A stretch of DNA of 64,000 nt from Zoroaster sp. YZ-2022 (taxonomy: Eukaryota; Echinodermata; Asteroidea; Forcipulatida; Zoroasteridae): contig CM055830.1 of assembly GCA_029582265.1 (NCBI GenBank), forward strand, positions 28,065,771 through 28,129,770, written 5' to 3'. The notes below the pieces were generated by a model that was not told the DNA's origin, searched no databases, and saw only the letters and a program-made list of their open reading frames with translations. The translations under genes were made by a program, and so were the position numbers. The first letter of the stretch is position 1, and each line of letters begins with the position of its first letter. This document shows, one piece after another, positions 1-64,000 of the stretch.

Positions 1-1385
1 TTTGAGGACATGAGCTAAAATAATATTTGTGATTTGTCATTACAGGCTAACAAACCAATGAAATTACACAAATCTAAAATCAGTATAACAATATTAATAT
101 GTTTCTATCACAATGAACTTTAGTGACACACAGTTGATCTATAAACCTGTCAATAATCATTGTTTCTTGTACATGTACATGAATTTTTACTGAAGGTTGC
201 TAAAGAACAGAATTTTTCTCAGTGGATCGGAGTGGTATTCCCTGTTGAACGGTGGCATCGTGTTGATCGGTCCACTGTCAAGAAATGAGTCTAAAATTTA
301 GGATTGCGACTCATCATATACTGTAACAAAACGTATAGGTGTAAGTTTTGTAATTCCAATGTAATACACGCATTCAAAGACACAATTTGTCCCTCCATCA
401 ATGTTTGACGATCCTTATTTTCACCGCAGCTCATACTGTAAGCAAACTCCCAATCAATAAATCACCATCAGAGATGAGTGATTGTAAACCATTTCGCCCC
501 TCATCATCTTTTCAACTGATAGGAGATTTTCAGCAGTTATTTTGTAAACACAGACTGCCCAATTGAAAGGATCAAACCCGCAACCAATAATAGCTTTCAC
601 TGACCGACTGATTATGGATGCCCTGCAATATGGTTTCAAGACCATGAAAACCAACAGACATATGAGGCATTATGTCTTTCTTTGAAACGCAGTAACTTGT
701 CGAGCCACATGTAATACACAAGCAATGGCTTGGAGTGGCCTGGAATAAATGTAAATGTTCACTGATATGCTGAGGATGGTCAGTAATGGCACATCATTTA
801 TAATTTTCCATTTAAATGGTGTTTATATTTTTTACGACAATTAATGTGGACGTTGTTAGTTAAATGTGTATTAACATCATGGTACACCCAGTGCAGACAT
901 TTCTGGATTGTGTTTTATTTCCCATTTATTTTTTCTTGTGAACATTAGGCAAACATTTCCTTTTAGTTCTAGCAGCTAGTGATTGGAAAACAATGTTCGG
1001 GTTGAACGACATATACATGTATTTCCCAAAATATTTGTCAGAAGCCTGGTTATCTTGAATAAAATTGCTCTAAAGTGTAATTTACAGTATGGCATTGATT
1101 CAATAGTCAATTCATTTCGTTCACATATTTACGCTGAAAATGGTAAGTCACGATTATTTTAAGAAATTTGAAATTTTACAGCATTTGTATTCACTTCCTA
1201 AAAGTAAAGAAGCAATGTTAAGATGAAAAATAAAATGTCTGTTGAAATAGCGAAAGCTGTCATTAAATTTTCGAAAAACAAGGGCAGTACATCGGTCTTT
1301 GAGGTTACACATGTAAGTACAGTATAATGTACTTAAATGTGAATGCAGTTTGGCTCTTGTAATGGTACATGTACATTGTACATAT
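1..1385. other. AT-rich stretch, no gene recognised
   Basis: No exon, conserved motif or complete repeat was recognised on either strand. It probably belongs to an intron of the LRRFIP gene, because the first recognisable exon (6157) starts in mid-protein and its upstream exons have not been seen. Confidence 0.4.
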
Positions 1386-1530
1386 GTGTCGTGGCCGAGC
1401 GGTCTAGCTTACCGGACTCAAGTTCTGGTGTTAGCAGCAGAATGTGGGTTCGAATCCCGGCCGTGACACTTGTGTCCTTGAGCAGGACACTTAACCATAA
1501 TTGCTTCTCTCCACCCAGGGGTTAAATGGG
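1386..1530 (+). repeat. SINE, tRNA-Leu-derived, 5' half (split copy)
   Basis: Begins GTGTCGTGGCCGAGCGG (Pol III A box in a tRNA D arm). It has an anticodon stem-loop with the loop CTCAAGT (anticodon CAA, leucine), a long type II variable region, the B box GGGTTCGAATCCC, and an acceptor-like CGTGACAC that pairs with the start. It stops at TAAATGGG, where a hAT element interrupts it. The rest of the same SINE resumes at 3833. The tRNA-Leu origin is inferred from the anticodon arm and variable loop. Confidence 0.85.
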
Positions 1531-3832
1531 TAGTGTTCTAGCCAGGATGAAATTATAGCGTAGGGGCATTTGTACGACACGAATCTGCGAGCACGTAGCG
1601 CGAAGCTACAACGACGTGGGGTCCGGGGCCCACTTAAGGGCCCTGGGAAACTTTTAGGTTGTAGATGCTCTCTGGTGCAATCTGAGGCTATTTAGGGGCA
1701 TATTGCATATAATTTGTCACACAAAACCATATTTTTTTAGACATAAAAATATTTCTTGCTTTCAATTGGTAGGTTTTAACATGTTTACATGTGCACATGT
1801 AATTCTGTCACATTTTTCTCAACTAATATCAAACCCATTTTTAAATTTAAAATGGAGTAGGGCCTACATGACTCATGTTGTTATTGTTTTAATTATTGTT
1901 TTATTCACTTTACATTGGATTGTTGTCAGTAATTGTAGCTTTAAACGTGCGAGTAAAGTTAATCGTTTCTTATCAATAATTCAAAGCCAGATATGATCAA
2001 AAAATTCCATACAATACATTACAATGTGTGCCTTGACTTATGCCTACTTTAAATTAAACTTGACAATAAAATGGTTCTTACCAACGAAACCCTGCAGTGC
2101 AAGCTTCACCCAGGTAAATAGTTTCATAAAGTATTTTGTTGGACAGCAGGTAAGAGCTCTGTAGTTATTGCTTTAAAAAAAAAAGCTCAGTGAAGTTTTT
2201 AATAAACATAGGCCAGCTGTAAAGACGCCTTACCTGGCTCTGGTCTCTTCAAAGTATTTCAAAAGAAAAAGAAATAAGACAACTGGCAACCAAAAAGACA
2301 CAATTTCTGGGTCACAAGTTCACATCAAAGAACTGTTTGCCAACTTTGGAATGTTGAATGTATCAATTTGGGATTAGAGCCAAGATAAGAGTTGGGGCTA
2401 TTGTTCACTTGACAATGACTGACAGGTTGTGGTTTTACACTCTCAGACCAGGTGACATTAACCTCTGGGACCTGGTTCTTGGCTGGTTTCCAAGCTATAT
2501 AACTATACATGTATGAAACAACATCCCAGGATACAGGATACCAGTATACATTCTCGCTCGAGTGAGCGATCCGACTGTCTGCAGAAATGCGTCTTTTAAT
2601 CAGTTGTTTCGAATGAAGCCTAAAATTTTAAACAAACACTCTAGACCTACTTAAACAATTATGACTGGTTGGAGCAGAATGGTGATGGAGCAGAATGGTG
2701 ATGGAGCAGAATGGTGATGGAGCAGAATAGTGACATCTATTTATTCGACTGAGAGCAAACTATTGGTGAATTTTTTACCTCGGAAAAGCTTCAGAAATCT
2801 TTGACATGTTTTGTTTTGTGGAATTAAATTCTGTGGAGAATCTCAGGTCAGAAATAATGCTTTCGGCATTAAATAAATAGAGGTCGGGTATGTAAATTAA
2901 GAAGAAAAACAGTTTTAGAAAGTGTTTACCGTTACTCCTGATTTAAAAGTAAATGGAGGTCTGTTTGCAGGGTGCAATTGTGCTATACGCCCGCCTACTG
3001 AACATATCATGGGGACCGGGAATAGCCGATCAAGTCTTGCATTTCCGATTTTCGTTTTTTAAATTTTTCTCATCAATAACATCTTAATTTATTTCTTCTT
3101 AATTTATTTCTTCTTAATTTACAAAACAAAAATATATCAGCTTGGTGACAAAGTGGTGGTAGGGAAATGATATTGGAATGAGATTTACAAATGTTTTGAT
3201 GCCGTGAAGACAAAACCGTTTCCATAGGTCGAACTTCTGCTGGCGGCCGGCGGACATCAGCCGGCGCCCGGCGGTCATCAGATGTTGTTGTTGTTTTTTA
3301 ACTTTCACTCAAAACAAATTTCCGACAGTAAATTTTGTTTCAGAAATAATTATTTGAGAAAACATGCCATAGCATGATCATTCATAGTAACTCCCGACAG
3401 ACACTTTTTATAGACTTCACTTTTGCGGTGTTTGTCCCGACTCCGCGTGGCACGTGGGTACCCCGCTCATCTGGTTTTTGCCTAAGCAGTGTGGTAGCGG
3501 AACCAGTGTCAATGTGTTTAACGTTAAATGCCTTGAATAGATCGCGGGCGGCCGCATAGTTGCAAATGCGGCGCATCAAACACATTCTCTTGAAAAACAA
3601 ACAAAGTTGCCGGCCAATTAAAATGTATCAATAAAGCTTCCTACAAGATGAAATAAATCCCTCAGTGGCAACAAATTATTGATGTTCACAATTAGTTCTC
3701 GAACTGAACAAAGGAAATTTTGGGGTGTTTTTTTTTTCACCATGGAATAAATTATAGCGTATCGATAGCGTATCGGCATTTTTTTATAGCGTATCGGCCC
3801 GATACGCTATTGTATGCCTGGCTAGAACACTG
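1531..3832. mobile_element. hAT-type non-autonomous element inserted in a SINE
   Basis: Terminal inverted repeats TAGTGTTCTAGCCAGG and CCTGGCTAGAACACTG fit the hAT terminal pattern (Y-A-R-N-G). The 8-bp target duplication TAAATGGG (1523-1530 and 3833-3840) is exact, and removing the element rebuilds a continuous SINE. The right end carries repeated ATAGCGTATCGG words, like transposase-binding subterminal repeats, and the left end has ATTATAGCGTA. No transposase reading frame is evident in the 2302 bp, so it is probably mobilised in trans or a decayed deletion product. Confidence 0.8.
2671..2733. repeat. 16-bp minisatellite, four units
   Basis: Four head-to-tail copies of GGAGCAGAATGGTGAT, the last with one change and truncated. 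It lies inside the hAT element at 1531-3832. Confidence 0.9.
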
Positions 3833-4037
3833 TAAATGGGTACCTGTGAGGGCAGCGTTGGTTGATTAGCCCTATGCGCTGTAATGGCAGCAATTGAGCT
3901 GTATACTCCCCAGGGAGCTGAGATGGTTTCAGGAATGATTTATGAGCCTTATGAGCAGGGGTAATGATATAATGCGCCTTGAGCACCACTTAGTTGGTGG
4001 ATACATGCGCTATAAGTCCACACATTATTATTATTAT
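3833..4037 (+). repeat. SINE, 3' half of the split copy at 1386
   Basis: Resumes with the duplicated TAAATGGG and continues through the body shared by all SINEs here (GGGAGCTGAGATGGTTTCAG, then GAGCACCACTTAGTTGGTGG and the terminal ATT microsatellite). Together with 1386-1530 it gives one SINE of about 340 bp. Confidence 0.85.
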
Positions 4038-5173
4038 GTACATCTTGTGTACATACATGTAGTCTTTGTATAGCATACAGCCATACACTCACAGTCACAG
4101 TTGCAGCAGTTGTTTAAGTCAATAATTTAGTTTGTGTGTATTGGATGTGATCAGAATGAGTGGGCATTCCTACATTAAAGCTACCATAGCCTACGTACAT
4201 GTATTTGTACATGTATACTTTGTAAGATGAATTATATTCCTTGTAAATTGTAATTTTTGGTTGAAATCTTTACATGGCTCCTTGCCTACCTGTAGTTCAA
4301 GATAAAGCATCTGCAGTACAATGTATGACAGCATCATACATGTACATGTACCTTCTCGCTACTTAAAGACAGTTTAGAATTGCCTTCTTCTATTACATCA
4401 CATGTACATGTACATGTGTGTACGTATACGTGTGTTTTGATGCAATTTTACAACTTGAAAAACTTGGAAAATACAGGTACATACATACGTACATGTACAT
4501 GTACATGTACATGTACATGTAGAAGGGTACAATGAAACACAATTAATGTCAGTGAAATGGCAAACACCGTGTTCTGTATGAACGGTTCATCTTTAAAGAA
4601 ATGATGGTGAGCAGATGGTATGCACTATGCATATATATTGTATCACACCTAGAGGTGTTGGCAAATGGTAGTCAGTTAAGTACATGTACTTATTATGTAC
4701 AATAAATTAAATTGAAATCAGTTAAATACTGCTTTATGGAGTCAGGGAGCCACACTGAATTTTAAGATGCAGCCCACGCACAGCCAATTCATAGTCATGT
4801 ACACTACATTTACATAAATTTACATGTATTTATGTTCATGTACTTCATGTGGATGCAAAAGCAACATAAATTAACATCACAATATTTTCTGCTTAATCAG
4901 TGCAAGTTGAAATACATACATTGTACATGTACATGCGTGTAATGTACATGTAAATGTAAATGTACATGTACAGTGTTATGATAACTTACATGTACATGTA
5001 TGTAAAGCATTCACTGTAAATCTCAAATTCAATTGAGTCACAGTTCACTTCGCTGAAATATATTTATGAAGCTGCCTTACCGGGTATGTACATTATGATG
5101 TGTCCAGGTATGTACATGTACCTGTACACGTGTATGTGCTGCATGGTGTCACAGTAATTTATTGTACGCTTTG
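4038..5173. other. Spacer rich in TACATG words
   Basis: No exon seen. The stretch is packed with palindromic ACATGT/TACATG words, culminating in a pure run at 4490-4521. Confidence 0.5.
4490..4521. repeat. (TACATG)n microsatellite
   Basis: Five uninterrupted hexamer repeats. The hexamer is self-complementary in the ACATGT register, so both strands read alike. Confidence 0.9.
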
Positions 5174-5814
5174 CCCTCCTACTCTAGGTGCACTTTAGTG
5201 GGAAGTTGCTAGTGGTCAAAATCAGTCAATTGACCGTTTTTGACTGTTGAATCAACTGTGCACACATGGGCACTGGTGACTTGTTTTGACCATTTGGGTA
5301 GCTGCCTCACACTGTGCTATACCTGCTGGTGACTGATAAGATCATTATCAGCTTCAGGGGATCACTGACTTGTTTTGACTGAACAAACAATGATAGGGGT
5401 GCTGAAGGCTGCCAGTTTTTGACTGATAAATCAATGCAGGGCCACTTAGGCTAGGAGTCAATGACTTGTTTTGACTGATAAATTAATTTATTTTGACCAT
5501 AGTGCTAAATATCAGTCCAAAACGCTGACTCATTTTGACCACCATCCACATTATATGTACCAATTAAAAACAGTCACCTCATTTTGACCAAAGTGCCTTT
5601 ACCAGTCGAAAATGGTCAACTCATCTTGACCACCTTCAACATTGCATGATAATGCTTTTACCACTACCAGTCAAAAACAGTCGACTGTTTTTGACTGATT
5701 GATGTACTTGCTACACATTAGGTTTGACAGTATTTGACCTGTAAGTGCTGTAGATATACACTGGCATGAACTTAGAAATTTTGAATGATTTTGACCCTTG
5801 TAGTAGTAGGAGGG
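5174..5814 (+). mobile_element. TTAA-type MITE, TTTTGAC-word subfamily (long copy)
   Basis: Starts CCCTCCTACT and ends GTAGGAGGG; the flanking tetranucleotides have decayed from TTAA (TTTG and TTAG). The 641-bp interior is dominated by TTTTGACTG/CAGTCAAAA words in both orientations, at least a dozen times. It belongs to the same subfamily as 42417-42711 but is about twice as long, apparently through internal duplication. It has no coding capacity. Confidence 0.7.
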
Positions 5815-5967
5815 TTAGTCTGTATTGTTCGAGTTGGAGGAACGTACATGTATGTACATGTATATGACCAGTAATAGTTAATGTATACATACATACATAC
5901 ATGCATTGTACATGTACATGTACATGTAGTTTATGTTACAGCATCATTAGAACAGACAGTATTTATT

Positions 5968-6076
5968 CTCCCCTCCCATCCCATCCCTCCTCCTCCCTCC
6001 CTCCCCTCCTCCCTCCCTCCCTCCCTCCTCCCTCCCTCCTCCTCCCTCCCTCCCTCCTCCCTCCCTCATCTCTCCC
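5968..6076 (+). repeat. (CTCC)n pyrimidine tract
   Basis: About 110 bp of nearly pure C/T on the plus strand, made of CTCC/CTCCC units. It ends about 80 bp before the exon at 6157 and could act as an over-long polypyrimidine tract. Confidence 0.9.
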
Positions 6077-6156
6077 CTAAACAAACACATCTTTTTACAG
6101 TCTGCATCAACAGAGGCATGTCCGGTGATCAAATTGTTGTTTGTTTGTTCCCTTAG

Positions 6157-6243
6157 GCTGAGGCTCGCCTGGCAAAGAAGCGTCAAGCGAGGGCTGAAGC
6201 ACGTACTATCCGAATGAAGGAACTTGAGCGGATGCAGAGAGAG
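6157..6243 (+). CDS. LRRFIP2: LRRFIP-family protein, exon encoding the conserved AEARL head
   Basis: The exon reads AEARLAKKRQARAEARTIRM and continues KELERMQRE: 29 codons, phase 0 at both ends, with acceptor CCCTTAG and donor GTATTT. This alanine/arginine/glutamate-rich helix is the N-terminal signature of LRRFIP1/LRRFIP2, which bind the leucine-rich repeats of Flightless-I and, in vertebrates, modulate Toll-like receptor/MyD88 and Wnt signalling (family knowledge). In vertebrate proteins a short segment with the start codon precedes it. That exon is not visible, so the gene probably begins upstream of the window. Family assignment is firm; the paralogue name (1 or 2) is not, since invertebrates usually have a single member. 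Confidence 0.9.
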
Positions 6244-6484
6244 GTATTTTTATTCTTTCCACATTCAATGGCAATTTAACCGGCTACATGTTTAGTATTT
6301 CGGTAATCCACAGTTTGTAATTTGAATACTGTTCACATCAAACATGGGCCATTTTCCAAAAGTTGATACACATACACATGTACATAAAAAAGTAGGCAAC
6401 ATTTCTTAGGTCATTTTTTTATTACTTGGATTACTGAATTTTTTTTCTCCCTAAGTTGGGCAGGTAACAGAAGAAACAATACCG

Positions 6485-6521
6485 ATTGAGGGCGCCCTTC
6501 TATCAGGAGGGCGCCCTCAAT
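6485..6521. repeat. Short perfect inverted repeat
   Basis: Arms ATTGAGGGCGCCCT (6485-6498) and its exact complement (6508-6521) around a 9-bp loop. The GAGGGCGC word also occurs at the borders of the repetitive tract at 54829-55352, hinting at a shared element family. Confidence 0.8.
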
Positions 6522-6760
6522 GGCTAATTTGTTTCTTTATACACGGACACACCATATATGCAAGCTGCTGCCAATGATTCCCGGCTCATTGAGTGGAATC
6601 CATACAGGTATTATATATACGCACTGTGTAATTTGGTCCGTGGAAAGTTCCATGTAACCCTACTGCTTGGAAGAGAGGTACATGTACAGTGCAGCATTTT
6701 TGTCCGTGGAAATTTGTGTCCAACTTGGAAATGAGGTAAAGCTTTGTATGCACTGCATGT

Positions 6761-6880
6761 ACTCTGCACAGTACAAACGCACTCTGCACAGTACAAACGC
6801 ACTCTGCACAGTACAAACGCACTCTGCACAGTACAAACGCACTCTGCACAGTACAAACGCACTCTGCACAGTACAAACGC
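6761..6880. repeat. 20-bp minisatellite, six perfect copies
   Basis: Six identical head-to-tail copies of ACTCTGCACAGTACAAACGC. Because 20 is not a multiple of 3 and no frame holds a stop, the array opens several overlapping reading frames on both strands; these are artefacts. Zero divergence implies a recent expansion. Confidence 0.95.
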
Positions 6881-7037
6881 ACATGTGTATGTGCTGCTTG
6901 CGCTTGTTTTTTATTTTTTTATTTTTTTACTTGGATTGGCTTTGCAAAACGCACCGACTCCTTCGGCACCAGTTATGAACTCCCTCCCACAATTACTTGA
7001 TCCGATTTTGAAGGGATTTGTGGGTCTTTGTTTTTAA

Positions 7038-7290
7038 CCAGTTCACGTCGGGAATAAAAAAGTTTTTCTGGGCCCCTGTGCGGGTTTCTTTTCCCCACAC
7101 AAACACGTTAATGGAAGCTTCCACAGCGCGTGGCCACGTCTACCGAGCATGTCACTGTACACTCGGCTCGTTGCCACGTCAACCGAGCATGCATACAAAT
7201 ATTCCCGAGTTTCCTCTGGCGTGTATAGACACTCTCCGATCCGTGGTGCAAAAAAAATTGCATGTATACACTGCCTCCGACGCGAACTGG
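7038..7290 (+). mobile_element. TTAA-type MITE, CCAGTTCACGTCGG-terminus family, copy 1
   Basis: Flanked by TTAA on both sides; termini CCAGTTCACGTCGG and CCGACGCGAACTGG. The 253-bp interior is GC- and CpG-richer than its surroundings and holds ACCGAGCATG twice. The TTAA target duplication fits piggyBac-type transposition (inference; no transposase present). Other copies are at 14584 and 24922. Confidence 0.8.
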
Positions 7291-7488
7291 TTAATGCCTG
7301 ACATGCCAGCACTGCATTTAGGTTATAGTTACTATGGAGGGTTTTGGGTTTAGTGCTATTGGTTGACAGGAACCAATTCCAGTTAGTATCCTCTGTTCTT
7401 TGGACAGAGGTACTTCTTTCAGAGTGACAAGATTAAAGTGCCTCTTTAAACAAATGTTTGTTTCTGTTTTTGACATGATAATATCTAG

Positions 7489-7542
7489 GCAGAGGAGCAA
7501 ATGGACAAGGAATATGAGCAGTTAAAGGAAGAAAAGAAGAAT
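7489..7542 (+). CDS. LRRFIP2: LRRFIP-family protein, exon 2 of the visible set
   Basis: Eighteen codons reading AEEQMDKEYEQLKEEKKN, phase 0 at both ends, with acceptor ATATCTAG and consensus donor GTAAGT. It is highly charged and helical and continues the coiled-coil head. It follows the 6157 exon directly in frame. It is short and not individually diagnostic, but sites, phase and composition all fit. Confidence 0.75.
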
Positions 7543-8417
7543 GTAAGTTGCCTTTTTGAAATCCAATACCTTTTGGGTGTGTCTGTTTAGTTTGTATGTG
7601 ACATGCATGTACATGGTCAAAGGTCAAGAAAGATTACTTTCGCACATGTACACACCTACTGTACTGTATGTAGATATGTACATTTATTATTTCATATTGA
7701 ACCTGTACATATAATGTACTGTTTAAAGATATTTGTTTTGTTTTGTTTGCTACGTTATTATCAGTTTAAGTTTAAAAAGTAACATTTTTAAATTGACATT
7801 GCACCAAATGATTATGAGAAGTGTGGTCTTATACAAATATACATGTACTTTTTAACTTAGTAAAAGGGAAATTGCAGATTTTCAAGCAAAAAACTAAATT
7901 TCCTGTAAAATAATGTAAAAAAAAAAGTTTTTTATTCATTTATCTATAATACCAGTCAAACCTGTGTAAAGTTGTCACCCAAGCGACCGATGAAAAGTGG
8001 CCCCCAATGAATATGTTGCCTCGGTGTCCACAGCAGCTCAGTTCTGACTAAATAAAGTTTAGTACAAAATGTTTTTTTGGTCATCTCACACTGGAAGTTA
8101 TAAATTATAATGATTATTGATCAATGTACCTGTAAATCAGAAATGTTTATTGCTTATTTATCACTGTGCATTAAACATGTGTTGATCACTGTTAGTGTTA
8201 GTCTCACTATAATATGATAACTACATGTACATGTATGTTATATTAAGACAAACAACAACTTTCTAGTGCAAATCTCTTTTTTTTTCACCCAATCTACTAT
8301 AGGTACATGTACATGTAAAATTTGTACAGTGTCCATGATCAGGTTTGTGCCGTGGTGCTCCTTGAAATGTTATTTTTTATGGACATTTACATGTAACCCT
8401 ATTTAAACCTTATTTAA
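7543..8417. other. Intronic stretch, nothing recognised
   Basis: AT-rich, with scattered TACATG words. No exon or complete repeat was seen. Confidence 0.4.
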
Positions 8418-8898
8418 CCCTAACCTTCCCAAATCCTCCAAAATCCTCCAAAATCCTCTTTGCCAAAGTAAAGGATTGAGGTTATTTGGAAATTGCAGTG
8501 GTGAAGGATTGAGGGCAGATGTGATTATTTGCTTGGTGGATTATGGAGGATTGAGGTTATCAGGCTATATTTGACACTGCATGAAAATGGTGGATTGAGG
8601 GTTACATGGTACATGTTCTGTCCAAAAAATGATTCTGGAGGATTAGTACATTTACATCCAGGTTTGTTGTAGTTATTGCAAGGTCAATGCTTGGGTCAGT
8701 GGACACTGTTTATTGCTCCATGCATGCAGGGGAGGGTCCCTGGCCATGTACATGTATCACAGATTAGAAACACATCATCATACTGTACATGTACATGTCA
8801 TCTGCATACAATGGTAGTGGTCATTGTGCTTGCTTTACTACTGAAGGATTTTGGAGGATTCGGGTTATGTGTAAGCAAGTGGGCCTAGGGAGTTAGGT
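8418..8898 (+). mobile_element. TTAA-type MITE, CCCTAACC-terminus, AATCCTCC-word subfamily
   Basis: TTAA at 8414-8417 and 8899-8902; ends CCCTAACCTTCCC and CTAGGGAGTTAGG. The interior repeats AATCCTCC and its complement GGAGGATT about ten times in both orientations. It is related to 21410-21677 and 41918-42143. No coding capacity. Confidence 0.7.
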
Positions 8899-9034
8899 TT
8901 AATGGAAGTGTTCTTTACAACAAAAAATGAATTGTCTCTACAAAACCAAAGTTGAAACTTTCGCAGATCGGTAATAGAATAAAAGCACACTTTTTGAAGC
9001 AGTTTGCCAACGGTATGAATGAGGTACATACATA

Positions 9035-9484
9035 TGACATAAAACACAATAAAAGGGGCCACTTTCCTACCGTCACGTTAGCAGTTTTTCTAATGGTTGT
9101 AATTTTGTTTTAAATATCTGAAACCACCCAAAAAGAATTTCAACATTTGAATAGACATGCATGCTTATAATCCTAAAGATAATTTGAGTTGATTATTACT
9201 ATTATTTTTTTAATTACCCTAAAATTTCCATCAACAAATGGACGGAAAAGTGAGGTAACTTTTTCCGTCCGATTTTTATGGAAATTTGAGGGTAAACAAA
9301 TATTTAAAAAAATAAAAAAATAAAATAAATCAACTCAAATTAGTTCTAGTATAAGCCTGCATGTCCATTCACATGTTGAAACACTTTTTGGTCGATTTCA
9401 GGTACTTAAGAATAAATAACAACCATTGGAAAAACTGCTAACGTGACGGATGCAAAGTGGCCCCCTTTATTGTGTTTTATGTCA
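9035..9484. mobile_element. Palindromic foldback MITE, copy 1
   Basis: A 450-bp element with a TA dinucleotide on each side and termini TGACATAAAACAC and GTGTTTTATGTCA. The two halves are near-complementary over about 200 bp each (for example GTCACGTTAGCAGTTTTTC at the left and its counterpart at the right), so a transcript would fold into one long hairpin. Size, TA flanks and foldback form resemble Tc1/mariner-type MITEs (inference). Confidence 0.8.
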
Positions 9485-10831
9485 TATGTACTGTACATGT
9501 CCCGACACTTAAAGGGATAGTATCGTCACGATCAGAGCAGACTTCCAACGGGGCATGTCCTTGTTTAAGATGAACACAGTGACTGAGCATTACTGGCTTG
9601 TTTATTTTCAGTCACTGAGTTAATCTAAAACTAGCACTTTCATTCCATGCCCTGTTCATCATCATGATACCCCTTTGATAGCATGTCTAGATAGAAGTCA
9701 TTTAACTTCACTAGAAATGTTTTCAAAACTATACATTAGATGAGAATTCTTGTTTAATGTTCATTCTTATTACACTCAATGCACACTCTACTGGGAATGT
9801 TTGATTTAGCATCGTCTGAGACAAATCATGGTAAACTCGCATGGTGTTCACCGTCATACAATGTGTACATGTATAGCTGTCATTTCATTATGCTGTTTTG
9901 AGTGTTCATGACAACATGACACTGTACTTTTTCCTTTTGTTGACAGCAGTACTTGTGTGAGAAATAGCTGATTTCTTTGTCATTGTTTGTGAAGGTCATC
10001 CTTTGTGCATCCATTCCAGCATGCGTACATTATGTCTCCATTTAATATTCAGTGTTGTGCAAAAACGTACGATGTATTACGATGTATTTGCATACATCAA
10101 TTATCATCATACATCTACATGTACTTTTATACTACTTTTGTGCACACTGTTGTACACATACACAATAATGGACAGTACATGTACGTCTAATTATCAATAC
10201 ACATGTACATGTACAGGTGTATGTAAGTTTTTGTTTCTCTGTCTATTTACTCTTGGTCTGTCTGTTTGGCAGTTTTTATCTGTCAAATCTAGTACTGTTT
10301 TCTCAGTGTCTGTTGATGTGTCTTATTTTCAGTCAGAACTTTCTTTTTGTTTCATTTATCAGTTAGTCAAGTATGGATGAGGTTTGCTTGATGTAACACA
10401 ATGAATCAGCGACCATTTTCAAGGTCTTTGACAACACATACTGTATATTAGAAGAACATACACTGTATGAACATTGTACTGTATGTACTGTGTGGTCATA
10501 CATGTGCTTGTACTTGCAGTATGCTGGTGTTTCATCAAATTGCATGCATCATGTGTTGGTGAAGCGCATTACTTAAATAAAAAATATGAATACTTGACAC
10601 ATCTTGAATACTAAACTGAAGTTTATTGCATTTGGAAGCTAAAATGCAAGCTCATTCAACTATACCATTTGAATTGGGGATTAAAATTCATTTCGTGTTT
10701 GGATACTTAATCATGTTAAGGGTAGCGTCTAGCAAAACCTATCCAGTAGGTCTACCTTTTTTTCCTATTTCCCTCTGTAACCCAGATATGCAACCTCTTT
10801 CCCAGTGGATTATCCCTCTGTAATTGGTATA
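9485..10831. other. Intronic stretch between the two foldback elements
   Basis: No exon recognised. It is rich in ACATGTAC words, and the reading frames here show no family resemblance. Confidence 0.4.
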
Positions 10832-11244
10832 TGACATAAAACACAATAAAGGGGGCCACTTTGCATCCGTCACGTTAGCAGTTTTTCCAATGGTTGTTAT
10901 TTATTTTTAAGTACCTGAAACCGACCAAAAAGTGTTTCAACATGTGAATGGACATGCAGGCTTATACTAGAACTAATTTGAGTTGATTTATTTATATATT
11001 TTCTTTTTAAATTTATTTTTTTACCCTCAAATTTCCATAAAAAATTTGACGGAAAAAGTTACCTCACTTTTCCGTCCATTTGTTGATGGAAATTTTAGGG
11101 TAATTAAAAAAATAATAGTAATAATCAACTCAAATTATCTTTAGGATAAGCATGCATGTCTATTCAAATGTTGAAATTCTTTTTGGGTGGTTTCAGATAT
11201 TTAAAAAAAAATTACAACCATTAGAAAAACTGTGTTTTATGTCA
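10832..11244. mobile_element. Palindromic foldback MITE, copy 2 (inverted)
   Basis: Same family as 9035-9484 but in opposite orientation, with TA on both sides. It matches over almost the full length except for a deletion of about 35 bp near its right end (GCTAACGTGAC through the GGCCCCC block missing). Confidence 0.8.
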
Positions 11245-11518
11245 TATTACTGCCATTGTTTTGTTAATCATTATACATGCAAATGAAACCATAAAGTGCA
11301 GACACTAGCTGTAATCGTTTGTTATTGTTGTTGTTGTTTTTTTGTACACATCCCAATGTCTTGTGAATGAATTCTCCAACTGTCATTTTAAAGTTGGTTG
11401 GTTGCTAATATTGGCTGCTTTGTAAGTCTTGATCCTTGACAGTTCAATTTTTGATATTTTTATTTGATTGTATTTTGTTGCCCTTCCTTCCTCAACTAGG
11501 TTTGTCATTGCACAGTCT

Positions 11519-11780
11519 GGGGCCAATTTTAAAGACCCGCTAAGCATTTATGTTTTGCTTACCCGACATTTTAATTTTGTCTACCTGACGTTTGTTTCAT
11601 AGTGCTACAAAACGTAAGCATTAGAGAATGGCACACTGATTTGTCAATGATTTTTTTTTTTGCTAGCAAATGGGTGACGTAACAATGCCAACCCATGGTG
11701 AATGCCTCTCTGCTTTTCTGGCTAATTTTGAAATGGGATTACTGGTTAAGCAGCACTGTGAAATTTGTCCTGGTCTTTCT
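11519..11780. mobile_element. MITE with GGGCCAATTT...GTGAAATT ends, decayed copy
   Basis: The left end GGGGCCAATTTTAAAGAC followed by CCGCTAAGC and the right end AAGCAGCACTGTGAAATTTG are imperfect inverted repeats, matching the termini of the element at 21128-21400. No target duplication could be fixed. Confidence 0.5.
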
Positions 11781-11803
11781 TGTAAATCCCATCTGGTGCA
11801 CTG

Positions 11804-12189
11804 TAGGGGTGTGCGTTTTCGGATATTTTTGGAACTGGATACCCGAAATCAGGAAACTTCGGATACCCGGATACCCGTTTTAATTTTTGTTGAAAACATT
11901 CCATTTATGTACTGTAAATGGTAACAAATTGACTTTTATAATACAGAGAATAGCATATTTAAATCAAACTTTTCTTTATTGGAGTGCAATCTCTTGAATT
12001 TAAAGATAATTGTCTGTAAAAGTGTAAACATTACATTGTTCAAGAGTCACAGATTTCTGTACGCACCGCTCAAATGTTCAGTCCGAATTTTAAAAAAGTC
12101 GTCTACGGGTAATTGGAACCGAAAAATGGAACCGGGTAATGACCGTTTCGGTCGGGTATCCGGATACCCGGATACCCGGCACAGCCCTA
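11804..12189. mobile_element. hAT MITE, GGATACCCG family, copy 1
   Basis: Ends TAGGGGTGTGCG and GGCACAGCCCTA; exact 8-bp target duplication GTGCACTG at 11796-11803 and 12190-12197. Subterminal CGGATACCCG words repeat at both ends, with AACCGAAAAATGGAACCGGG inside the right end. 386 bp, non-coding. The second copy is at 51648. Confidence 0.92.
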
Positions 12190-12377
12190 GTGCACTGGTA
12201 AATTAAATATTCTGAATAAAAGTTGAAGCTTTGCATGATGAAAATTACAGTCTAGGAAATTATAAATGTTCCAATGAAAACAAACATTTCTGGAAATTAC
12301 CGGAATGAATTCTTAACAAGAATCCAAATATGAGTTGTTTTAACCATGAAAGATTGACTAACCATTTTTATTTGCAG

Positions 12378-12491
12378 AAACTTGGTGGTGCGGCCCCGCC
12401 AGCAGTAACAAACTCCAGTGGGCCTGGGGAAAACTCATCACCACGACGGGGAAGTGAAGACTCTACTGAACTCGAGTCTGCCAGTCTCAAG
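12378..12491 (+). CDS. LRRFIP2: LRRFIP-family protein, serine/proline-rich linker exon
   Basis: Thirty-eight codons, phase 0 both ends, acceptor TTTGCAG and donor GTAAAA. The protein contains PPAVTNSSGPGENSSPRRGS followed by EDSTELESASLK, a low-complexity Ser/Pro/Gly segment with an RRGS basophilic-kinase-like site. Vertebrate LRRFIPs have a comparable SSRRGSGDTS linker between the helical head and the main coiled coil, which supports the placement. Exon choice in this linker varies by isoform in vertebrates. Confidence 0.85.
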
Positions 12492-12632
12492 GTAAAACAA
12501 ACAAAAAACTACCTTCCAAAGATTTGAGAGCATCATTCACACTTAACTCATGTGAAAGTTTCACATGTGTCCCATGTGTAATGCCACTGAGGTCCCAGGT
12601 GAGATCCTGCATCTATGCTATGCCTTTATTAA

Positions 12633-13270
12633 CCCTCCTACTGTTTGACCATTTGAAACCATTCAAAATTTCCACTTAACCAAAATGCCCATTGGTTTTG
12701 TACACACATGGTGATACCATTTGAACAGTGTTGGTAGCAAGCTTAACTACCATTCAAATCCATTCAAATGGTTTTGAATGGTTGTTACACTACACCTTGG
12801 TGCGTTTCCATAGCCGAATGGATTCAAATGGTGAATGTACTTCACAGTGGCTTATCATTCAAATGGTTTTAAATGGTGGATACATTACACCTTGGTGTGG
12901 TTTCACATAGCCGAAAAACAAAACCTGCATTATGTAGATAAAGTGGACTATCCATCATCTCAGTACCCTATGGAGTTTTAACACATGGTGGCCAGTGTAC
13001 AAGTAATTGATCTACCACTTAAAAATGGCACGAGGGTCTTTAGGGTATAGCAGACCTGTCATTCAAAACCATTTACTCATGTCACTGGCAGAGAGGGTCC
13101 ATTAATTCACCACTTAGTATCCAAACAAGGTTTTGTATTAGCTGACCTACCATTCCAAACCATTTGGGAATCAATACTGTACACAGTTATTTCACCATTC
13201 AAAACCACAAAAGCGAATGGTTTCAAATGGTGGGCCAACTTGTATGAAAAAGGCACCAGAAGTAGGAGGG
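12633..13270 (+). mobile_element. TTAA-type MITE, ATTCAAATGG-word subfamily
   Basis: TTAA on both sides; ends CCCTCCTACTG and AGTAGGAGGG. The 638-bp interior holds at least eight clusters of CCATTCAAA/TTTGAATGG/CATTTGAA in both orientations. It shares termini with the TTTTGAC elements but not the interior. Non-coding. Confidence 0.8.
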
Positions 13271-13329
13271 TTAATATTTATGCCTGACTACAAATGATAC
13301 CCATAGCTTCTTTCTGTGTCTACTGCATA

Positions 13330-13350
13330 AATCAATCAATCAATCAATCA
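13330..13350. repeat. (AATC)n microsatellite
   Basis: Five ATCA/AATC tetranucleotide repeats. Confidence 0.9.
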
Positions 13351-13400
13351 TACACATTCAGAAAGATGGGCTTTTCATACAGTTACATGTAGAGTAAGTA

Positions 13401-13547
13401 CAGGCCTCGATCTTAACCATGTCCACTGCGGCCATTGCTGTGGTGCCCCTCCCAGTTGGCCATAATGCCCCTTTGGTTGGCCTTGAAATTTTGATGCAAC
13501 CAAGGCCAAAGTGGCCATGCCCTCTGAATCCTTAAGGTCGAGGCCTG
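13401..13547. mobile_element. 147-bp hAT-like MITE
   Basis: Inverted ends CAGGCCTCGATCTTAA and TTAAGGTCGAGGCCTG with TAAGTA directly repeated outside both ends (13395-13400 and 13548-13553). The interior again carries repeated words (TTGGCC/GGCCAA, five times). The 8-bp duplication typical of hAT is not exact here. Confidence 0.65.
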
Positions 13548-14070
13548 TAAGTAGGATACATAAAGCTTGATGATGCCCGTAGCCTCGGTTTAATTAAATT
13601 TGAAAGGCATGTATGGGAATTTGTTTGGTTCAGTTCTTGAGACACAAACAAAATGAAACGTTACACATTCAGTGGACGACTGTTGCATGCATTTACATAT
13701 TTCAGAATTTCACTTGGGTCCCTTGACAGATTTCACAGAGGTCAATTGTGACATGTAGGCTTCAGATATATTGGAGGTTATGCACTGTTCTTCTGTGTAC
13801 ACATGGGGCACAAGACTACAAGCATTTATAAACACAATTTACCATTTCTCATTGGGACTGTGTAATACACATGTGTATATCACTTTATGTTCAGCATGGA
13901 TATTTACTTGACAGGATGATTTTCATTTTTTATTCAGTGCATTGCCATTTTGTTTTGTAGAAAATGATTGAATTTACGATGTAGTGTCATCAATTTACCA
14001 AATAATTGCACAAGTTAAGTACTGTTAAACAATGCTTTATACAAAAAGAAATATAAGTTGTACCAATTAA

Positions 14071-14380
14071 CCCTCCTACAATCAGTGCAATTTTTGAAAC
14101 AACCCATTCAGGCCACTCCAATCCATTAGCTGTTGCCAGTGGCATCCTATGGTTACCCTTCTGTGCACTGTCACACCACTGAAATTGCAGGGTAAAGTGG
14201 TCTCCCATTGATACATTGCAGGCCATAGTAATATGTTCAAACATTTACAGTGGCCTTGGGTGGCATACAGTTGATTTTGTTAGATTACTTGGAAAGGACA
14301 GCAGGCTTGTATGTACTAAAGGTTGGTGAAAAACATCTTGAAAATATAGTGGATCTGAGTGGCCTCCATGTGTAGTAGGG
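14071..14380 (+). mobile_element. TTAA-type MITE, GGCCACT-word subfamily, copy 1
   Basis: TTAA on both sides; starts CCCTCCTACAATCAGTGC, ends GTAGTAGGG. GGCCACT/AGTGGCC words recur inside. Sister copies are at 24265 (same orientation) and 45654 (reverse). Confidence 0.8.
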
Positions 14381-14583
14381 TTAAGAGAAGATTGACGGGT
14401 ACAATTATTTAAAAAAAATCAAGGATCAATTCCCTTCCATTTGATTTTTGTGTGTGAGGTTTCTTAAACGTTGTCAAAACATACCGAAAGTCATCTCTTA
14501 ATTTTTATCCCGAACGATGTACATGTACGTGTACCTCAAACTTATTTTGTTGGATGTTGATGGAGTAAGTATTACCCTGTTTA

Positions 14584-14833
14584 CCAGTTCGCATCGGGAA
14601 TAAACAAGTTTTTCTGGGCCCCTGTGCGGGTTTCTTTTTCCCACACAAACACATTAATGGAAGCTTCCACAGCGCGTGGCCACGTCTACCGAGCATGTCA
14701 CTGTACGCTCGGCTCGTTGCCACGTCAACCGAGCATGCATACAAATATTCCGGAGTTTCCTATGGCATGTTTAGACGCTCTCCGATCCGTGGTGCAAAAA
14801 TTGCGTGTATACACGGCCTCCGACGCGAACTGG
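14584..14833 (+). mobile_element. TTAA-type MITE, CCAGTTCGCATCGG-terminus family, copy 2
   Basis: Nearly identical to 7038-7290 through the interior. The left flank has decayed to TTTA; the right flank is TTAA. Confidence 0.8.
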
Positions 14834-15508
14834 TTAATGGTTGTTGCATGAGACCTACATGTACATTGTGTATGTACATGTAGTCTACCAATTCCATCAA
14901 AGTCTAAGTTGGGTGGCTGTGTTGTATTGTTTCTTGATTGAATGAAGAGGTTATTAGTACATTTTATATGGAATTGAAAACAATACAGGCTTAGGGTTTA
15001 TTCCTATCAACCCCATGTCGACATCCTCTCCTTTTGGATTATTCAATTATTCATTCGGATAATATTAGCATTTTTAATTTGTACAATGTATTCGCCCAAT
15101 GAAATGCATGCCATATTTTCATAATGAATAATTTGGGAGTTTGCTTTGTAGAAATATTCAGATCTTTTGAAATTATTCCTGTCTGAATTCCCTCAGATTA
15201 GTGTGGGAGTCGCAAGGTCATCCATAAAGGAGATACTTATTATATTGCAAATTAACCTAATGATATTTACCAAAAGGATTTCTACGTGTACATGGTTTGT
15301 ATAATGTGTGTATGTAAGCTGAATGTCACAAATGTGTGTAGTGCATCATGAATTGAGTCAAGTCTTTGAAAAAGTGTAAGTACATTTACAGTAGGCGAAA
15401 GTGCCTATTTTGGGCGATTCCCGTTTGATTCTTCCTGATTCCAAACTGAGAATCGGAAGCATGATTTAATTTTTTTTTGAGAATTTAGTATTCAAGATAG
15501 ATGATTAA
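14834..15508. other. Intronic stretch, nothing recognised
   Basis: AT-rich; no exon, RNA gene or complete repeat recognised. Confidence 0.4.
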
Positions 15509-16094
15509 CCCTAACTCCCTAAGCATTTTTACTAGAAACCTTCCTCAACCTATCAAATCCCAACACCATGGTTGACTGTTGCTGGTTTACAGTACTCAGC
15601 CCATCAAACTCCAACAGGCCCTTAGCTGTTGGATTTTGATTGAGTGGGGACACATGGCCCAAAGTAAAGTTTGAACACTGGAGTCACACAGTACTCAACC
15701 CATCATACATTTGTAATCCAACAATTGTTTTCATGCTAAAAAAACTTAACTATACAAAAACTAAAACACCCTATGGAATAAATGGTAGGTTCTAGTTGTA
15801 TGATGTTAGACACAATGCCAAGCATACCTAAGTACAATATTTGCCTTTATCAGTTGTTTATTACAGCAGGTTGCATACACACACTCTCTCCACTCAAAGT
15901 CTAACAATGTTGCATGCTAGTAGAACCACCGTCCTCACTCAATCAAAATCCAACACTGTTACTGCACACATACAGTACTCATCCAGCCATATTCCAACAC
16001 TTTACACATGCCATATCAGAAGTACACAGTACTCAACCCATCAAACTCCAACAATCCCTGGTGTTGGAGTTTGGCTGGATGGGGATCGTTAGGG
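15509..16094 (+). mobile_element. TTAA-type MITE, CCAACA-word subfamily
   Basis: TTAA on both sides; ends CCCTAACTCCCTA and CGTTAGGG. The interior repeats ATCAAACTCCAACA-like words (and TGTTGGA complements) seven or more times. Termini relate it to the CCCTAAC group at 8418 and 21410; the interior word is different. Confidence 0.75.
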
Positions 16095-16672
16095 TTAAAG
16101 CTTCCGAAGAATGAATTCTGTCAGCGGTCATAATAGGAAACATAAAATAAGTCCTCAACACTCTTTTGGACTAGAAAATTCCTTTTACAGATGTATAAAA
16201 GAAAGGAACAACAAAGACACATGCAATGTTTGCTTTGGAACTTTGGACTATGCATGCATTAGTCCTGAGGTTTTTTAAAGGGAAGGTACAAAACTGATAT
16301 TTGAAAACGTGCTTTCATTTAAATTCTGTAGTTTTCAAGAAATATATATCATAAAAGTGTCCAGCTTTCATCACAATAAGTGTTCCAAGTTTTTGGGAAA
16401 ACAACAAGAAACTGTTACACACATGTACATGTCATTTGTTTTTGTTTCTGAACTATGTTTTACAAAAAGTTGTGATATAGCAACTTTTTGTAATTTTTAC
16501 AGAATAATTTATCAGGATGATTGATACTTTTATCAATTTCACACCAAGTATACATGAAATTTAGATAATTATTTGTTTGAAAATCTGGTAAATTTTACAA
16601 ATGTTGTACCCTGTCCTTTAAATTGGGAAGACTGAAGAACATTATTATGTAATGGATGATATTTAGAGATGT

Positions 16673-16756
16673 AATAATAATAATAATAATAATAATACAG
16701 AAGATTTATAATGCGCACATATCCACCAAGAAGTGCTCAAGGCGCTTTACAGTAAA
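16673..16756 (-). repeat. SINE 3' fragment with (AAT)n tail
   Basis: The ATT-type tail followed by AATGCGCACATATCCACCA and GTGCTCAAGGCGC matches the 3' end of the SINE family in reverse orientation. The tRNA head is missing. Confidence 0.7.
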
Positions 16757-17459
16757 CAAGAAATCATACAATAGCATAACAATACAATAGCAAATGCAAT
16801 ATAATATGATATTAAACTGATTGAGGTCTACAACATGTACAGAATACATACATGTATAACCAACTTAGAGCTTGGAGGTAGCCTTCAATCACGTACATGA
16901 ACTACATACGTAGCATGTACGCATGTTGTATGCCAGCTCTGAATGGATAAGTTGCGCAAGTAATGTTAGAGAAAGACAGCTGTGATTCATTGCCAATTTT
17001 TCCACATTAAACATATAGGTGGACAGCTAAATAAACATTACCTATGTAGTTTTAAATTGCTTTCATGGTTAATTGCATGACTGCATTGCTTGACCAATCA
17101 CAGGTCTGCACAAACTGATATACGTACACGTAGTACGCATCACAAACTGCAACCAACATGTTTGTACAGTACATAGTGTCATTTTTAGTACTGGGCAAAA
17201 TGATTATTATGTCATTTTTAGGACAGGCCACAAAAAGTAAGTATTGGAAAATATGACCAGGTAAGTAAAGGTAAAAAAAAACTTGACCCTGTTACATTGT
17301 GTACCTCTGATACATGCAGATGATCCACCAGGTGACCCCAAGGGCGACCCCTGTTAGAAGCTGTAAGTCTGCATGCATAAAATCAAGTTCCTTCAAGTAT
17401 GCGCCCGTTGAGAATGAATAAGGATGCATGTGTATAGTGAACAGGTTTTGCTTCCTGCA
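16757..17459. other. Intronic stretch, nothing recognised
   Basis: Contains TACGTA/TACATG-type words only; no exon seen. Confidence 0.35.
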
Positions 17460-17805
17460 GTCATGAAAATAAAAATTAGTGGAATTTTCCAGCACTTTTC
17501 CAGGCATGGTGAAGTCATGAATTTCAGAGGACTAGGAAGCCATTTTAATTGTCAGCACAGAATCATGGATGTTCTTAATTTGAAAAGTCATGGTATTTTT
17601 ATATTGTGAATTTCCATACCAGGGAAAAGAAAGAAAAAAAATTATTAGCAGATTTCCTATGCTGGAAAATTAATTTAATTACTGTTAAAATCCAGCAGAT
17701 TTCCAAGCCTGGAAAAGTTACTGGGAGTAGGATTCTTCTAGTCTTTCCAATTAGGCATGGAATTATAATAAGTTGATTTTTCAAGGCTTGGGAAAAGTTT
17801 TAGTC
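17460..17805. repeat. Word-repeat element (TTTCCAAGCCTGGAAAA type)
   Basis: Variants of TTTCC-A-N-GCNTGG-AAA recur about eight times (TTTCCAGGCATGG, TTTCCATACCAGGGAAAA, TTCCTATGCTGGAAAA, TTTCCAAGCCTGGAAAAG, TTTCAAGGCTTGGGAAAAG). Similar GAAAAGTCATGG tracts are known from other animal genomes. No clear terminal repeats. Confidence 0.55.
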
Positions 17806-17875
17806 TGTTCACGAACTAGTTATGGTCTATTTTTCCGGCATAAAAAAGCAACTCTCCATTTTGATATCCTCACAG

Positions 17876-17923
17876 AGCAACACTTCTGAACCACTGGGTG
17901 AAGAACCCAACCCACAGGATATG
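17876..17923 (+). CDS. LRRFIP2: LRRFIP-family protein, candidate small linker exon
   Basis: Sixteen open codons reading SNTSEPLGEEPNPQDM, phase 0 at both ends, with acceptor CCTCACAG and donor GTATGT. Joined to the next exon it reads QDM-EALADLEEKYKK, plausible for the run-in to the main coiled coil. The exon is too short to identify by similarity alone, and it may be alternatively spliced, as linker exons are in vertebrate homologues. Confidence 0.6.
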
Positions 17924-19299
17924 GTATGTTGTCCAAACAAATATACCCCAAGTCTGCACTTGCCATGAAGCTCATTTCATTTGTGATTTCCTTTTGATTG
18001 GTTGAAAGTTTACTAATGAACCTGCTCTTTAACCAATCAGTACGCTCCTTATCTATTACTCTTCCGCTCCCTTCAGTATAGTAGTTGGATTTTAGTTATA
18101 GTGTATGAGTTTTGAACAAGGAGTTGAGACCTGGAATTTGAGTCAATAGTGAACTGCATTGTGCCAAAGAAATTCTTGCATTTACAGTGCATGTATGTGT
18201 GTCTTATAAAAATAAACTCTTCACACAACATGTACATGTATATAATAACCCCAAAATTAAATCTCATATTACCATGCAAAATGTTCAGATTGTATGCTAT
18301 CAGAAAAAAGTTATATCAAACTGTTGTCTTGTGATATTTTGGGATTTGGGTTGACTCAAATTTTGTGGTTCAACAAGTTCAGGCTTTTGAGATTGCACCC
18401 ATGAGTAGATGGCATAGCGACTGAGTCTTCTGTTTATTCAGGGGAATGGAAAATATATTGTGGTTGTGAAAGCCATTATCCAGGGCACATTGTACATTTT
18501 CAGGCCACATTCAGGTATCAACTTGGGGAGGCCAAAAAGTTAGTTAGAATGGTTTTGATGGGGTAATATCACAGGTCTATTACATAAACAAAGTGCGCCA
18601 GTTTTGTAATAACCAAGTCCACTGCATAATACTCGCTGTATGCGTGAGATAGTCTTAACACACACACATGTATAGTGCAGGTACACATATTTGTGACTCT
18701 CTGGTGTAGCCAAGTCAATCAAGTTTGTGTTCCGTTGTGTTCTGAAACTAGCAAGCAGCGTTGAGACTGGGTCATAGCAGGCAGGCACACTTTGTGTAGA
18801 TACATGGGGCCTAGGACCCAGTGAAAACCATTATACGCTCAAAACAATTAATGATAACAATTTAACATAACATTTATGCATCCAGTCCTCACAGGGACCA
18901 TTGAGCAATCATTAAATTATTGGCCAAAACTATTAAGCGTGCTTCATTAGTTTACCAGATTTGAAAGCAATTGTTCTGTGTGGAACAACTTCTGGAAGCA
19001 CACAAAAGAAGTGATAATTGATAGCCCTAATACCAATAAAGCAGCTACTCCAGTCTGGAACATCAAGGGCATTGCAGCTGCTAATCATTTACTTATCCTA
19101 CATGGTGATGGTCATTGTAAACCATGGTGGTGTACATGTATATAGCTTTACTTACCAGGGGCCTGCACCACAAGCCCACTTTCACTTCGCAAGAAAATGT
19201 TGATGTTTGATGATTGTACATCCCGAAAAATCCATTTATCGAATTAAAAAATGTAAACACAAAAAAGAAAATGGTATATTTTTTTATATTTTTTTTATT
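17924..19299. other. Intronic stretch, nothing recognised
   Basis: No convincing exon or complete element; short reading frames show no family resemblance. Confidence 0.4.
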
Positions 19300-19629
19300 T
19301 ATGCAAATCGCCCCACACAAGGCCAATGTCCACTCCAAGGTGGGGGCTACTAAGTCATTGAGTTGTTACAACGACTCCACACTGAAGAAACCAGCCCCTC
19401 ACACTGAAACAAGACAAGTTAATAACCAGCCTCTTCACGGTGCGAATAGGACTGGGAGGGGTAACTAGTCCAGAACAAGGCAGTTGTTAAACTGCCTCTG
19501 CCCCTATAAGCAATTATGGTTAAGTGTCTTGTTCAAGGACACAAGTGTCACGGCCGGGATTCGAACCCACATTCTGCTGCTAACACCAGAACTTGAGTCC
19601 GGTAAGCTAGACCGCTCGGCCATGACACT
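19300..19629 (-). repeat. Chimeric SINE: same tRNA-Leu head, different body
   Basis: On the minus strand it starts TGTCATGGCCGAGCGGTCTAG with the CTCAAGT anticodon loop and B box, and keeps the common segment up to AACCATAATTGCTT. It then diverges completely into GGGGCAGAGGCAGTTTAAC and later TAGCCCCCACCTTGGAGTGG, ending in an A/T-rich tail (about 19262-19305) instead of the ATT tail. It is a second SINE type sharing the promoter head. Confidence 0.7.
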
Positions 19630-19754
19630 CCAGGAATGTACATGTATTCTGGTTTAAAAACAAAAACAGCTAAGCATTTTGAAACCGCAGATTACAGCCA
19701 AAGTAAACAATATCTGCATGTATAATCCCTACACAATAGATAGTAATCCATTAA

Positions 19755-20047
19755 CCCTTCTACTACTACAAGGGTCAAAATCAGTCAAAATGTTGATATA
19801 CTTGCCAAGGTATATCTAGTGCACTTAAAAGTCAAACACTGTCAAACCTTACGTGTAGTAAGTATATTTACAGGTCAAAATGTGTCGACTGTTTTTGACT
19901 GGTAAAAGCGTTGTCTGGTATTGTTCAGGGTGGTCAAAATGACAGTCAAAACCAGTCAAAAATGCCCCTGTGTGTACATTTGGGTCAACAGTCAAGACGG
20001 GCAGTTGACTGGTTTTGACCTCTACAGCAACAGCAATAGTAGGAGGG
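19755..20047 (-). mobile_element. TTAA-type MITE, TTTTGAC-word subfamily
   Basis: TTAA on both sides. Reverse orientation relative to 42417: begins CCCTTCTACTACTACAAGGG and ends AGTAGGAGGG. Dense GTCAAAA/TTTTGAC words. Confidence 0.85.
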
Positions 20048-20051
20048 TTAA

Positions 20052-21127
20052 TAGCCATTTTGTCTGACCCAGCTTGGTTCGACTATTAAATCAACTTCCA
20101 ATAGTTCAAGATTGCTTAATGGGCCCTATAAGGACGGGTTGCCTTATTTGGTGTAAAATTTACACAAACATCCTTTGAAATCTTTCATTTAAAGTGCTGT
20201 CATTTTAGTATTTCTTAGTCAAATTATGTTTTAAGTGAATTAGAATCTAAAGACTGAAGAACATTTTACAAATAATTCTACAAATTTGCCAGTGTGAGAA
20301 TTTTACTAGATGAACATAAACATTTTTCACAGAAATGTGCAGATCAGTTGACCTGACAATTTCACAGGTTTGTTTCTAACCAATTCATGTAGAGTACTTG
20401 ATATTTAGTCCTCTTATTTTCAAAACCCTTCATCTGTCACAGAAGAATAGAATACTAGGGACAGTAACTAAAGAGTGTTTCTTGAATAAATGGGGGTGGG
20501 GGCTTGGCATCTTTATCACCCTCTTTCTGGATCCAACAATGTGTATTGCTCTCTGTAGAGGTCGTTCATCATTTACATGTAGACCTATACTTTTGAATAC
20601 AAGTTCACTGCAAAACATAAATAGATAAAAAGCTGTACATTTCATTATTTCTTGTAAAGATACATGTGTGTAGGATATAATTGTAGTGTTGGTAGTTTGG
20701 TTTACATTGTACATGCTAATGACCAAGGATGGATCTAGAATATGATCATTTCGACAGCATGTAGGTATACAGGTTATTACTATGTGTGTCTAGCAGTGGA
20801 TTTGCCATACATGTCACATGGACAGTACTGTGCATTTCATGTTATTTCTGACATGTACATGCACAAAGTGGATGTACACATCCATTTGCACAACCAGGGG
20901 ATCAAAGGGTGTCATACTTAAGCATGCTCACAAGAGCAGTTTTGACAATATGTTGTATACCTCCCCCTTTGGTTGTGATGCACCGTGTTGGCCGTATCAA
21001 TCAGCAGTAATCTTTAAACCATGCACTTGACAACAGCTTCAAGCAAGGAGCAGATGTAATGTACAATGTTGGTACTGTTGTCTAATGAACTCTGTGAAGA
21101 AGACAGTAAGGACATAGATTTGAACCC
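20052..21127. other. Intronic stretch, nothing recognised
   Basis: AT-rich with TACATG words; no exon supported. Confidence 0.4.
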
Positions 21128-21400
21128 AAAGTCCAATTTCATAGCGCTGCTTACAGGTAAGCAAATTTTCCTGCTAACTATAGCAGAACAATTTGCTTAA
21201 GCACAGGTTAGCAAGAAAATTCAGAGCGGCGCGTGCACGTTCACCATGGATTTGTATCGTTGTGTCACTCTTTTGCTAGCAATAACATCTGGCAAGTTAG
21301 CGTACCTTTCTCTTTCCTTAACGGTGAGCAGCAGCGTGAAATGAAAAACGTACAGTAAGCAAAAAATCGGCTGCTAAGCAGCTCTATGACATTGGGCCCA
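21128..21400. mobile_element. MITE with GGGCCCAATGTCATAGAGC-type ends
   Basis: Left end CCAATTTCATAGCGCTGCTTA and right end (reverse complement) GGCCCAATGTCATAGAGC then TGCTTAGCAGCC are inverted repeats. Interior GTAAGCAAATTTTCCTGC and its complement recur. The second, poorer copy is at 11519. The superfamily was not established. Confidence 0.65.
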
Positions 21401-21409
21401 GGTCATTAA

Positions 21410-21677
21410 CCCTAACCACCCCAAATCATACAAAATCCTCCAAGGGGCACTTTTTGGGAACAATTCAGCACTGTTTGAAACTGGTACTTTCACCTCTTCA
21501 AATGGGACAAAATTACTACCTGGCAAGAAGTACATTACAGGCCATAAGTGCTGAATAATGAAAGATTAACGAAAATGCATGGCGCATTTTGAAGATAAGG
21601 GCATGTTTTCAAAAGTGCACTGATGGATTTTGGAGGATTCAGGACGGTTCCTAGCCAGAATAACTAGGGGGTTAGGG
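21410..21677 (+). mobile_element. TTAA-type MITE, CCCTAACC-terminus, short copy
   Basis: TTAA on both sides; ends CCCTAACCACCCC and GGGGGTTAGGG, with AAATCCTCCAAGGGGCAC near the left and GATTTTGGAGGATTC near the right. It is a near-sister of 41918-42143. Confidence 0.8.
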
Positions 21678-22342
21678 TTAAGGCAAGGACAATACCAGAA
21701 TTCCTTACTCGACCAACCTGATTTAATATCACCTGGCATTATATACAGATGTGTTTTAACAGTAATTGCTTGCTCCCTCTAAAAAGTTTAAAGCTGCAAA
21801 TGTTTGACAACCAATACTTTGGGGCTCTACCATTCCCTTGAGTGCCGTGAACTGCTTGGAAGTTTTCATGATGTGAAAGACATTTCTTTACTGGCCGAAT
21901 ATATTGTAAGAATACAGTGTCATGAAACAAATGTTAACATTGCTTTAACATACATGAAGTGAATTATAAAATAAGTACTCAATAATGCAGAATCCTTGGT
22001 TTAAATAATATGTATGTACATTTGTATTAAAAAATAACACTTTAATTGGTGTATTTTTTAGTACTTTTAGAGCTTCAGAGCCCTTTAAAGGTGCAGTTTT
22101 AGTTTGCTAAAATATGTAAAACAAAAAAGGTATTGGATTAAAAGCCAATACAGTTTTGTTTGTGCAAAGTTAACAGGCTGTACTTAACATGAGATGTTTA
22201 TTTGTAAGGAGGTGCAATGTAGTTATTGCAGTTTAATTATTTATCTCATTTGCTTGTGTTTTAACTGCATTCATAGTTCGTTTAAGTCTTGTGAATATTC
22301 ATAAGTGTATACTTATTTGTATATATTTGGTGCTTGCCCTAG
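21678..22342. other. Intronic stretch, nothing recognised
   Basis: AT-rich intron leading to the exon at 22343. Confidence 0.4.
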
Positions 22343-22513
22343 GAGGCCCTCGCAGACTTGGAGGAGAAGTACAAGAAGGCCATGATGAACAATGCACAGC
22401 TCGACAATGAAAAAGGCACCTTGATATTTGAGGTAGACATACTGAAGGATATGCAAGAAGAACAAGAAGAAATGATGATGGAGTTACAAAGGGAAACAAG
22501 AGACAAACACAGG
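22343..22513 (+). CDS. LRRFIP2: LRRFIP-family protein, main coiled-coil exon (EEKYKKAM)
   Basis: Fifty-seven codons, phase 0 at both ends, acceptor TGCCCTAG and donor GTATGT. It contains EALADLEEKYKKAMMNNAQL then DNEKGTLIFEVDILKDM. This block (EEKYKKAM-NAQLDNEK and the following valine/leucine heptads) is the most conserved part of the LRRFIP coiled coil and the strongest identification in the window. In vertebrate family members the coiled coil mediates self-association and partner binding. The QEEQEEMMMELQRETRDKHR end matches the acidic/methionine-rich continuation. Confidence 0.97.
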
Positions 22514-22865
22514 GTATGTAGAAGGGAAGTACTTGTACCTCATGGATGTGGTACCCACTAGGTGCAAAAACATTTTCTGGTGAGTGCATTGATAACAGTG
22601 ACACATATTGGGTGCAGTGGTTTTTCTACCCAGTAGTTACAGCACTCTTGGGTGTGTGTGTGTGGGTGTGGTACATACATGTACGGTACGTACACATGTA
22701 TGTCTGGGTGTAATACCCAGTGGATGCAGCACAGAGTCATATGCAGCCCAGGCTCCTGTGTATGTAATGGGTGGCACACCATGTAGATGTGATATCCAAG
22801 ATGTGCAACATCCAATGGGTTCAACACCCAATGCCTTACTATGGTAAGGCATTGATTATCATGTG

Positions 22866-23234
22866 GAGTGTCATGGTCGAGCGGTTTAGTGCATCGGATT
22901 TGTGTTCTGATGGCTGAGTTGTCAGAATGTGGGTTCGAATCCCAACCACGACCATGGTGCTTGTGTCCTTGAGCAAGACACTTTACCATAATTGCTTCTC
23001 TCCACCCAGGGGTAAATGGGTACCTGTGAGGGCAGAGTTGGTTGTTGTGTTTGATTAGCCCTATATGCGCTGTAATGGCAGCAATTGAGCTGTGTACTCC
23101 CCAGGGAGCTGAGATGGTTTCAGGAATGATTTATGAGTCTGATGAGCAGGGGTAATAATGTAATGCGCCTCGAGCACCAGTTTGGTGGATACGTGCGCTA
23201 TATAAGTCCACATTATTATTATTATTATTATTAT
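22866..23234 (+). repeat. SINE, full length, TGT-loop subfamily
   Basis: Head GAGTGTCATGGTCGAGCGG, B box GGGTTCGAATCCC, then the common body and an ATT tail. The anticodon-loop equivalent is TTTGTGT, which distinguishes this subfamily from the CTCAAGT copies at 1386, 19300 and 43441. Intronic, between exons 22343 and 23381. Open frames across it are SINE translations, not genes. Confidence 0.92.
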
Positions 23235-23380
23235 GGTTTATGACAGTGCATTTGGAAGTGATACTTGTGGCTGTTCAAGGTTTGTTTTAAATATGTTGGT
23301 ACATTTGGAAGGAAGTTATATTTACATTCAGTGTTCCAGTTTCCCCTCCTCTTCATGAATATGAATATGTTCATATGCAG

Positions 23381-23473
23381 GAACTTGAAAGCAAAAAGAG
23401 GCAAAATCTTTTACTACAGAAGGAAGTAGACACATTGAAAGAAATGGTGTCACAACGAGACACACTTATAGCA
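23381..23473 (+). CDS. LRRFIP2: LRRFIP-family protein, coiled-coil exon
   Basis: Thirty-one codons, phase 0 both ends, acceptor CATATGCAG and donor GTGAGT. ELESKKRQNLLLQKEVDTLK then EMVSQRDTLIA corresponds to the vertebrate segment ending LRQRDELIE, with charged heptads typical of a coiled coil. It follows the 22343 exon directly. Confidence 0.93.
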
Positions 23474-23673
23474 GTGAGTATTTCAATAGTTAAACTACCA
23501 GTATGCATTATTTAAATTAAAACTAAGACTTGGAGGTAATGTTAAGGTTGGACTTAAATTATGTTTGGTATTTCTAAGTGATATGTCCTGTCTATTTGTT
23601 AATATTATGCTTCATACTCGCCCAAAACATAGTCGGTTACATACCAGATTATAGATACATGTAACTTGATTAA

Positions 23674-23968
23674 CCCTCCTATTGATGCACTTTAGTGGAA
23701 AGTTGCTATAGAGGTCAAAACCAGTCAACTGCCTGTTTTGACTGTTGACCCAAATGTGCACACAGGGACATTTATGACTGGTGTTTACTGTCATTTTGAC
23801 CACCCTCAGCAATACCAGACAATGCTTTTTACCAGTCAAAAACAGTTAAATCATTTTGACCTGTAAATGTACTTTCTACACGTAAGGTTTGACAGTGTTC
23901 GACTTTTCAGTGCACTAGATATACCTTGGGAAGTATATCAACATTTTGACTGATTTTGACCCTTGTAC
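23674..23968 (+). mobile_element. TTAA-type MITE, TTTTGAC-word subfamily, right end lost
   Basis: TTAA then CCCTCCTATTGATGCACTTT; the body matches 42417-42711 to TTTTGACCCTTGTA, after which the GTAGGAGGG terminus and TTAA are missing. Confidence 0.75.
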
Positions 23969-24264
23969 ATTACTTGTGCACATATGACTTCACTTTTTTT
24001 AAGACCCCTGTTATGCTTAAGGGAAGGTGCAACATTGGTAATGACCAGATTATCAAATTATTCAAGTATTAAAAACTTACTTGCCATGAGAAATGATTCC
24101 GTCTGAAGTGCTTTTATCTTGTATAAAAATAAAAATAACAAAAAACAGGAATGGTTGTGTCAAATTCAAACTTTTTGTAAAACATAAATTAAGACAAAAA
24201 TGTTATTGTTTTAATCGTGTTCTCAAAAACTTGAACACCTTTCCCAAGAAATTGTTTGTATTAT

Positions 24265-24574
24265 CCCTCCTACAATCAGTGCAATTTTTGAAACAATCCA
24301 TTCAGGCCACTCCAAGCCATTAGCTGTTGCCATTGGCCTCCTATGGTTACCCTTCTGTGCACTGTCACACCACCGAGATTGCAGGGTAAGGTGGTCTCCC
24401 ATTGATACATTGCAGGCCATACTAATATGTTCAAACATTTACAGTGGCCTTGGGTGGCACTGGGTTGATTTTGTAAGATTACTTGGAAAGGACAGCAGGC
24501 TTGTACATGTATGTACTGAAGGTTGCTCACGAGCAGAATTTTGTGGATCGGAGTGGCCTCCATGTGTAGTAGGG
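24265..24574 (+). mobile_element. TTAA-type MITE, GGCCACT-word subfamily, copy 2
   Basis: Closely matches 14071-14380. Starts CCCTCCTACAATCAGTGC, ends GTAGTAGGG; flanks have decayed to TTAT and TTGT. Confidence 0.75.
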
Positions 24575-24600
24575 TTGTGAAGGTACATGTAGAAACAAGG

Positions 24601-24743
24601 TGTTAGCCGGGATTTAGAAATAGGGTGTCCAAAGTTGCAGAACAGGATGTCCAAATTGTTCACTTAACAATACTTTTACATTTAAATGACGGATATAAAA
24701 GGGTGTCCAAAAGATGTCCGGACACCCCTCTGGCTAACACTAC
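24601..24743. mobile_element. Small MITE with GTGTTAGCC ends
   Basis: GTGTTAGCCGGG at the left and CTCTGGCTAACAC at the right are inverted. GGGTGTCC/GGACACCC words repeat four times inside. Related words occur in the inverted repeat at 52140-52710. Confidence 0.5.
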
Positions 24744-24921
24744 ATGTATGTCCAGAATGTTGGGTAAAATATCATTATCTCACAACAGCCATCTTGATTA
24801 TCTTCCATTCAACACATGCTAGCCCTACCCTGTATTTATACATATAATCGGCATTATAATCACATCTGCATGGCAGGAAATCAGACACAGACATCCGCAG
24901 CATGATTAAAGGTCTGTTTAA

Positions 24922-25423
24922 CCAGTTGACGTCGGGAATATTTATTTTTTTCCGGTCCCCCGTGCGGGTTTATTTTCAGTGAAAAATCTGAAAAAATTTC
25001 TAGCCATTAATAATTTTTTTTGTCAATGAAACTAAGTTCGGACACCCAAATAAACACCTTTACTCATTGACATTTCGAGAATTAAATGGCTAGTTTTTTA
25101 ATTACGGTTGTGTTTGTTCAGCACAATTAGACCGTTGGCAAGCTCCGATGCAACGGGCTATTAGCGACCAGCACCCGGTCGAAAAGACGGCATACTCGGA
25201 GAGAGATCGAAGGCCTCGTAAACAATGGATATAAATCCGTCTTTAAAAATTCTTGGCTGGTACGTCAAAGGAACAGGTCTTGGATAAAGGGATTAGGCAA
25301 AAATCAACAAAAAGAGTGAACTCGTTCAGTGTTTGCAGTGCATTTTGTCCGGGGCCACCGAACCGTGACCCCATGGACTCCGAGAAACAATTGCGTGTAT
25401 ACACAGCCTCCGAAGCGAACTGG
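24922..25423 (+). mobile_element. TTAA-type MITE, CCAGTTGACGTCGG-terminus family, long copy
   Basis: TTAA on both sides; ends CCAGTTGACGTCGG and CCGAAGCGAACTGG. The interior differs from the 250-bp copies except near the right end (TTGCGTGTATACACAGCCTC). Its right end lies about 40 bp before the exon at 25463. Confidence 0.75.
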
Positions 25424-25462
25424 TTAAAAGTGAGTGCATAATCTGTCCCAATTTACTTTCAG

Positions 25463-25675
25463 GAAAATGGTCTTCTTCTGGTTGGGGATGAGGAACGTTT
25501 ATCGGAAAATGACCTACCGGAGGGAGACACATCACATAAACCCAAACTGCCCAAAGTTGGCACCATCGTGGTCGTGTCACCAGAGGCTGCTGAACTCCTG
25601 GAGGTGGTAGGAGATGGGCCACTGGATGTTCGGCTAAAACGATTTGTGGAAGAGAGGCAAGAACTGTTAGAAAGA
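25463..25675 (+). CDS. LRRFIP2: LRRFIP-family protein, VVSPEAAE...DGPLDVRL exon
   Basis: Seventy-one codons, phase 0 both ends, acceptor TACTTTCAG and donor GTGAGT. It contains ENGLLLVGDEERLSENDLPE, then GTIVVVSPEAAELLEVVGDG and PLDVRLKRFVEERQELLER. The TVVSQEAAQ...EGPLDVRLRKL block of vertebrate LRRFIP2 is clearly recognisable: a non-coil break followed by re-entry into the coiled coil. It is the largest exon visible. A TTAA-type MITE ends about 40 bp upstream of its acceptor. Confidence 0.97.
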
Positions 25676-25995
25676 GTGAGTCATTTATTTATTTCTTTAA
25701 TTGTTTTTTTAAGGCCTCAGTTTTGTTACATTTTACAAATTTTGTCCAATCCTGTAGCCACTTTTGTAGAGCACCTATGCAGGAAAAATTTATTTTAGCA
25801 TGAATAACCAAACTATCCAATTGTAATGTAAAGCTGATGATGATTTGAATCTTCCCTATAATTTTGTCCAAAGTGAAATAGCTTTTTAAAAAGTGAAAAA
25901 GTTTTGAATTTAGATTTAATATACAAATCTGAACTCATTTTCTCTATTTTCTTGCTAACAACTCAACATAATTACAATGTTATCTGAAATTTTTA

Positions 25996-26219
25996 TTATA
26001 TCTAGATTCAAAGTAAGCATACTTACGAAAGACGTTTTGCTAGCATTACCAATGCTGTACCTTCTTTTTTTATTATATCTAGATTCAAAGTAAGCGTACT
26101 TACGAAAGACGTTTTGCTAGCATTACCAATGCTGTACCTTTTTTTATATATTTATATCTAGATTCAAAGTAAGCATACTTACAAAAGACGTTTTGCTAGC
26201 ATTACCAATGCTGTACTTT
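25996..26219. repeat. Three-copy tandem repeat, about 78-bp unit
   Basis: Three head-to-tail copies of a unit with ATCTAGATTCAAAGTAAGC, ACTTAC-AAAGACGTTTTGCTAGC and ATTACCAATGCTGTAC, each followed by a T-rich spacer of slightly different length. Only a few substitutions separate the copies. Confidence 0.92.
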
Positions 26220-26409
26220 CTTTCAAAACAAAAATTGTTATTCTTGTTTGAAGTATAGTCTTCAGTGTCAAGTTCCCTTAGATAACCACACAAATAATGT
26301 ATGCGAAATGTAGGCACCAGTCTATATTGAGTATGAACCTCCTTTTTGATCAACATAGTTTTATGTGTCGAAAATCCAAGATGGCTTCTGCATTGCAGTG
26401 ACCTAGATG

Positions 26410-29400
26410 TAAGCTTGGGCGATAGCGATTTTCATCCACGATATATCATCAAACATGTCACGATTTTCGATCATATCGCGATTTGTTTTCATTCACGCAT
26501 GATTGCTTTAGAGCCGATAAACACAGGTATGTACCTCTCAACAAGCGTCACAACAAGTCACCGGTGCTTGGCTGAGAGACACATACTATCCTGCCATTCA
26601 CGCGTGCACAATGGACATTGGCCAATTTGTTTCACAAAGTACAATAGAATTGCATTTTAGAAATGTCATGAGCCCCGACTTTTGACGAAGGAGCCACCGT
26701 CGATCCGTGCTTTGATTGACAGGAGCGGCAATTCATTAAAAGCTCTTACGTGTAGATATGGCCCGCAACATACATGTACCTCAGTTCAGCACAGTCAACG
26801 CATTATGCAATTGAGTGCCTACGTACATACTGGCAAGGTATATAAATGAAAATGCAACATTATGAACAATATAAATTTGCTAAATTTGCAAATCTATCCA
26901 ATCACGACGCTCAGAAACAGGCATGTGATCCTCAACTATGGCCCATCAGCTCACACGTGGTACATGTATGTGTCTGTATGTATTGTGTTCTTTGGGGAAT
27001 TCCCTTTCAGTTATTTTCATGTCGAAATCTTTGTGTTGAATTTCCCAATTCTAGTATATTTTTTAAAAATCATGAAATTATGGCTCAGTGGAATAAGATT
27101 GTAAATATAAAGTAAAAATAACTAGTATTAAGTACAGTTTTTATGATTATTTTTGACTAGCCCGCTGGACTACTTTGAAAGCCATTTTGACCTGTCCGCC
27201 GCCATTTTACCTGGCATGTGGCTTATGTTCAGTACTATACGGTGAACACAATGTCATTATTCATATTACGGGGTGCGCAGTGGGCGGTACCAAGTACGAT
27301 GGCTAGACGTGCGTGATCGCCACATGGCTAACTTTGTTAAGTTTCGTCGACATCGATATCATTGAAAGTCACACTAAAACTAATAATTAAAATGGGTCCT
27401 GGTCGTTAATTTATTTGTACTATAGACCGGACCATCTCAAACAAACAAATATATCACCCTAAATTTTTTTATGAACCTGTTGTATCCATCAAGGATTGCA
27501 ATAACCTGAAGGAAAATGAAAGAGTCTATAAATTATGTAGGTCATGGTGCGACTTGTTTACGTGCTGTGACGGAACGAACAACAAATGAAGCCAAACACT
27601 AACTTCAAATCGGTATTTACATATAAACCAACAGCTATAGTTTATACCAATTTAATTAGAGGATCAGAGACCATCATAGCTAGAAAGTGAGATGTAAACC
27701 TTTACTACACATTGTTCTATTCAACCCACCACTTAATCCGTCTGAATAGGTTTCTTTGAGTGTCGTGGCCGAGTATTTACATATAAACCAACAGCTATAG
27801 TTTATACCAATTTAATTAGAGGGTCAGAGACCACCATAGCTAGAAAGTGAGATGTAAACCTTTACTACACATTGTTCTATTCAACCCACCACTTAATCTG
27901 TCTGAATAGGTTTCTTTGAGTGTCGTGGCCGAGTATTTACATATAAACCAACAGCTATAGTTTATACCAATTTAATTAGAGGGTCAGAGACCACCATAGC
28001 TAGAAAGTGAGATGTAAACCTTTTCTACACATTGTTCTATTCAACCCACCACTTAATCTGTCTGAATAGGTTTCTTTGAGTGTCGTGGCTTTAGTATTTA
28101 CATATAAACCAACAGCTATAGTTTATACCAATTTAATTAGAGGGTCAGAGACCACCATAGCTAGAAAGTGAGATGTAAACCTTTTCTACACATTGTTCTA
28201 TTCAACCCACCACTTAATCTGTCTGAATAGGTTTCTTTGAGTGTCGTGGCCGAGTATTTACATATAAACCAACAGCTATAGTTTATACCAATTTAATTAG
28301 AGGGTCAGAGACCACCATAGCTAGAAAGTGAGATGTAAACCTTTTCTACACATTGTTCTATTCAACCCACCACTTAATCTGTCTGAATAGGTTTCTTTGA
28401 GTGTCGTGGTTAGTATTTACATATAAACCAACAGCTATAGTTTATACCAATTTAATTAGAGGGTCAGAGACCACCATAGCTAGAAAGTGAGATGTAAACC
28501 TTTACTACACATTGTTCTATTCAACCCACCACTTAATCCGTCTGAATAGGTTTCTTTGAGTGTCGTGGCCGAGTATTTACATATAAACCAACAGCTATAG
28601 TTTATACCAATTTAATTAGAGGGTCAGAGACCACCATAGCTAGAAAGTGAGATGTAAACCTTTACTACACATTGTTCTATTCAACCCACCACTTAATCCG
28701 TCTGAATAGGTTTCTTTGAGTGTCGTGGCCGAGTATTTACATATAAACCAACAGCTATAGTTTATACCAATTTAATTAGAGGGTCAGAGACCACCATAGC
28801 TAGAAAGTGAGATGTAAACCTTTTCTACACATTGTTCTATTCAACCCACCACTTAATCTGTCTGAATAGGTTTCTTTGAGTGTCGTGGCCGAGTATTTAC
28901 ATATAAACCAACAGCTATAGTTTATACCAATTTAATTAGAGGGTCAGAGACCACCATAGCTAGAAAGTGAGATGTAAACCTTTACTACACATTGTTCTAT
29001 TCAACCCACCACTTAATCCGTCTGAATAGGTTTCTTTGAGTGTCGTGGCCGAGTATTTACATATAAACCAACAGCTATAGTTTATACCAATTTAATTAGA
29101 GGGTCAGAGACCACCATAGCTAGAAAGTGAGATGTAAACCTTTTCTACACATTGTTCTATTCAACCCACCACTTAATCTGTCTGAATAGGTTTCTTTGAG
29201 TGTCGGTGTGTATTTACATATAAACCAACAGCTATAGTTTATACCAATTTAATTAGAGGGTCAGAGACCACCATAGCTAGAAAGTGAGATGTAAACCTTT
29301 ACTACACATTGTTCTATTCAACCCACCACTTAATCCGTCTGAATAGGTTTCTTTGAGTGTCACGAGTATTTACATATAAACCAACAGCTATAGTTTATAC

Positions 29401-31383
29401 CAATTTAATTAGAGGGTCAGAGACCACCATAGCTAGAAAGTGAGATGTAAACCTTTACTACACATTGTTCTATTCAACCCACCACTTAATCCGTCTGAAT
29501 AGGTTTCTTTGAGTGTCGTGGCCGAGTATTTACATATAAACCAACAGCTATAGTTTATACCAATTTAATTAGAGGGTCAGAGACCACCATAGCTAGAAAG
29601 TGAGATGTAAACCTTTCACATTGTTCTATTCAACCCACCACTTAATCCGTCTGAATAGGTTTCTTTGAGTGTCGTGGCCGAGTATTTACATATAAACCAA
29701 CAGCTATAGTTTATACCAATTTAATTAGAGGGTCAGAGACCACCATAGCTAGAAAGTGAGATGTAAACCTTTACTACACATTGTTCTATTCAACCCACCA
29801 CTTAATCCGTCTGAATAGGTTTCTTTGAGTGTCGTGTATTTACATATAAACCAACAGCTATAGTTTATACCAATTTAATTAGAGGGTCAGAGACCACCAT
29901 AGCTAGAAAGTGAGATGTAAACCTTTACTACACATTGTTCTATTCAACCCACCACTTAATCCGTCTGAATAGGTTTCTTTGAGTGTCGTGGCCGAGTATA
30001 AACCAACAGCTATAGTTTATACCAATTTAATTAGAGGGTCAGAGACCATCATAGCTAGAAAGTGAGATGTAAACCTTTTCTACACATTGTTCTATTCAAC
30101 CCACCACTTAATCCGTCTGAATAGGTTTCTTTGAGTGTCGTGGCCGAGTATTTACATATAAACCAACAGCTATAGTTTATACCAATTTAATTAGAGGGTC
30201 AGATACCACCATAGCTAGAAAGTGAGATGTAAACCTTTTCTACACATTGTTCTATTCAACCCACCACTTAATCTGTCTGAATAGGTTTCTTTGAGTGTCG
30301 TGGCTTTAGTATTTACATATAAACCAACAGCTATAGTTTATACCAATTTAATTAGAGGGTCAGAGACCACCATAGCTAGAAAGTGAGATGTAAACCTTTT
30401 CTACACATTGTTCTATTCAACCCACCACTTAATCCGTCTGAATAGGTTTCTTTGAGTGTCGTGGCCGAGTATTTACATATAAACCAACAGCTATAGTTTA
30501 TACCAATTTAATTAGAGGGTCAGATACCACCATAGCTAGAAAGTGAGATGTAAACCTTTACTACACATTGTTCTATTCAATCCACCACTTAATCCGTCTG
30601 AATAGGTTTCTTTGAGTGTCGTGGCCGAGTATTTACATATAAACCAACAGCTATAGTTTATACCAATTTAATTAGAGGGTCAGAGACCACCATGGCTAGA
30701 AAGTGAGATGTAAACCTTTTCTACACATTGTTCTATTCAACCTACCACTTAATCCGTCTGAATAGGTTTCTTTGAGTGTCGTGGCCGAGTATTTACATAT
30801 AAACCAACAGCTATAGTTTATACCAATTTAATTAGAGGGTCAGAGACCACCATAGCTAGAAAGTGAGATGTAAACCTTTTCTACACATTGTTCTATTCAA
30901 CCCACCACTTAATCTGTCTGAATAGGTTTCTTTGAGTGTCGTGGCCGAGTATTTACATATAAACCAACAGCTATAGTTTATACCAATTTAATTAGAGGGT
31001 CAGAGACCACCATAGCTAGAAAGTGAGATGTAAACCTTTTCTACACATTGTTCTATTCAATCCACCACTTAATCCGTCTGAATAGGTTTCTTTGAGTGGC
31101 GGTGGATAGAGAAACAATGCCCAGTGGGGCGGTTCCTGTGTGATCCAACAGTCGGCTTACCACTGAAGTAATTCGCTTTTGTTACGCACTTCCGAAATGT
31201 GAAAAGACTGGTCTGGTTTTGTTTCCATGGAATTTCTGTCTGGACTCACAATCGCGATATTTTTTCATCACGATATATATTTTTTAATCGCGATTTGCCG
31301 ATATATCGATAACTTGAAAAGTTCTCGCTATCGTAATCGAAGTGTCGCGATATTCGATATTATCGTGTTATCGCCCAAGCTTA
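26410..31383. mobile_element. hAT-like element carrying an internal satellite array
   Basis: Inverted termini TAAGCTTGGGCGATA and TATCGCCCAAGCTTA followed by subterminal CGATATATCG/TATCGCGAT words. The left arm (26410-27613) and right arm (31099-31383) match, in inverted order, the arms of the element at 37185-38544 (for example GAGAGACACATACTATCCTG versus its counterpart). The middle is occupied by a 22-unit tandem array. No exact 8-bp target duplication is visible and no transposase was recognised. It makes up most of the 5.8-kb LRRFIP intron between exons 25463 and 31513. Confidence 0.8.
27614..31098. repeat. Tandem array, 22 units of about 160 bp
   Basis: Units begin TATTTACATATAAACCAACA and end GGTTTCTTTGAGTGTC plus a short variable join. 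Starts fall at 27614, 27774, 27934, 28095, 28255, 28414, 28574, 28734, 28894, 29054, 29211, 29367, 29527, 29683, 29837, 29997, 30149, 30310, 30470, 30630, 30790 and 30950. Units differ at few sites (TTTACTAC or TTTTCTAC; AATCCGTC or AATCTGTC; GAGACCACC or GATACCACC), so the array is young or homogenised. The period is near nucleosome length. No reading frame runs through it. Confidence 0.97.
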
Positions 31384-31512
31384 CATGTATATGTACATGT
31401 ATACTGACCTCTGCTTGTAGGAAGTGATTGCACACAGTAGTTTGATTACCTAAGTCACTAATATGCCACAGTACAAAATATTCTAACCCCTTCCCATTCT
31501 TTGCTACTGTAG

Positions 31513-31633
31513 ATAAGAAGGTTAGAAATTGATTTAGAAGAAGAAAAGGAAAAAGTGGCCACGGCGGAGAAAAGACGACCTGCACAGAGTCCCTCCATCA
31601 ATGGACCCGAAATGGAGATGCTAGACATCCAAA
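31513..31633 (+). CDS. LRRFIP2: LRRFIP-family protein, coiled-coil/linker exon
   Basis: Forty codons plus one base: phase 0 in, phase 1 out; acceptor CTACTGTAG and donor GTGAGT. IRRLEIDLEEEKEKVATAEK then RRPAQSPSINGPEMEMLDIQ matches the vertebrate stretch KLKLQLEEERQK...LQFIEMQ. The terminal A combines with GA of the exon at 32610 to give Arg (DIQ-R-EASRQ), as in the family (EMQRDANRQ), confirming both borders. Confidence 0.95.
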
Positions 31634-31980
31634 GTGAGTGAAAACCATCGACCCTTCAACGTTTTTGTTGCTGCTTTTTTGCTTTTGTTCTTTGGCAATC
31701 TGAGGTGTTTGTAAAAATTTAGTTGAGTCTTTGAAACAAGGTCCTAGTGCTAGACTAAGAATGTCTTCCACATGAGTCTGTATGTAAATGCAAAACCTTT
31801 GGTAATAGATACAATATTGTTTCTGAATTTTCTGAATTTTAGACAAAAGGGGTTCAGAGAAAATGGCCTTATACAATATTTGAATGTGGGTTTAGATATT
31901 AAAACTTACGTTGTAAAGATTCCTTATGTTAATTATTAATGTTTTCTTAGAGCCCTTCTTTAAAGGAAATGTACCACATT

Positions 31981-32342
31981 GGAGTGCCATGGTCGAGCGG
32001 TTTAGTGCATCGGATTTGTGTTCTGATGGCTGAGTCGTCAGAATGTGGGTTCGAATCCCAACCGCGACCATGGTGCTTGTGTCCTTGAGCAAGACACTTT
32101 ACCATAATTGCTTCTCTCCACCCAAGGGTAAATGGGTACCTGTGAGGGCAGAGTTGGTTGTTGTGTTTGATTAGCCCTATATGCGCTGTAATGGCAGCAA
32201 TTGCTCCCCAGGGAGCTGAGATGGTTTCATGAATGATTTATGTGCCTGAAGAGCAGGGGTAATAATATAATGCGTCTTGAGCACCAGTTTGGTGGATACG
32301 TGTGCTATATAAGTCCACATTATTATTATTATTATTATTATT
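31981..32342 (+). repeat. SINE, full length, TGT-loop subfamily
   Basis: Head GGAGTGCCATGGTCGAGCGG, B box GGGTTCGAATCCC, complete body (lacking a few bases around CAATTGCTCCCCAG) and ATT tail. Intronic between LRRFIP exons 31513 and 32610. Confidence 0.92.
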
Positions 32343-32397
32343 AATTACAAGGTTATCAAATTAACAAAGAATTATCTAAATCTAAAATTGTCCATAG

Positions 32398-32468
32398 CTG
32401 GTAGACCAGTAAGTGCCAAGAGAAGTATCAAAACACAGCGAATTAGCAATTCAACGGTAGAAAAGTGA
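32398..32468 (+). CDS. Possible alternative terminal exon of LRRFIP
   Basis: After an AG at 32396-32397, and using the phase-1 A of the 31513 exon, the frame reads T-GRPVSAKRSIKTQRISNST-VEK and stops at 32466-32468. A donor-like GT follows ISNST, but splicing there to 32610 would break the frame, so it can only serve as a terminal exon giving a protein that lacks the last coiled coil. It begins 56 bp after a SINE. It is an open frame with an acceptor only; transcript evidence would decide. Confidence 0.25.
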
Positions 32469-32609
32469 TGTCAACATGGCTAGTGAGTTGTGCTTAATGT
32501 TTTCAAGTTTGACAGATCATATTTCATTGGGCCTTTAGAGCAGAGTTGTTCATGTAATTGTCTCAGGGTGTGGCTGTCACTAACTTTGCCATTTTGTTTA
32601 ACTGAAAAG

Positions 32610-32689
32610 GAGAAGCCAGTCGGCAAGTAAATGAATACAGATTCAAGTACCAGAAAGCTGAACAAGAACTTCAAACACTAGAAGGCCAT
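32610..32689 (+). CDS. LRRFIP2: LRRFIP-family protein, EASRQVNEYRFK exon
   Basis: Two bases completing Arg plus 26 codons; phase 1 in, phase 0 out; acceptor CTGAAAAG and donor GTAAGT. EASRQVNEYRFKYQKAEQEL then QTLEGH aligns with [20 protein letters not shown] of vertebrate LRRFIP2, the strongly conserved C-terminal coiled coil. Confidence 0.96.
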
Positions 32690-33530
32690 GTAAGTAGGAA
32701 TTAAGTCTACATGTTCCTCCACATATGTTCCTCCAAAAGTAAATGTCATATCAGGTGATTTAAAGGTCATCTATTGGACACTATAAAACTTCCTCGTGAT
32801 CATGAAAAAATAACGTTCGTGTACCTACTTTGGTTCAATTTCTGAGAATGGAAAATGTTCCCTTTTTAAAACTTTCGCTAGGGGGCGCTCTGATCTGTGA
32901 TGACATCATTAAACTTATTTTTTGAAAAGATAAGATGTCTGTCTCTCGTCACTTGATTCACAGAAGTCATTCAAATTTCCTATGGTTTTTGAGATAGAAA
33001 ATTATTATTTTTCTAAACCTGCTGCCAGAGGTTCTGTGACAGGTGATGACGTCATAAGTCATATTTTTTAAAAGGTCAGATGTCAATGGTAATTTCGTGT
33101 ACTGAAGGCATGTCCAAATACCCTTATTAGCTGCAGATCCTATATTAGTGCTTCAGAATAGTTTTTCATGAGATATGATTTTTTTACATATTAAAGACCA
33201 TACAAAATGATAAATATTTCCAACCCTATTTTAAAAAGTAAGTAATTCTAAGTAAGAATAACCAAAAATAAGACTTTCGTTATTTTTCTTTAACCCTTCT
33301 AAAAACCTATGAAAATGTACTTTGCCACTACCGTGAACGGCAGGCCCGAAACAAAAGCCGTCAAAACCTATTTGATGTTAAAAATCCGGTGTTGCCTAAA
33401 TTGTTTTGAGTAGTATAAAAGCATCAGGGAGTATGCACCATCTAAACAAAGTAAAGTATGCATTTACCATTGTAGAAATGTACTTATTAGGTTGCCCTGC
33501 AAAAACTCGTAACATTTGTATCTTTGACAG
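32690..33530. other. Intron with degenerate direct repeat and a CRE-like palindrome
   Basis: Two diverged copies of a GTGATGAC-TCAT...AAAAG-TAAGATGTC segment lie about 145 bp apart (near 32896 and 33041). The second contains a perfect TGACGTCA (33047-33054), the cAMP-response-element core; function is untested. No exon seen. Confidence 0.45.
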
Positions 33531-33635
33531 GTGATGAGGTTAGAAAGTCAGGTCAAAAGGTACAAGACGGCAGCTGACACGTCGGAGAGGCTAGAAGAAG
33601 AGTTGAAACAGGACCGACGCAAGCTTCAAAGAGAG
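33531..33635 (+). CDS. LRRFIP2: LRRFIP-family protein, C-terminal coiled-coil exon
   Basis: Thirty-five codons, phase 0 both ends, acceptor TCTTTGACAG and donor [26 protein letters not shown] then [15 protein letters not shown] matches the vertebrate SRLEGQVLRYKTAAENAEKV...LKAEKRKLQRE segment almost residue for residue; RYKTAA and RRKLQRE are diagnostic. Confidence 0.97.
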
Positions 33636-33830
33636 GTACAGACATAAAGTTCATATTCCCTTTGTATCTCTTGGGGCAACCTCAACCTCGGTGTCTATTA
33701 GACCTTGGTGTTTTCCCACAGCGTTGATTGGTTACTTCAGTATAGAGGTTGTTCCACTACCCCTAACTCATTTTGATAATTTTTCTCAACTTTTTTTCCT
33801 TTTCCCACTCTTTTTGTTAATCTCTTACAG

Positions 33831-33935
33831 ATTCGTACTCTAAAAGATAAATACGAGGAAATTGAAACAGAGAATAACCACCTGACCAAGCGACTTGAGA
33901 AACTGAAAAGCGGCAAGCTGAGTCTGATCAAGTGA
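33831..33935 (+). CDS. LRRFIP2: LRRFIP-family protein, last coding exon
   Basis: Thirty-four codons and TGA at 33933-33935; phase 0 in; acceptor TCTCTTACAG after a long pyrimidine tract. IRTLKDKYEEIETENNHLTK then RLEKLKSGKLSLIK matches the family C terminus ([25 protein letters not shown]). The protein ends a few residues after the RLEK motif, as in relatives, so the stop is genuine. The visible exons encode about 396 residues. Confidence 0.97.
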   Translation: MRTLKDKYEEIETENNHLTKRLEKLKSGKLSLIK

Positions 33936-35194
33936 TGACCCCACCCAGCTCAGCAAGTATCTCTTAGGTCAATTTATCAACTATTTTTAATGTACAGTCA
34001 AACTTGTGTCAAGTGGCTACCACAAGTAGCAGCCGCAATGAATAGCTTGGACAAATGTCACTCACCGTCTAAGCAGAACAACTAGTTGTGTTATATACTA
34101 TTAGCATGTTCAGATACATAGCCTGGTTACAAGCATGGTAGCTCCCCAAACACAACTAATTCCACTGTTTGAGTTACATTTGGACCCAAGTCAGAGCAAC
34201 AGAAGCCCTCCAAATGTGTAGGGCTAGTTGTATGAATGGAGCATTTTGAACACAACTGACCTGCTATTTGCTGTCTTTGATAATTTACTTACCTCTAATT
34301 TAACACCTACGGTACACTGTTACAGACTTGTACATTGCATTATAAATTTTTCAAGTTAACCTTCTGGTCATTATGAGATAATGGTTTGAACGACCTCTCT
34401 GCATCTAGTGAACGCTAGACTTCTAATTCGAAGTCATTCTGTCTGACATGTTGTAATTTTCGGTGGAAAACAAGTTTAATAACAACTGAAAACTGAAATG
34501 TATCATTGACTGATAATCTGTATGTACTATTTTTCCTTAACGATTGTAATGAAACCTTTCACATGTTGGTTTCTTTACACGTTTAGTCTTTTGGTTCTCT
34601 TAATGCATTTACAGACATTTTACTAAAGTGTATTCTGCCAGAGGTAACCCTGGACCTAGCTCCTCATCTGAACATGCTTAACGTGAGATTTCTGTACCAG
34701 TTTGTAGACATGTTAAGCAAAAAGTCCTCTGCTTATCACATTGTTCTGCATAGATTCTCCATGAATTCAACCCATGCCGATGACACAGTTTACAGGTTTC
34801 TTACGATGGTAATATTCATTACACTCGGATCAGCTGGCCATATCGGTGCAGATAGCTACATCTATTTTTATACAGATGACCAGGAAACAACAGTGATTCT
34901 GAGAATTACTTTGCCTCCATTTTACTGATCATTCAGGGAGTAATTGGCTAATCAACATCTGTTAATCCCTTATTGGTCAATCGGAACTGCGTCACCAATT
35001 ATTATGATAAGTCCACTGAGCACATATACACATACTTTAAGGCAGGGCTGCTCATGAACTAATTTTGTTAAATATTTTTTAGTTTTTTGCCAAATTTCCA
35101 CACTGCTAGATCTACAAAATTAATCAAAATTTGATAATGCACTTTTGATGTTAGAGTGAGTCATAAATCGCATACTCTGTAGGTTATATTGTAA
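33936..35194 (+). other. Probable LRRFIP 3' untranslated region and spacer
   Basis: Directly follows the stop. No AATAAA close to the stop stands out, so the poly(A) site is not assigned. No further exon recognised. Confidence 0.4.
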
Positions 35195-36005
35195 TAAGCA
35201 CCGTCGATATCAAAATTGTCAATAATCGATATATCGGAAATCCAATATCGAGTATATTCGATATATCGATTATCCCATGTAAAAAGTTAAAGACCATAAA
35301 TAAAATTAAAAAAAGAAAACTCTTATTTAACGGAAATGGAAAATGCATCCAATATGACAAACTACGCCTTCACAAATTTCCCGAAAGCGGCAGCATTTTT
35401 GAGCTACTAGTTTCCTGCAGGCTGTGACAAAATAGTCACAAGCTCTCTCTCCCATACAAGATTTCTGGCTACTCAACCGGCAGTCCCGGACATAACAAAA
35501 TATTAGACACAACGGAACTTCGTCAAACCACAAAAGATAAAAACAAACTCAATTCTCACGCCTTTCTCCAAGCGCATTTTTAATTGCTCATGTTTTTATT
35601 TTAATCAATTACAGCGCTGGGCGTTACCGGCGAGAGAATGCAGGAAAATATATAAGGGACAACGGAACTTTCTCCAAGCCAAAAAAGGGCAGCTTCTTTT
35701 GAGGTTCTGCATTATATGGGAGACCGCGAATTGCAGCGAACGTAGAGCACAAAGCGTCGCCGCTCAGCATTTGCGCGATGTTTTTATTCTCACTCACAAA
35801 CACAATTTGCCGCCGATTTTTTATTCCATTATGCAGCAAATGTTAAACACCAAGTAAAAGCACAAACGGGAGATTTATTTTGTCGATAATCTGACACATT
35901 TTGATATTTTCGATATTTCGATATGATTAAAAAATTGCTATCGGCAATATCGATATCATAACAATATCGAATAATCGAGTAATATCGATATATCGACGGT
36001 GCTTA
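35195..36005. mobile_element. hAT element, non-autonomous, 811 bp
   Basis: Termini TAAGCACCGTCGATAT and ATATCGACGGTGCTTA; exact 8-bp target duplication TATTGTAA at 35187-35194 and 36006-36013. Subterminal TATCGATATATCG words occur at both ends, and GACAACGGAACTT occurs in two places inside. No transposase domain was recognised in the short minus-strand frames. Confidence 0.93.
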
Positions 36006-36013
36006 TATTGTAA

Positions 36014-37108
36014 TGATGTCCATTACACTGCTTCTGCTTGAAATGTGATTAAAACTACCTATACATGATGGCCCAATAACAGGTGCTTAGAGATGCACAT
36101 TTAGTGAGAATCCTTTAATTTCCATCCTTCTGGTCATTTCTCTTTTCCAAGTAGAAAGTAAAGAACTTTAAAACAAGTCATTTCACAAAATAATTGATTA
36201 GGTCATGAATAAAGAATAATGTGAATAAATGAATTTATGATGAATTAATTGGTGGTCAAAATAATTGACTGTTTAACAATGATTTTGTAAAAGGTCTGAT
36301 TTGAAATGTCCTCCATTTCATAAGACTTAAACGTTATAATCATCAGATGACTAGAAAACCTAGATATTTTTATTTAGCTATATCACACTAACAAGCCAAG
36401 GTATATATACATGTTCATTATGTATGGAAGTTCCTTCAAAGTAATTGATGGCAAATGTGTTGTAAGCTCCCTGAAAAAAATTGTGGATATTTTGTAGTTC
36501 GGTGTAGCAACAAAGGTGCTAATGGAACATGTACATGTTTAGACACAGCTATCCCTTGTAATATATATAATTCACCAAAACCCCTACACAAACAATAATA
36601 ATTGTTAAAAAATAAATAAACCTTGTAAAAGGTTCATAGTTTTGCCCTAGTTAAATTTACATGGCATTTTTATTTTCTTCAAATAATTGTTATCTGAGCA
36701 GCTGTAAGCATTGTGCCCAAGGTGCAGTTTTGCTTGGTTAAAGCTTTTGTATTATTATTGCATAATTAACTGAAAAGGCGAAGGTCAGCAACGTCTCATT
36801 GGTCAATTGTTGATGGCATCAACAATTCATCAAGAGTGGTGATTGTGTTTCTGAAGAGTGGTTTCAGAATAAAATGTCTTTTAGAGCTTTCCTTGCAAAA
36901 ACTCTCCAAATTAGCAAAACAAAATGTAGAATTGCATTCATAATCATATGCAGAGTTACTTTTGAGATGGTTTAATTCAGACGTTTAGCAGTATCCATTT
37001 AGTCATTTTCTTTCTCAAGTCAAATTTCCTGCACAAAATGAAAGAAATTCTGGAAACTGGAAGAACTTACAACATAGCACAGACCAAATGTATAAAGTAA
37101 ATCTTTAA
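36014..37108. other. Spacer downstream of LRRFIP
   Basis: AT-rich, several AATAAA hexamers (near 36200-36230 and 36610), any of which could be the LRRFIP poly(A) signal. No gene seen. Confidence 0.35.
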
Positions 37109-37180
37109 CCCTATCTCCCTAGACAACAAAGCCAGTTGGAGGATTTTTATTGTTATAGTACAATGCCTAGGGAGTTAAGG
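37109..37180 (+). mobile_element. 72-bp TTAA-type MITE
   Basis: TTAA on both sides; ends CCCTATCTCCCTAG and CTAGGGAGTTAAGG. It is the smallest member of the CCCTAAC-terminus group, with one CAGTTGGAGGATTTTTATTG core. It directly abuts the hAT-like element at 37185. Confidence 0.7.
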
Positions 37181-37184
37181 TTAA

Positions 37185-38544
37185 TAGGCTTGGGCGATGA
37201 CACGATAATATCGAATATCGCGATATATTTTTTTACGCGATTATGATATCGAGAACTTTTTAAATCATCGAGATATCGGCAGATCGCGATGAAAAAAATA
37301 TATCGCGAAGAAAAAATATATCGCGATTACACAAAATCCTCGATTGTCATTTGGGCCAGAAATTCCATGGGAAAAAACTCAGGAAGTCTTTTCAGCTTTC
37401 GTGAGAAACAAAATCTAACTACTTCTGTAGTGACACTCAAAGAAATCTATTAAGACTGATTTAAGTGTTGGGATTGAATGGGATATTTGTTCTAACAATG
37501 TGGAGACAATGTTTACGTCTCACTGTCTATCCATGGTGGTCTGTGACTCCGGCTGGCGCACCATGACCACTGGCGAGTATATTATATCATACATATTTAA
37601 ATATATGCAGAATATGGGCGTTGCCTTAAAAATACATAATCATGAAATAAATCAAAGCGTGGATCCGCAGCAGCTCGATCAAAGTTGAGGGATTAGGACA
37701 CTATTCTGTTGTACCGGTACCATACTGGGACTCTTGTCTCGTGTGACAAAACACATACACTACACGTACTCGACTCTTGATAAACCATGTGACGTTTATT
37801 TAAAATAGTGTGACTACAATCCACATTTTCTGAATCACATGTTTATACTATGACCCAGTCACGTGGAACGCGTGAATCACGTGAATTTGGGCTGATGATT
37901 TGATTGGGATGCACGACGCAGTAACAGTCCCACATAATTATTATGCAAACGATTTGCCAATGGCGATGGGTGCCTTTTTGCGACCGTAACCAGATACATG
38001 TTTCGGCTTTGGTTAAGCGTTTTCGCAAGTTCGGTTGTGCATGCATGCGATGCAGATGACATCTTGGTTCTGACCGGTGACCAAACATAAACCGAACTTT
38101 GTGATCGGTTACACTTAGTTTCAAGATGGCGGATTGTAAAAAGTGTTAAAACATGATTAAGTGATTGTTCGTATACCAGTATATCTTTCAAGTTACTAGC
38201 ACTCACGAATAAGTTCTATTTTGAGAAACGTTGATGACTGAACATGTCACAAACTGAAAACAGTGGCCTGGCTGGTTATTTTCGCGTAGCTGTGCCGTTT
38301 TGTTTCTGGTTAGGATAGCGAAAACCCGCCCCATATGTTGCACTCGTGAACGGCACAATTGCACGTGTCTCTCAGGTAAGCACTGGCGATTTATTGTGAC
38401 GTTTGTAGACGGGTACATCCCTGTCATTACCAGCTCTAAAGCACTCATGCGTGAAAAACAAAAATAATCGCGATATTATCGAATATCGCGATATTATGTT
38501 TGACGATATATCGTTGATGAAAAAAATCGATATCGCCCAAGCCT
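37185..38544. mobile_element. hAT-like element related to 26410-31383, single unit
   Basis: Termini TAGGCTTGGGCGAT and ATCGCCCAAGCCTA with subterminal CGATATATCG words. It lies in reverse orientation relative to the 26410 element. At about 37428-37580 it holds one diverged copy of the 160-bp unit (reverse strand: TTTGAGTGTC...GAGACGTAAAC...CAGACCACCATGG). The minus-strand frames at 37843-38448 resemble no known transposase; ERHVQLCRSRV has a parallel ERHILSCHSRV in the other element, consistent with shared non-coding ancestry. Confidence 0.8.
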
Positions 38545-41500
38545 AATCTTTAACCTTATAGTTATACATAATGAGGAAATGTTGGTGTGAAAATTGTAAT
38601 ACAAATTTTATGTAATGATCACTGTGTCCTTCCAATTAACTATCTTCAAAAGAATACCATGGAAAATAGTGAATTTCTTGTGCTGGGGGAAAAAATACAG
38701 AAACATACTGTACAAGTACATCGATATTCCATCATGTATTTCTCATTTATGTGTATAAACAATTTAATTAAAATGTTAGAAAACTTACATGGTGCTGGCA
38801 AAACAATATTGTTTTGAAATATCCTGATGTTTTCAGGGCCCTGAATTCAAGCGCCGTCAAGCACTATGATTTTTCTTATTCAATTTGTACAAGAAATTGG
38901 AAAATATTGTCAGGGCATGAACTCAGTACCTCTGGATTGGGAGCCGAGTCACTTGTCCACTCAACCACTTCCTATGCTCTTGTCTGAATGTACGGTAGGT
39001 TTCGTTAACTTGAGGAAAATTCCCATGCAAGGAAGCAGCACTGGGTTGGAATTCGGTTTGGGCATATGTGGTTGTAACTCTGGCTTGGGCTCAAGGGGCA
39101 CCCAGGGTTAGCGGAATGTTTGGATACTAGTTGGTTTGATAAACATGGTATACCAAGATTTAACCCAACGCTAGCTCAGCACATCCAGGTCTCACTGGAT
39201 TAATACTACAGTAGATGGTTTGAGTATAATGTAACCCAACTCTAGCTTAATGGTTGGATTATTATTGGTTGGTTCACTCTGATAATCATCAGCCAATCGG
39301 CTGAACACTGGTTCATTAAACCATTAACATATTAAACCATTATCATATTAAAACTAAGCTTTTCTAATCTAGGTGTGAACTACATTATAATTATGAGTGC
39401 CACCCCCATTATTGATTCTTCAAAGTGCTTCCCAGGTTTTGATCCGAGTTTCTTTATAATACACTTGTTAACATTTAGAACATCGAGAAATTAATAACTG
39501 AAAATGCTTCAGTGTTCAGTAAAAAATATAGTAATAAGTACATTGTTTTCCATATCATTATATTGATTTTTATTTCACGTTATTACAAAATACCTTGTGC
39601 ATAATTATATTTAATGCATTGCAAATGCAGTCAATGCTATTTTATTACAGTGCTTACAATAGAGGTCTGAAGATGGTTACACAGTAATACATTTAATTGG
39701 TGTGAACCTTAAGCATCTCATCGACTCAAAATGTGGAATTATGAAGGTTAAGTTCTAGACTGCTTCTGTACATGGCCACCTTATATTCAGGCAGTTTTGT
39801 AGGGTGTTTTTTTATACTAGGTGTAAATAACTGGATGTAGATGAGTATATTTATTCATGAAGAGTTCTTGTTATGTGATTTTTGTCAAACTTGGTTACTA
39901 GTGCTTTCTTTGGTTTCTTTAAGTGCGATGTCATTCCTTTGTAAAACATCTAAGTCAACCATTGTTTTAAAGCTGTGCATTATCACACCTGCTGCAGTTA
40001 TTCACATAGAATGGTTTAATTCTTATTGTACATGTAGGAACTTGAATGCTGTGTTATTCATACAGCCAAGGGTTGGTAATTTTACAAAGGCATGTTGTTG
40101 ATTCTGTTAGTGTCAAGGCGAGGCATTGTTGAGTGCTTTGATTTTACAATATCTACCTGTACATTCCATGCTGTTTGTTCATTTACAACAGAAGTTGAAG
40201 CCAATTTTAGTGAGATTTAATTGGATTTCTAATCTCCAACCCATCAAGCATGTTGATTGGGTAGTTTGACGACAGACAGTGAATTTTGTATGTGGCTGAT
40301 CAATCTAAATCATATTTTGTTGTGATATTTTCTGCCAGGGTATAGAGCAAATTTTGTGGTCCCCTTTTTATTTTGTCTGATATCCGTTTGGATAGAGAGA
40401 TGGAAAAGCCACCATCATCAGATCACTGACAATATACACACGGTACTTTGTAATATCTTGTAGTCAAAACGTTTATCTCATATTGTGACTGTACTGTGAA
40501 TTGCTATTTTTCTAGTAATCATACACAACTCTAAGGCAGATTCATGTCAGCAATTTGGCATTACTTCTGTAGTAAATGAACTCTAGTCATGCACAAATTT
40601 GTCTTAGACGTTTCTCTTAACTGCAGGTAAATTGCTTATTTTAACATTCATGTCGGAGAGGAGAACCAATATTCCAATAATTTATTGATAGAATACAATT
40701 ACAATGTATTAACTGTTGTAGTTTTGTACAACAAGTACTGACAGTAACGTGTGTTATGGTAACATTCATTGTTACTGCATGGAGTGTTTCATTTGTGAGA
40801 ATCTGAAAGTGATTGCAAAATACAAATTAACTAATAAAACTGTAAAATAATTCATTATTAGATAGTTGTCATTTCTTGATTCTTTACAGATTAAATAATG
40901 TTTGTTTTTATTATTTTTGAAGGGGAGGAGAGGAGAAATTTGGGTGTTAACTTAATGTTTGATGTAAGTTTCAGGGGAAAATATATAAGCTTGTAAAATT
41001 CCATTTGGAACACTGATTGTTCCAGAAAGAAGCAAATGTGCTTAATGTTACCAAAAGTAGCATTCCATTATTTTGGAATATTCCATTTGTGAGAACATTT
41101 GCTGGGAGCAGCTTTTGGGAATGTTCCAAGTTTCCCCTACAGTACACCAACATATGTACTGTATACTCGGTGCTTTACGAGTGTCTACAGAACAAAAACT
41201 ACATAGGCATCTTGGGCGGGATTCCAACCAAAATTGTCCTGCTTGCTAGTAACACCAGCTAGAATCAATAGTTCTATAGTTACAACAGTTTTATAAAAAG
41301 TATAAAACACTATAAAAAATATTTACTATTTGTTTGGTACTACAACATAATATTATCCAGAATTGTGTTACTAGTGATATTTTGTTAACTAGTTTTGAAG
41401 ACACATGCAACTTGCCAAGTATTACAATGTGTTCTAACTTTAGGATGATGAAAAAAACACCTGCATTTATAATACATAATTATTTGCCTTAGTTTTTAAA

Positions 41501-41732
41501 CAGACATTTGTATATACAAATTAGAAATATTGATATTTCAGTGCACCCTCCCACCCAATAAGAGGTAGGGCAAGAAGTGGATTGAACAACGAAGAATGTT
41601 AAGAAGTAAAATATGAGATGGAGTGTAAACAGAGGAAAGCAGGTAGGAGAAAGAGTTGGAGAAGACACTTAACACCATTCTCTTTCATTCGATCAGTTGA
41701 AGTTGACATTCTACATGATTACAAACCTGGTT
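38545..41732. other. Convergent intergenic region between LRRFIP and the AKR gene
   Basis: About 3.2 kb, AT-rich, no exon recognised. At 39000-39345 words of the AACCCAAC/GTTGGTT type recur, another possible word-repeat element without assignable ends. Confidence 0.4.
38880..39000 (-). repeat. tRNA-like SINE head, degenerate
   Basis: On the minus strand, GGTTGAGTGGACAAGTGACT resembles a D arm/A box and GAGTTCATGCCCTG a T arm/B box at normal tRNA spacing, with GGCTCCCAATCC between them. The body is not like the main SINE family. Confidence 0.35.
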
Positions 41733-41738
41733 TTTATT
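41733..41738 (-). promoter_or_regulatory. Candidate poly(A) signal AATAAA for the distal AKR last exon
   Basis: AATAAA on the minus strand, 36 bp after the stop of the exon at 41774-41865, a suitable position for a short 3' UTR. Confidence 0.4.
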
Positions 41739-41773
41739 CAGTTGCTGATCATTATTATTTTGTCTTTGCCTTT

Positions 41774-41865
41774 TCAAACATTTTCACATGATTCAAGAGG
41801 ATCTAGCCAGGCCGTTGCGATGTCTTCTGCCATATGATGGGGTCTTCCAGATTTTGGAATAACAC
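41774..41865 (-). CDS. AKR gene, candidate alternative last exon
   Basis: On the minus strand after acceptor ATTTATAG it reads (G)VIPKSGRPHHMAEDIATAWL then DPLESCENV and stop (41774-41776). It enters in the same phase as the last exon at 42842 and starts with the same GVIPKS, the AKR cofactor-binding motif (the Lys-Ser contact the 2'-phosphate of NADPH in the family). After MAEDIA it loses the usual helix and C-terminal loop. Most likely a duplicated last exon used alternatively, or its decaying copy. Confidence 0.55.
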
Positions 41866-41917
41866 CTATAAATAAAAAAGGTGAAAATAAGGGAAGACTT
41901 GAGTGAATAGACATTAA

Positions 41918-42143
41918 CCGTAACAACCCCAAATTCTGCAAAATCCTCCAAGGGGCACTTCTTGGGATAAATTAAGCACTGTTGGAAATTAGTATTTTTA
42001 AGTACAGGCCGCAAGTGCTGAATATGAAAGATCAACAAAAATGCATGGTGCATTTTGAAGATAAGGGCATGTTTCCAAAAGTGCACTGATGCATTGTGGA
42101 GGATTCAGAAAGGTTCCTAGCTAGAATACCTAGGGGGTTAGAG
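41918..42143 (+). mobile_element. TTAA-type MITE, CCCTAACC-terminus group
   Basis: TTAA at the left (TTGA at the right). Starts CCGTAACAACCCC, ends GGGGGTTAGAG, with AAATCCTCCAAGGGGCACTT-like interior. Sister of 21410-21677. Lies between the two candidate AKR last exons. Confidence 0.75.
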
Positions 42144-42406
42144 TTGAAGGTGATTTAATATGATGCATCTACAAAGTGACCTTTTATCAATGGCCTAAAC
42201 TTGCATCCAATCAAACTCATTCTCAGCTCTCAAAACTAAAAATCAGGTGTGTAAAACATTTAAAGAGAAAGTATACCACTAGTTAACATTCATTATACCA
42301 TGCTCTCATGTAAATAAAGAAATATATAAGAACCAACTTGGAAATTTGATACAATTATCAAAATTCTGAACAAAATAATTGGCATTTGCATTTGAGTTTA
42401 TTAACC

Positions 42407-42412
42407 CTCCTA
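42407..42412 (-). promoter_or_regulatory. Possible AKR poly(A) signal at a MITE border
   Basis: Minus-strand AATAAA formed partly by the TTAA target site of the MITE at 42417, about 430 bp past the stop of the proximal last exon. Position only; use is unproven. Confidence 0.25.
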
Positions 42413-42416
42413 CTAT

Positions 42417-42711
42417 TGCTGCACTTTAGTGGGAAGTTGCTGTAGAGGTCAAAACCAGTCAACTGCCTGTTTTGACTGTTGACCCAAATGTGCACACAAA
42501 GGGCTTTTTTGACCGGTTTTTACTGTCATTTTGACCACCCTGAACAATACCAAACAATGCTTTTACCAGTCAAAAATGGTCGACTCATTTTGACCTGTAA
42601 ATGTACTTATTACACGTAAGGTTTGAGAGTGTTCGACTTTTTAAGTGTACTAGATATACCTTGGCAAGTATATCAAAATTTTGACTGATTTTGACCCTTG
42701 TAGTAGGAGGG
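42417..42711 (+). mobile_element. TTAA-type MITE, TTTTGAC-word subfamily, best-preserved copy
   Basis: TTAA exact on both sides; ends CCCTCCTACTATTGC and GTAGTAGGAGGG. It contains about ten TTTTGAC/GTCAAAA words (GTCAAAACCAGTCAACTGCC, TTTTGACTGTTGACCC and others). 295 bp, non-coding. Serves as reference for 5174, 19755, 23674, 47537 and 50698. Confidence 0.88.
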
Positions 42712-42841
42712 TTAACACACCAAGATAACCTCAGGTTTATGTATAACTGTGATCACTTTGCTTTTTAAAAAATACCAAATATACATGCATACAGTGCCTT
42801 TAAGTATTTTTACCTCAAAGACAAGAGAGGGGGGTCAAGCC

Positions 42842-42993
42842 TCATGGGACTCGAGAGGGATCCCAGCAGAATTTCTCCCCACGATGAAGATTTGAAAGAT
42901 CCTTGATGTCTTTATCTGTGAGCCAATCACCATGCTGGAAAATGGCAATGTTTTCAGCAATGTGATATGGGTTTGTTGATTTAGGAATGACAC
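42842..42993 (-). CDS. Aldo-keto reductase, proximal last exon
   Basis: Minus strand, acceptor CTTATTACAG, entering with two bases that complete Gly. VIPKSTNPYHIAENIAIFQH then GDWLTDKDIKDLSNLHRGEK and FCWDPSRVP, stop at 42842-42844. VIPKS is the NADPH-phosphate-binding motif; the ENI...F...L(T/S)D-D-K-L pattern is the last helix of the AKR barrel, and the short tail after it is the substrate-binding C-terminal loop. With the upstream exons it completes about 270 visible residues; the family is usually 280-320, the difference being the missing N-terminal exon. Confidence 0.93.
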
Positions 42994-43440
42994 CTGTAAT
43001 AAGATTATGATGAAATGGCCATCTTTATTATCCATAAAATGTTTAACTTTAATACTAAAACTAGTAAAACAGCAAAAAAACACAGGGCAAAACATTTTTA
43101 AATCACCTTAAAAAACAAAAGGTTATTATGTGCATGCACTTTTCATGAGAATCAAGACATCCATTAGGAAACCAAATTGTGAAGGCCTCAGCTCAAAGAT
43201 ATTTTTGAACATTCATTCATACAGACCCAAACTGCCTAAATTCCATGTTAATGTCTCGCCTGGCTTGCCAGAATGGATCATTTATGATTGTGCTCTGTGC
43301 ACAACACAGCCCTATCGTAATGAAAACACACCTTGTCTTTGATGGTCTTGCTTTGTGTACAAAAACTATGCGTTGAGTACTTAATATTCAGTGAAAACTC
43401 TTCCCCGATCCGAGTATATAGTGCACGCTAAATACATGGG

Positions 43441-43788
43441 GTGTTGTGGCCGAGCGGTCTAGCTTACCGGATTCAAGTTCTGGTGTTAGCAACATAATGT
43501 GGGTTCGAATCACGGCCGTGACACTTGTGTCCTTGAGCAAGACACTTAATCATAATTGCTTCTCTCCACCCAGGGGTTAAATGGGTACCTGTGAAGGCAG
43601 AGTTGGTTTGCTCTATATGCGCTAGAAATGGCAGCAATTGAGCTGTATACTCCCCAGGGAGCTGAGATGGTTTCAGGAATGATTTATGAGCCTTATGAGC
43701 AGGGATAATAATATAATGCGCCTTGAGCACCACTTAGTTGGTGGATACGTGCGCTATATAAATCCACACATTATTATTATTATTATTA
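43441..43788 (+). repeat. SINE, full length, tRNA-Leu (CAA-loop) subfamily
   Basis: Head GTGTTGTGGCCGAGCGGTC, loop TTCAAGT, GGGTTCGAATCACGG, common body and ATT tail. Lies in an AKR intron, antisense to that gene. Confidence 0.92.
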
Positions 43789-44252
43789 ACCTGTGGTTGC
43801 ACCCCACTAAATTCAAAGTTGAAATATAAATTTTAAACTCAAAAGCAAATCGTTGATTGATGTCTCATTGTTATTTTCAATTATGCATGGCTAGTACAGA
43901 CGGCAGTCGATAAAATCCCTCTTAAAATAATAGGTGCTAATTTCCAAAGATATTCTGACAAAATCGCACTTCGCTTGACAGCAATGTATAGGACCACTAC
44001 ACCCGGGTATGTTTGACCAAAACATTCAAATTGGATAGCCAATTTAAACTACAGTCATGAATTTGGGTAATATTTCCACAATCCTTAAAAAGTGTCTTTC
44101 TATTGACCTAAAAAGAAATATAGGGCATATCAGCCTTGGTGCATGGCTTTATTGGGGTGATCGCCAGTGTATTCAATATAGAGGGAATATGATACTATTA
44201 TACAAACAAAAATCCCTAAAACAGTGAAATAAAATTAGAAAGCATGTTGTAC

Positions 44253-44346
44253 CTAAGTCTTGCTGTATGGCCCATTGTAGCAACACCTGGGCTGGTGTCC
44301 TATTAGTACGCTCAGCAATTGTAACCACCAGTGGCTCAGACAAAAG
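44253..44346 (-). CDS. Aldo-keto reductase, exon with TPAQVLLQWAIQ
   Basis: Minus strand; acceptor CTATCACAG, donor GTACAA; 31 codons plus one base (G), which joins GT of either last exon to encode Gly. LLSEPLVVTIAERTNRTPAQ then VLLQWAIQQDL. The T-P-A-Q-V-L-L-Q/R-W motif is a signature of the AKR1-type barrel (helix 7 and strand 8 region). Confidence 0.95.
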
Positions 44347-44956
44347 CTGTGATAGATTTAACCAGAACATGTATTTTATATTACTAACAAGAATTATCAT
44401 TTCAAATACAAATACATGTATAACACATACAGTTGTTTTAATCTCTTTCAACTTGATGTGTGGTTCTACTGTTGGTTATATGTCTGTAAATGAATACTTT
44501 AAGTAACCCTTGTATACATGCAGTCTCCAAAATGCCACAAAAACAAAAACTGCTAAGTACATGCTTTTTCTATGCATGCCATAAAATATTGCATACTGTA
44601 CACAAGAATGGTACATGGATACCCCAAAATGCCCCTGTGTCTGGGACAAAAACAAAGTGTTCTGACCTTCACACTGTATGTGTATACCCCAAGTTACTGC
44701 ACTGGTTTATTTCAAGTTAGCCTTGCAATGAAACAAAGCAGGTAGCTGCTTCATTTTACCTCATCTCTCCAAAGAGCCTTGGGGTATGCCATTAATCTTT
44801 AGATAAGAAAGTGTGTACCTCAAAATGTCACTGTTGTGACATTTTGAAGTATGGGTCCACTTTGTAAAGAACAACACTGATAATAGGAGGGTTTTAAAGA
44901 ATAAAGTATAAAAAACCAGGCTGTAAAAGTTTCATCTTATTTCAGTGTGTCATTAA
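44347..44956. other. AKR intron, partial word-repeat element
   Basis: Around 44590-44898 ATACCCCAAAATG/TACCTCAAAATGTCAC words and a right-end-like AATAGGAGGG followed by TTTT suggest a decayed TTAA-type element, but its left end cannot be set. Confidence 0.3.
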
Positions 44957-45298
44957 CCCTCCTATAGGTTTAACAATCAAAGACACTCAAAATTTGTATG
45001 TCACTCCCAACCCATTGACTTTGTGCAGTGCAGTGCACTCAAATAAATGCAAGGACATGTGGCTCTGGTAGGAGGTCAAACCAAAACCACTCGACTGTAA
45101 CTTATGCAGTACATACACAGCTCTGTGTGACTCTGCATATAACTTGTAAGACATACACAAGTGTGTTTGACTTTGCCACTATCTCCAGCACTCTTATACA
45201 CATGTGTGAACAATTGGCAATGCAACCAAAAATACTCAAGTGACTGTCTGTGGGTGCGGTGCTTACTGGGCCAAATTTCAGCCATGGGCATAGGAGGG
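44957..45298 (+). mobile_element. TTAA-type MITE, CACTCAA-word subfamily
   Basis: TTAA on both sides; ends CCCTCCTATAGG and CATAGGAGGG. The interior carries ACACTCAAAA, GCACTCAAAT, ACTCAAGTGAC and related words. Another interior type with shared ends. Confidence 0.75.
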
Positions 45299-45653
45299 TT
45301 AATGAGAAAAGAATTGAAAATATAAACATTCAGATTGTTTGTATTCATTCCAAAGTGAAATTTCTGACTTCAAATGACAGAAATTCATTTTGAAAATGAT
45401 TTGACTAATTTTGAGAAACATATTTCAAAGGATGTTAGATACCATAATAAACATTACACGACGTAAGTTTTATGTAAGTATTTTAATGACAAATAACATT
45501 TTGAATATTGTTCACAAAATGTTTAAAAAAAGAAAAGGAAAAAAGCATTAATAATTACATTGATTGGTTATGGCTTCAGTTTAACTTCAAATCTGAGACA
45601 CATGGGAGAGTACATTTTTCTAAAGTTGTTTTGTGTTATTTGTTGTTAGCTAA

Positions 45654-45963
45654 CCCTCCTACACATGGAGGCCACTCCGATCCACAAAATTCTGTTCCTG
45701 AGCAACCTTCAGTACATACATGTACATGCCTGCTGTCCTTTCCAAGTAATCTTACAAAATCAACTGTGTGCCACCCAAGGCCACTGTAAATGTTTGAACA
45801 TATTAGTATGGCCTGCAATGTATCGATGGGAGACCACCTTACCCTGCAATCTCAGTGGTGTGACAGTGCACAGAAGGGTAACCATAGGAGGCCACTCGCA
45901 ACAGCTAATGGCTTGGAGTGGCCTGAATGGGTTGTTTCAAAAATTGCACTGATTGTAGGAGGG
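45654..45963 (-). mobile_element. TTAA-type MITE, GGCCACT-word subfamily, copy 3
   Basis: Reverse-oriented sister of 14071 and 24265: begins CCCTCCTACACATGGAGGCC, ends GATTGTAGGAGGG. Flanks have decayed (CTAA left, GAAG right). The reading frames in it are shared with the copy at 24265 and are not genes. Confidence 0.8.
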
Positions 45964-46082
45964 GAAGTACTTTCTAGACAGGGCACATTAAATATAACAA
46001 CCCTTCCATTTTAAGCCCCAACAAGGAATCAAAGCTCCAATCAGAAATATATCACCAATCAGAAATGTATCACCAATCATAC

Positions 46083-46181
46083 CTGGCCTTTTCCAAGTGA
46101 GCTGTAGGTCTGCAGATGAACATCATTAGTTTTGCACCACTCCAGAAGATCAGTCTGAACAAGCAGAGGGTGGTATTCCAC
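46083..46181 (-). CDS. Aldo-keto reductase, exon with VEYHPLL
   Basis: Minus strand; acceptor TCAAACCAG, donor GTATGA; 33 codons, phase 0 both ends. VEYHPLLVQTDLLEWCKTND then VHLQTYSSLGKGQ. The Q-V/N-E-Y-H-P motif across the preceding junction (VLQ-VEYHP) is an AKR hallmark near the nicotinamide, and the A/TYSSLGxG strand follows in the right order. Confidence 0.96.
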
Positions 46182-46377
46182 CTGGTTTGAGGGATAGGGG
46201 AACATGATGGTAAATGCACTCTGACATGGTATTTCTAGGTCTTATCAAGTGAAGAGACAGACCTTTAGAGCTATGAGAAATAATGTTCAAAATGTATATT
46301 ACTGCATAAAGGGTGTGTAGAATTTTGATCAAATGTCTGCTAAATGCTTACTTTGTTTTAATAATGGAGGCATTTTT

Positions 46378-46700
46378 AAAGCGCTCTTACACGAGGTATC
46401 ACAGCGCTGTACATTATTACCCCTGCTCATCAGGCTCATAAATCATTCCTGAAACCATCTCAGCTCCCTGGGGAGTATACAGCTCAATTGCTGCCATTTC
46501 GGCGCATATGGGCTAATCAAACACAACAACCAACATTGCCCTCACAGGTACCCATTTACTCCTGGGTGGAGAGAAGCAATTATGGTAAAGTGTCTTGCTC
46601 GAGGACACAAGCATCACGGTCGCGATTCGAACCCACATTCTGACGACTCAGCCATCAGAACACAAATCCGATGCACTAAACCGCTCGACCATGGCACTCC
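46378..46700 (-). repeat. SINE, TGT-loop subfamily, 3' end altered
   Basis: Complete head and body on the minus strand (CATGGTCGAGCGG to GGTAATAATGTACAGC). The last segment diverges (AGCGCTGTGATACCTCGTG) and lacks the ATT tail. Confidence 0.85.
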
Positions 46701-46917
46701 ATTTTGTCATTTAGGAAAATATACAATGTAGTTTAAATTCATTCAGACTGTGTATACATTCTGTGGAATTGTGATACATTCCATGTTTACTAAAAAATGA
46801 CAGCGTGTCAGAGGGAACAATTTCTCAGGATGCTTGGTACCATCACCAACGTGACATCAAGTAAGATTTATTATTAGGTCAAACTTGTAGCTTTGCATGG
46901 TGAAGAGGATAAGTAAG

Positions 46918-47024
46918 ACTAATTGCGGTGACACCATGTGAAATTCTCAATTGAGTAGTAATTAGTTCTGAAAAGAACTGGAGCCAGTGGAGGTTACAAC
47001 TCAATGGTGTCACCGCAATTAGTC
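46918..47024. mobile_element. Small foldback MITE
   Basis: AGACTAATTGCGGTGACACC and its exact complement lie 107 bp apart end to end, with GAATTCTC-like and short spacer sequence between. Target duplication unclear. Confidence 0.6.
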
Positions 47025-47291
47025 TCACTTAAGATTTATTATTGAAGATTATAATTCAGTAATTTGCCATTTTGACAATCTTTTCAGAAGTGGGCCACGT
47101 GATCAATATATAAGGCTTATGAATTTTACTGAGCACTGTCAGAAGCGCACTGGCTCAGCATATTATGAACATAACACAGTACATGCAAATAATGCTCACG
47201 CATCACCAAAGTGCCCAATCAATAGATATTGGGTGTATTTTCACTGCTAGACAGCTAATTACAATGTGCGTAGAAGGCTACACACACTTAC

Positions 47292-47383
47292 TTGCAGAAC
47301 AGTAGGCTTTATGCTAGTATAGGATGCCATCTCTTTGAGGTGCTTGAGGGTATAATTTGAAACACCAATGTTCTTCACTTTAC
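47292..47383 (-). CDS. Aldo-keto reductase, exon with IGVSNY
   Basis: Minus strand; acceptor CTCTTCCAG, donor GTAAGT; two bases completing Gly plus 30 codons. KVKNIGVSNYTLKHLKEMAS then YTSIKPTVLQ. K-x-IGVSN-(Y/F) is the AKR family signature, with Ser and Asn contacting the nicotinamide carboxamide. Confidence 0.96.
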
Positions 47384-47536
47384 CTGGAAGAGAATCAACA
47401 AATATGACACTGATCAAGTTTCTGAACAAAAAGAAAATATTTTAAGGGAAGGTACATCATCGGTAATGTTGGCAAAACTACTTCTACATGTGTGATTATG
47501 CTTCTTTACTATCTTTGAATCAAGATATTCATTTAA

Positions 47537-47830
47537 CCCTCCTACCATAGCAGCACTTTAGTGGCAAGTTGCTATACAGGTCAAAATCAGTCAACTGCCT
47601 GTTTTGACTGTTGACCCAAATGTGCACACAGGGGCATTTTTGACTGGTTTTTACTGTCATTTTGACCAACAACAATACAAGACAATGCTTTTACAAGTCA
47701 AAAACGGTCAACTCATTTTGACCTGTAAATGTACTTCACGTAAGGTTTGACAGTGTTTGACTTTTAAGTGCACCAGATATAACTTGGCAAGTATATCAAC
47801 ATTTTGACCCTTGTATACGTAGTAGGAGGG
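47537..47830 (+). mobile_element. TTAA-type MITE, TTTTGAC-word subfamily
   Basis: TTAA exact on both sides; ends CCCTCCTACCATAGC and GTAGTAGGAGGG. Closely follows 42417-42711 with a few indels. Confidence 0.88.
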
Positions 47831-48064
47831 TTAACAAGCAATCTGTGTAAGTTTATGTTTATTACATTGTGTATTGAAAATAAAGTGTCAAAAGCTTAAT
47901 TCCATTTTTAATTCAAGTGGAATAAAATAAAAGGATTGCAATTATAGCTATATCGCTATTGATTTGATTCCTTTCCTTTGAATTACATTATTGATTTGAA
48001 ATTGAATAACTATAATTTATTTCATTATTTTCCAATAAAAATCCATTGCATCACATACATAAAA

Positions 48065-48419
48065 ATAATAATGTGGACTTATTATAGCGCACGCATCCAC
48101 CAAACTGGTGCTCAAGGCGCATTATATTATTACCCCTGCTCATCAGGCTCATAAATCATTCCTGAAACCATCTCAGCTCCCTGGGGAGTATACAGCTCAA
48201 TTCCTGCCATTACAACGCATATAGGGCTAATCAAACACAACAACCAACTCTGCCCTCACAGTCACAGGTACCCATTTACCCCTGGGTGGAGAGAAGCAAT
48301 TATGGTAAAGTGTCTTGCTCAAGGACACAAGCACCACAGTCGCGGTTGGGATTCGAACCCACATTCTGACGACTCAGCCATCAGAATACAAATCCGATGC
48401 ACTAAACCGCTCGACCATG
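48065..48419 (-). repeat. SINE abutting an AKR splice donor
   Basis: Full-length TGT-loop SINE on the minus strand with ATT tail at 48065. Its head (ATGGTCGAGCGG) begins 3-4 bp inside the AKR intron that starts at 48422. The usual first bases GTGTC of the SINE are absent, replaced by the GTAC of the splice donor. Confidence 0.88.
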
Positions 48420-48422
48420 TAC

Positions 48423-48611
48423 CTTCTTTGTGCAACTTTTCCAGGGCCATCCAGGAAGCTTTCCTGTAGCCTGCATGTCTAGGATCTTCAGCTTTCATCT
48501 TAGCCTTAGCAGGCCAGTGGATTAGATAAAGGTCTAGGTAATCTATCTGAAGCCTCTCTAAGGTTTCTAAGCAGCCTGTGTAGGCCTCCTCCAACCCATG
48601 ATCTTTGGGAT
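48423..48611 (-). CDS. Aldo-keto reductase, exon with the catalytic His (LIHWP)
   Basis: Minus strand; acceptor TATCTTGCAG, donor GTACAT; two bases, 62 codons and one base. PKDHGLEEAYTGCLETLERL, then QIDYLDLYLIHWPAKAKMKA and EDPRHAGYRKASWMALEKLH-KE. DLYLIHWP carries the tetrad histidine (visible residue 94, 33 residues after the catalytic Lys, the standard spacing), and W-x-ALEKL is the conserved helix. The donor lies directly next to a SINE. An open frame continuing into the SINE is not coding. Confidence 0.96.
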
Positions 48612-48817
48612 CTGCAAGATACATGATCATATACATGTAGTAAAGGTGTCTAGCCTGGATTTACCACAATTCAATTTTGACAGATGTGATTTGCATCTCC
48701 AGGCTAAGTAATGGACAATCAAACATGGAAGTCTTGTGACTTTTCATTCATGATTTTTCATTCATGCAAATACCTGGATAGCAAACATCATGATGTGGTC
48801 TAGTATGCATTTTATAA

Positions 48818-49027
48818 CCTGAACAACCCCAAAGCCATCAAACCCCAATGGCTGGTTGTGTCGCATTTTGATGGACTCAAACTGTACAGCTCAGACAAGG
48901 ATACTTTGCATGGGGCCAGGTGTCCCGCACTTCCATCCAAGTCCAACTGTTGGTTGGTAGTGAGACTGTATGGTGGATTTTGGTTAATTCAGGAAGGTTC
49001 TTTGGCAAAATAATATGGGGTTAGGGG
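48818..49027 (+). mobile_element. Decayed TTAA-type MITE, CCCTAAC-terminus group
   Basis: Right end GGGGTTAGGGG followed by TTAA; left end decayed to CCTGAACAACCCC after TATAA. The interior has CATCAAACCCCAATGGC and GTCCAACTGTTGGTTGG words like 15509-16094. Confidence 0.5.
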
Positions 49028-49338
49028 TTAAAGGGGTGTACAGCATGGGTAATTACTGAAAAGGAATCGAAAAGAATCTAAAAGCTTTAATAGTAGATGG
49101 TAATGATACAAACATCATCCAATTGTATTTTGTCTGACATCCGTTGTCATTTTTAGGAATTTTACATTAATAAAAATTCAAATCTGAAATAGCTCATCAG
49201 CTGCTGAAAAACGGAAGAACAACGTGCTGCGATTTTGCCTACCATTGTCGGCAAACTTTTGACATATGTGACCAACGTGCAAATAGCTTACAAAGTTTAC
49301 TGTGCAAAGATTAAGGTCTATCTCAATACATATCCTAC

Positions 49339-49446
49339 CTAATTTACTTGTAATAAATAAGTCAGACCTCTTTAAGCCATGCTTAAGGAGAAGTTCTTTG
49401 ATGCAGTCTCCAATGTCTGTCTCATTCTTATACACTGCTGCAGTAT
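49339..49446 (-). CDS. Aldo-keto reductase, exon with catalytic Tyr and Lys
   Basis: Minus strand; acceptor TCATCTTTAG, donor GTAGGA; two bases, 35 codons, one base. TAAVYKNETDIGDCIKELLL then KHGLKRSDLFITSKL. The Tyr of AVYKNE is the proton donor (5 residues after the catalytic Asp of the previous exon), and the Lys of ITSKL (29 further on) lowers its pKa; both spacings match the family exactly. A longer open frame through this exon includes flanking intron and should not be read as one protein. Confidence 0.96.
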
Positions 49447-49900
49447 CTAAAGATGACAAAAATAAGATGTTCGTAAAGCCATTCAACTTTGAAAACAAAA
49501 TGAAAGTGGGAATTAATTCCCAATGGGAATAAAAGTGGCCACACCAATGATTTGAAACCCCAGTGAGTCCATCCCATAATTCGGGACCACAGTGGGTGTA
49601 TCCTGCCATGCCCATTATTTTAAACCCCAGTCGGCATATTCCATCACACCCATGATTTGAGACCCTGCTGGGTGTAACCATAGTGATAATCAACTGGTCA
49701 GTTATCATTTAAACAAAATCTTTTAAATCAGAATTGTTTTCTATTGTTTTTTGTGCTAATTAAAGATACACTTTTGTCATACTTTTTGTGAGATTAATAT
49801 AATGTACATTTATTACCCCCAAAAAGAAACACAATTGTTACATGCGCATGCAATCAATATTGGCACACTTTACCTGACCGCAAGATTGTTTAAGTGTTAA

Positions 49901-50284
49901 TAATAACAATAATAATAGTAATAATAATGTGGACTTATATAGCGCATGTATCCACCAAACTGGTGCTCAAGGCGCATTATATTATTACCCCTGTTCATCA
50001 GGCTCATAAATCATTCCTGAAACCATCTCGGCTCCCTGGGGAGTATACAGCTGAATTGCTGCCATTACAGCGCATATATATAGGCCTAATCAAACACAAC
50101 AACCAACTCTGCCCTCACAGGTACCCATTTACCCCTGGGTGGAGAGAAGCAATTATGGTAAAGTGTCTTGCTCAAGGACACAAGCATTACGGTCGCGGTT
50201 GGGATTCGAACCCACATTCTGATGACTCAGCCATCAGAACACAAATCCAATGCACGAAACCGCTCGACCATGACAGTGGCACTC
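49901..50284 (-). repeat. SINE, full length, TGT-loop subfamily
   Basis: Minus strand: head CATGGTCGAGCGG, B box GGGTTCGAATCCC, full body, (ATT)n tail at 49901-49929. The 173-codon open frame over it is spurious. Confidence 0.9.
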
Positions 50285-50697
50285 TATGTTTCTTTAGAGA
50301 AACATGTGGTCAGGTCAGATGTCCCAATGATGACTGTGCGTTAACAAAAGCAATGTACATTTTAAGCTCACAAAAAGAACGATATGAAGTGAACTGTTTT
50401 GGTACTGTTTTGTAAATGCATCCATACTTTGCAAGAATCAAAATGTGTTCAGAAACCAGCCTGTAACCTGTGAAAATTCCAACTTAATTATTTCAATATC
50501 ACTTAAACTAATCCCACTGCCTCTTACTCTGTATTGATTAATTTGAAGTTGAAAATTCTGTTGGGAATTTATTTTCTCTTAATTTTACTGAAATGACACC
50601 TCATACAGAACATATTCACGGGTTATCATCCTCAACTTTATTCCAAGTAAATTTTAAATTGAAACTGTGATAAATTATGCTTATTGAGATTACTTAA

Positions 50698-51019
50698 CCC
50701 TCCTACTACTACAAGGGTCAAAAATCAGTCAAAATGTTGACTGGTTTTTACTGTCATTTTGACCACCCTGAACAATACCACACAGTCAAACAATGTAAAA
50801 GAACTTTACGTGTAGTAAGTACATTTACAGGTCAAAATGAGTCGACTGTTTTTGACTGGTAAAAGCATTGTGTGGTATTGTTCAGGGTGGTCAAAATGAC
50901 AGTAAAAACCAGTCATAAATGCCCCTGTGTGCACATTTGGGTCAACAGTCAAAACAGGCAGTTGACTGGTTTTGACCTCTACAGCAACTTCCCACTAAAG
51001 TGCAGCAATAGTAGGATAG
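50698..51019 (-). mobile_element. TTAA-type MITE, TTTTGAC-word subfamily
   Basis: TTAA at left; starts CCCTCCTACTACTACAAGGG; right end GTAGGATAG followed by TTGA. Dense GTCAAAA words, with part of the interior (CAGGGTGGTCAAAATGACAG) duplicated in inverse orientation. Confidence 0.82.
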
Positions 51020-51300
51020 TTGAAGCACGTACATGGCTTAAAAATAAAAAATATATAAATAAAAAACATCGAGTTAGACTATAGGCCTACATGTACGGTA
51101 TGTACGTGTATTAAATAAAATGTACTAACACACTTTGCAAGTTTTAATGTTAAAATATCACCCATACCCTAGACAAGCTATTGTACTTATTATGTAGCAA
51201 TTTAACATCACACACACATTTTAATGTTGTATTTCAATTAGAGAAATTCTGAGAGCACTCCCACATCCTTCAAAGTGGAATTAAATTGGCTGTTTCTTAC

Positions 51301-51381
51301 CAATGGATCGGTAGCCCAGCTTGCAAGCTGTGTCCAGTGAGTTATAAACTATCTCACGACCAAGAAGCTTGTCACTTCCCA
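51301..51381 (-). CDS. Aldo-keto reductase, first recognised exon, catalytic Asp
   Basis: Minus strand; acceptor CTTCCTTGCAG, donor GTAAGA; enters in phase 1, two bases then 26 codons and one base. GSDKLLGREIVYNSLDTACK then LGYRSI, with Asp completed across the junction (RSI-D-TAAVY). GYR-x-ID is the AKR signature around the catalytic Asp. The preceding beta strand with the usual MPxxGLGT motif must lie in an upstream exon; none was found on the minus strand up to 55.4 kb. ATG-containing candidates with suitable donors exist near 52111-52121 and 54507-54520 but would give only three or four residues. Confidence 0.93.
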
Positions 51382-51647
51382 CTGCAAGGAAGAGATAAGA
51401 ATAAAGGTTTTTAGACATGCATTCACAATTTACATTTGTACTTGTATAATATAATAGGGCGTGTTGATGGTTGATCATTTCAGTTACGCTGAATTTGACA
51501 TGGCCAACATGTTGTTATACACGCAACACTGTCATGACTGTCAGTGTCAACAGATAACGCATTAATTTTATAAACTTTAAGCTGCCACAATATCCAGATG
51601 GAAGTTAAAAAGTCATAGATTTAGAAGTCGACAAAATGCATTCAGCC

Positions 51648-52040
51648 TAGGGGTGTGCGTTTTCGGATATTTTTGGAACTGGATACCCGAAATCAGGAAA
51701 CTTCGGATACCCGGATACCTGTTTTCATTTTTGTTGAAAACATGCCTCCGGTGGTGTACAAATACATGTACTGTAAATGGTAACAAATTGACTTTTATAA
51801 TACAGAGGATACCATACTTAAATCGATCTTTTCTTTTATTGGAGTGCAATCTCTTGAATTTAAAGATAATTGTCTGTAAAAGTGTAAACATTACATTGTT
51901 CAAGAGCCACAGATTTCTGTTCGCACCGCTCAAATGTTAAGTCCGAATTTAAAAAAGTCGTTTACGGGTAATCGGAACCGAAAAATGGAACCGGGTAATG
52001 ACCGTTTCGGTCGGGTATCCAGATACCCGGCACAGCCCTA
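51648..52040. mobile_element. hAT MITE, GGATACCCG family, copy 2
   Basis: Ends TAGGGGTGTGCG and GGCACAGCCCTA; exact 8-bp target duplication ATTCAGCC at 51640-51647 and 52041-52048. Closely matches 11804-12189 in the same orientation, with a short insertion (CCTCCGGTGGTG). Confidence 0.93.
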
Positions 52041-52139
52041 ATTCAGCCCCTGATGACAGTTGTAAAAAGTAATATTTGTCTTATTTTAGTTTGACCCCAT
52101 TTTTTTCTTACCAAGAACCATCTAGTATTAGCCAGCATG

Positions 52140-52710
52140 CAGCAATACCTTTGGGTGTCTTTTGGACACCCTGTTTGATAGATGGACACCCTGTGTTATT
52201 TGTAAAACACATGCAAAAGTATTGGGAAAGAATGTCGTATCCGACCGCCACTTTTTAAGAGTTTTTCTTGGAATTTTTTTGCAACCACTAACCAGTTAAA
52301 AAGTGAATCTATTGATTTTATGATGGTTTTCGGACTTTATTTCCCTTCTAAAAAAATCCTCCCCTTCAGAAAATAGAAGGATCCTATTACAGTTGCCACT
52401 GCGCATGTACAATGACTGTGTTGGTCACTAATATAACAGGGGAGTTGACAAGATCAGACTGACATGACTGAGGTCAGTGAGGAAGTCATCGTATACAAAA
52501 AATGCCTGATTTTTCATGAAATAAATATCCTGGAATAATTTGAAGTAGACCTATATATCCATCATCATCCATATGTTCTCCACCTTACTGGGTAGGTAAG
52601 ATTACATTATTGGTTATATTGAATGAGAAAAAGTGGCGGTCGGATAACGACATTCTACCCAAGTATTGCAATTTAAACATTTGGACACCCTGTTTCCAAA
52701 TCCTGGTTTA
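52140..52710. repeat. Long inverted repeat with GGACACCC words
   Basis: A left arm ending GTATCCGACCGCCACTTTTT (about 52256) and a right arm starting AAAAAGTGGCGGTCGGAT (about 52630) are complementary; the similarity extends outward through CAATACTT and TTTGGACACCCTGTTT on both sides. Probably a foldback element of about 570 bp whose outer ends are unclear. Confidence 0.6.
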
Positions 52711-54828
52711 TACTTTGACAAGAACTCCATGTAGGCCTAATGTTTCTATCATGGAGTAGGGCCTACGGCTAGGCCTAACAATGCCTAACATTAATTAACA
52801 CTAATTAGCTTAACCAGAAGATGCAGAAAACTTTTGAGCTAGGCCTAATTACTGTAGGCCTAATTCCAAGGACTCAAAAGTGGGATGGGATAGTCACATA
52901 AAACAAATGAGGAAACTGTAGTCAAGTGAGAATTGGAAATGATAATATTTTGGGAGATTTTGAGCAATGAATGTGTTTGTACATGTAACGAGGTCTATTG
53001 GCTATACACAAGTATCGTCCATGTACGTAATTCGCCGCACTCGTGAAATGACGCACCTACTTTTGGCTTAACATTTCTCGGAAAACTTACAAAATTATGG
53101 CGTATTACTGGTTGCATAAACTTATCCAAGTCGTGCTTGTTACAGAAATAAAAATTATAGTGAAATTGTATGATTTACTGGAAAGTTAGTGCTTGTGAAA
53201 GTGGAAAAAGTTGTTTAACCACTGATTTTACTAGATACAAATAGTAAGAGATTTACATGACATCAATTTTTTTTTCACGAACATCTGTGATTTTATTGTT
53301 CTATGCTGTCAACAAGAGCACTGTTGTCTGTGGAAACCAAAATATATGAATGCTTTGCATTTGCAATGATTTTTTAAAGAAATACTGATCCTCAAAATGG
53401 ACACATTCCTTATAGAAGAAGCAAACGAAATCTACTTAATTCGTTGGTTTTTATTTCGACGGTAGTGGAAAATTATTGAGAAAATGAAACATTAATATCA
53501 TTCATGGTTATGAAAAAAAACCTTTTATTTGACAACAGCATTTTTACACCTTTCAAAGTTTTAAAGTACTTTTTGCAAAAATTTTAACCACCTTCCATTT
53601 TATTGGTCTTTCAAGAATATTGATTAAAAGTTTTGGGAGCTTCTCCAAATTATACCATTTTATTTTAAAAATCGAAAACAATATTTTTATTTTCAAGATT
53701 AAAAACAATTTTACAACCATCTGGAATAAGATGAAACATGATTCAACTGTTTTTCTTCTTGGGTACATTTTCTGTGCCCCCATCAACTTTAACAGTTTGG
53801 GGGGTGAGTCATTATACCAACATCAATTTTCTGATGACTACAATTGTGCGTCTCAAAAAACGGCGCTCAAGACGTCCACGCGTATGATCATGCATTGAAA
53901 TTCTGCATTTTACAAGAGAATCCTTCACTGAAACAAACTGAAACACCAAACCGCTAATTTCATTTGTAAGTTACCGTCCAGTTGATTATATAACCTTAGG
54001 TGCGTCATTTAGGGTAAATTGAGGATACATCCCGTGAGATATTGACCGAGGCATTTGTCGTCTGCTAAATGATTCCTAACGTTATAGCATTGTGCAAAAG
54101 TGGTGGCTGATGGGTTCGACGTCCTTCTTTTCAGTATACAGACAGTAGTAGTACTAGTACTAACGTTAGTTAGGCCATGGAGGTATTCTACCTCCATGGT
54201 TAGGCCTACATGTTTACTGCATTTTCCCCTTAAACAACTTACAACCAAAAAGTGGCATCTTAAGACCGGTATTTAGTGTGACAAACTTCATGTTCATTCA
54301 GTCAGTCATGTAACTTAGTCAGGTGGAGTTAGCTGAGCTGCACACGTACCATTTGTTCGCTTGTCGTCGTCGATCGATCATGCCCAGTTAGCTCATTGTA
54401 CTACTACTACTAGTACTAGTAGTTGTGTATACCATGCATGCTACATGTAGCCGGCCGTCAGCGAGCTAGCTGCGCTGCACGTCGCGACGTACGCCCCACG
54501 TACCTGGGATCATGCACCCCACATCATAATATCATTTGCAACATTATGGTAATGAAGCTATAGTGAGCCCATGCTATTGAAAAAGGAAATTTTAGAACAA
54601 TTTTGAAATTAGTTTTCAAATTATTAAGGGTGAAATTTAAGGGCATTCTTTTGTGTGATTACTTGGATATGAGGAGGGACCCGATTACGGCCCATATCCG
54701 GCGGGTGTATTCATATACATGTATCCCGTCGAATTAACAAACCCATGTGCAATTCGGCCCTTCCATGGCAAAACAGCCCAACTCGAAAATTTTGATTTTT
54801 GAGATAAGATCATTTTTGGGTAAATTGA
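52711..54828. other. AKR upstream region, no exon identified
   Basis: AT-rich until about 54.3 kb. At 54340-54530 a locally CpG-richer patch (GTCGTCGTCGATCG, GCACGTCGCGACGTACG) could be promoter-associated for the AKR gene. This is composition only. Confidence 0.3.
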
Positions 54829-55352
54829 GGGCGCTCTTTTCATTTGTGAAAGTTTCAAAGGCGTACGATGGATTGTTTTGAAGATAGCATGTCCTATCTC
54901 ACATTCTTTGCACACGTTCACTCTGGTTTTGTATGGCAAAACGCCTTATCTCTAACCTAAGTCATTCACAGTTTCTTGTTTTGCTTGGTAAAACATTGTA
55001 AGTCCAAGATAGACTACGTTTGCCATCCAAATTGATTATAACCTAATGTGGAGTGTTTAGGGTAAAACAACTTAACTTGAAGATAAGCTGTTTTGCCAAA
55101 AAAATATCTAAGTTTGAGAAACGTCTAACTTTGAATTAAGTCATGCATACTTTATTTTTATTTGGTAAAACATACTAAGTCTAAGATACATAGATCTGCC
55201 TTTCAAATGAGTTCAAAACATAATGTTGAGTGTTTATGGCAAAACAAGTTTACTTTAAGATAGGCTGTTTGCCATAAAAAACAAGTTAAGACATGTCCAT
55301 CTGTGAGATAAGCTCATTTGCCATAAAAAATACTTGAACTATTGAGGGCGCT
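54829..55352. repeat. Repetitive tract bordered by TTGAGGGCGCT
   Basis: TTGAGGGCGCT occurs at both borders (54828 and 55342 regions). Inside, a segment with TTGGTAAAACAT, AAGT-(C/T)AAGATA, TTGCC and GAGTGTTTA-GG is present twice about 175 bp apart, and TTTTGCCATAAAAA-type words recur. Confidence 0.5.
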
Positions 55353-55380
55353 ATCACCATTCTAACTCATCAAATGTATA

Positions 55381-55454
55381 ATGGCGGCCATGTTCAACCT
55401 CAAGCTGCACAGCAGGGGCTTTCAAATTCTCCAAAGGGCATTGGAAAAACCAAG
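55381..55454 (+). CDS. Candidate first exon of an unidentified gene, possible mitochondrial presequence
   Basis: ATG at 55381 opens 24 codons plus two bases, reading MAAMFNLKLHSRGFQILQRA then LEKP, before GTATGT. No acidic residue precedes the Glu near the end, and Lys, His, Arg and leucines alternate as in an amphipathic mitochondrial targeting peptide. The start overlaps ATGGCGGCCATG, which resembles a YY1 site (common at starts of nuclear genes for mitochondrial or ribosomal proteins). Later exons were not recognised, so the product is unknown. It is oriented away from the AKR gene. Confidence 0.45.
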
Positions 55455-56002
55455 GTATGTCTATATTTTTACATGCTTAAGTCTTAAATATAATCCTATA
55501 GAACTCAGAGGTAATCAGTAGATAGATGAAAGTCCAATGTAATCAGCGCCCATATAAATTATAATGTTGCATGATGTAGCTATGTGTCAAAATTTTCAAA
55601 ATCAACAGATTCCAATACAACTGGTATCATTGTCAAGGTCTTGAATAGACGATTACAATGATATAAGGATCATCTTCCTGTGACCAAAAATAAGGAAGTT
55701 ATGACATGTTGAATCCGGCAATTTAGGCCCGTAAATGGCAATTATTTTATAAGGAAAAACATAAGAAATGTACATTTGAGTTGTGACCCGTTTCCTAGAT
55801 TTTCTCGGATTCCATATCATAACTTTCTTAATTCTTGTCCGATTTTCAAAGGTTGGTATCACTGGAATGCTTGGGAAAAGAGGAAGAATAATAACCTATT
55901 TCAGGCTAATTCAATGATTAGTTTGTTTTGTAATTACTGATTTACAAATAAGAAATACAAAAAAATGTGTTAAAAAAATAATAATAAATTAAAAAAATTA
56001 TG
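55455..56002. other. AT-rich stretch after the candidate first exon
   Basis: No exon or repeat recognised. Confidence 0.35.
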
Positions 56003-56300
56003 AAAAAATTAAATTACTCAAATCTGAGGATTGTTTTCATATTTTACACTAAAATCTTCGAAAGCCTCTCATCCTGATTTAATGTAATATTAAAACAATT
56101 TATAAATTATATTGGACTGGAAATATAAAACAAAATAATGAAAATAGATTTTAAAAATAGAGAAAAAAATCACTCAAATCTGAGAATTTTTAATATTTAT
56201 ACTGAAATCATGAGAAATTCTTATCCCTGATTTAATTAAACATTATAAAAACAATAAATGATATTGGACTGGAAATATGAAGAAAAAAATGAAATAAGTT
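56003..56300. repeat. Two-copy tandem repeat, about 157-bp period
   Basis: ACTCAAATCTGAG occurs at 56015 and 56172 and TTGGACTGGAAATAT near 56112 and 56263, with similar A/T-rich sequence between them. The copies are well diverged, so the duplication is old. Confidence 0.7.
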
Positions 56301-56689
56301 CATGAAAACTAATATTTAATATTGTTTTCGCCGATGTGAGTTTAAGCGACGATTTATCGGACTGAAAATTAGTAGGTCTATAGCGCGCTGAGCGGCGCAA
56401 TACAATCTTTGGTTGACATCGATGTTTGGGAGTCAAAAAACATAACTGGGGAGGCGATCAATCGCCGTCAAAATTGGCCAAGAGGTAGAAAACAAGTATA
56501 GAAAAATGATTTTTGTGGTTTGATAAGTGATTTTACTAAACTTTTGGTAAATCGTCGATGGTTTTGATGAGCAGAAGCGAACCCAAATTTCGAGAATATT
56601 TTGGAAACTTCTAGATGCGCATTCAGAAAATTTGAGAGCGAGGTTGAAGTAGAATATTTGATCTACGTCTTGAAAAAAATCTCCTGGTT

Positions 56690-56990
56690 ACGTCAAAAGA
56701 AGAAGCGGCCTCAGCGAAGCGTTAAAGCGCTATCTCCGGTGTCTTAAGCCACGGCGATTCAACCCGAGATTGAGACGCGGCGAACAGATTCGCGACAATG
56801 CGTGGGATACGCACATACCTACATGATGCAGGCAAGGGTTGGGGCCTAGCTGTGGTGACCGCAGCCCTACTACCTGACTTTACAACTTCTGTCATTAACG
56901 GACGGTGGTGCGGTGAATGCCCATGGTAGTCCTGTATGGACAAATATCGATATCGAGCAGGCAATGTTCTGTACCCCAAAAAGGTGTCCC
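56690..56990. other. GC-richer block of unknown nature
   Basis: Stands out from AT-rich flanks, with CpGs throughout (GAGACGCGGCGAACAGATTC, GGACGGTGGTGCGGTGAATG). On the plus strand an open stretch reads MRGIRTYLHDAGKGWGLAVV and goes on about 23 codons; the minus strand also has an 85-codon frame. No family recognised; it could be an exon, a structured RNA or part of an unknown repeat. Confidence 0.3.
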
Positions 56991-57552
56991 AAACATGAAG
57001 AAATGCTCTTCAAACTCACCTCAAGATTCTATGCCACCTACAGATGCCTCTTCTGAAGTTTAAAACCATGCAACTTGCATTGGCGAAATTTTATAGACAT
57101 TTTAAGTTTGGAAAAATGCAAGATTGAACTAGTAAACATGGAAACTGCTGGATTTCCCAACAATGCATTGAGCACATACACAATGACCCTCCTGCTACCG
57201 GTAAAAAACGAAAAACAGGCAGTATAGCGCCACCTAGCGATTTTTAGCGTACCAAATGTATGTAGGATTTTGTCTTGTGGGGGCTCAAAGAAAATTTTAC
57301 TCTCACAAATCAACTAGGCCTAGTATTAATATATGCGTATATATGTAAAAAAAATCGAGGGACCACCTCTTGGGGTGGCGGGGCTCGAGCCCCCTTGGGT
57401 GCCAGATTGTTTCATAATTTTACAGTTCCAGCAATGCCTCAGGTATAGATACAAACATTTAGTTGAAGATGTAGTAAGTTCTACTGAGAATAATGGAAAA
57501 TCTGAAGCACGGCGCTTAATGTTATTCTCAATTGTATATATACATGATGCCA

Positions 57553-58200
57553 AACAATGATGAACTCAAAGAATGATGTCCCAAGAAAAGTTTGTCTGTT
57601 GATCCAAAAGGGGAGTGAGAAGATTGTTTTTCATAAGTTGTTTTACTACAGCCAGACATTTGCTCAATCATTCAGCCAGTTCCTGCAGTATTATTATACA
57701 TACATTTTTGTAATAGATGAATATTTAGATAAAAAGATACTGCAGTTCCTGACTTATACAACATTCTAAAATGATTGATTAAAATTATTCTCTATTATAT
57801 AATACAGAGCTAAACAGTGACGGACTAAATGATGTTCGCATTAAAAACGTCTGATCCAAAGGGTAAGATTATGTTTTGTCTGATAAATGTAGTAATTTTA
57901 CTGCACTGGGCAGTACATTGCTCGTTCATTCAGCATGTAGCTGCAGTAATGTCATACTTAATTTGTGATAAATGAAGATTTAGATAAAGATGCTTAGTTT
58001 TCTTGCTTATAATAAATGATATAAAATTAACTTTACCTTTAAATTACTCTCTATCTATTTGAACCAAACAATGATGGACGAATGATGATATTTCACATGG
58101 AAGGATTTGTCTGATTCAGAGGGTATGTTGCTTTTCATAATTGGTTCTACGAGACCTATTCTCCTGAGTGCTTCCAAACATTTCAACAAGCACAATTGGA
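57553..58200. repeat. Degenerate tandem repeat, about 255-bp period
   Basis: Three diverged copies start near 57553, 57811 and 58064. Each begins AAACA-TGATG-AC, then GTCTGAT(C)CA-AGGG and, in the first two, CAGTA-T-TATAC...TAGATGAA-ATTTAGATAAA. The reading frame in the first copy is not kept in the others. Confidence 0.55.
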
Positions 58201-58607
58201 GCTAGATTGTAGAAATTCTCCCATTTATTTCAACTGCAATATAACGGCTAGCATCTCAGTGCCGGTATGCAATTTGTTTGCACAGAATTCATATCATACC
58301 TTTTTTTGTCAGAAAAGTGAGCAACATTTTTATGTTATCATTTTTACAAGATTATTTTCAACAGGACATTGTGGTTAATGTGCAGCTCTTCCAACTGAAA
58401 ATGCATATTAGTGAGATATTGAACTGCATTAGCGAACTCTGATTTGAGTAATGATTATATATCCATAATTTCCTGAATATTTTTGGTTGAGAAGTTTAAA
58501 GTGAATGTTTCAAAGTACAAAATTTATTGGAATATAGAGAGAGCTTTATAGGCTGTTGCCAATAATTCATTCAAATTCACAGATAATCCCAAAGCTTAAT
58601 CTGAACA

Positions 58608-59392
58608 AAGGCGACAGCCTGCAGGTTGTCTGATATAGAACATACTTCTGGGACAAGTGGTACATGGCATGAAGAGAATAACCAAAAGGTAATGCTTCTC
58701 TTTTTATTTACAGTTATGCATTATTTGTTGTACAAAAGCTATGGAGATACTTCTGTTCTGTGTAATGACATCACAATATGGCTCAGGAATGTGGACATTT
58801 TCATTACCCAGCAAAAGACCAAATATGTTTAATTTCTCCCTATTACTATACACTAACTGCGACAAATAGTAAGCTGTGTCCTACATGTATTCAAATCCAT
58901 AACAATTCTATTGCATGGCTCCTTTAAGTGTAATTAAGGTTGTGCTCGGCCAATATTAAATGCTGAAATAAAATCTTCTATCACAAAATGCACATCACTA
59001 CGGCAGGAGCATTGCTAACAGAAGAACCTGATGCAGTTCAACAAAGAAGTTGTGGTCAACCTCCACCCAACAGCAAAATGACGGCTCTGCTGTTGTCTGA
59101 TATAGACTTATTACTAGCTATGTGGACAAGTAGCTGAAGAGGATACCCAAAAAGGTAATATAATCATCTTTTATTTATAGGTATACACTTTTTATTTTAA
59201 TGTTGCAGCTATTTCTTTAGTGGTGTAATTAAATAATACTCAAGACAAAATACAAAATAAAATCTTCATCTATCACAAATGCAGGTATTGCTGAACAACC
59301 TGAGGAAGTTCCCACTAGATGCTGTAGATCAGCCTCCACCAATCCAGAGGCTCTGCAAAGAGAGGTTAAATAAATCACAAAAGGTGAGGTTT
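58608..59392 (+). pseudogene. Duplicated two-exon-like unit, diverged
   Basis: Segment X (TTGTCTGATATAGA...GGACAAGT...ACCCAAAAGGTAAT) occurs at about 58625-58690 and 59092-59156; segment Y (AAATAAAATCTTC...CTATCACAAA-TGCA then G-ATTGCT-A) at about 58964-59060 and 59263-59392. The second Y has acceptor-like AAATGCAG, an open 33-codon stretch VLLNNLRKFPLDAVDQPPPI...LNKSQK, and donor GTGAGG. The first Y and second X have lost the frame. It looks like a tandemly duplicated gene fragment, mostly decayed. Family unknown. Confidence 0.4.
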
Positions 59393-59619
59393 TGAATAAT
59401 CCTTTTGCTGTGGATGTTTATGCAATTTTGAGAGGACTTTGCGTATTCATGTTTCACACATAGCAGTTACTGTGGACACAAAAGATGTCGGCGAATGCCT
59501 GTTGTAAAATTCTCCTTCCACAGCAAACTGGGTAGGTTTTTAGTAATTCTTGACCATTAGTAGTTGACCTAAATGAATCAATCTGAATTACTAGCAATTT
59601 GTGTTACTTGTTCTTTCAG

Positions 59620-60490
59620 AAAAAGGCATTTATTTCTTTGTATATATTTAAACAGATAAAAAACGGTGCAGATCAGGTTGAACAAAAGAAAACCAGAGAC
59701 CAGGAGGAACCTATATACTTAGTCCATATTAGTCCAGAAATGCACAATGGGAAAAGTGTTCAGAGAAGTTTTCTGAGGAACAGAGACAAGAAATGTTCCA
59801 AGAACTTTTGGGACATGAGCTATGACCTGAGCAACTGGCATTGACTGGCTCGTACAACGTGGATGAAGAAAAAGAAGAGGTCCTTCACAACACCAAACCC
59901 GGTCGAAATTAGCGCAGAATGTACTCTAAAGTGGCGGTTCGGGATCAACACAAAGTGTGCAAATGTTTTCTTGCTGCGATGGGGTATCAATGGCGACCAG
60001 GTTCTTAAAATCTTGCTCTGAAAATGTCCAGGAAGGATGGGGGTTGTAGTCGGTCTTGGCATGGCGACGGCGTGATCAACATGTACCACAGAACAAATTT
60101 GATGAAATTACGCAAACATGTAATAGATCATAATGAATCCTTTAAACCGGGTCTCACATTAGGCAGGACCATGCTCTAACAGGGGTACCTTCCATCCGAC
60201 CTATCAATATGTTCAATGCATCAGGTCTTCAATGAGGTCAACGAGCATCTGGCCAAGACCAAATTTCCTTCAATACTACTACAAGGTATTCAGCTCTATG
60301 AATATTCTTTCCTGAAATGACCTGTAAAACATGCCTCATCCGAACAAAAATCCACCACAAAATCGGGGAGACCCCCCCAAACTGCAGTCCCTGTCCCCTT
60401 TGCGCTTGTGCTGGATATGTTGAACAAAAACCAGAGCTGCCCAAACAAGGGCGCTCTCAATCAAACAGGGGATGAAGAATGACCAAGTCC
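59620..60490 (+). pseudogene. Broken coding region with a KCSEKFSEEQRQEMFQ motif
   Basis: An acceptor-like TTCTTTCAG at about 59619 precedes the region. One plus-strand frame reads QWEKCSEKFSEEQRQEMFQE, then after an in-frame stop NVDEEKEEVLHNTKPGRN, another stop, then VRDQHKVCKCFLAAMGYQWR. Further on, DHNESFKPGLTLGRTML and YLPSDLSI can be read in shifted frames. K-C-x-KF-E-RQ followed by VCK-FFL-x-G and an HI-SF...YL-DLS block resembles a multicopy family of uncharacterised, probably transposon-related proteins common in invertebrates (recalled pattern, not verified). Stops and frameshifts argue for a pseudogene, although low sequence quality could add breaks. Confidence 0.4.
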
Positions 60491-60499
60491 TTGCCTGTG

Positions 60500-63400
60500 A
60501 CATGAAAAAAGACTTTGCATGCCAAAAATTCCCCAAACTTTTATTTCAGAAAACTTTGTTTTTAAACGACTTCGCTTCCCCTAAAAGATACCAGGGGGGT
60601 GTTCGGACGGGGGAGAAGCGGGGGGAAAGCCTAAATGTTGAAGTGATATTTGACTTTTCTTGGCCAAATATCCAGGAGGTAATCCTCTTTGCTGATAACT
60701 GGTGCCCAAAAAAAAAAACTGGGCTTTTTCGTTTTCCCAAATGTTAAAACCTTCCTTGGCATCACCTGTTTTCTCTGAAGTACTTAGAACCGGGCCCCAT
60801 ACTTTCATGGCGGCAGATAGTGTCAGGTCCATCACCACCAAGTTGAAAAGCAAGGCGGGTTTATGTTTTCCCAAGACTTTTCGAGCTCATAGAAAACCCA
60901 AACAGCAAAAGGCCCCCCTTTGATCCAAACAGATTTTTATTTGAACCCCGGGCCAAGAAGACATCAGTCTTCTCAGGATATCAAGGTTTTAGTTCGGGGG
61001 GCTAAACAAATGCTCTAAAGACATCTCATAATCAAAACTTTTTGGGACTAGGTTTCCCTAAAAAAGGTTTCTCCGCGTTGACAGTAAAAATGGAGAATGG
61101 TGAAGCCCCGCTAGCATCGCCAGTGATGGAAAAACCTGGGGGCAACTTTTTGGAAAACTGACGTGACCCCCAGCATGACCCCCTTTTAAAAGGCAGTTTT
61201 TTTGAACCTCTGGTAAATGACAAATCAGGGGATTGGAAACTGTTGAAGACTAAACAGACTTACAATTTGCAGTGGCGCCGCAATTTCAGTGTTATTCCCC
61301 GAATACAATCGCAGCTATGGCAGACTTGGGTAAAAAGTAGGAAAAAAAGGGGAAATTGAATTTATTGCTACTTTGTTTTGGCAAAAAAACCCTTGTTTTT
61401 GCAAGGACCTTCTCTACCAAAACAGTGGAATATTTTAAAATCTTTTTATCTTTAAAAAAAAATATTATTTTCAATTTTTTTTATCTGAAATTTTTTCTTA
61501 AATTTGCTTTAAATAAAGTTTGCCGGGTGTTAAATGTAACCCCCAAGAACGGGACACAACCAACTTGTTTTTGTGCCTCTTCATATTCATTTCAAATCAA
61601 TTCGCACATTTAAGTGTCATTACCCTTTTTGGGAAAAACACAATGGAAGGGAATTTGGTTTGTTTAAAATTTAACAAAAGGTTTGCCCCGAACAAATAGC
61701 TCCCCAAAATTTTCCACCCTATCTCATGAAGGTTTTACTATATTCCTGCCTATTTTTTGGCAAAATGTTGTTGGGTTCTTTTATAAACTTTTACAAATAC
61801 TTCAAACCTCCCCCAGTTTATCTTAAAAAAATTGTCTTTTATGGACTAGCCAGTTGTTTGACTTGTAATTAATTGGGCCAACTTTAAAGTAAAATTTAAC
61901 TTGAAAACTTTTATGAGTTACCATTTTCCCCAGCTGTATGATGGGGAGAATTTGAAAAAGGTTTTTAAAGCAAAGCAAAGAGATGAATATAAGGGGCATT
62001 TTTGAAATCCTTTTACGTTTTTTTTATGTTTTTTTACATTTGATGTTTATTTCACAAAATTGTACCATCATCATCGACATCCCCTCATCCCCCCCGCACT
62101 TCACCATCATTAACCCCCCACCAACCACAACATCCCCCCAAACATCCCCCCTCACCACCATCGTCTAAACTTTGTTGATTTGTTTTTTAAATTTTATTTT
62201 TCCAAAAATGATATGGGGCCGTAACATATTTTCCCTTGTTTGTCATTTGACAAATTTTTTGGGGAAAAGTTGACCGCAATAAATGCTCATTGTGCCGCCT
62301 CTCAATTGCGGGCAATAGTTGCAAGTACTGGTTAATAGAAAGAACCGGATTGTCTCCTATCTTATTTTTTGGGTAATTGATGTTTTAAACAGTTTAATTT
62401 TTCCATTTTTTTTGAGTGGGGTTCCCTTTTTGTGTTTATGTGATTTGTTTCCCCTAATAAAAAGGGGTCATTAAGGTTTCATCTGGTTTTCGCCCGATGT
62501 GGTTTTTTAAACCCTAAACTTGGACCCAATTTTTAAAGTGACCTCAAATTTATTTAAACAATGTTACCAACAACGTTTCAAATTTTTTTTTTAAAATGTG
62601 AAAAACTCTATTGGGAACTTTTCAAACTACCCCCGGGGCCCTGGGGGGTTAGTTTCTCCCGAATGTTTTGACCTTTTTGAATGCAACAAATGGTTTTTGG
62701 AAATATTTTGGGGTATGTTGGTTTTGTTTATCAGTGGCCAATGTTTGTTTCCCGCTTGTTTTCTTTTTTGGTTTGCGAAAGGATTATAAGTCGTTGTTTT
62801 GTTTATCTTTTTTTGGGAAACAGTTTGGTAGTTAGATGACACTTTTTTGTTACGTTGTTTATCTCAGCTAATAATTTTGTGAGAAATTTGACGTATTTCT
62901 GTGAAATCTTCCCCATTGTTGGTGTTTCTAGCATATCGCAAGTTTCTCAGTGATAAATCTTTCCATTTTGGGGTGATGGGGTTTTTAAATGGTAATAAAG
63001 TTTCCGTAGGTTTGTTACCTTTTTGTCAATGCCACCATGTTTGGATTGATCAGCCTGTTGTCTATTTTACGAGATCGATAATGTTAGTCCAAAATTTTCC
63101 CGGGCTGGCTGTTGTAATTCACAACCGATTTTATTTCCAAAATTGGGAAAAAATTTCTGTTGAATTTTTTCCAGAAATTTGGGGGTTTTGTTGATAAACT
63201 ATGGATAGTTGGTTTTGGGCGATGGCATTGCATACACAGTTTATTCCCCAGTTTATTGCGGATATTTGACTTTCCCAAAACAATACTTGTGATGTTAAAA
63301 AATTTTTGAAATTTTTTCCCTTTAGTTTTCAGTATATCTGTTTTGCGGACATATGCGGTTACTGGGGTAGAAAAAGTCTTCAACAAAGGGGGATCCCGTT

Positions 63401-64000
63401 GGTGGGGTTTTTAATTCTCAAAAAACTGTTGGGAAAGTACATGCCTGTGACCCGGATGAGATATGCCGAGTGTGTTTGTCAAAGGGGGTTGTTTCGCATT
63501 TTGGTTTGGGCTTTTAATTAAAAGGATGGTTTTTGTAATATCTTATCGAACTCGGTGTATTTTGATTGATGTTTGTAATAATCCAACCTGTAGGTAGTCG
63601 GGCGGGTTTATAAGAGTGCCTCCCTTTATCATGATTTGATCACGATTTCAGGGGTTTTTCCTCAGATATTTGGGGCTGATGTTCGGGTTTTCATGTTCTT
63701 TCCGGTTCTCAAAATGTGGAAAATTTTTTTGTGGCTTCCCAAAAAGTTTCAAGTGTTGCACCTGTGTAGTTTTTGGGTTCCAAGTGGATGGTGGTTTTAA
63801 CAGATGGTTTTTTGGGAAAGGGTTTTTTTGTATCAAATTTAATTTTATTCGTCAATTTACTCAAAAGAGTTGAACGGGGTTGGGTTTTCAGGAGTTGGGA
63901 AAAAGTTTAAAACCTTACCCAACATTTTTTTTTTTAATTTGAGAAGTTTTTTTTGGAAGGTTTGTGATGTTTTTCACTTTTTTCTACTTTTTGTGTATTT
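60500..64000. other. Homopolymer-rich tail, suspected low-quality sequence; no gene supported
   Basis: From about 60.3 kb runs of four or more identical bases become very frequent (AAAAAAAAAACTGGGC, GGGGGGTGTTCGGACGGGG, TTTTTTTTGGAAGG), unlike the preceding 60 kb, and no repeat family seen elsewhere in the window is recognisable here. No open frame longer than about 100 codons and no family motif was found. Genes here, if any, cannot be called. Confidence 0.5.

Follow-up and report, generated by a model that had tools for sequence, protein, structure and literature searches.

Why do elements that share their ends carry a different short repeated word from one family to the next? This question is raised by a 64,000-nt stretch of Zoroaster sp. 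YZ-2022 DNA (GCA_029582265.1, CM055830.1:28,065,771-28,129,770, forward strand; hereafter the window), for which the original prediction listed eleven TTAA-bounded elements with CCCTCCTA tips and six with CCCTAAC tips. All seventeen are present, and nearly all of the listed tip positions are correct; the one given as 42417 was misplaced, the true start being 42405. Exact matches to CCCTCCTA and TTAACCCTCCTA occur 18 and 12 times in the window, and the tip at 19755 reads CCCTTCTA. A further CCCTCCTA end at 44701..44891 (-; tip 44884-44891), for which we found no partner, contains a perfect dyad TCAAAATGTCAC..GTGACATTTTGA at 44820-44847.

Exact TTAA is found on both sides of 10 of the 17 elements (B, C, D, G, H, J, a, b, c and d), on one side of four (E, K, e and f) and on neither side of three (A, F and I). 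The terminal motif CC[C/T]T is matched by 27 of the 33 surviving ends; the six that deviate belong to e and f, which contribute two each, and to K and a, with one each. These two observations support the predicted TTAA/piggyBac-type origin, as CC[C/T]T is a terminal hallmark of piggyBac (PMC2872659) and CCCTC is among the 5' motifs of animal piggyBac terminal inverted repeats (TIRs; PMC10813416). The elements have the features of MITEs, being short (72-641 bp), non-coding and TIR-bounded with several similar copies, and no open reading frame of at least 150 aa lies inside them. TTAA did not stand out in a general scan of the window for inverted tips flanked by self-complementary 4-mers: it gave 8 pairs, corresponding to 6 of the 17 listed elements and two further pairs, compared to 41 for CATG and 27 for GTAC. 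Empty copies, sought inside the window with the joined flanks of the 17 elements, gave no match.

BLAST separates the eleven CCCTCCTA elements into four families. The TTTTGAC family has six copies in the window: A (5174..5814, +), a long member of 641 bp; D (19755..20047, -), with its short-spacer end at the low coordinate and its long-spacer end lacking 15 bp; E (23674..23967, +), whose right end is missing; G (42405..42711, +), well preserved; J (47537..47830, +), in which one 10-bp word unit is absent near the short-spacer end; and K (50698..51019, -), in which an internal copy is inverted. The GGCCACT family has three, C (14071..14380, +), F (24265..24574, +) and I (45654..45963, -). The other two families are B (12633..13270, +; word CATTCAAA) and H (44957..45298, +; word CACTCAA). 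The elements with CCCTAAC tips are a (8418..8898, +) and c (21410..21677, +), both with the word AATCCTCC; b (15509..16094, +; word CCAACA); the minimal 72-bp element d (37109..37180, +), which has CTCCCTAG behind both tips and a single AATCCTCC word; e (41918..42143, +), a degenerate relative of c; and f (48818..49027, +), also degenerate. Apart from the pair c/e, the six elements outside the two larger families are single in the window. Whole interiors are 84-92% identical among the short TTTTGAC copies and 89-96% among the GGCCACT copies. Element A matches the short members over bp 1-117 and 448-641, and its extra bp 118-447 are word-rich. Interiors are thus common to family members and unrelated between families. 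The proposal that ends stay constant while the interior changes within one copy group, by a wholesale replacement of words, is not upheld: inheritance within families is ordinary, as in MITEs. MITE families typically differ in their interiors (PMC2872659), and published piggyBac TIRs conserve a 5' motif while diverging in the rest of their sequence (PMC10813416).

The words themselves are enriched in part of the set. For 10 of the 17 (A, B, D, E, G, I, J, K, a and b) the top 7-mer exceeds dinucleotide shuffles, at most 2 of 200 of which reach its count; the other seven (C, F, H, c, d, e and f) show no such excess. With 8-mers, C passes (2/200), F nearly does (3) and E fails (12). The excess shrinks when random segments of the window, a background that includes simple repeats, serve as the comparison: the top 7-mer count is reached by 3-10 of 200 segments for A, D, E, G, J and K, and by 16-45 for B, I, a and b. 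Exact CATTCAAATGG occurs only twice in the window. In the six elements measured the word covers 9-22%, so the interior is not filled by it as had been supposed.

Comparison of the two ends of each element reveals a more constant feature. In six of eight family representatives the word block lies inside bp 11-39 from one tip and exactly 24 bp deeper at the other end. These six are the TTTTGAC consensus, GGCCACT, B, a, c and b; as a and c have the same word, they represent five distinct words. The blocks lie at bp 35-58 (left) and 11-34 (right) in C, with the same offset of 24 in F and I; at 11-33 and 35-57 in a; at 35-63 and 11-39 in b; and at 15-29 and 39-53 in c. In B, the short-spacer block ACCATTTGAAACCATTC (12648..12664, +; bp 16-32) and the identical 17-bp long-spacer block (13215..13231, -; bp 40-56) differ only in their distance from the tip. 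In G, the long-spacer block GGTCAAAACCAGTCAA (42447..42462, +) occupies bp 43-58 and the short-spacer block (42681..42696, -) bp 16-31, compared to bp 19-34 in the family consensus. The exceptions, H (25) and f (34), are both weak and not significant. Shuffling the mononucleotides of one end and counting absolute offsets, none of 400 trials gave six families with one offset; short and long ends were designated post hoc, after inspection. The minimal element d, with halves of 36 bp and a weak top offset of 13, stood outside the eight representatives. A long-end spacer close to GAACCTTCCTGAA is common to b, c, e and f.

Individual copies are noisier. The top diagonals of single TTTTGAC copies are at 22 (A), 27 (G), 9 (D), 23 (K, with 24 third) and 26 (J, with 21 third), deviations that we attribute to small indels in the tip or spacer. 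In e the top offset is 1 (score 11) and 24 is third (score 7). The top diagonal score was reached by none of 200 shuffles for A, G, D, B, C, I, a and b, by one for F, c and e, by 6 for K and 7 for J, and by 43, 44 and 52 for d, H and f. Some cross-family pairings of ends score up to 15, equal to true pairs; it is therefore the shared offset alone that is telling.

The second constant feature is an A-tract register. At short-spacer ends CAAA starts at bp 22 in 6/8 representatives and at bp 32 in 5/8, and all eight have one or the other; at long-spacer ends it starts at bp 46 in 5/8, being absent there in GGCCACT, B and H. For this test the TTTTGAC family was represented by the short end of D and the long end of G. 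Neither of two nulls reproduced the register (0/1000 in each), and a model of random word drift was dropped after this test. The words at the ends are thus not unrelated to each other, many of them being versions of a single CAAA half-site held in the same register. The end words of separate families seem to correspond by position and to have diverged through substitutions on either side of a common A-tract, a picture that GGCCACT fits in one end only.

We consider it probable that the elements are non-autonomous piggyBac-type mini-transposons, and that their words are diverged putative transposase-binding sites under a fixed ruler. The elements would be mobilized by piggyBac-type transposases, whose catalytic core would read the conserved tip (CCCT and a few bp) beside TTAA, while the C-terminal DNA-binding domain would recognize the word as an internal repeat. 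The site would consist of one or two 10-bp half-sites around the A-tract, lying within about bp 11-39 of one tip and 24 bp deeper from the opposite tip. Since the two domains would read separate stretches, the word would be free to diverge together with its reader, with the tip, the A-tract register and the 24-bp asymmetry held constant. Fixed distances from the ends are expected if the word is the site that the transposase grips, and of the two partners originally suggested for the words, a host or a transposase factor, the asymmetry and the register favor the putative transposase site. Several end blocks look head-to-tail at 10 bp, which counts against this reading, as the known piggyBac and piggyBat sites are palindromic.

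T. ni piggyBac resembles the elements in its TTAA target, its CCC-type tip and an internal repeat that lies deeper at one end. Its C-terminal domain binds as a dimer to bp 17-33 with an A-tract at bp 22-25, similar to the AAA that starts here at bp 23 and/or 33, and in cells the native enzyme requires its ends, LE35 and RE63, to be asymmetric (PMC7351741). By our subtraction these ends differ in length by 28 bp, compared to 24 bp here. Its site is palindromic, unlike the often head-to-tail blocks here; the elements described here also have extra interior word copies. In piggyBat from Myotis lucifugus, motifs begin at bp 11, 55 and 99 of one end, i.e. 44 bp apart, and the ends are likewise asymmetric, but its palindromes occur on one end only, whereas here the same block is found at both (PMC11707139). 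Thus, although TTAA target site duplication, CC[C/T]T tips and an asymmetric internal repeat are piggyBac superfamily features that are all found here, such a repeat near both tips is not universal in the superfamily. The C-terminal domain of piggyBat is unrelated to that of piggyBac in fold and palindrome (PMC11707139), and piggyBat engineered to carry the C-terminal domains of piggyBac functions with the matching site provided that both engineered proteins are supplied (PMC13405395). The coral CMITEs of Acropora, also TTAA MITEs, likewise combine CC[C/T]T tips with an internal stretch that is conserved (PMC2872659); their printed 60-base consensus contains two copies of GAGTAAAATC at a distance of 25 bp. 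In the coral MITEs the TIRs vary around a conserved interior, whereas here the interior varies between conserved tips. Galileo and Foldback are internally repetitive with inverted ends, but are described as having long repetitive TIRs and a P-element-type transposase (PMC3573991) instead of short tips and TTAA.

Word copies also recur in the interiors, at 10 and ~44 bp. Pooled spacings peak at 42-46 bp (13 pairs compared to 3.7 expected, or 2.7 when end words are removed), which resembles the 44-bp interval of the piggyBat motifs; 10 of the 13 pairs come from A and B, and tandem duplication could be an alternative source of this spacing. In K, arms of 47 bp at 50738..50784 (+) and 50869..50915 (-) match perfectly (47/47), implying inverted template switching; the predicted growth of interiors by this route is seen directly in this one element. 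J and a have lost or gained 10-bp units, as slippage would give. Under the transposase-site reading, slippage and template switching during gap repair would have produced the extra copies in both orientations, about 10 and 44 bp apart, and these may act as additional binding sites. Among the 16 elements tested for dyads within 20 bp, clear enrichment is confined to the TTTTGAC family: for A, D, E, G, J and K the observed count is reached by no more than 1 of 100 shuffles and by 2-6 of 100 segments of background, for c and B by 6 and 10 of 100 shuffles, and for the rest by more. Most of 12 elements, folded whole as DNA against 20 mononucleotide shuffles each, are more stable than the shuffles (z of -16.3 for K, -9.8 for A, -1.4 for H and -1.3 for d). 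We set fold stability aside as a function and treat it as a by-product of inverted words.

Slippage-like and template-switch changes are also what would be seen in unrelated ordinary MITE families from several piggyBac-like parents, in which the words would be parent fragments and slippage repeats with no binding role. Interiors common within families and unrelated between them, and the kinship of the long element A with the short TTTTGAC copies, fit such an origin as well. We nevertheless regard it as unlikely, since random internal fragments are not expected to give a fixed offset and register across different words. That the words bind a host factor, e.g. a chromatin or transcription factor, would account for their presence in the interior besides the ends, but it does not require a constant asymmetric distance from both tips despite changing sequence, and is very improbable. 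Least probable of all is an origin in the Kolobok superfamily, which likewise targets TTAA and includes the Xenopus T2-MITEs, for which simple-sequence repeats are mentioned, but whose ends are RR or AGGRR and AG in full-length Xenopus copies (PMC6004289), whereas the tips beside TTAA here are CCCT and not RR (AG/GG).

Wider searches returned little. An exact-word scan of viral contigs and an Rfam scan at the gathering threshold each gave 0 matches, and a Pfam scan of ten open reading frames matched two host families only, aldo/keto reductase (one frame above and one below the cut-off) and LRRFIP. Papers retrieved for CCCTCCTAC with piggyBac and TTAA look unrelated from their titles, and the pattern was not found in the titles and passages covered of the literature on piggyBac MITEs of sponges, hemichordates, echinoderms and brachiopods, or on subterminal spacing and the evolution of C-terminal domain specificity.

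A bolder interpretation, which we offer tentatively, is that in one genome the piggyBac C-terminal module may have been re-specified several times, with core recognition, register and the 24-bp asymmetry remaining fixed; the words would then be a fossil record of specificity, with half-sites arranged head-to-tail instead of as palindromes. If the transposase-site reading is right, putative binding sites could be read from non-autonomous copies by end-to-end comparison, and the 24-bp left/right offset with phased A-tracts would be a simple signature of such piggyBac-type MITEs. With the ruler constant and the word changing, the families would provide a natural series of matched pairs, each of a C-terminal domain and its site, useful for understanding end synapsis in piggyBac and the re-specification of its recognition.

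All 17 elements named in the original prediction, eleven with CCCTCCTA tips (A to K) and six with CCCTAAC tips (a to f), are present in the window. Exact TTAA flanks ten of them at both ends and four further at one end, and a CC[C/T]T tip fits 27 of the 33 surviving ends. No ORF of at least 150 aa lies inside the 17 elements. Judged on the cis features tested, they are real and of a known kind, piggyBac-type MITEs. Element d (37109–37180) is minimal and near-symmetric: 72 bp long, it carries CTCCCTAG behind each of its tips and a single AATCCTCC word. An orphan CCCTCCTA end at 44701–44891, for which a partner end was sought and not found, holds a perfect dyad, TCAAAATGTCAC..GTGACATTTTGA, at 44820–44847. 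Two copies of a further inverted-tip element, with CCAGTTCGCGTC-like tips unrelated to both tip groups, have TTAA on both sides (7038–7290) and on one side (14584–14833), respectively.

A BLAST search of the window with the 17 elements as queries resolves the CCCTCCTA group into the TTTTGAC family (A, D, E, G, J and K), the GGCCACT family (C, F and I) and the single elements B and H, four families in all. The CCCTAAC group comprises a family of c and e, element a, which shares only 24–34 bp stretches with c and e, and also b, d and f. Within families, the short TTTTGAC copies are 84–92% identical and the GGCCACT copies 89–96%, and both sets align nearly end to end, except for a rewritten stretch in K and the lost end of E. 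Element A (5174–5814) is a longer TTTTGAC relative in which both ends match the short copies and the 330-bp middle does not. Since copies within families align over nearly their whole length, the proposal that interiors change under constant ends applies between families only, and dissimilar interiors from one family to the next are described as typical of MITEs in an earlier account (PMC2872659).

The characteristic word of a family, a short repeated motif, does not fill the interior as had been claimed, as exact words cover only 9–22% of the six elements measured. Exact words are nevertheless far denser inside their own element than outside all elements (TTTTGAC, 18.7 versus 0.35 per kb). 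A 7-mer word excess over dinucleotide shuffles is seen in 10 of 17 elements and is absent from C, F, H, c, d, e and f; the excess is smaller when random segments from the same window serve as the null. In K (50698–51019), a 47-bp segment has an inverted copy (47/47 matches, 84-bp spacer) in place of sequence found in its relatives, with 3–5 bp of shared sequence at the junctions by eye. J is without one 10-bp word unit at a site where relatives have two tandem words, and there are three tandem units in a (8418–8898) versus two in c, one degenerate. Such changes resemble the marks that template switching and slippage would leave.

The ends carry a more regular pattern. In 16 elements (E was excluded, its right end being lost), we aligned the left end, past the first 10 bp, to the reverse-complemented right end, and repeated the comparison with tips re-anchored at TTAA in 14 of them, D and J not included. 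The same word block is present at both ends and lies 24 bp deeper at one of them; exactly 24 is the top diagonal in B, C, F, I, a, c and b, and the end blocks of B (12633–13270) are identical at 17/17 positions. The offset, that is the difference in distance from the tip, varies among single TTTTGAC copies (A 22, G 27, D 9; K 23, where 24 ranks third; J 26, where 21 ranks third). We attribute this scatter to small indels, and the TTTTGAC end consensus gives 24. In e, 24 ranks only third among diagonals, and the offsets of H (25) and f (34) do not stand out from shuffles (44/200 and 52/200). An offset of 24 is common to 6 of 8 family representatives; in 400 shuffles at most five families fell on one offset, and five were reached just once. 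Offsets scatter in 30 cross-family left/right pairings, and because the scores of some (up to 15) equal those of true pairs, the shared offset, and not the score, is the evidence.

The words also share a register. At short-spacer ends, where the block is nearer the tip, six of the eight families have CAAA starting at bp 22 and five have it starting at bp 32, none lacking both; at long-spacer ends it starts at bp 46 (22 + 24) in five of eight (T, the TTTTGAC family, and a, c, b and f). Neither dinucleotide shuffles nor end rotations (1000 trials each) reached these counts. As read from the end listing, D, A, B, H, I, F and a all carry an identical CAAAAT at bp 32–37. Given this shared register, the end words look like positional homologues, with a common A-tract and varying surrounding letters. 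At the long end, a spacer close to GAACCTTCCTGAA (about bp 27–40) is common to c, e, b and f of the CCCTAAC group, with small differences and different words, and in the CCCTCCTA group TGC occupies bp 16–18 in T, B and GGCCACT and not in H.

Interior spacing counts for less than the end register, because tandem duplication could give such distances. When six elements with unlike words are pooled, same-strand word distances show 11 pairs at 10 bp versus 2.3 expected and 13 at 42–46 bp versus 3.7 expected (reached in 0/3000 random placements), with no excess at 20–40 or 60–80 bp. When words in the terminal 64 bp are excluded, the 42–46 bp peak persists (13 versus 2.7 expected, 0/2000) and the 10-bp peak is weaker (5 versus 1.8 expected, p = 0.024). 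A and B supply 10 of the 13 pairs at 42–46 bp.

The window as a whole is animal DNA, with 37.2% G+C. A Pfam scan of ten ORFs gave aldo/keto reductase in one ORF above the cut-off and in another below it (E 0.081), and an LRRFIP stretch in one ORF. Four aldo/keto reductase stretches joined as one query gave 7006 protein matches; among the best 120, Saccoglossus gives the top identity to a named species (69%, covering 64% of the query), and a protein encoded on a further contig is 87% identical over 45%. A satellite-like array (27613–31098; 160-bp unit, ~22 copies, 96% matches) lies downstream of the LRRFIP-like exon (25.4–25.8 kb). Other tandem repeats are a 20-bp unit in about six perfect copies (6761–6882) and a 77-bp unit in three (25990–26223, 94% matches). 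Five tRNA-like predictions (1388–1469, 19545–19626, 22870–22953, 31986–32069 and 50191–50274; two Leu, two Thr, one Ser) were not recovered by Rfam at its cut-off. Several overlap a repeat with a frame reading close to DSNPHSDDSAIRTQIRCTKPLDH, perhaps a tRNA-derived SINE.

In T. ni piggyBac, as described in one structural account (PMC7351741), bp 1–16 are gripped by the core and dimerisation domains, and the C-terminal cysteine-rich domain sits as a dimer on an internal repeat at bp 17–33 with an A-tract at bp 22–25. The second minimal end is 28 bp longer than the first, and this asymmetry is required in cells with the native enzyme and less so with a hyperactive one. The elements here likewise have a tip, then an A-tract block, asymmetric between ends. 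However, the sites known for piggyBac and piggyBat are palindromic, and several of the present blocks seem to be arranged head-to-tail instead. Accounts of piggyBat describe a C-terminal domain that differs in both fold and palindrome, the motifs being spaced by 44 bp (PMC11707139), and the replacement of this domain by that of piggyBac plus the matching site (preprint, PMC13405395). By analogy, the simplest account would be that the word is read by a putative transposase C-terminal domain and is free to diverge, the tip, register and asymmetry being held by the remaining machinery. In coral CMITEs, the printed 60-base consensus of the conserved, unexplained interior contains two copies of GAGTAAAATC at a distance of 25 bp, the first inside a GACGA..TCGTC dyad (PMC2872659), so this interior may be a binding-site pair too. 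A 24-bp asymmetry with phased A-tracts under changing words was not found in the literature searched. The fixed 24-bp asymmetry and the phased A-tracts beneath changing words are a new, checkable regularity.
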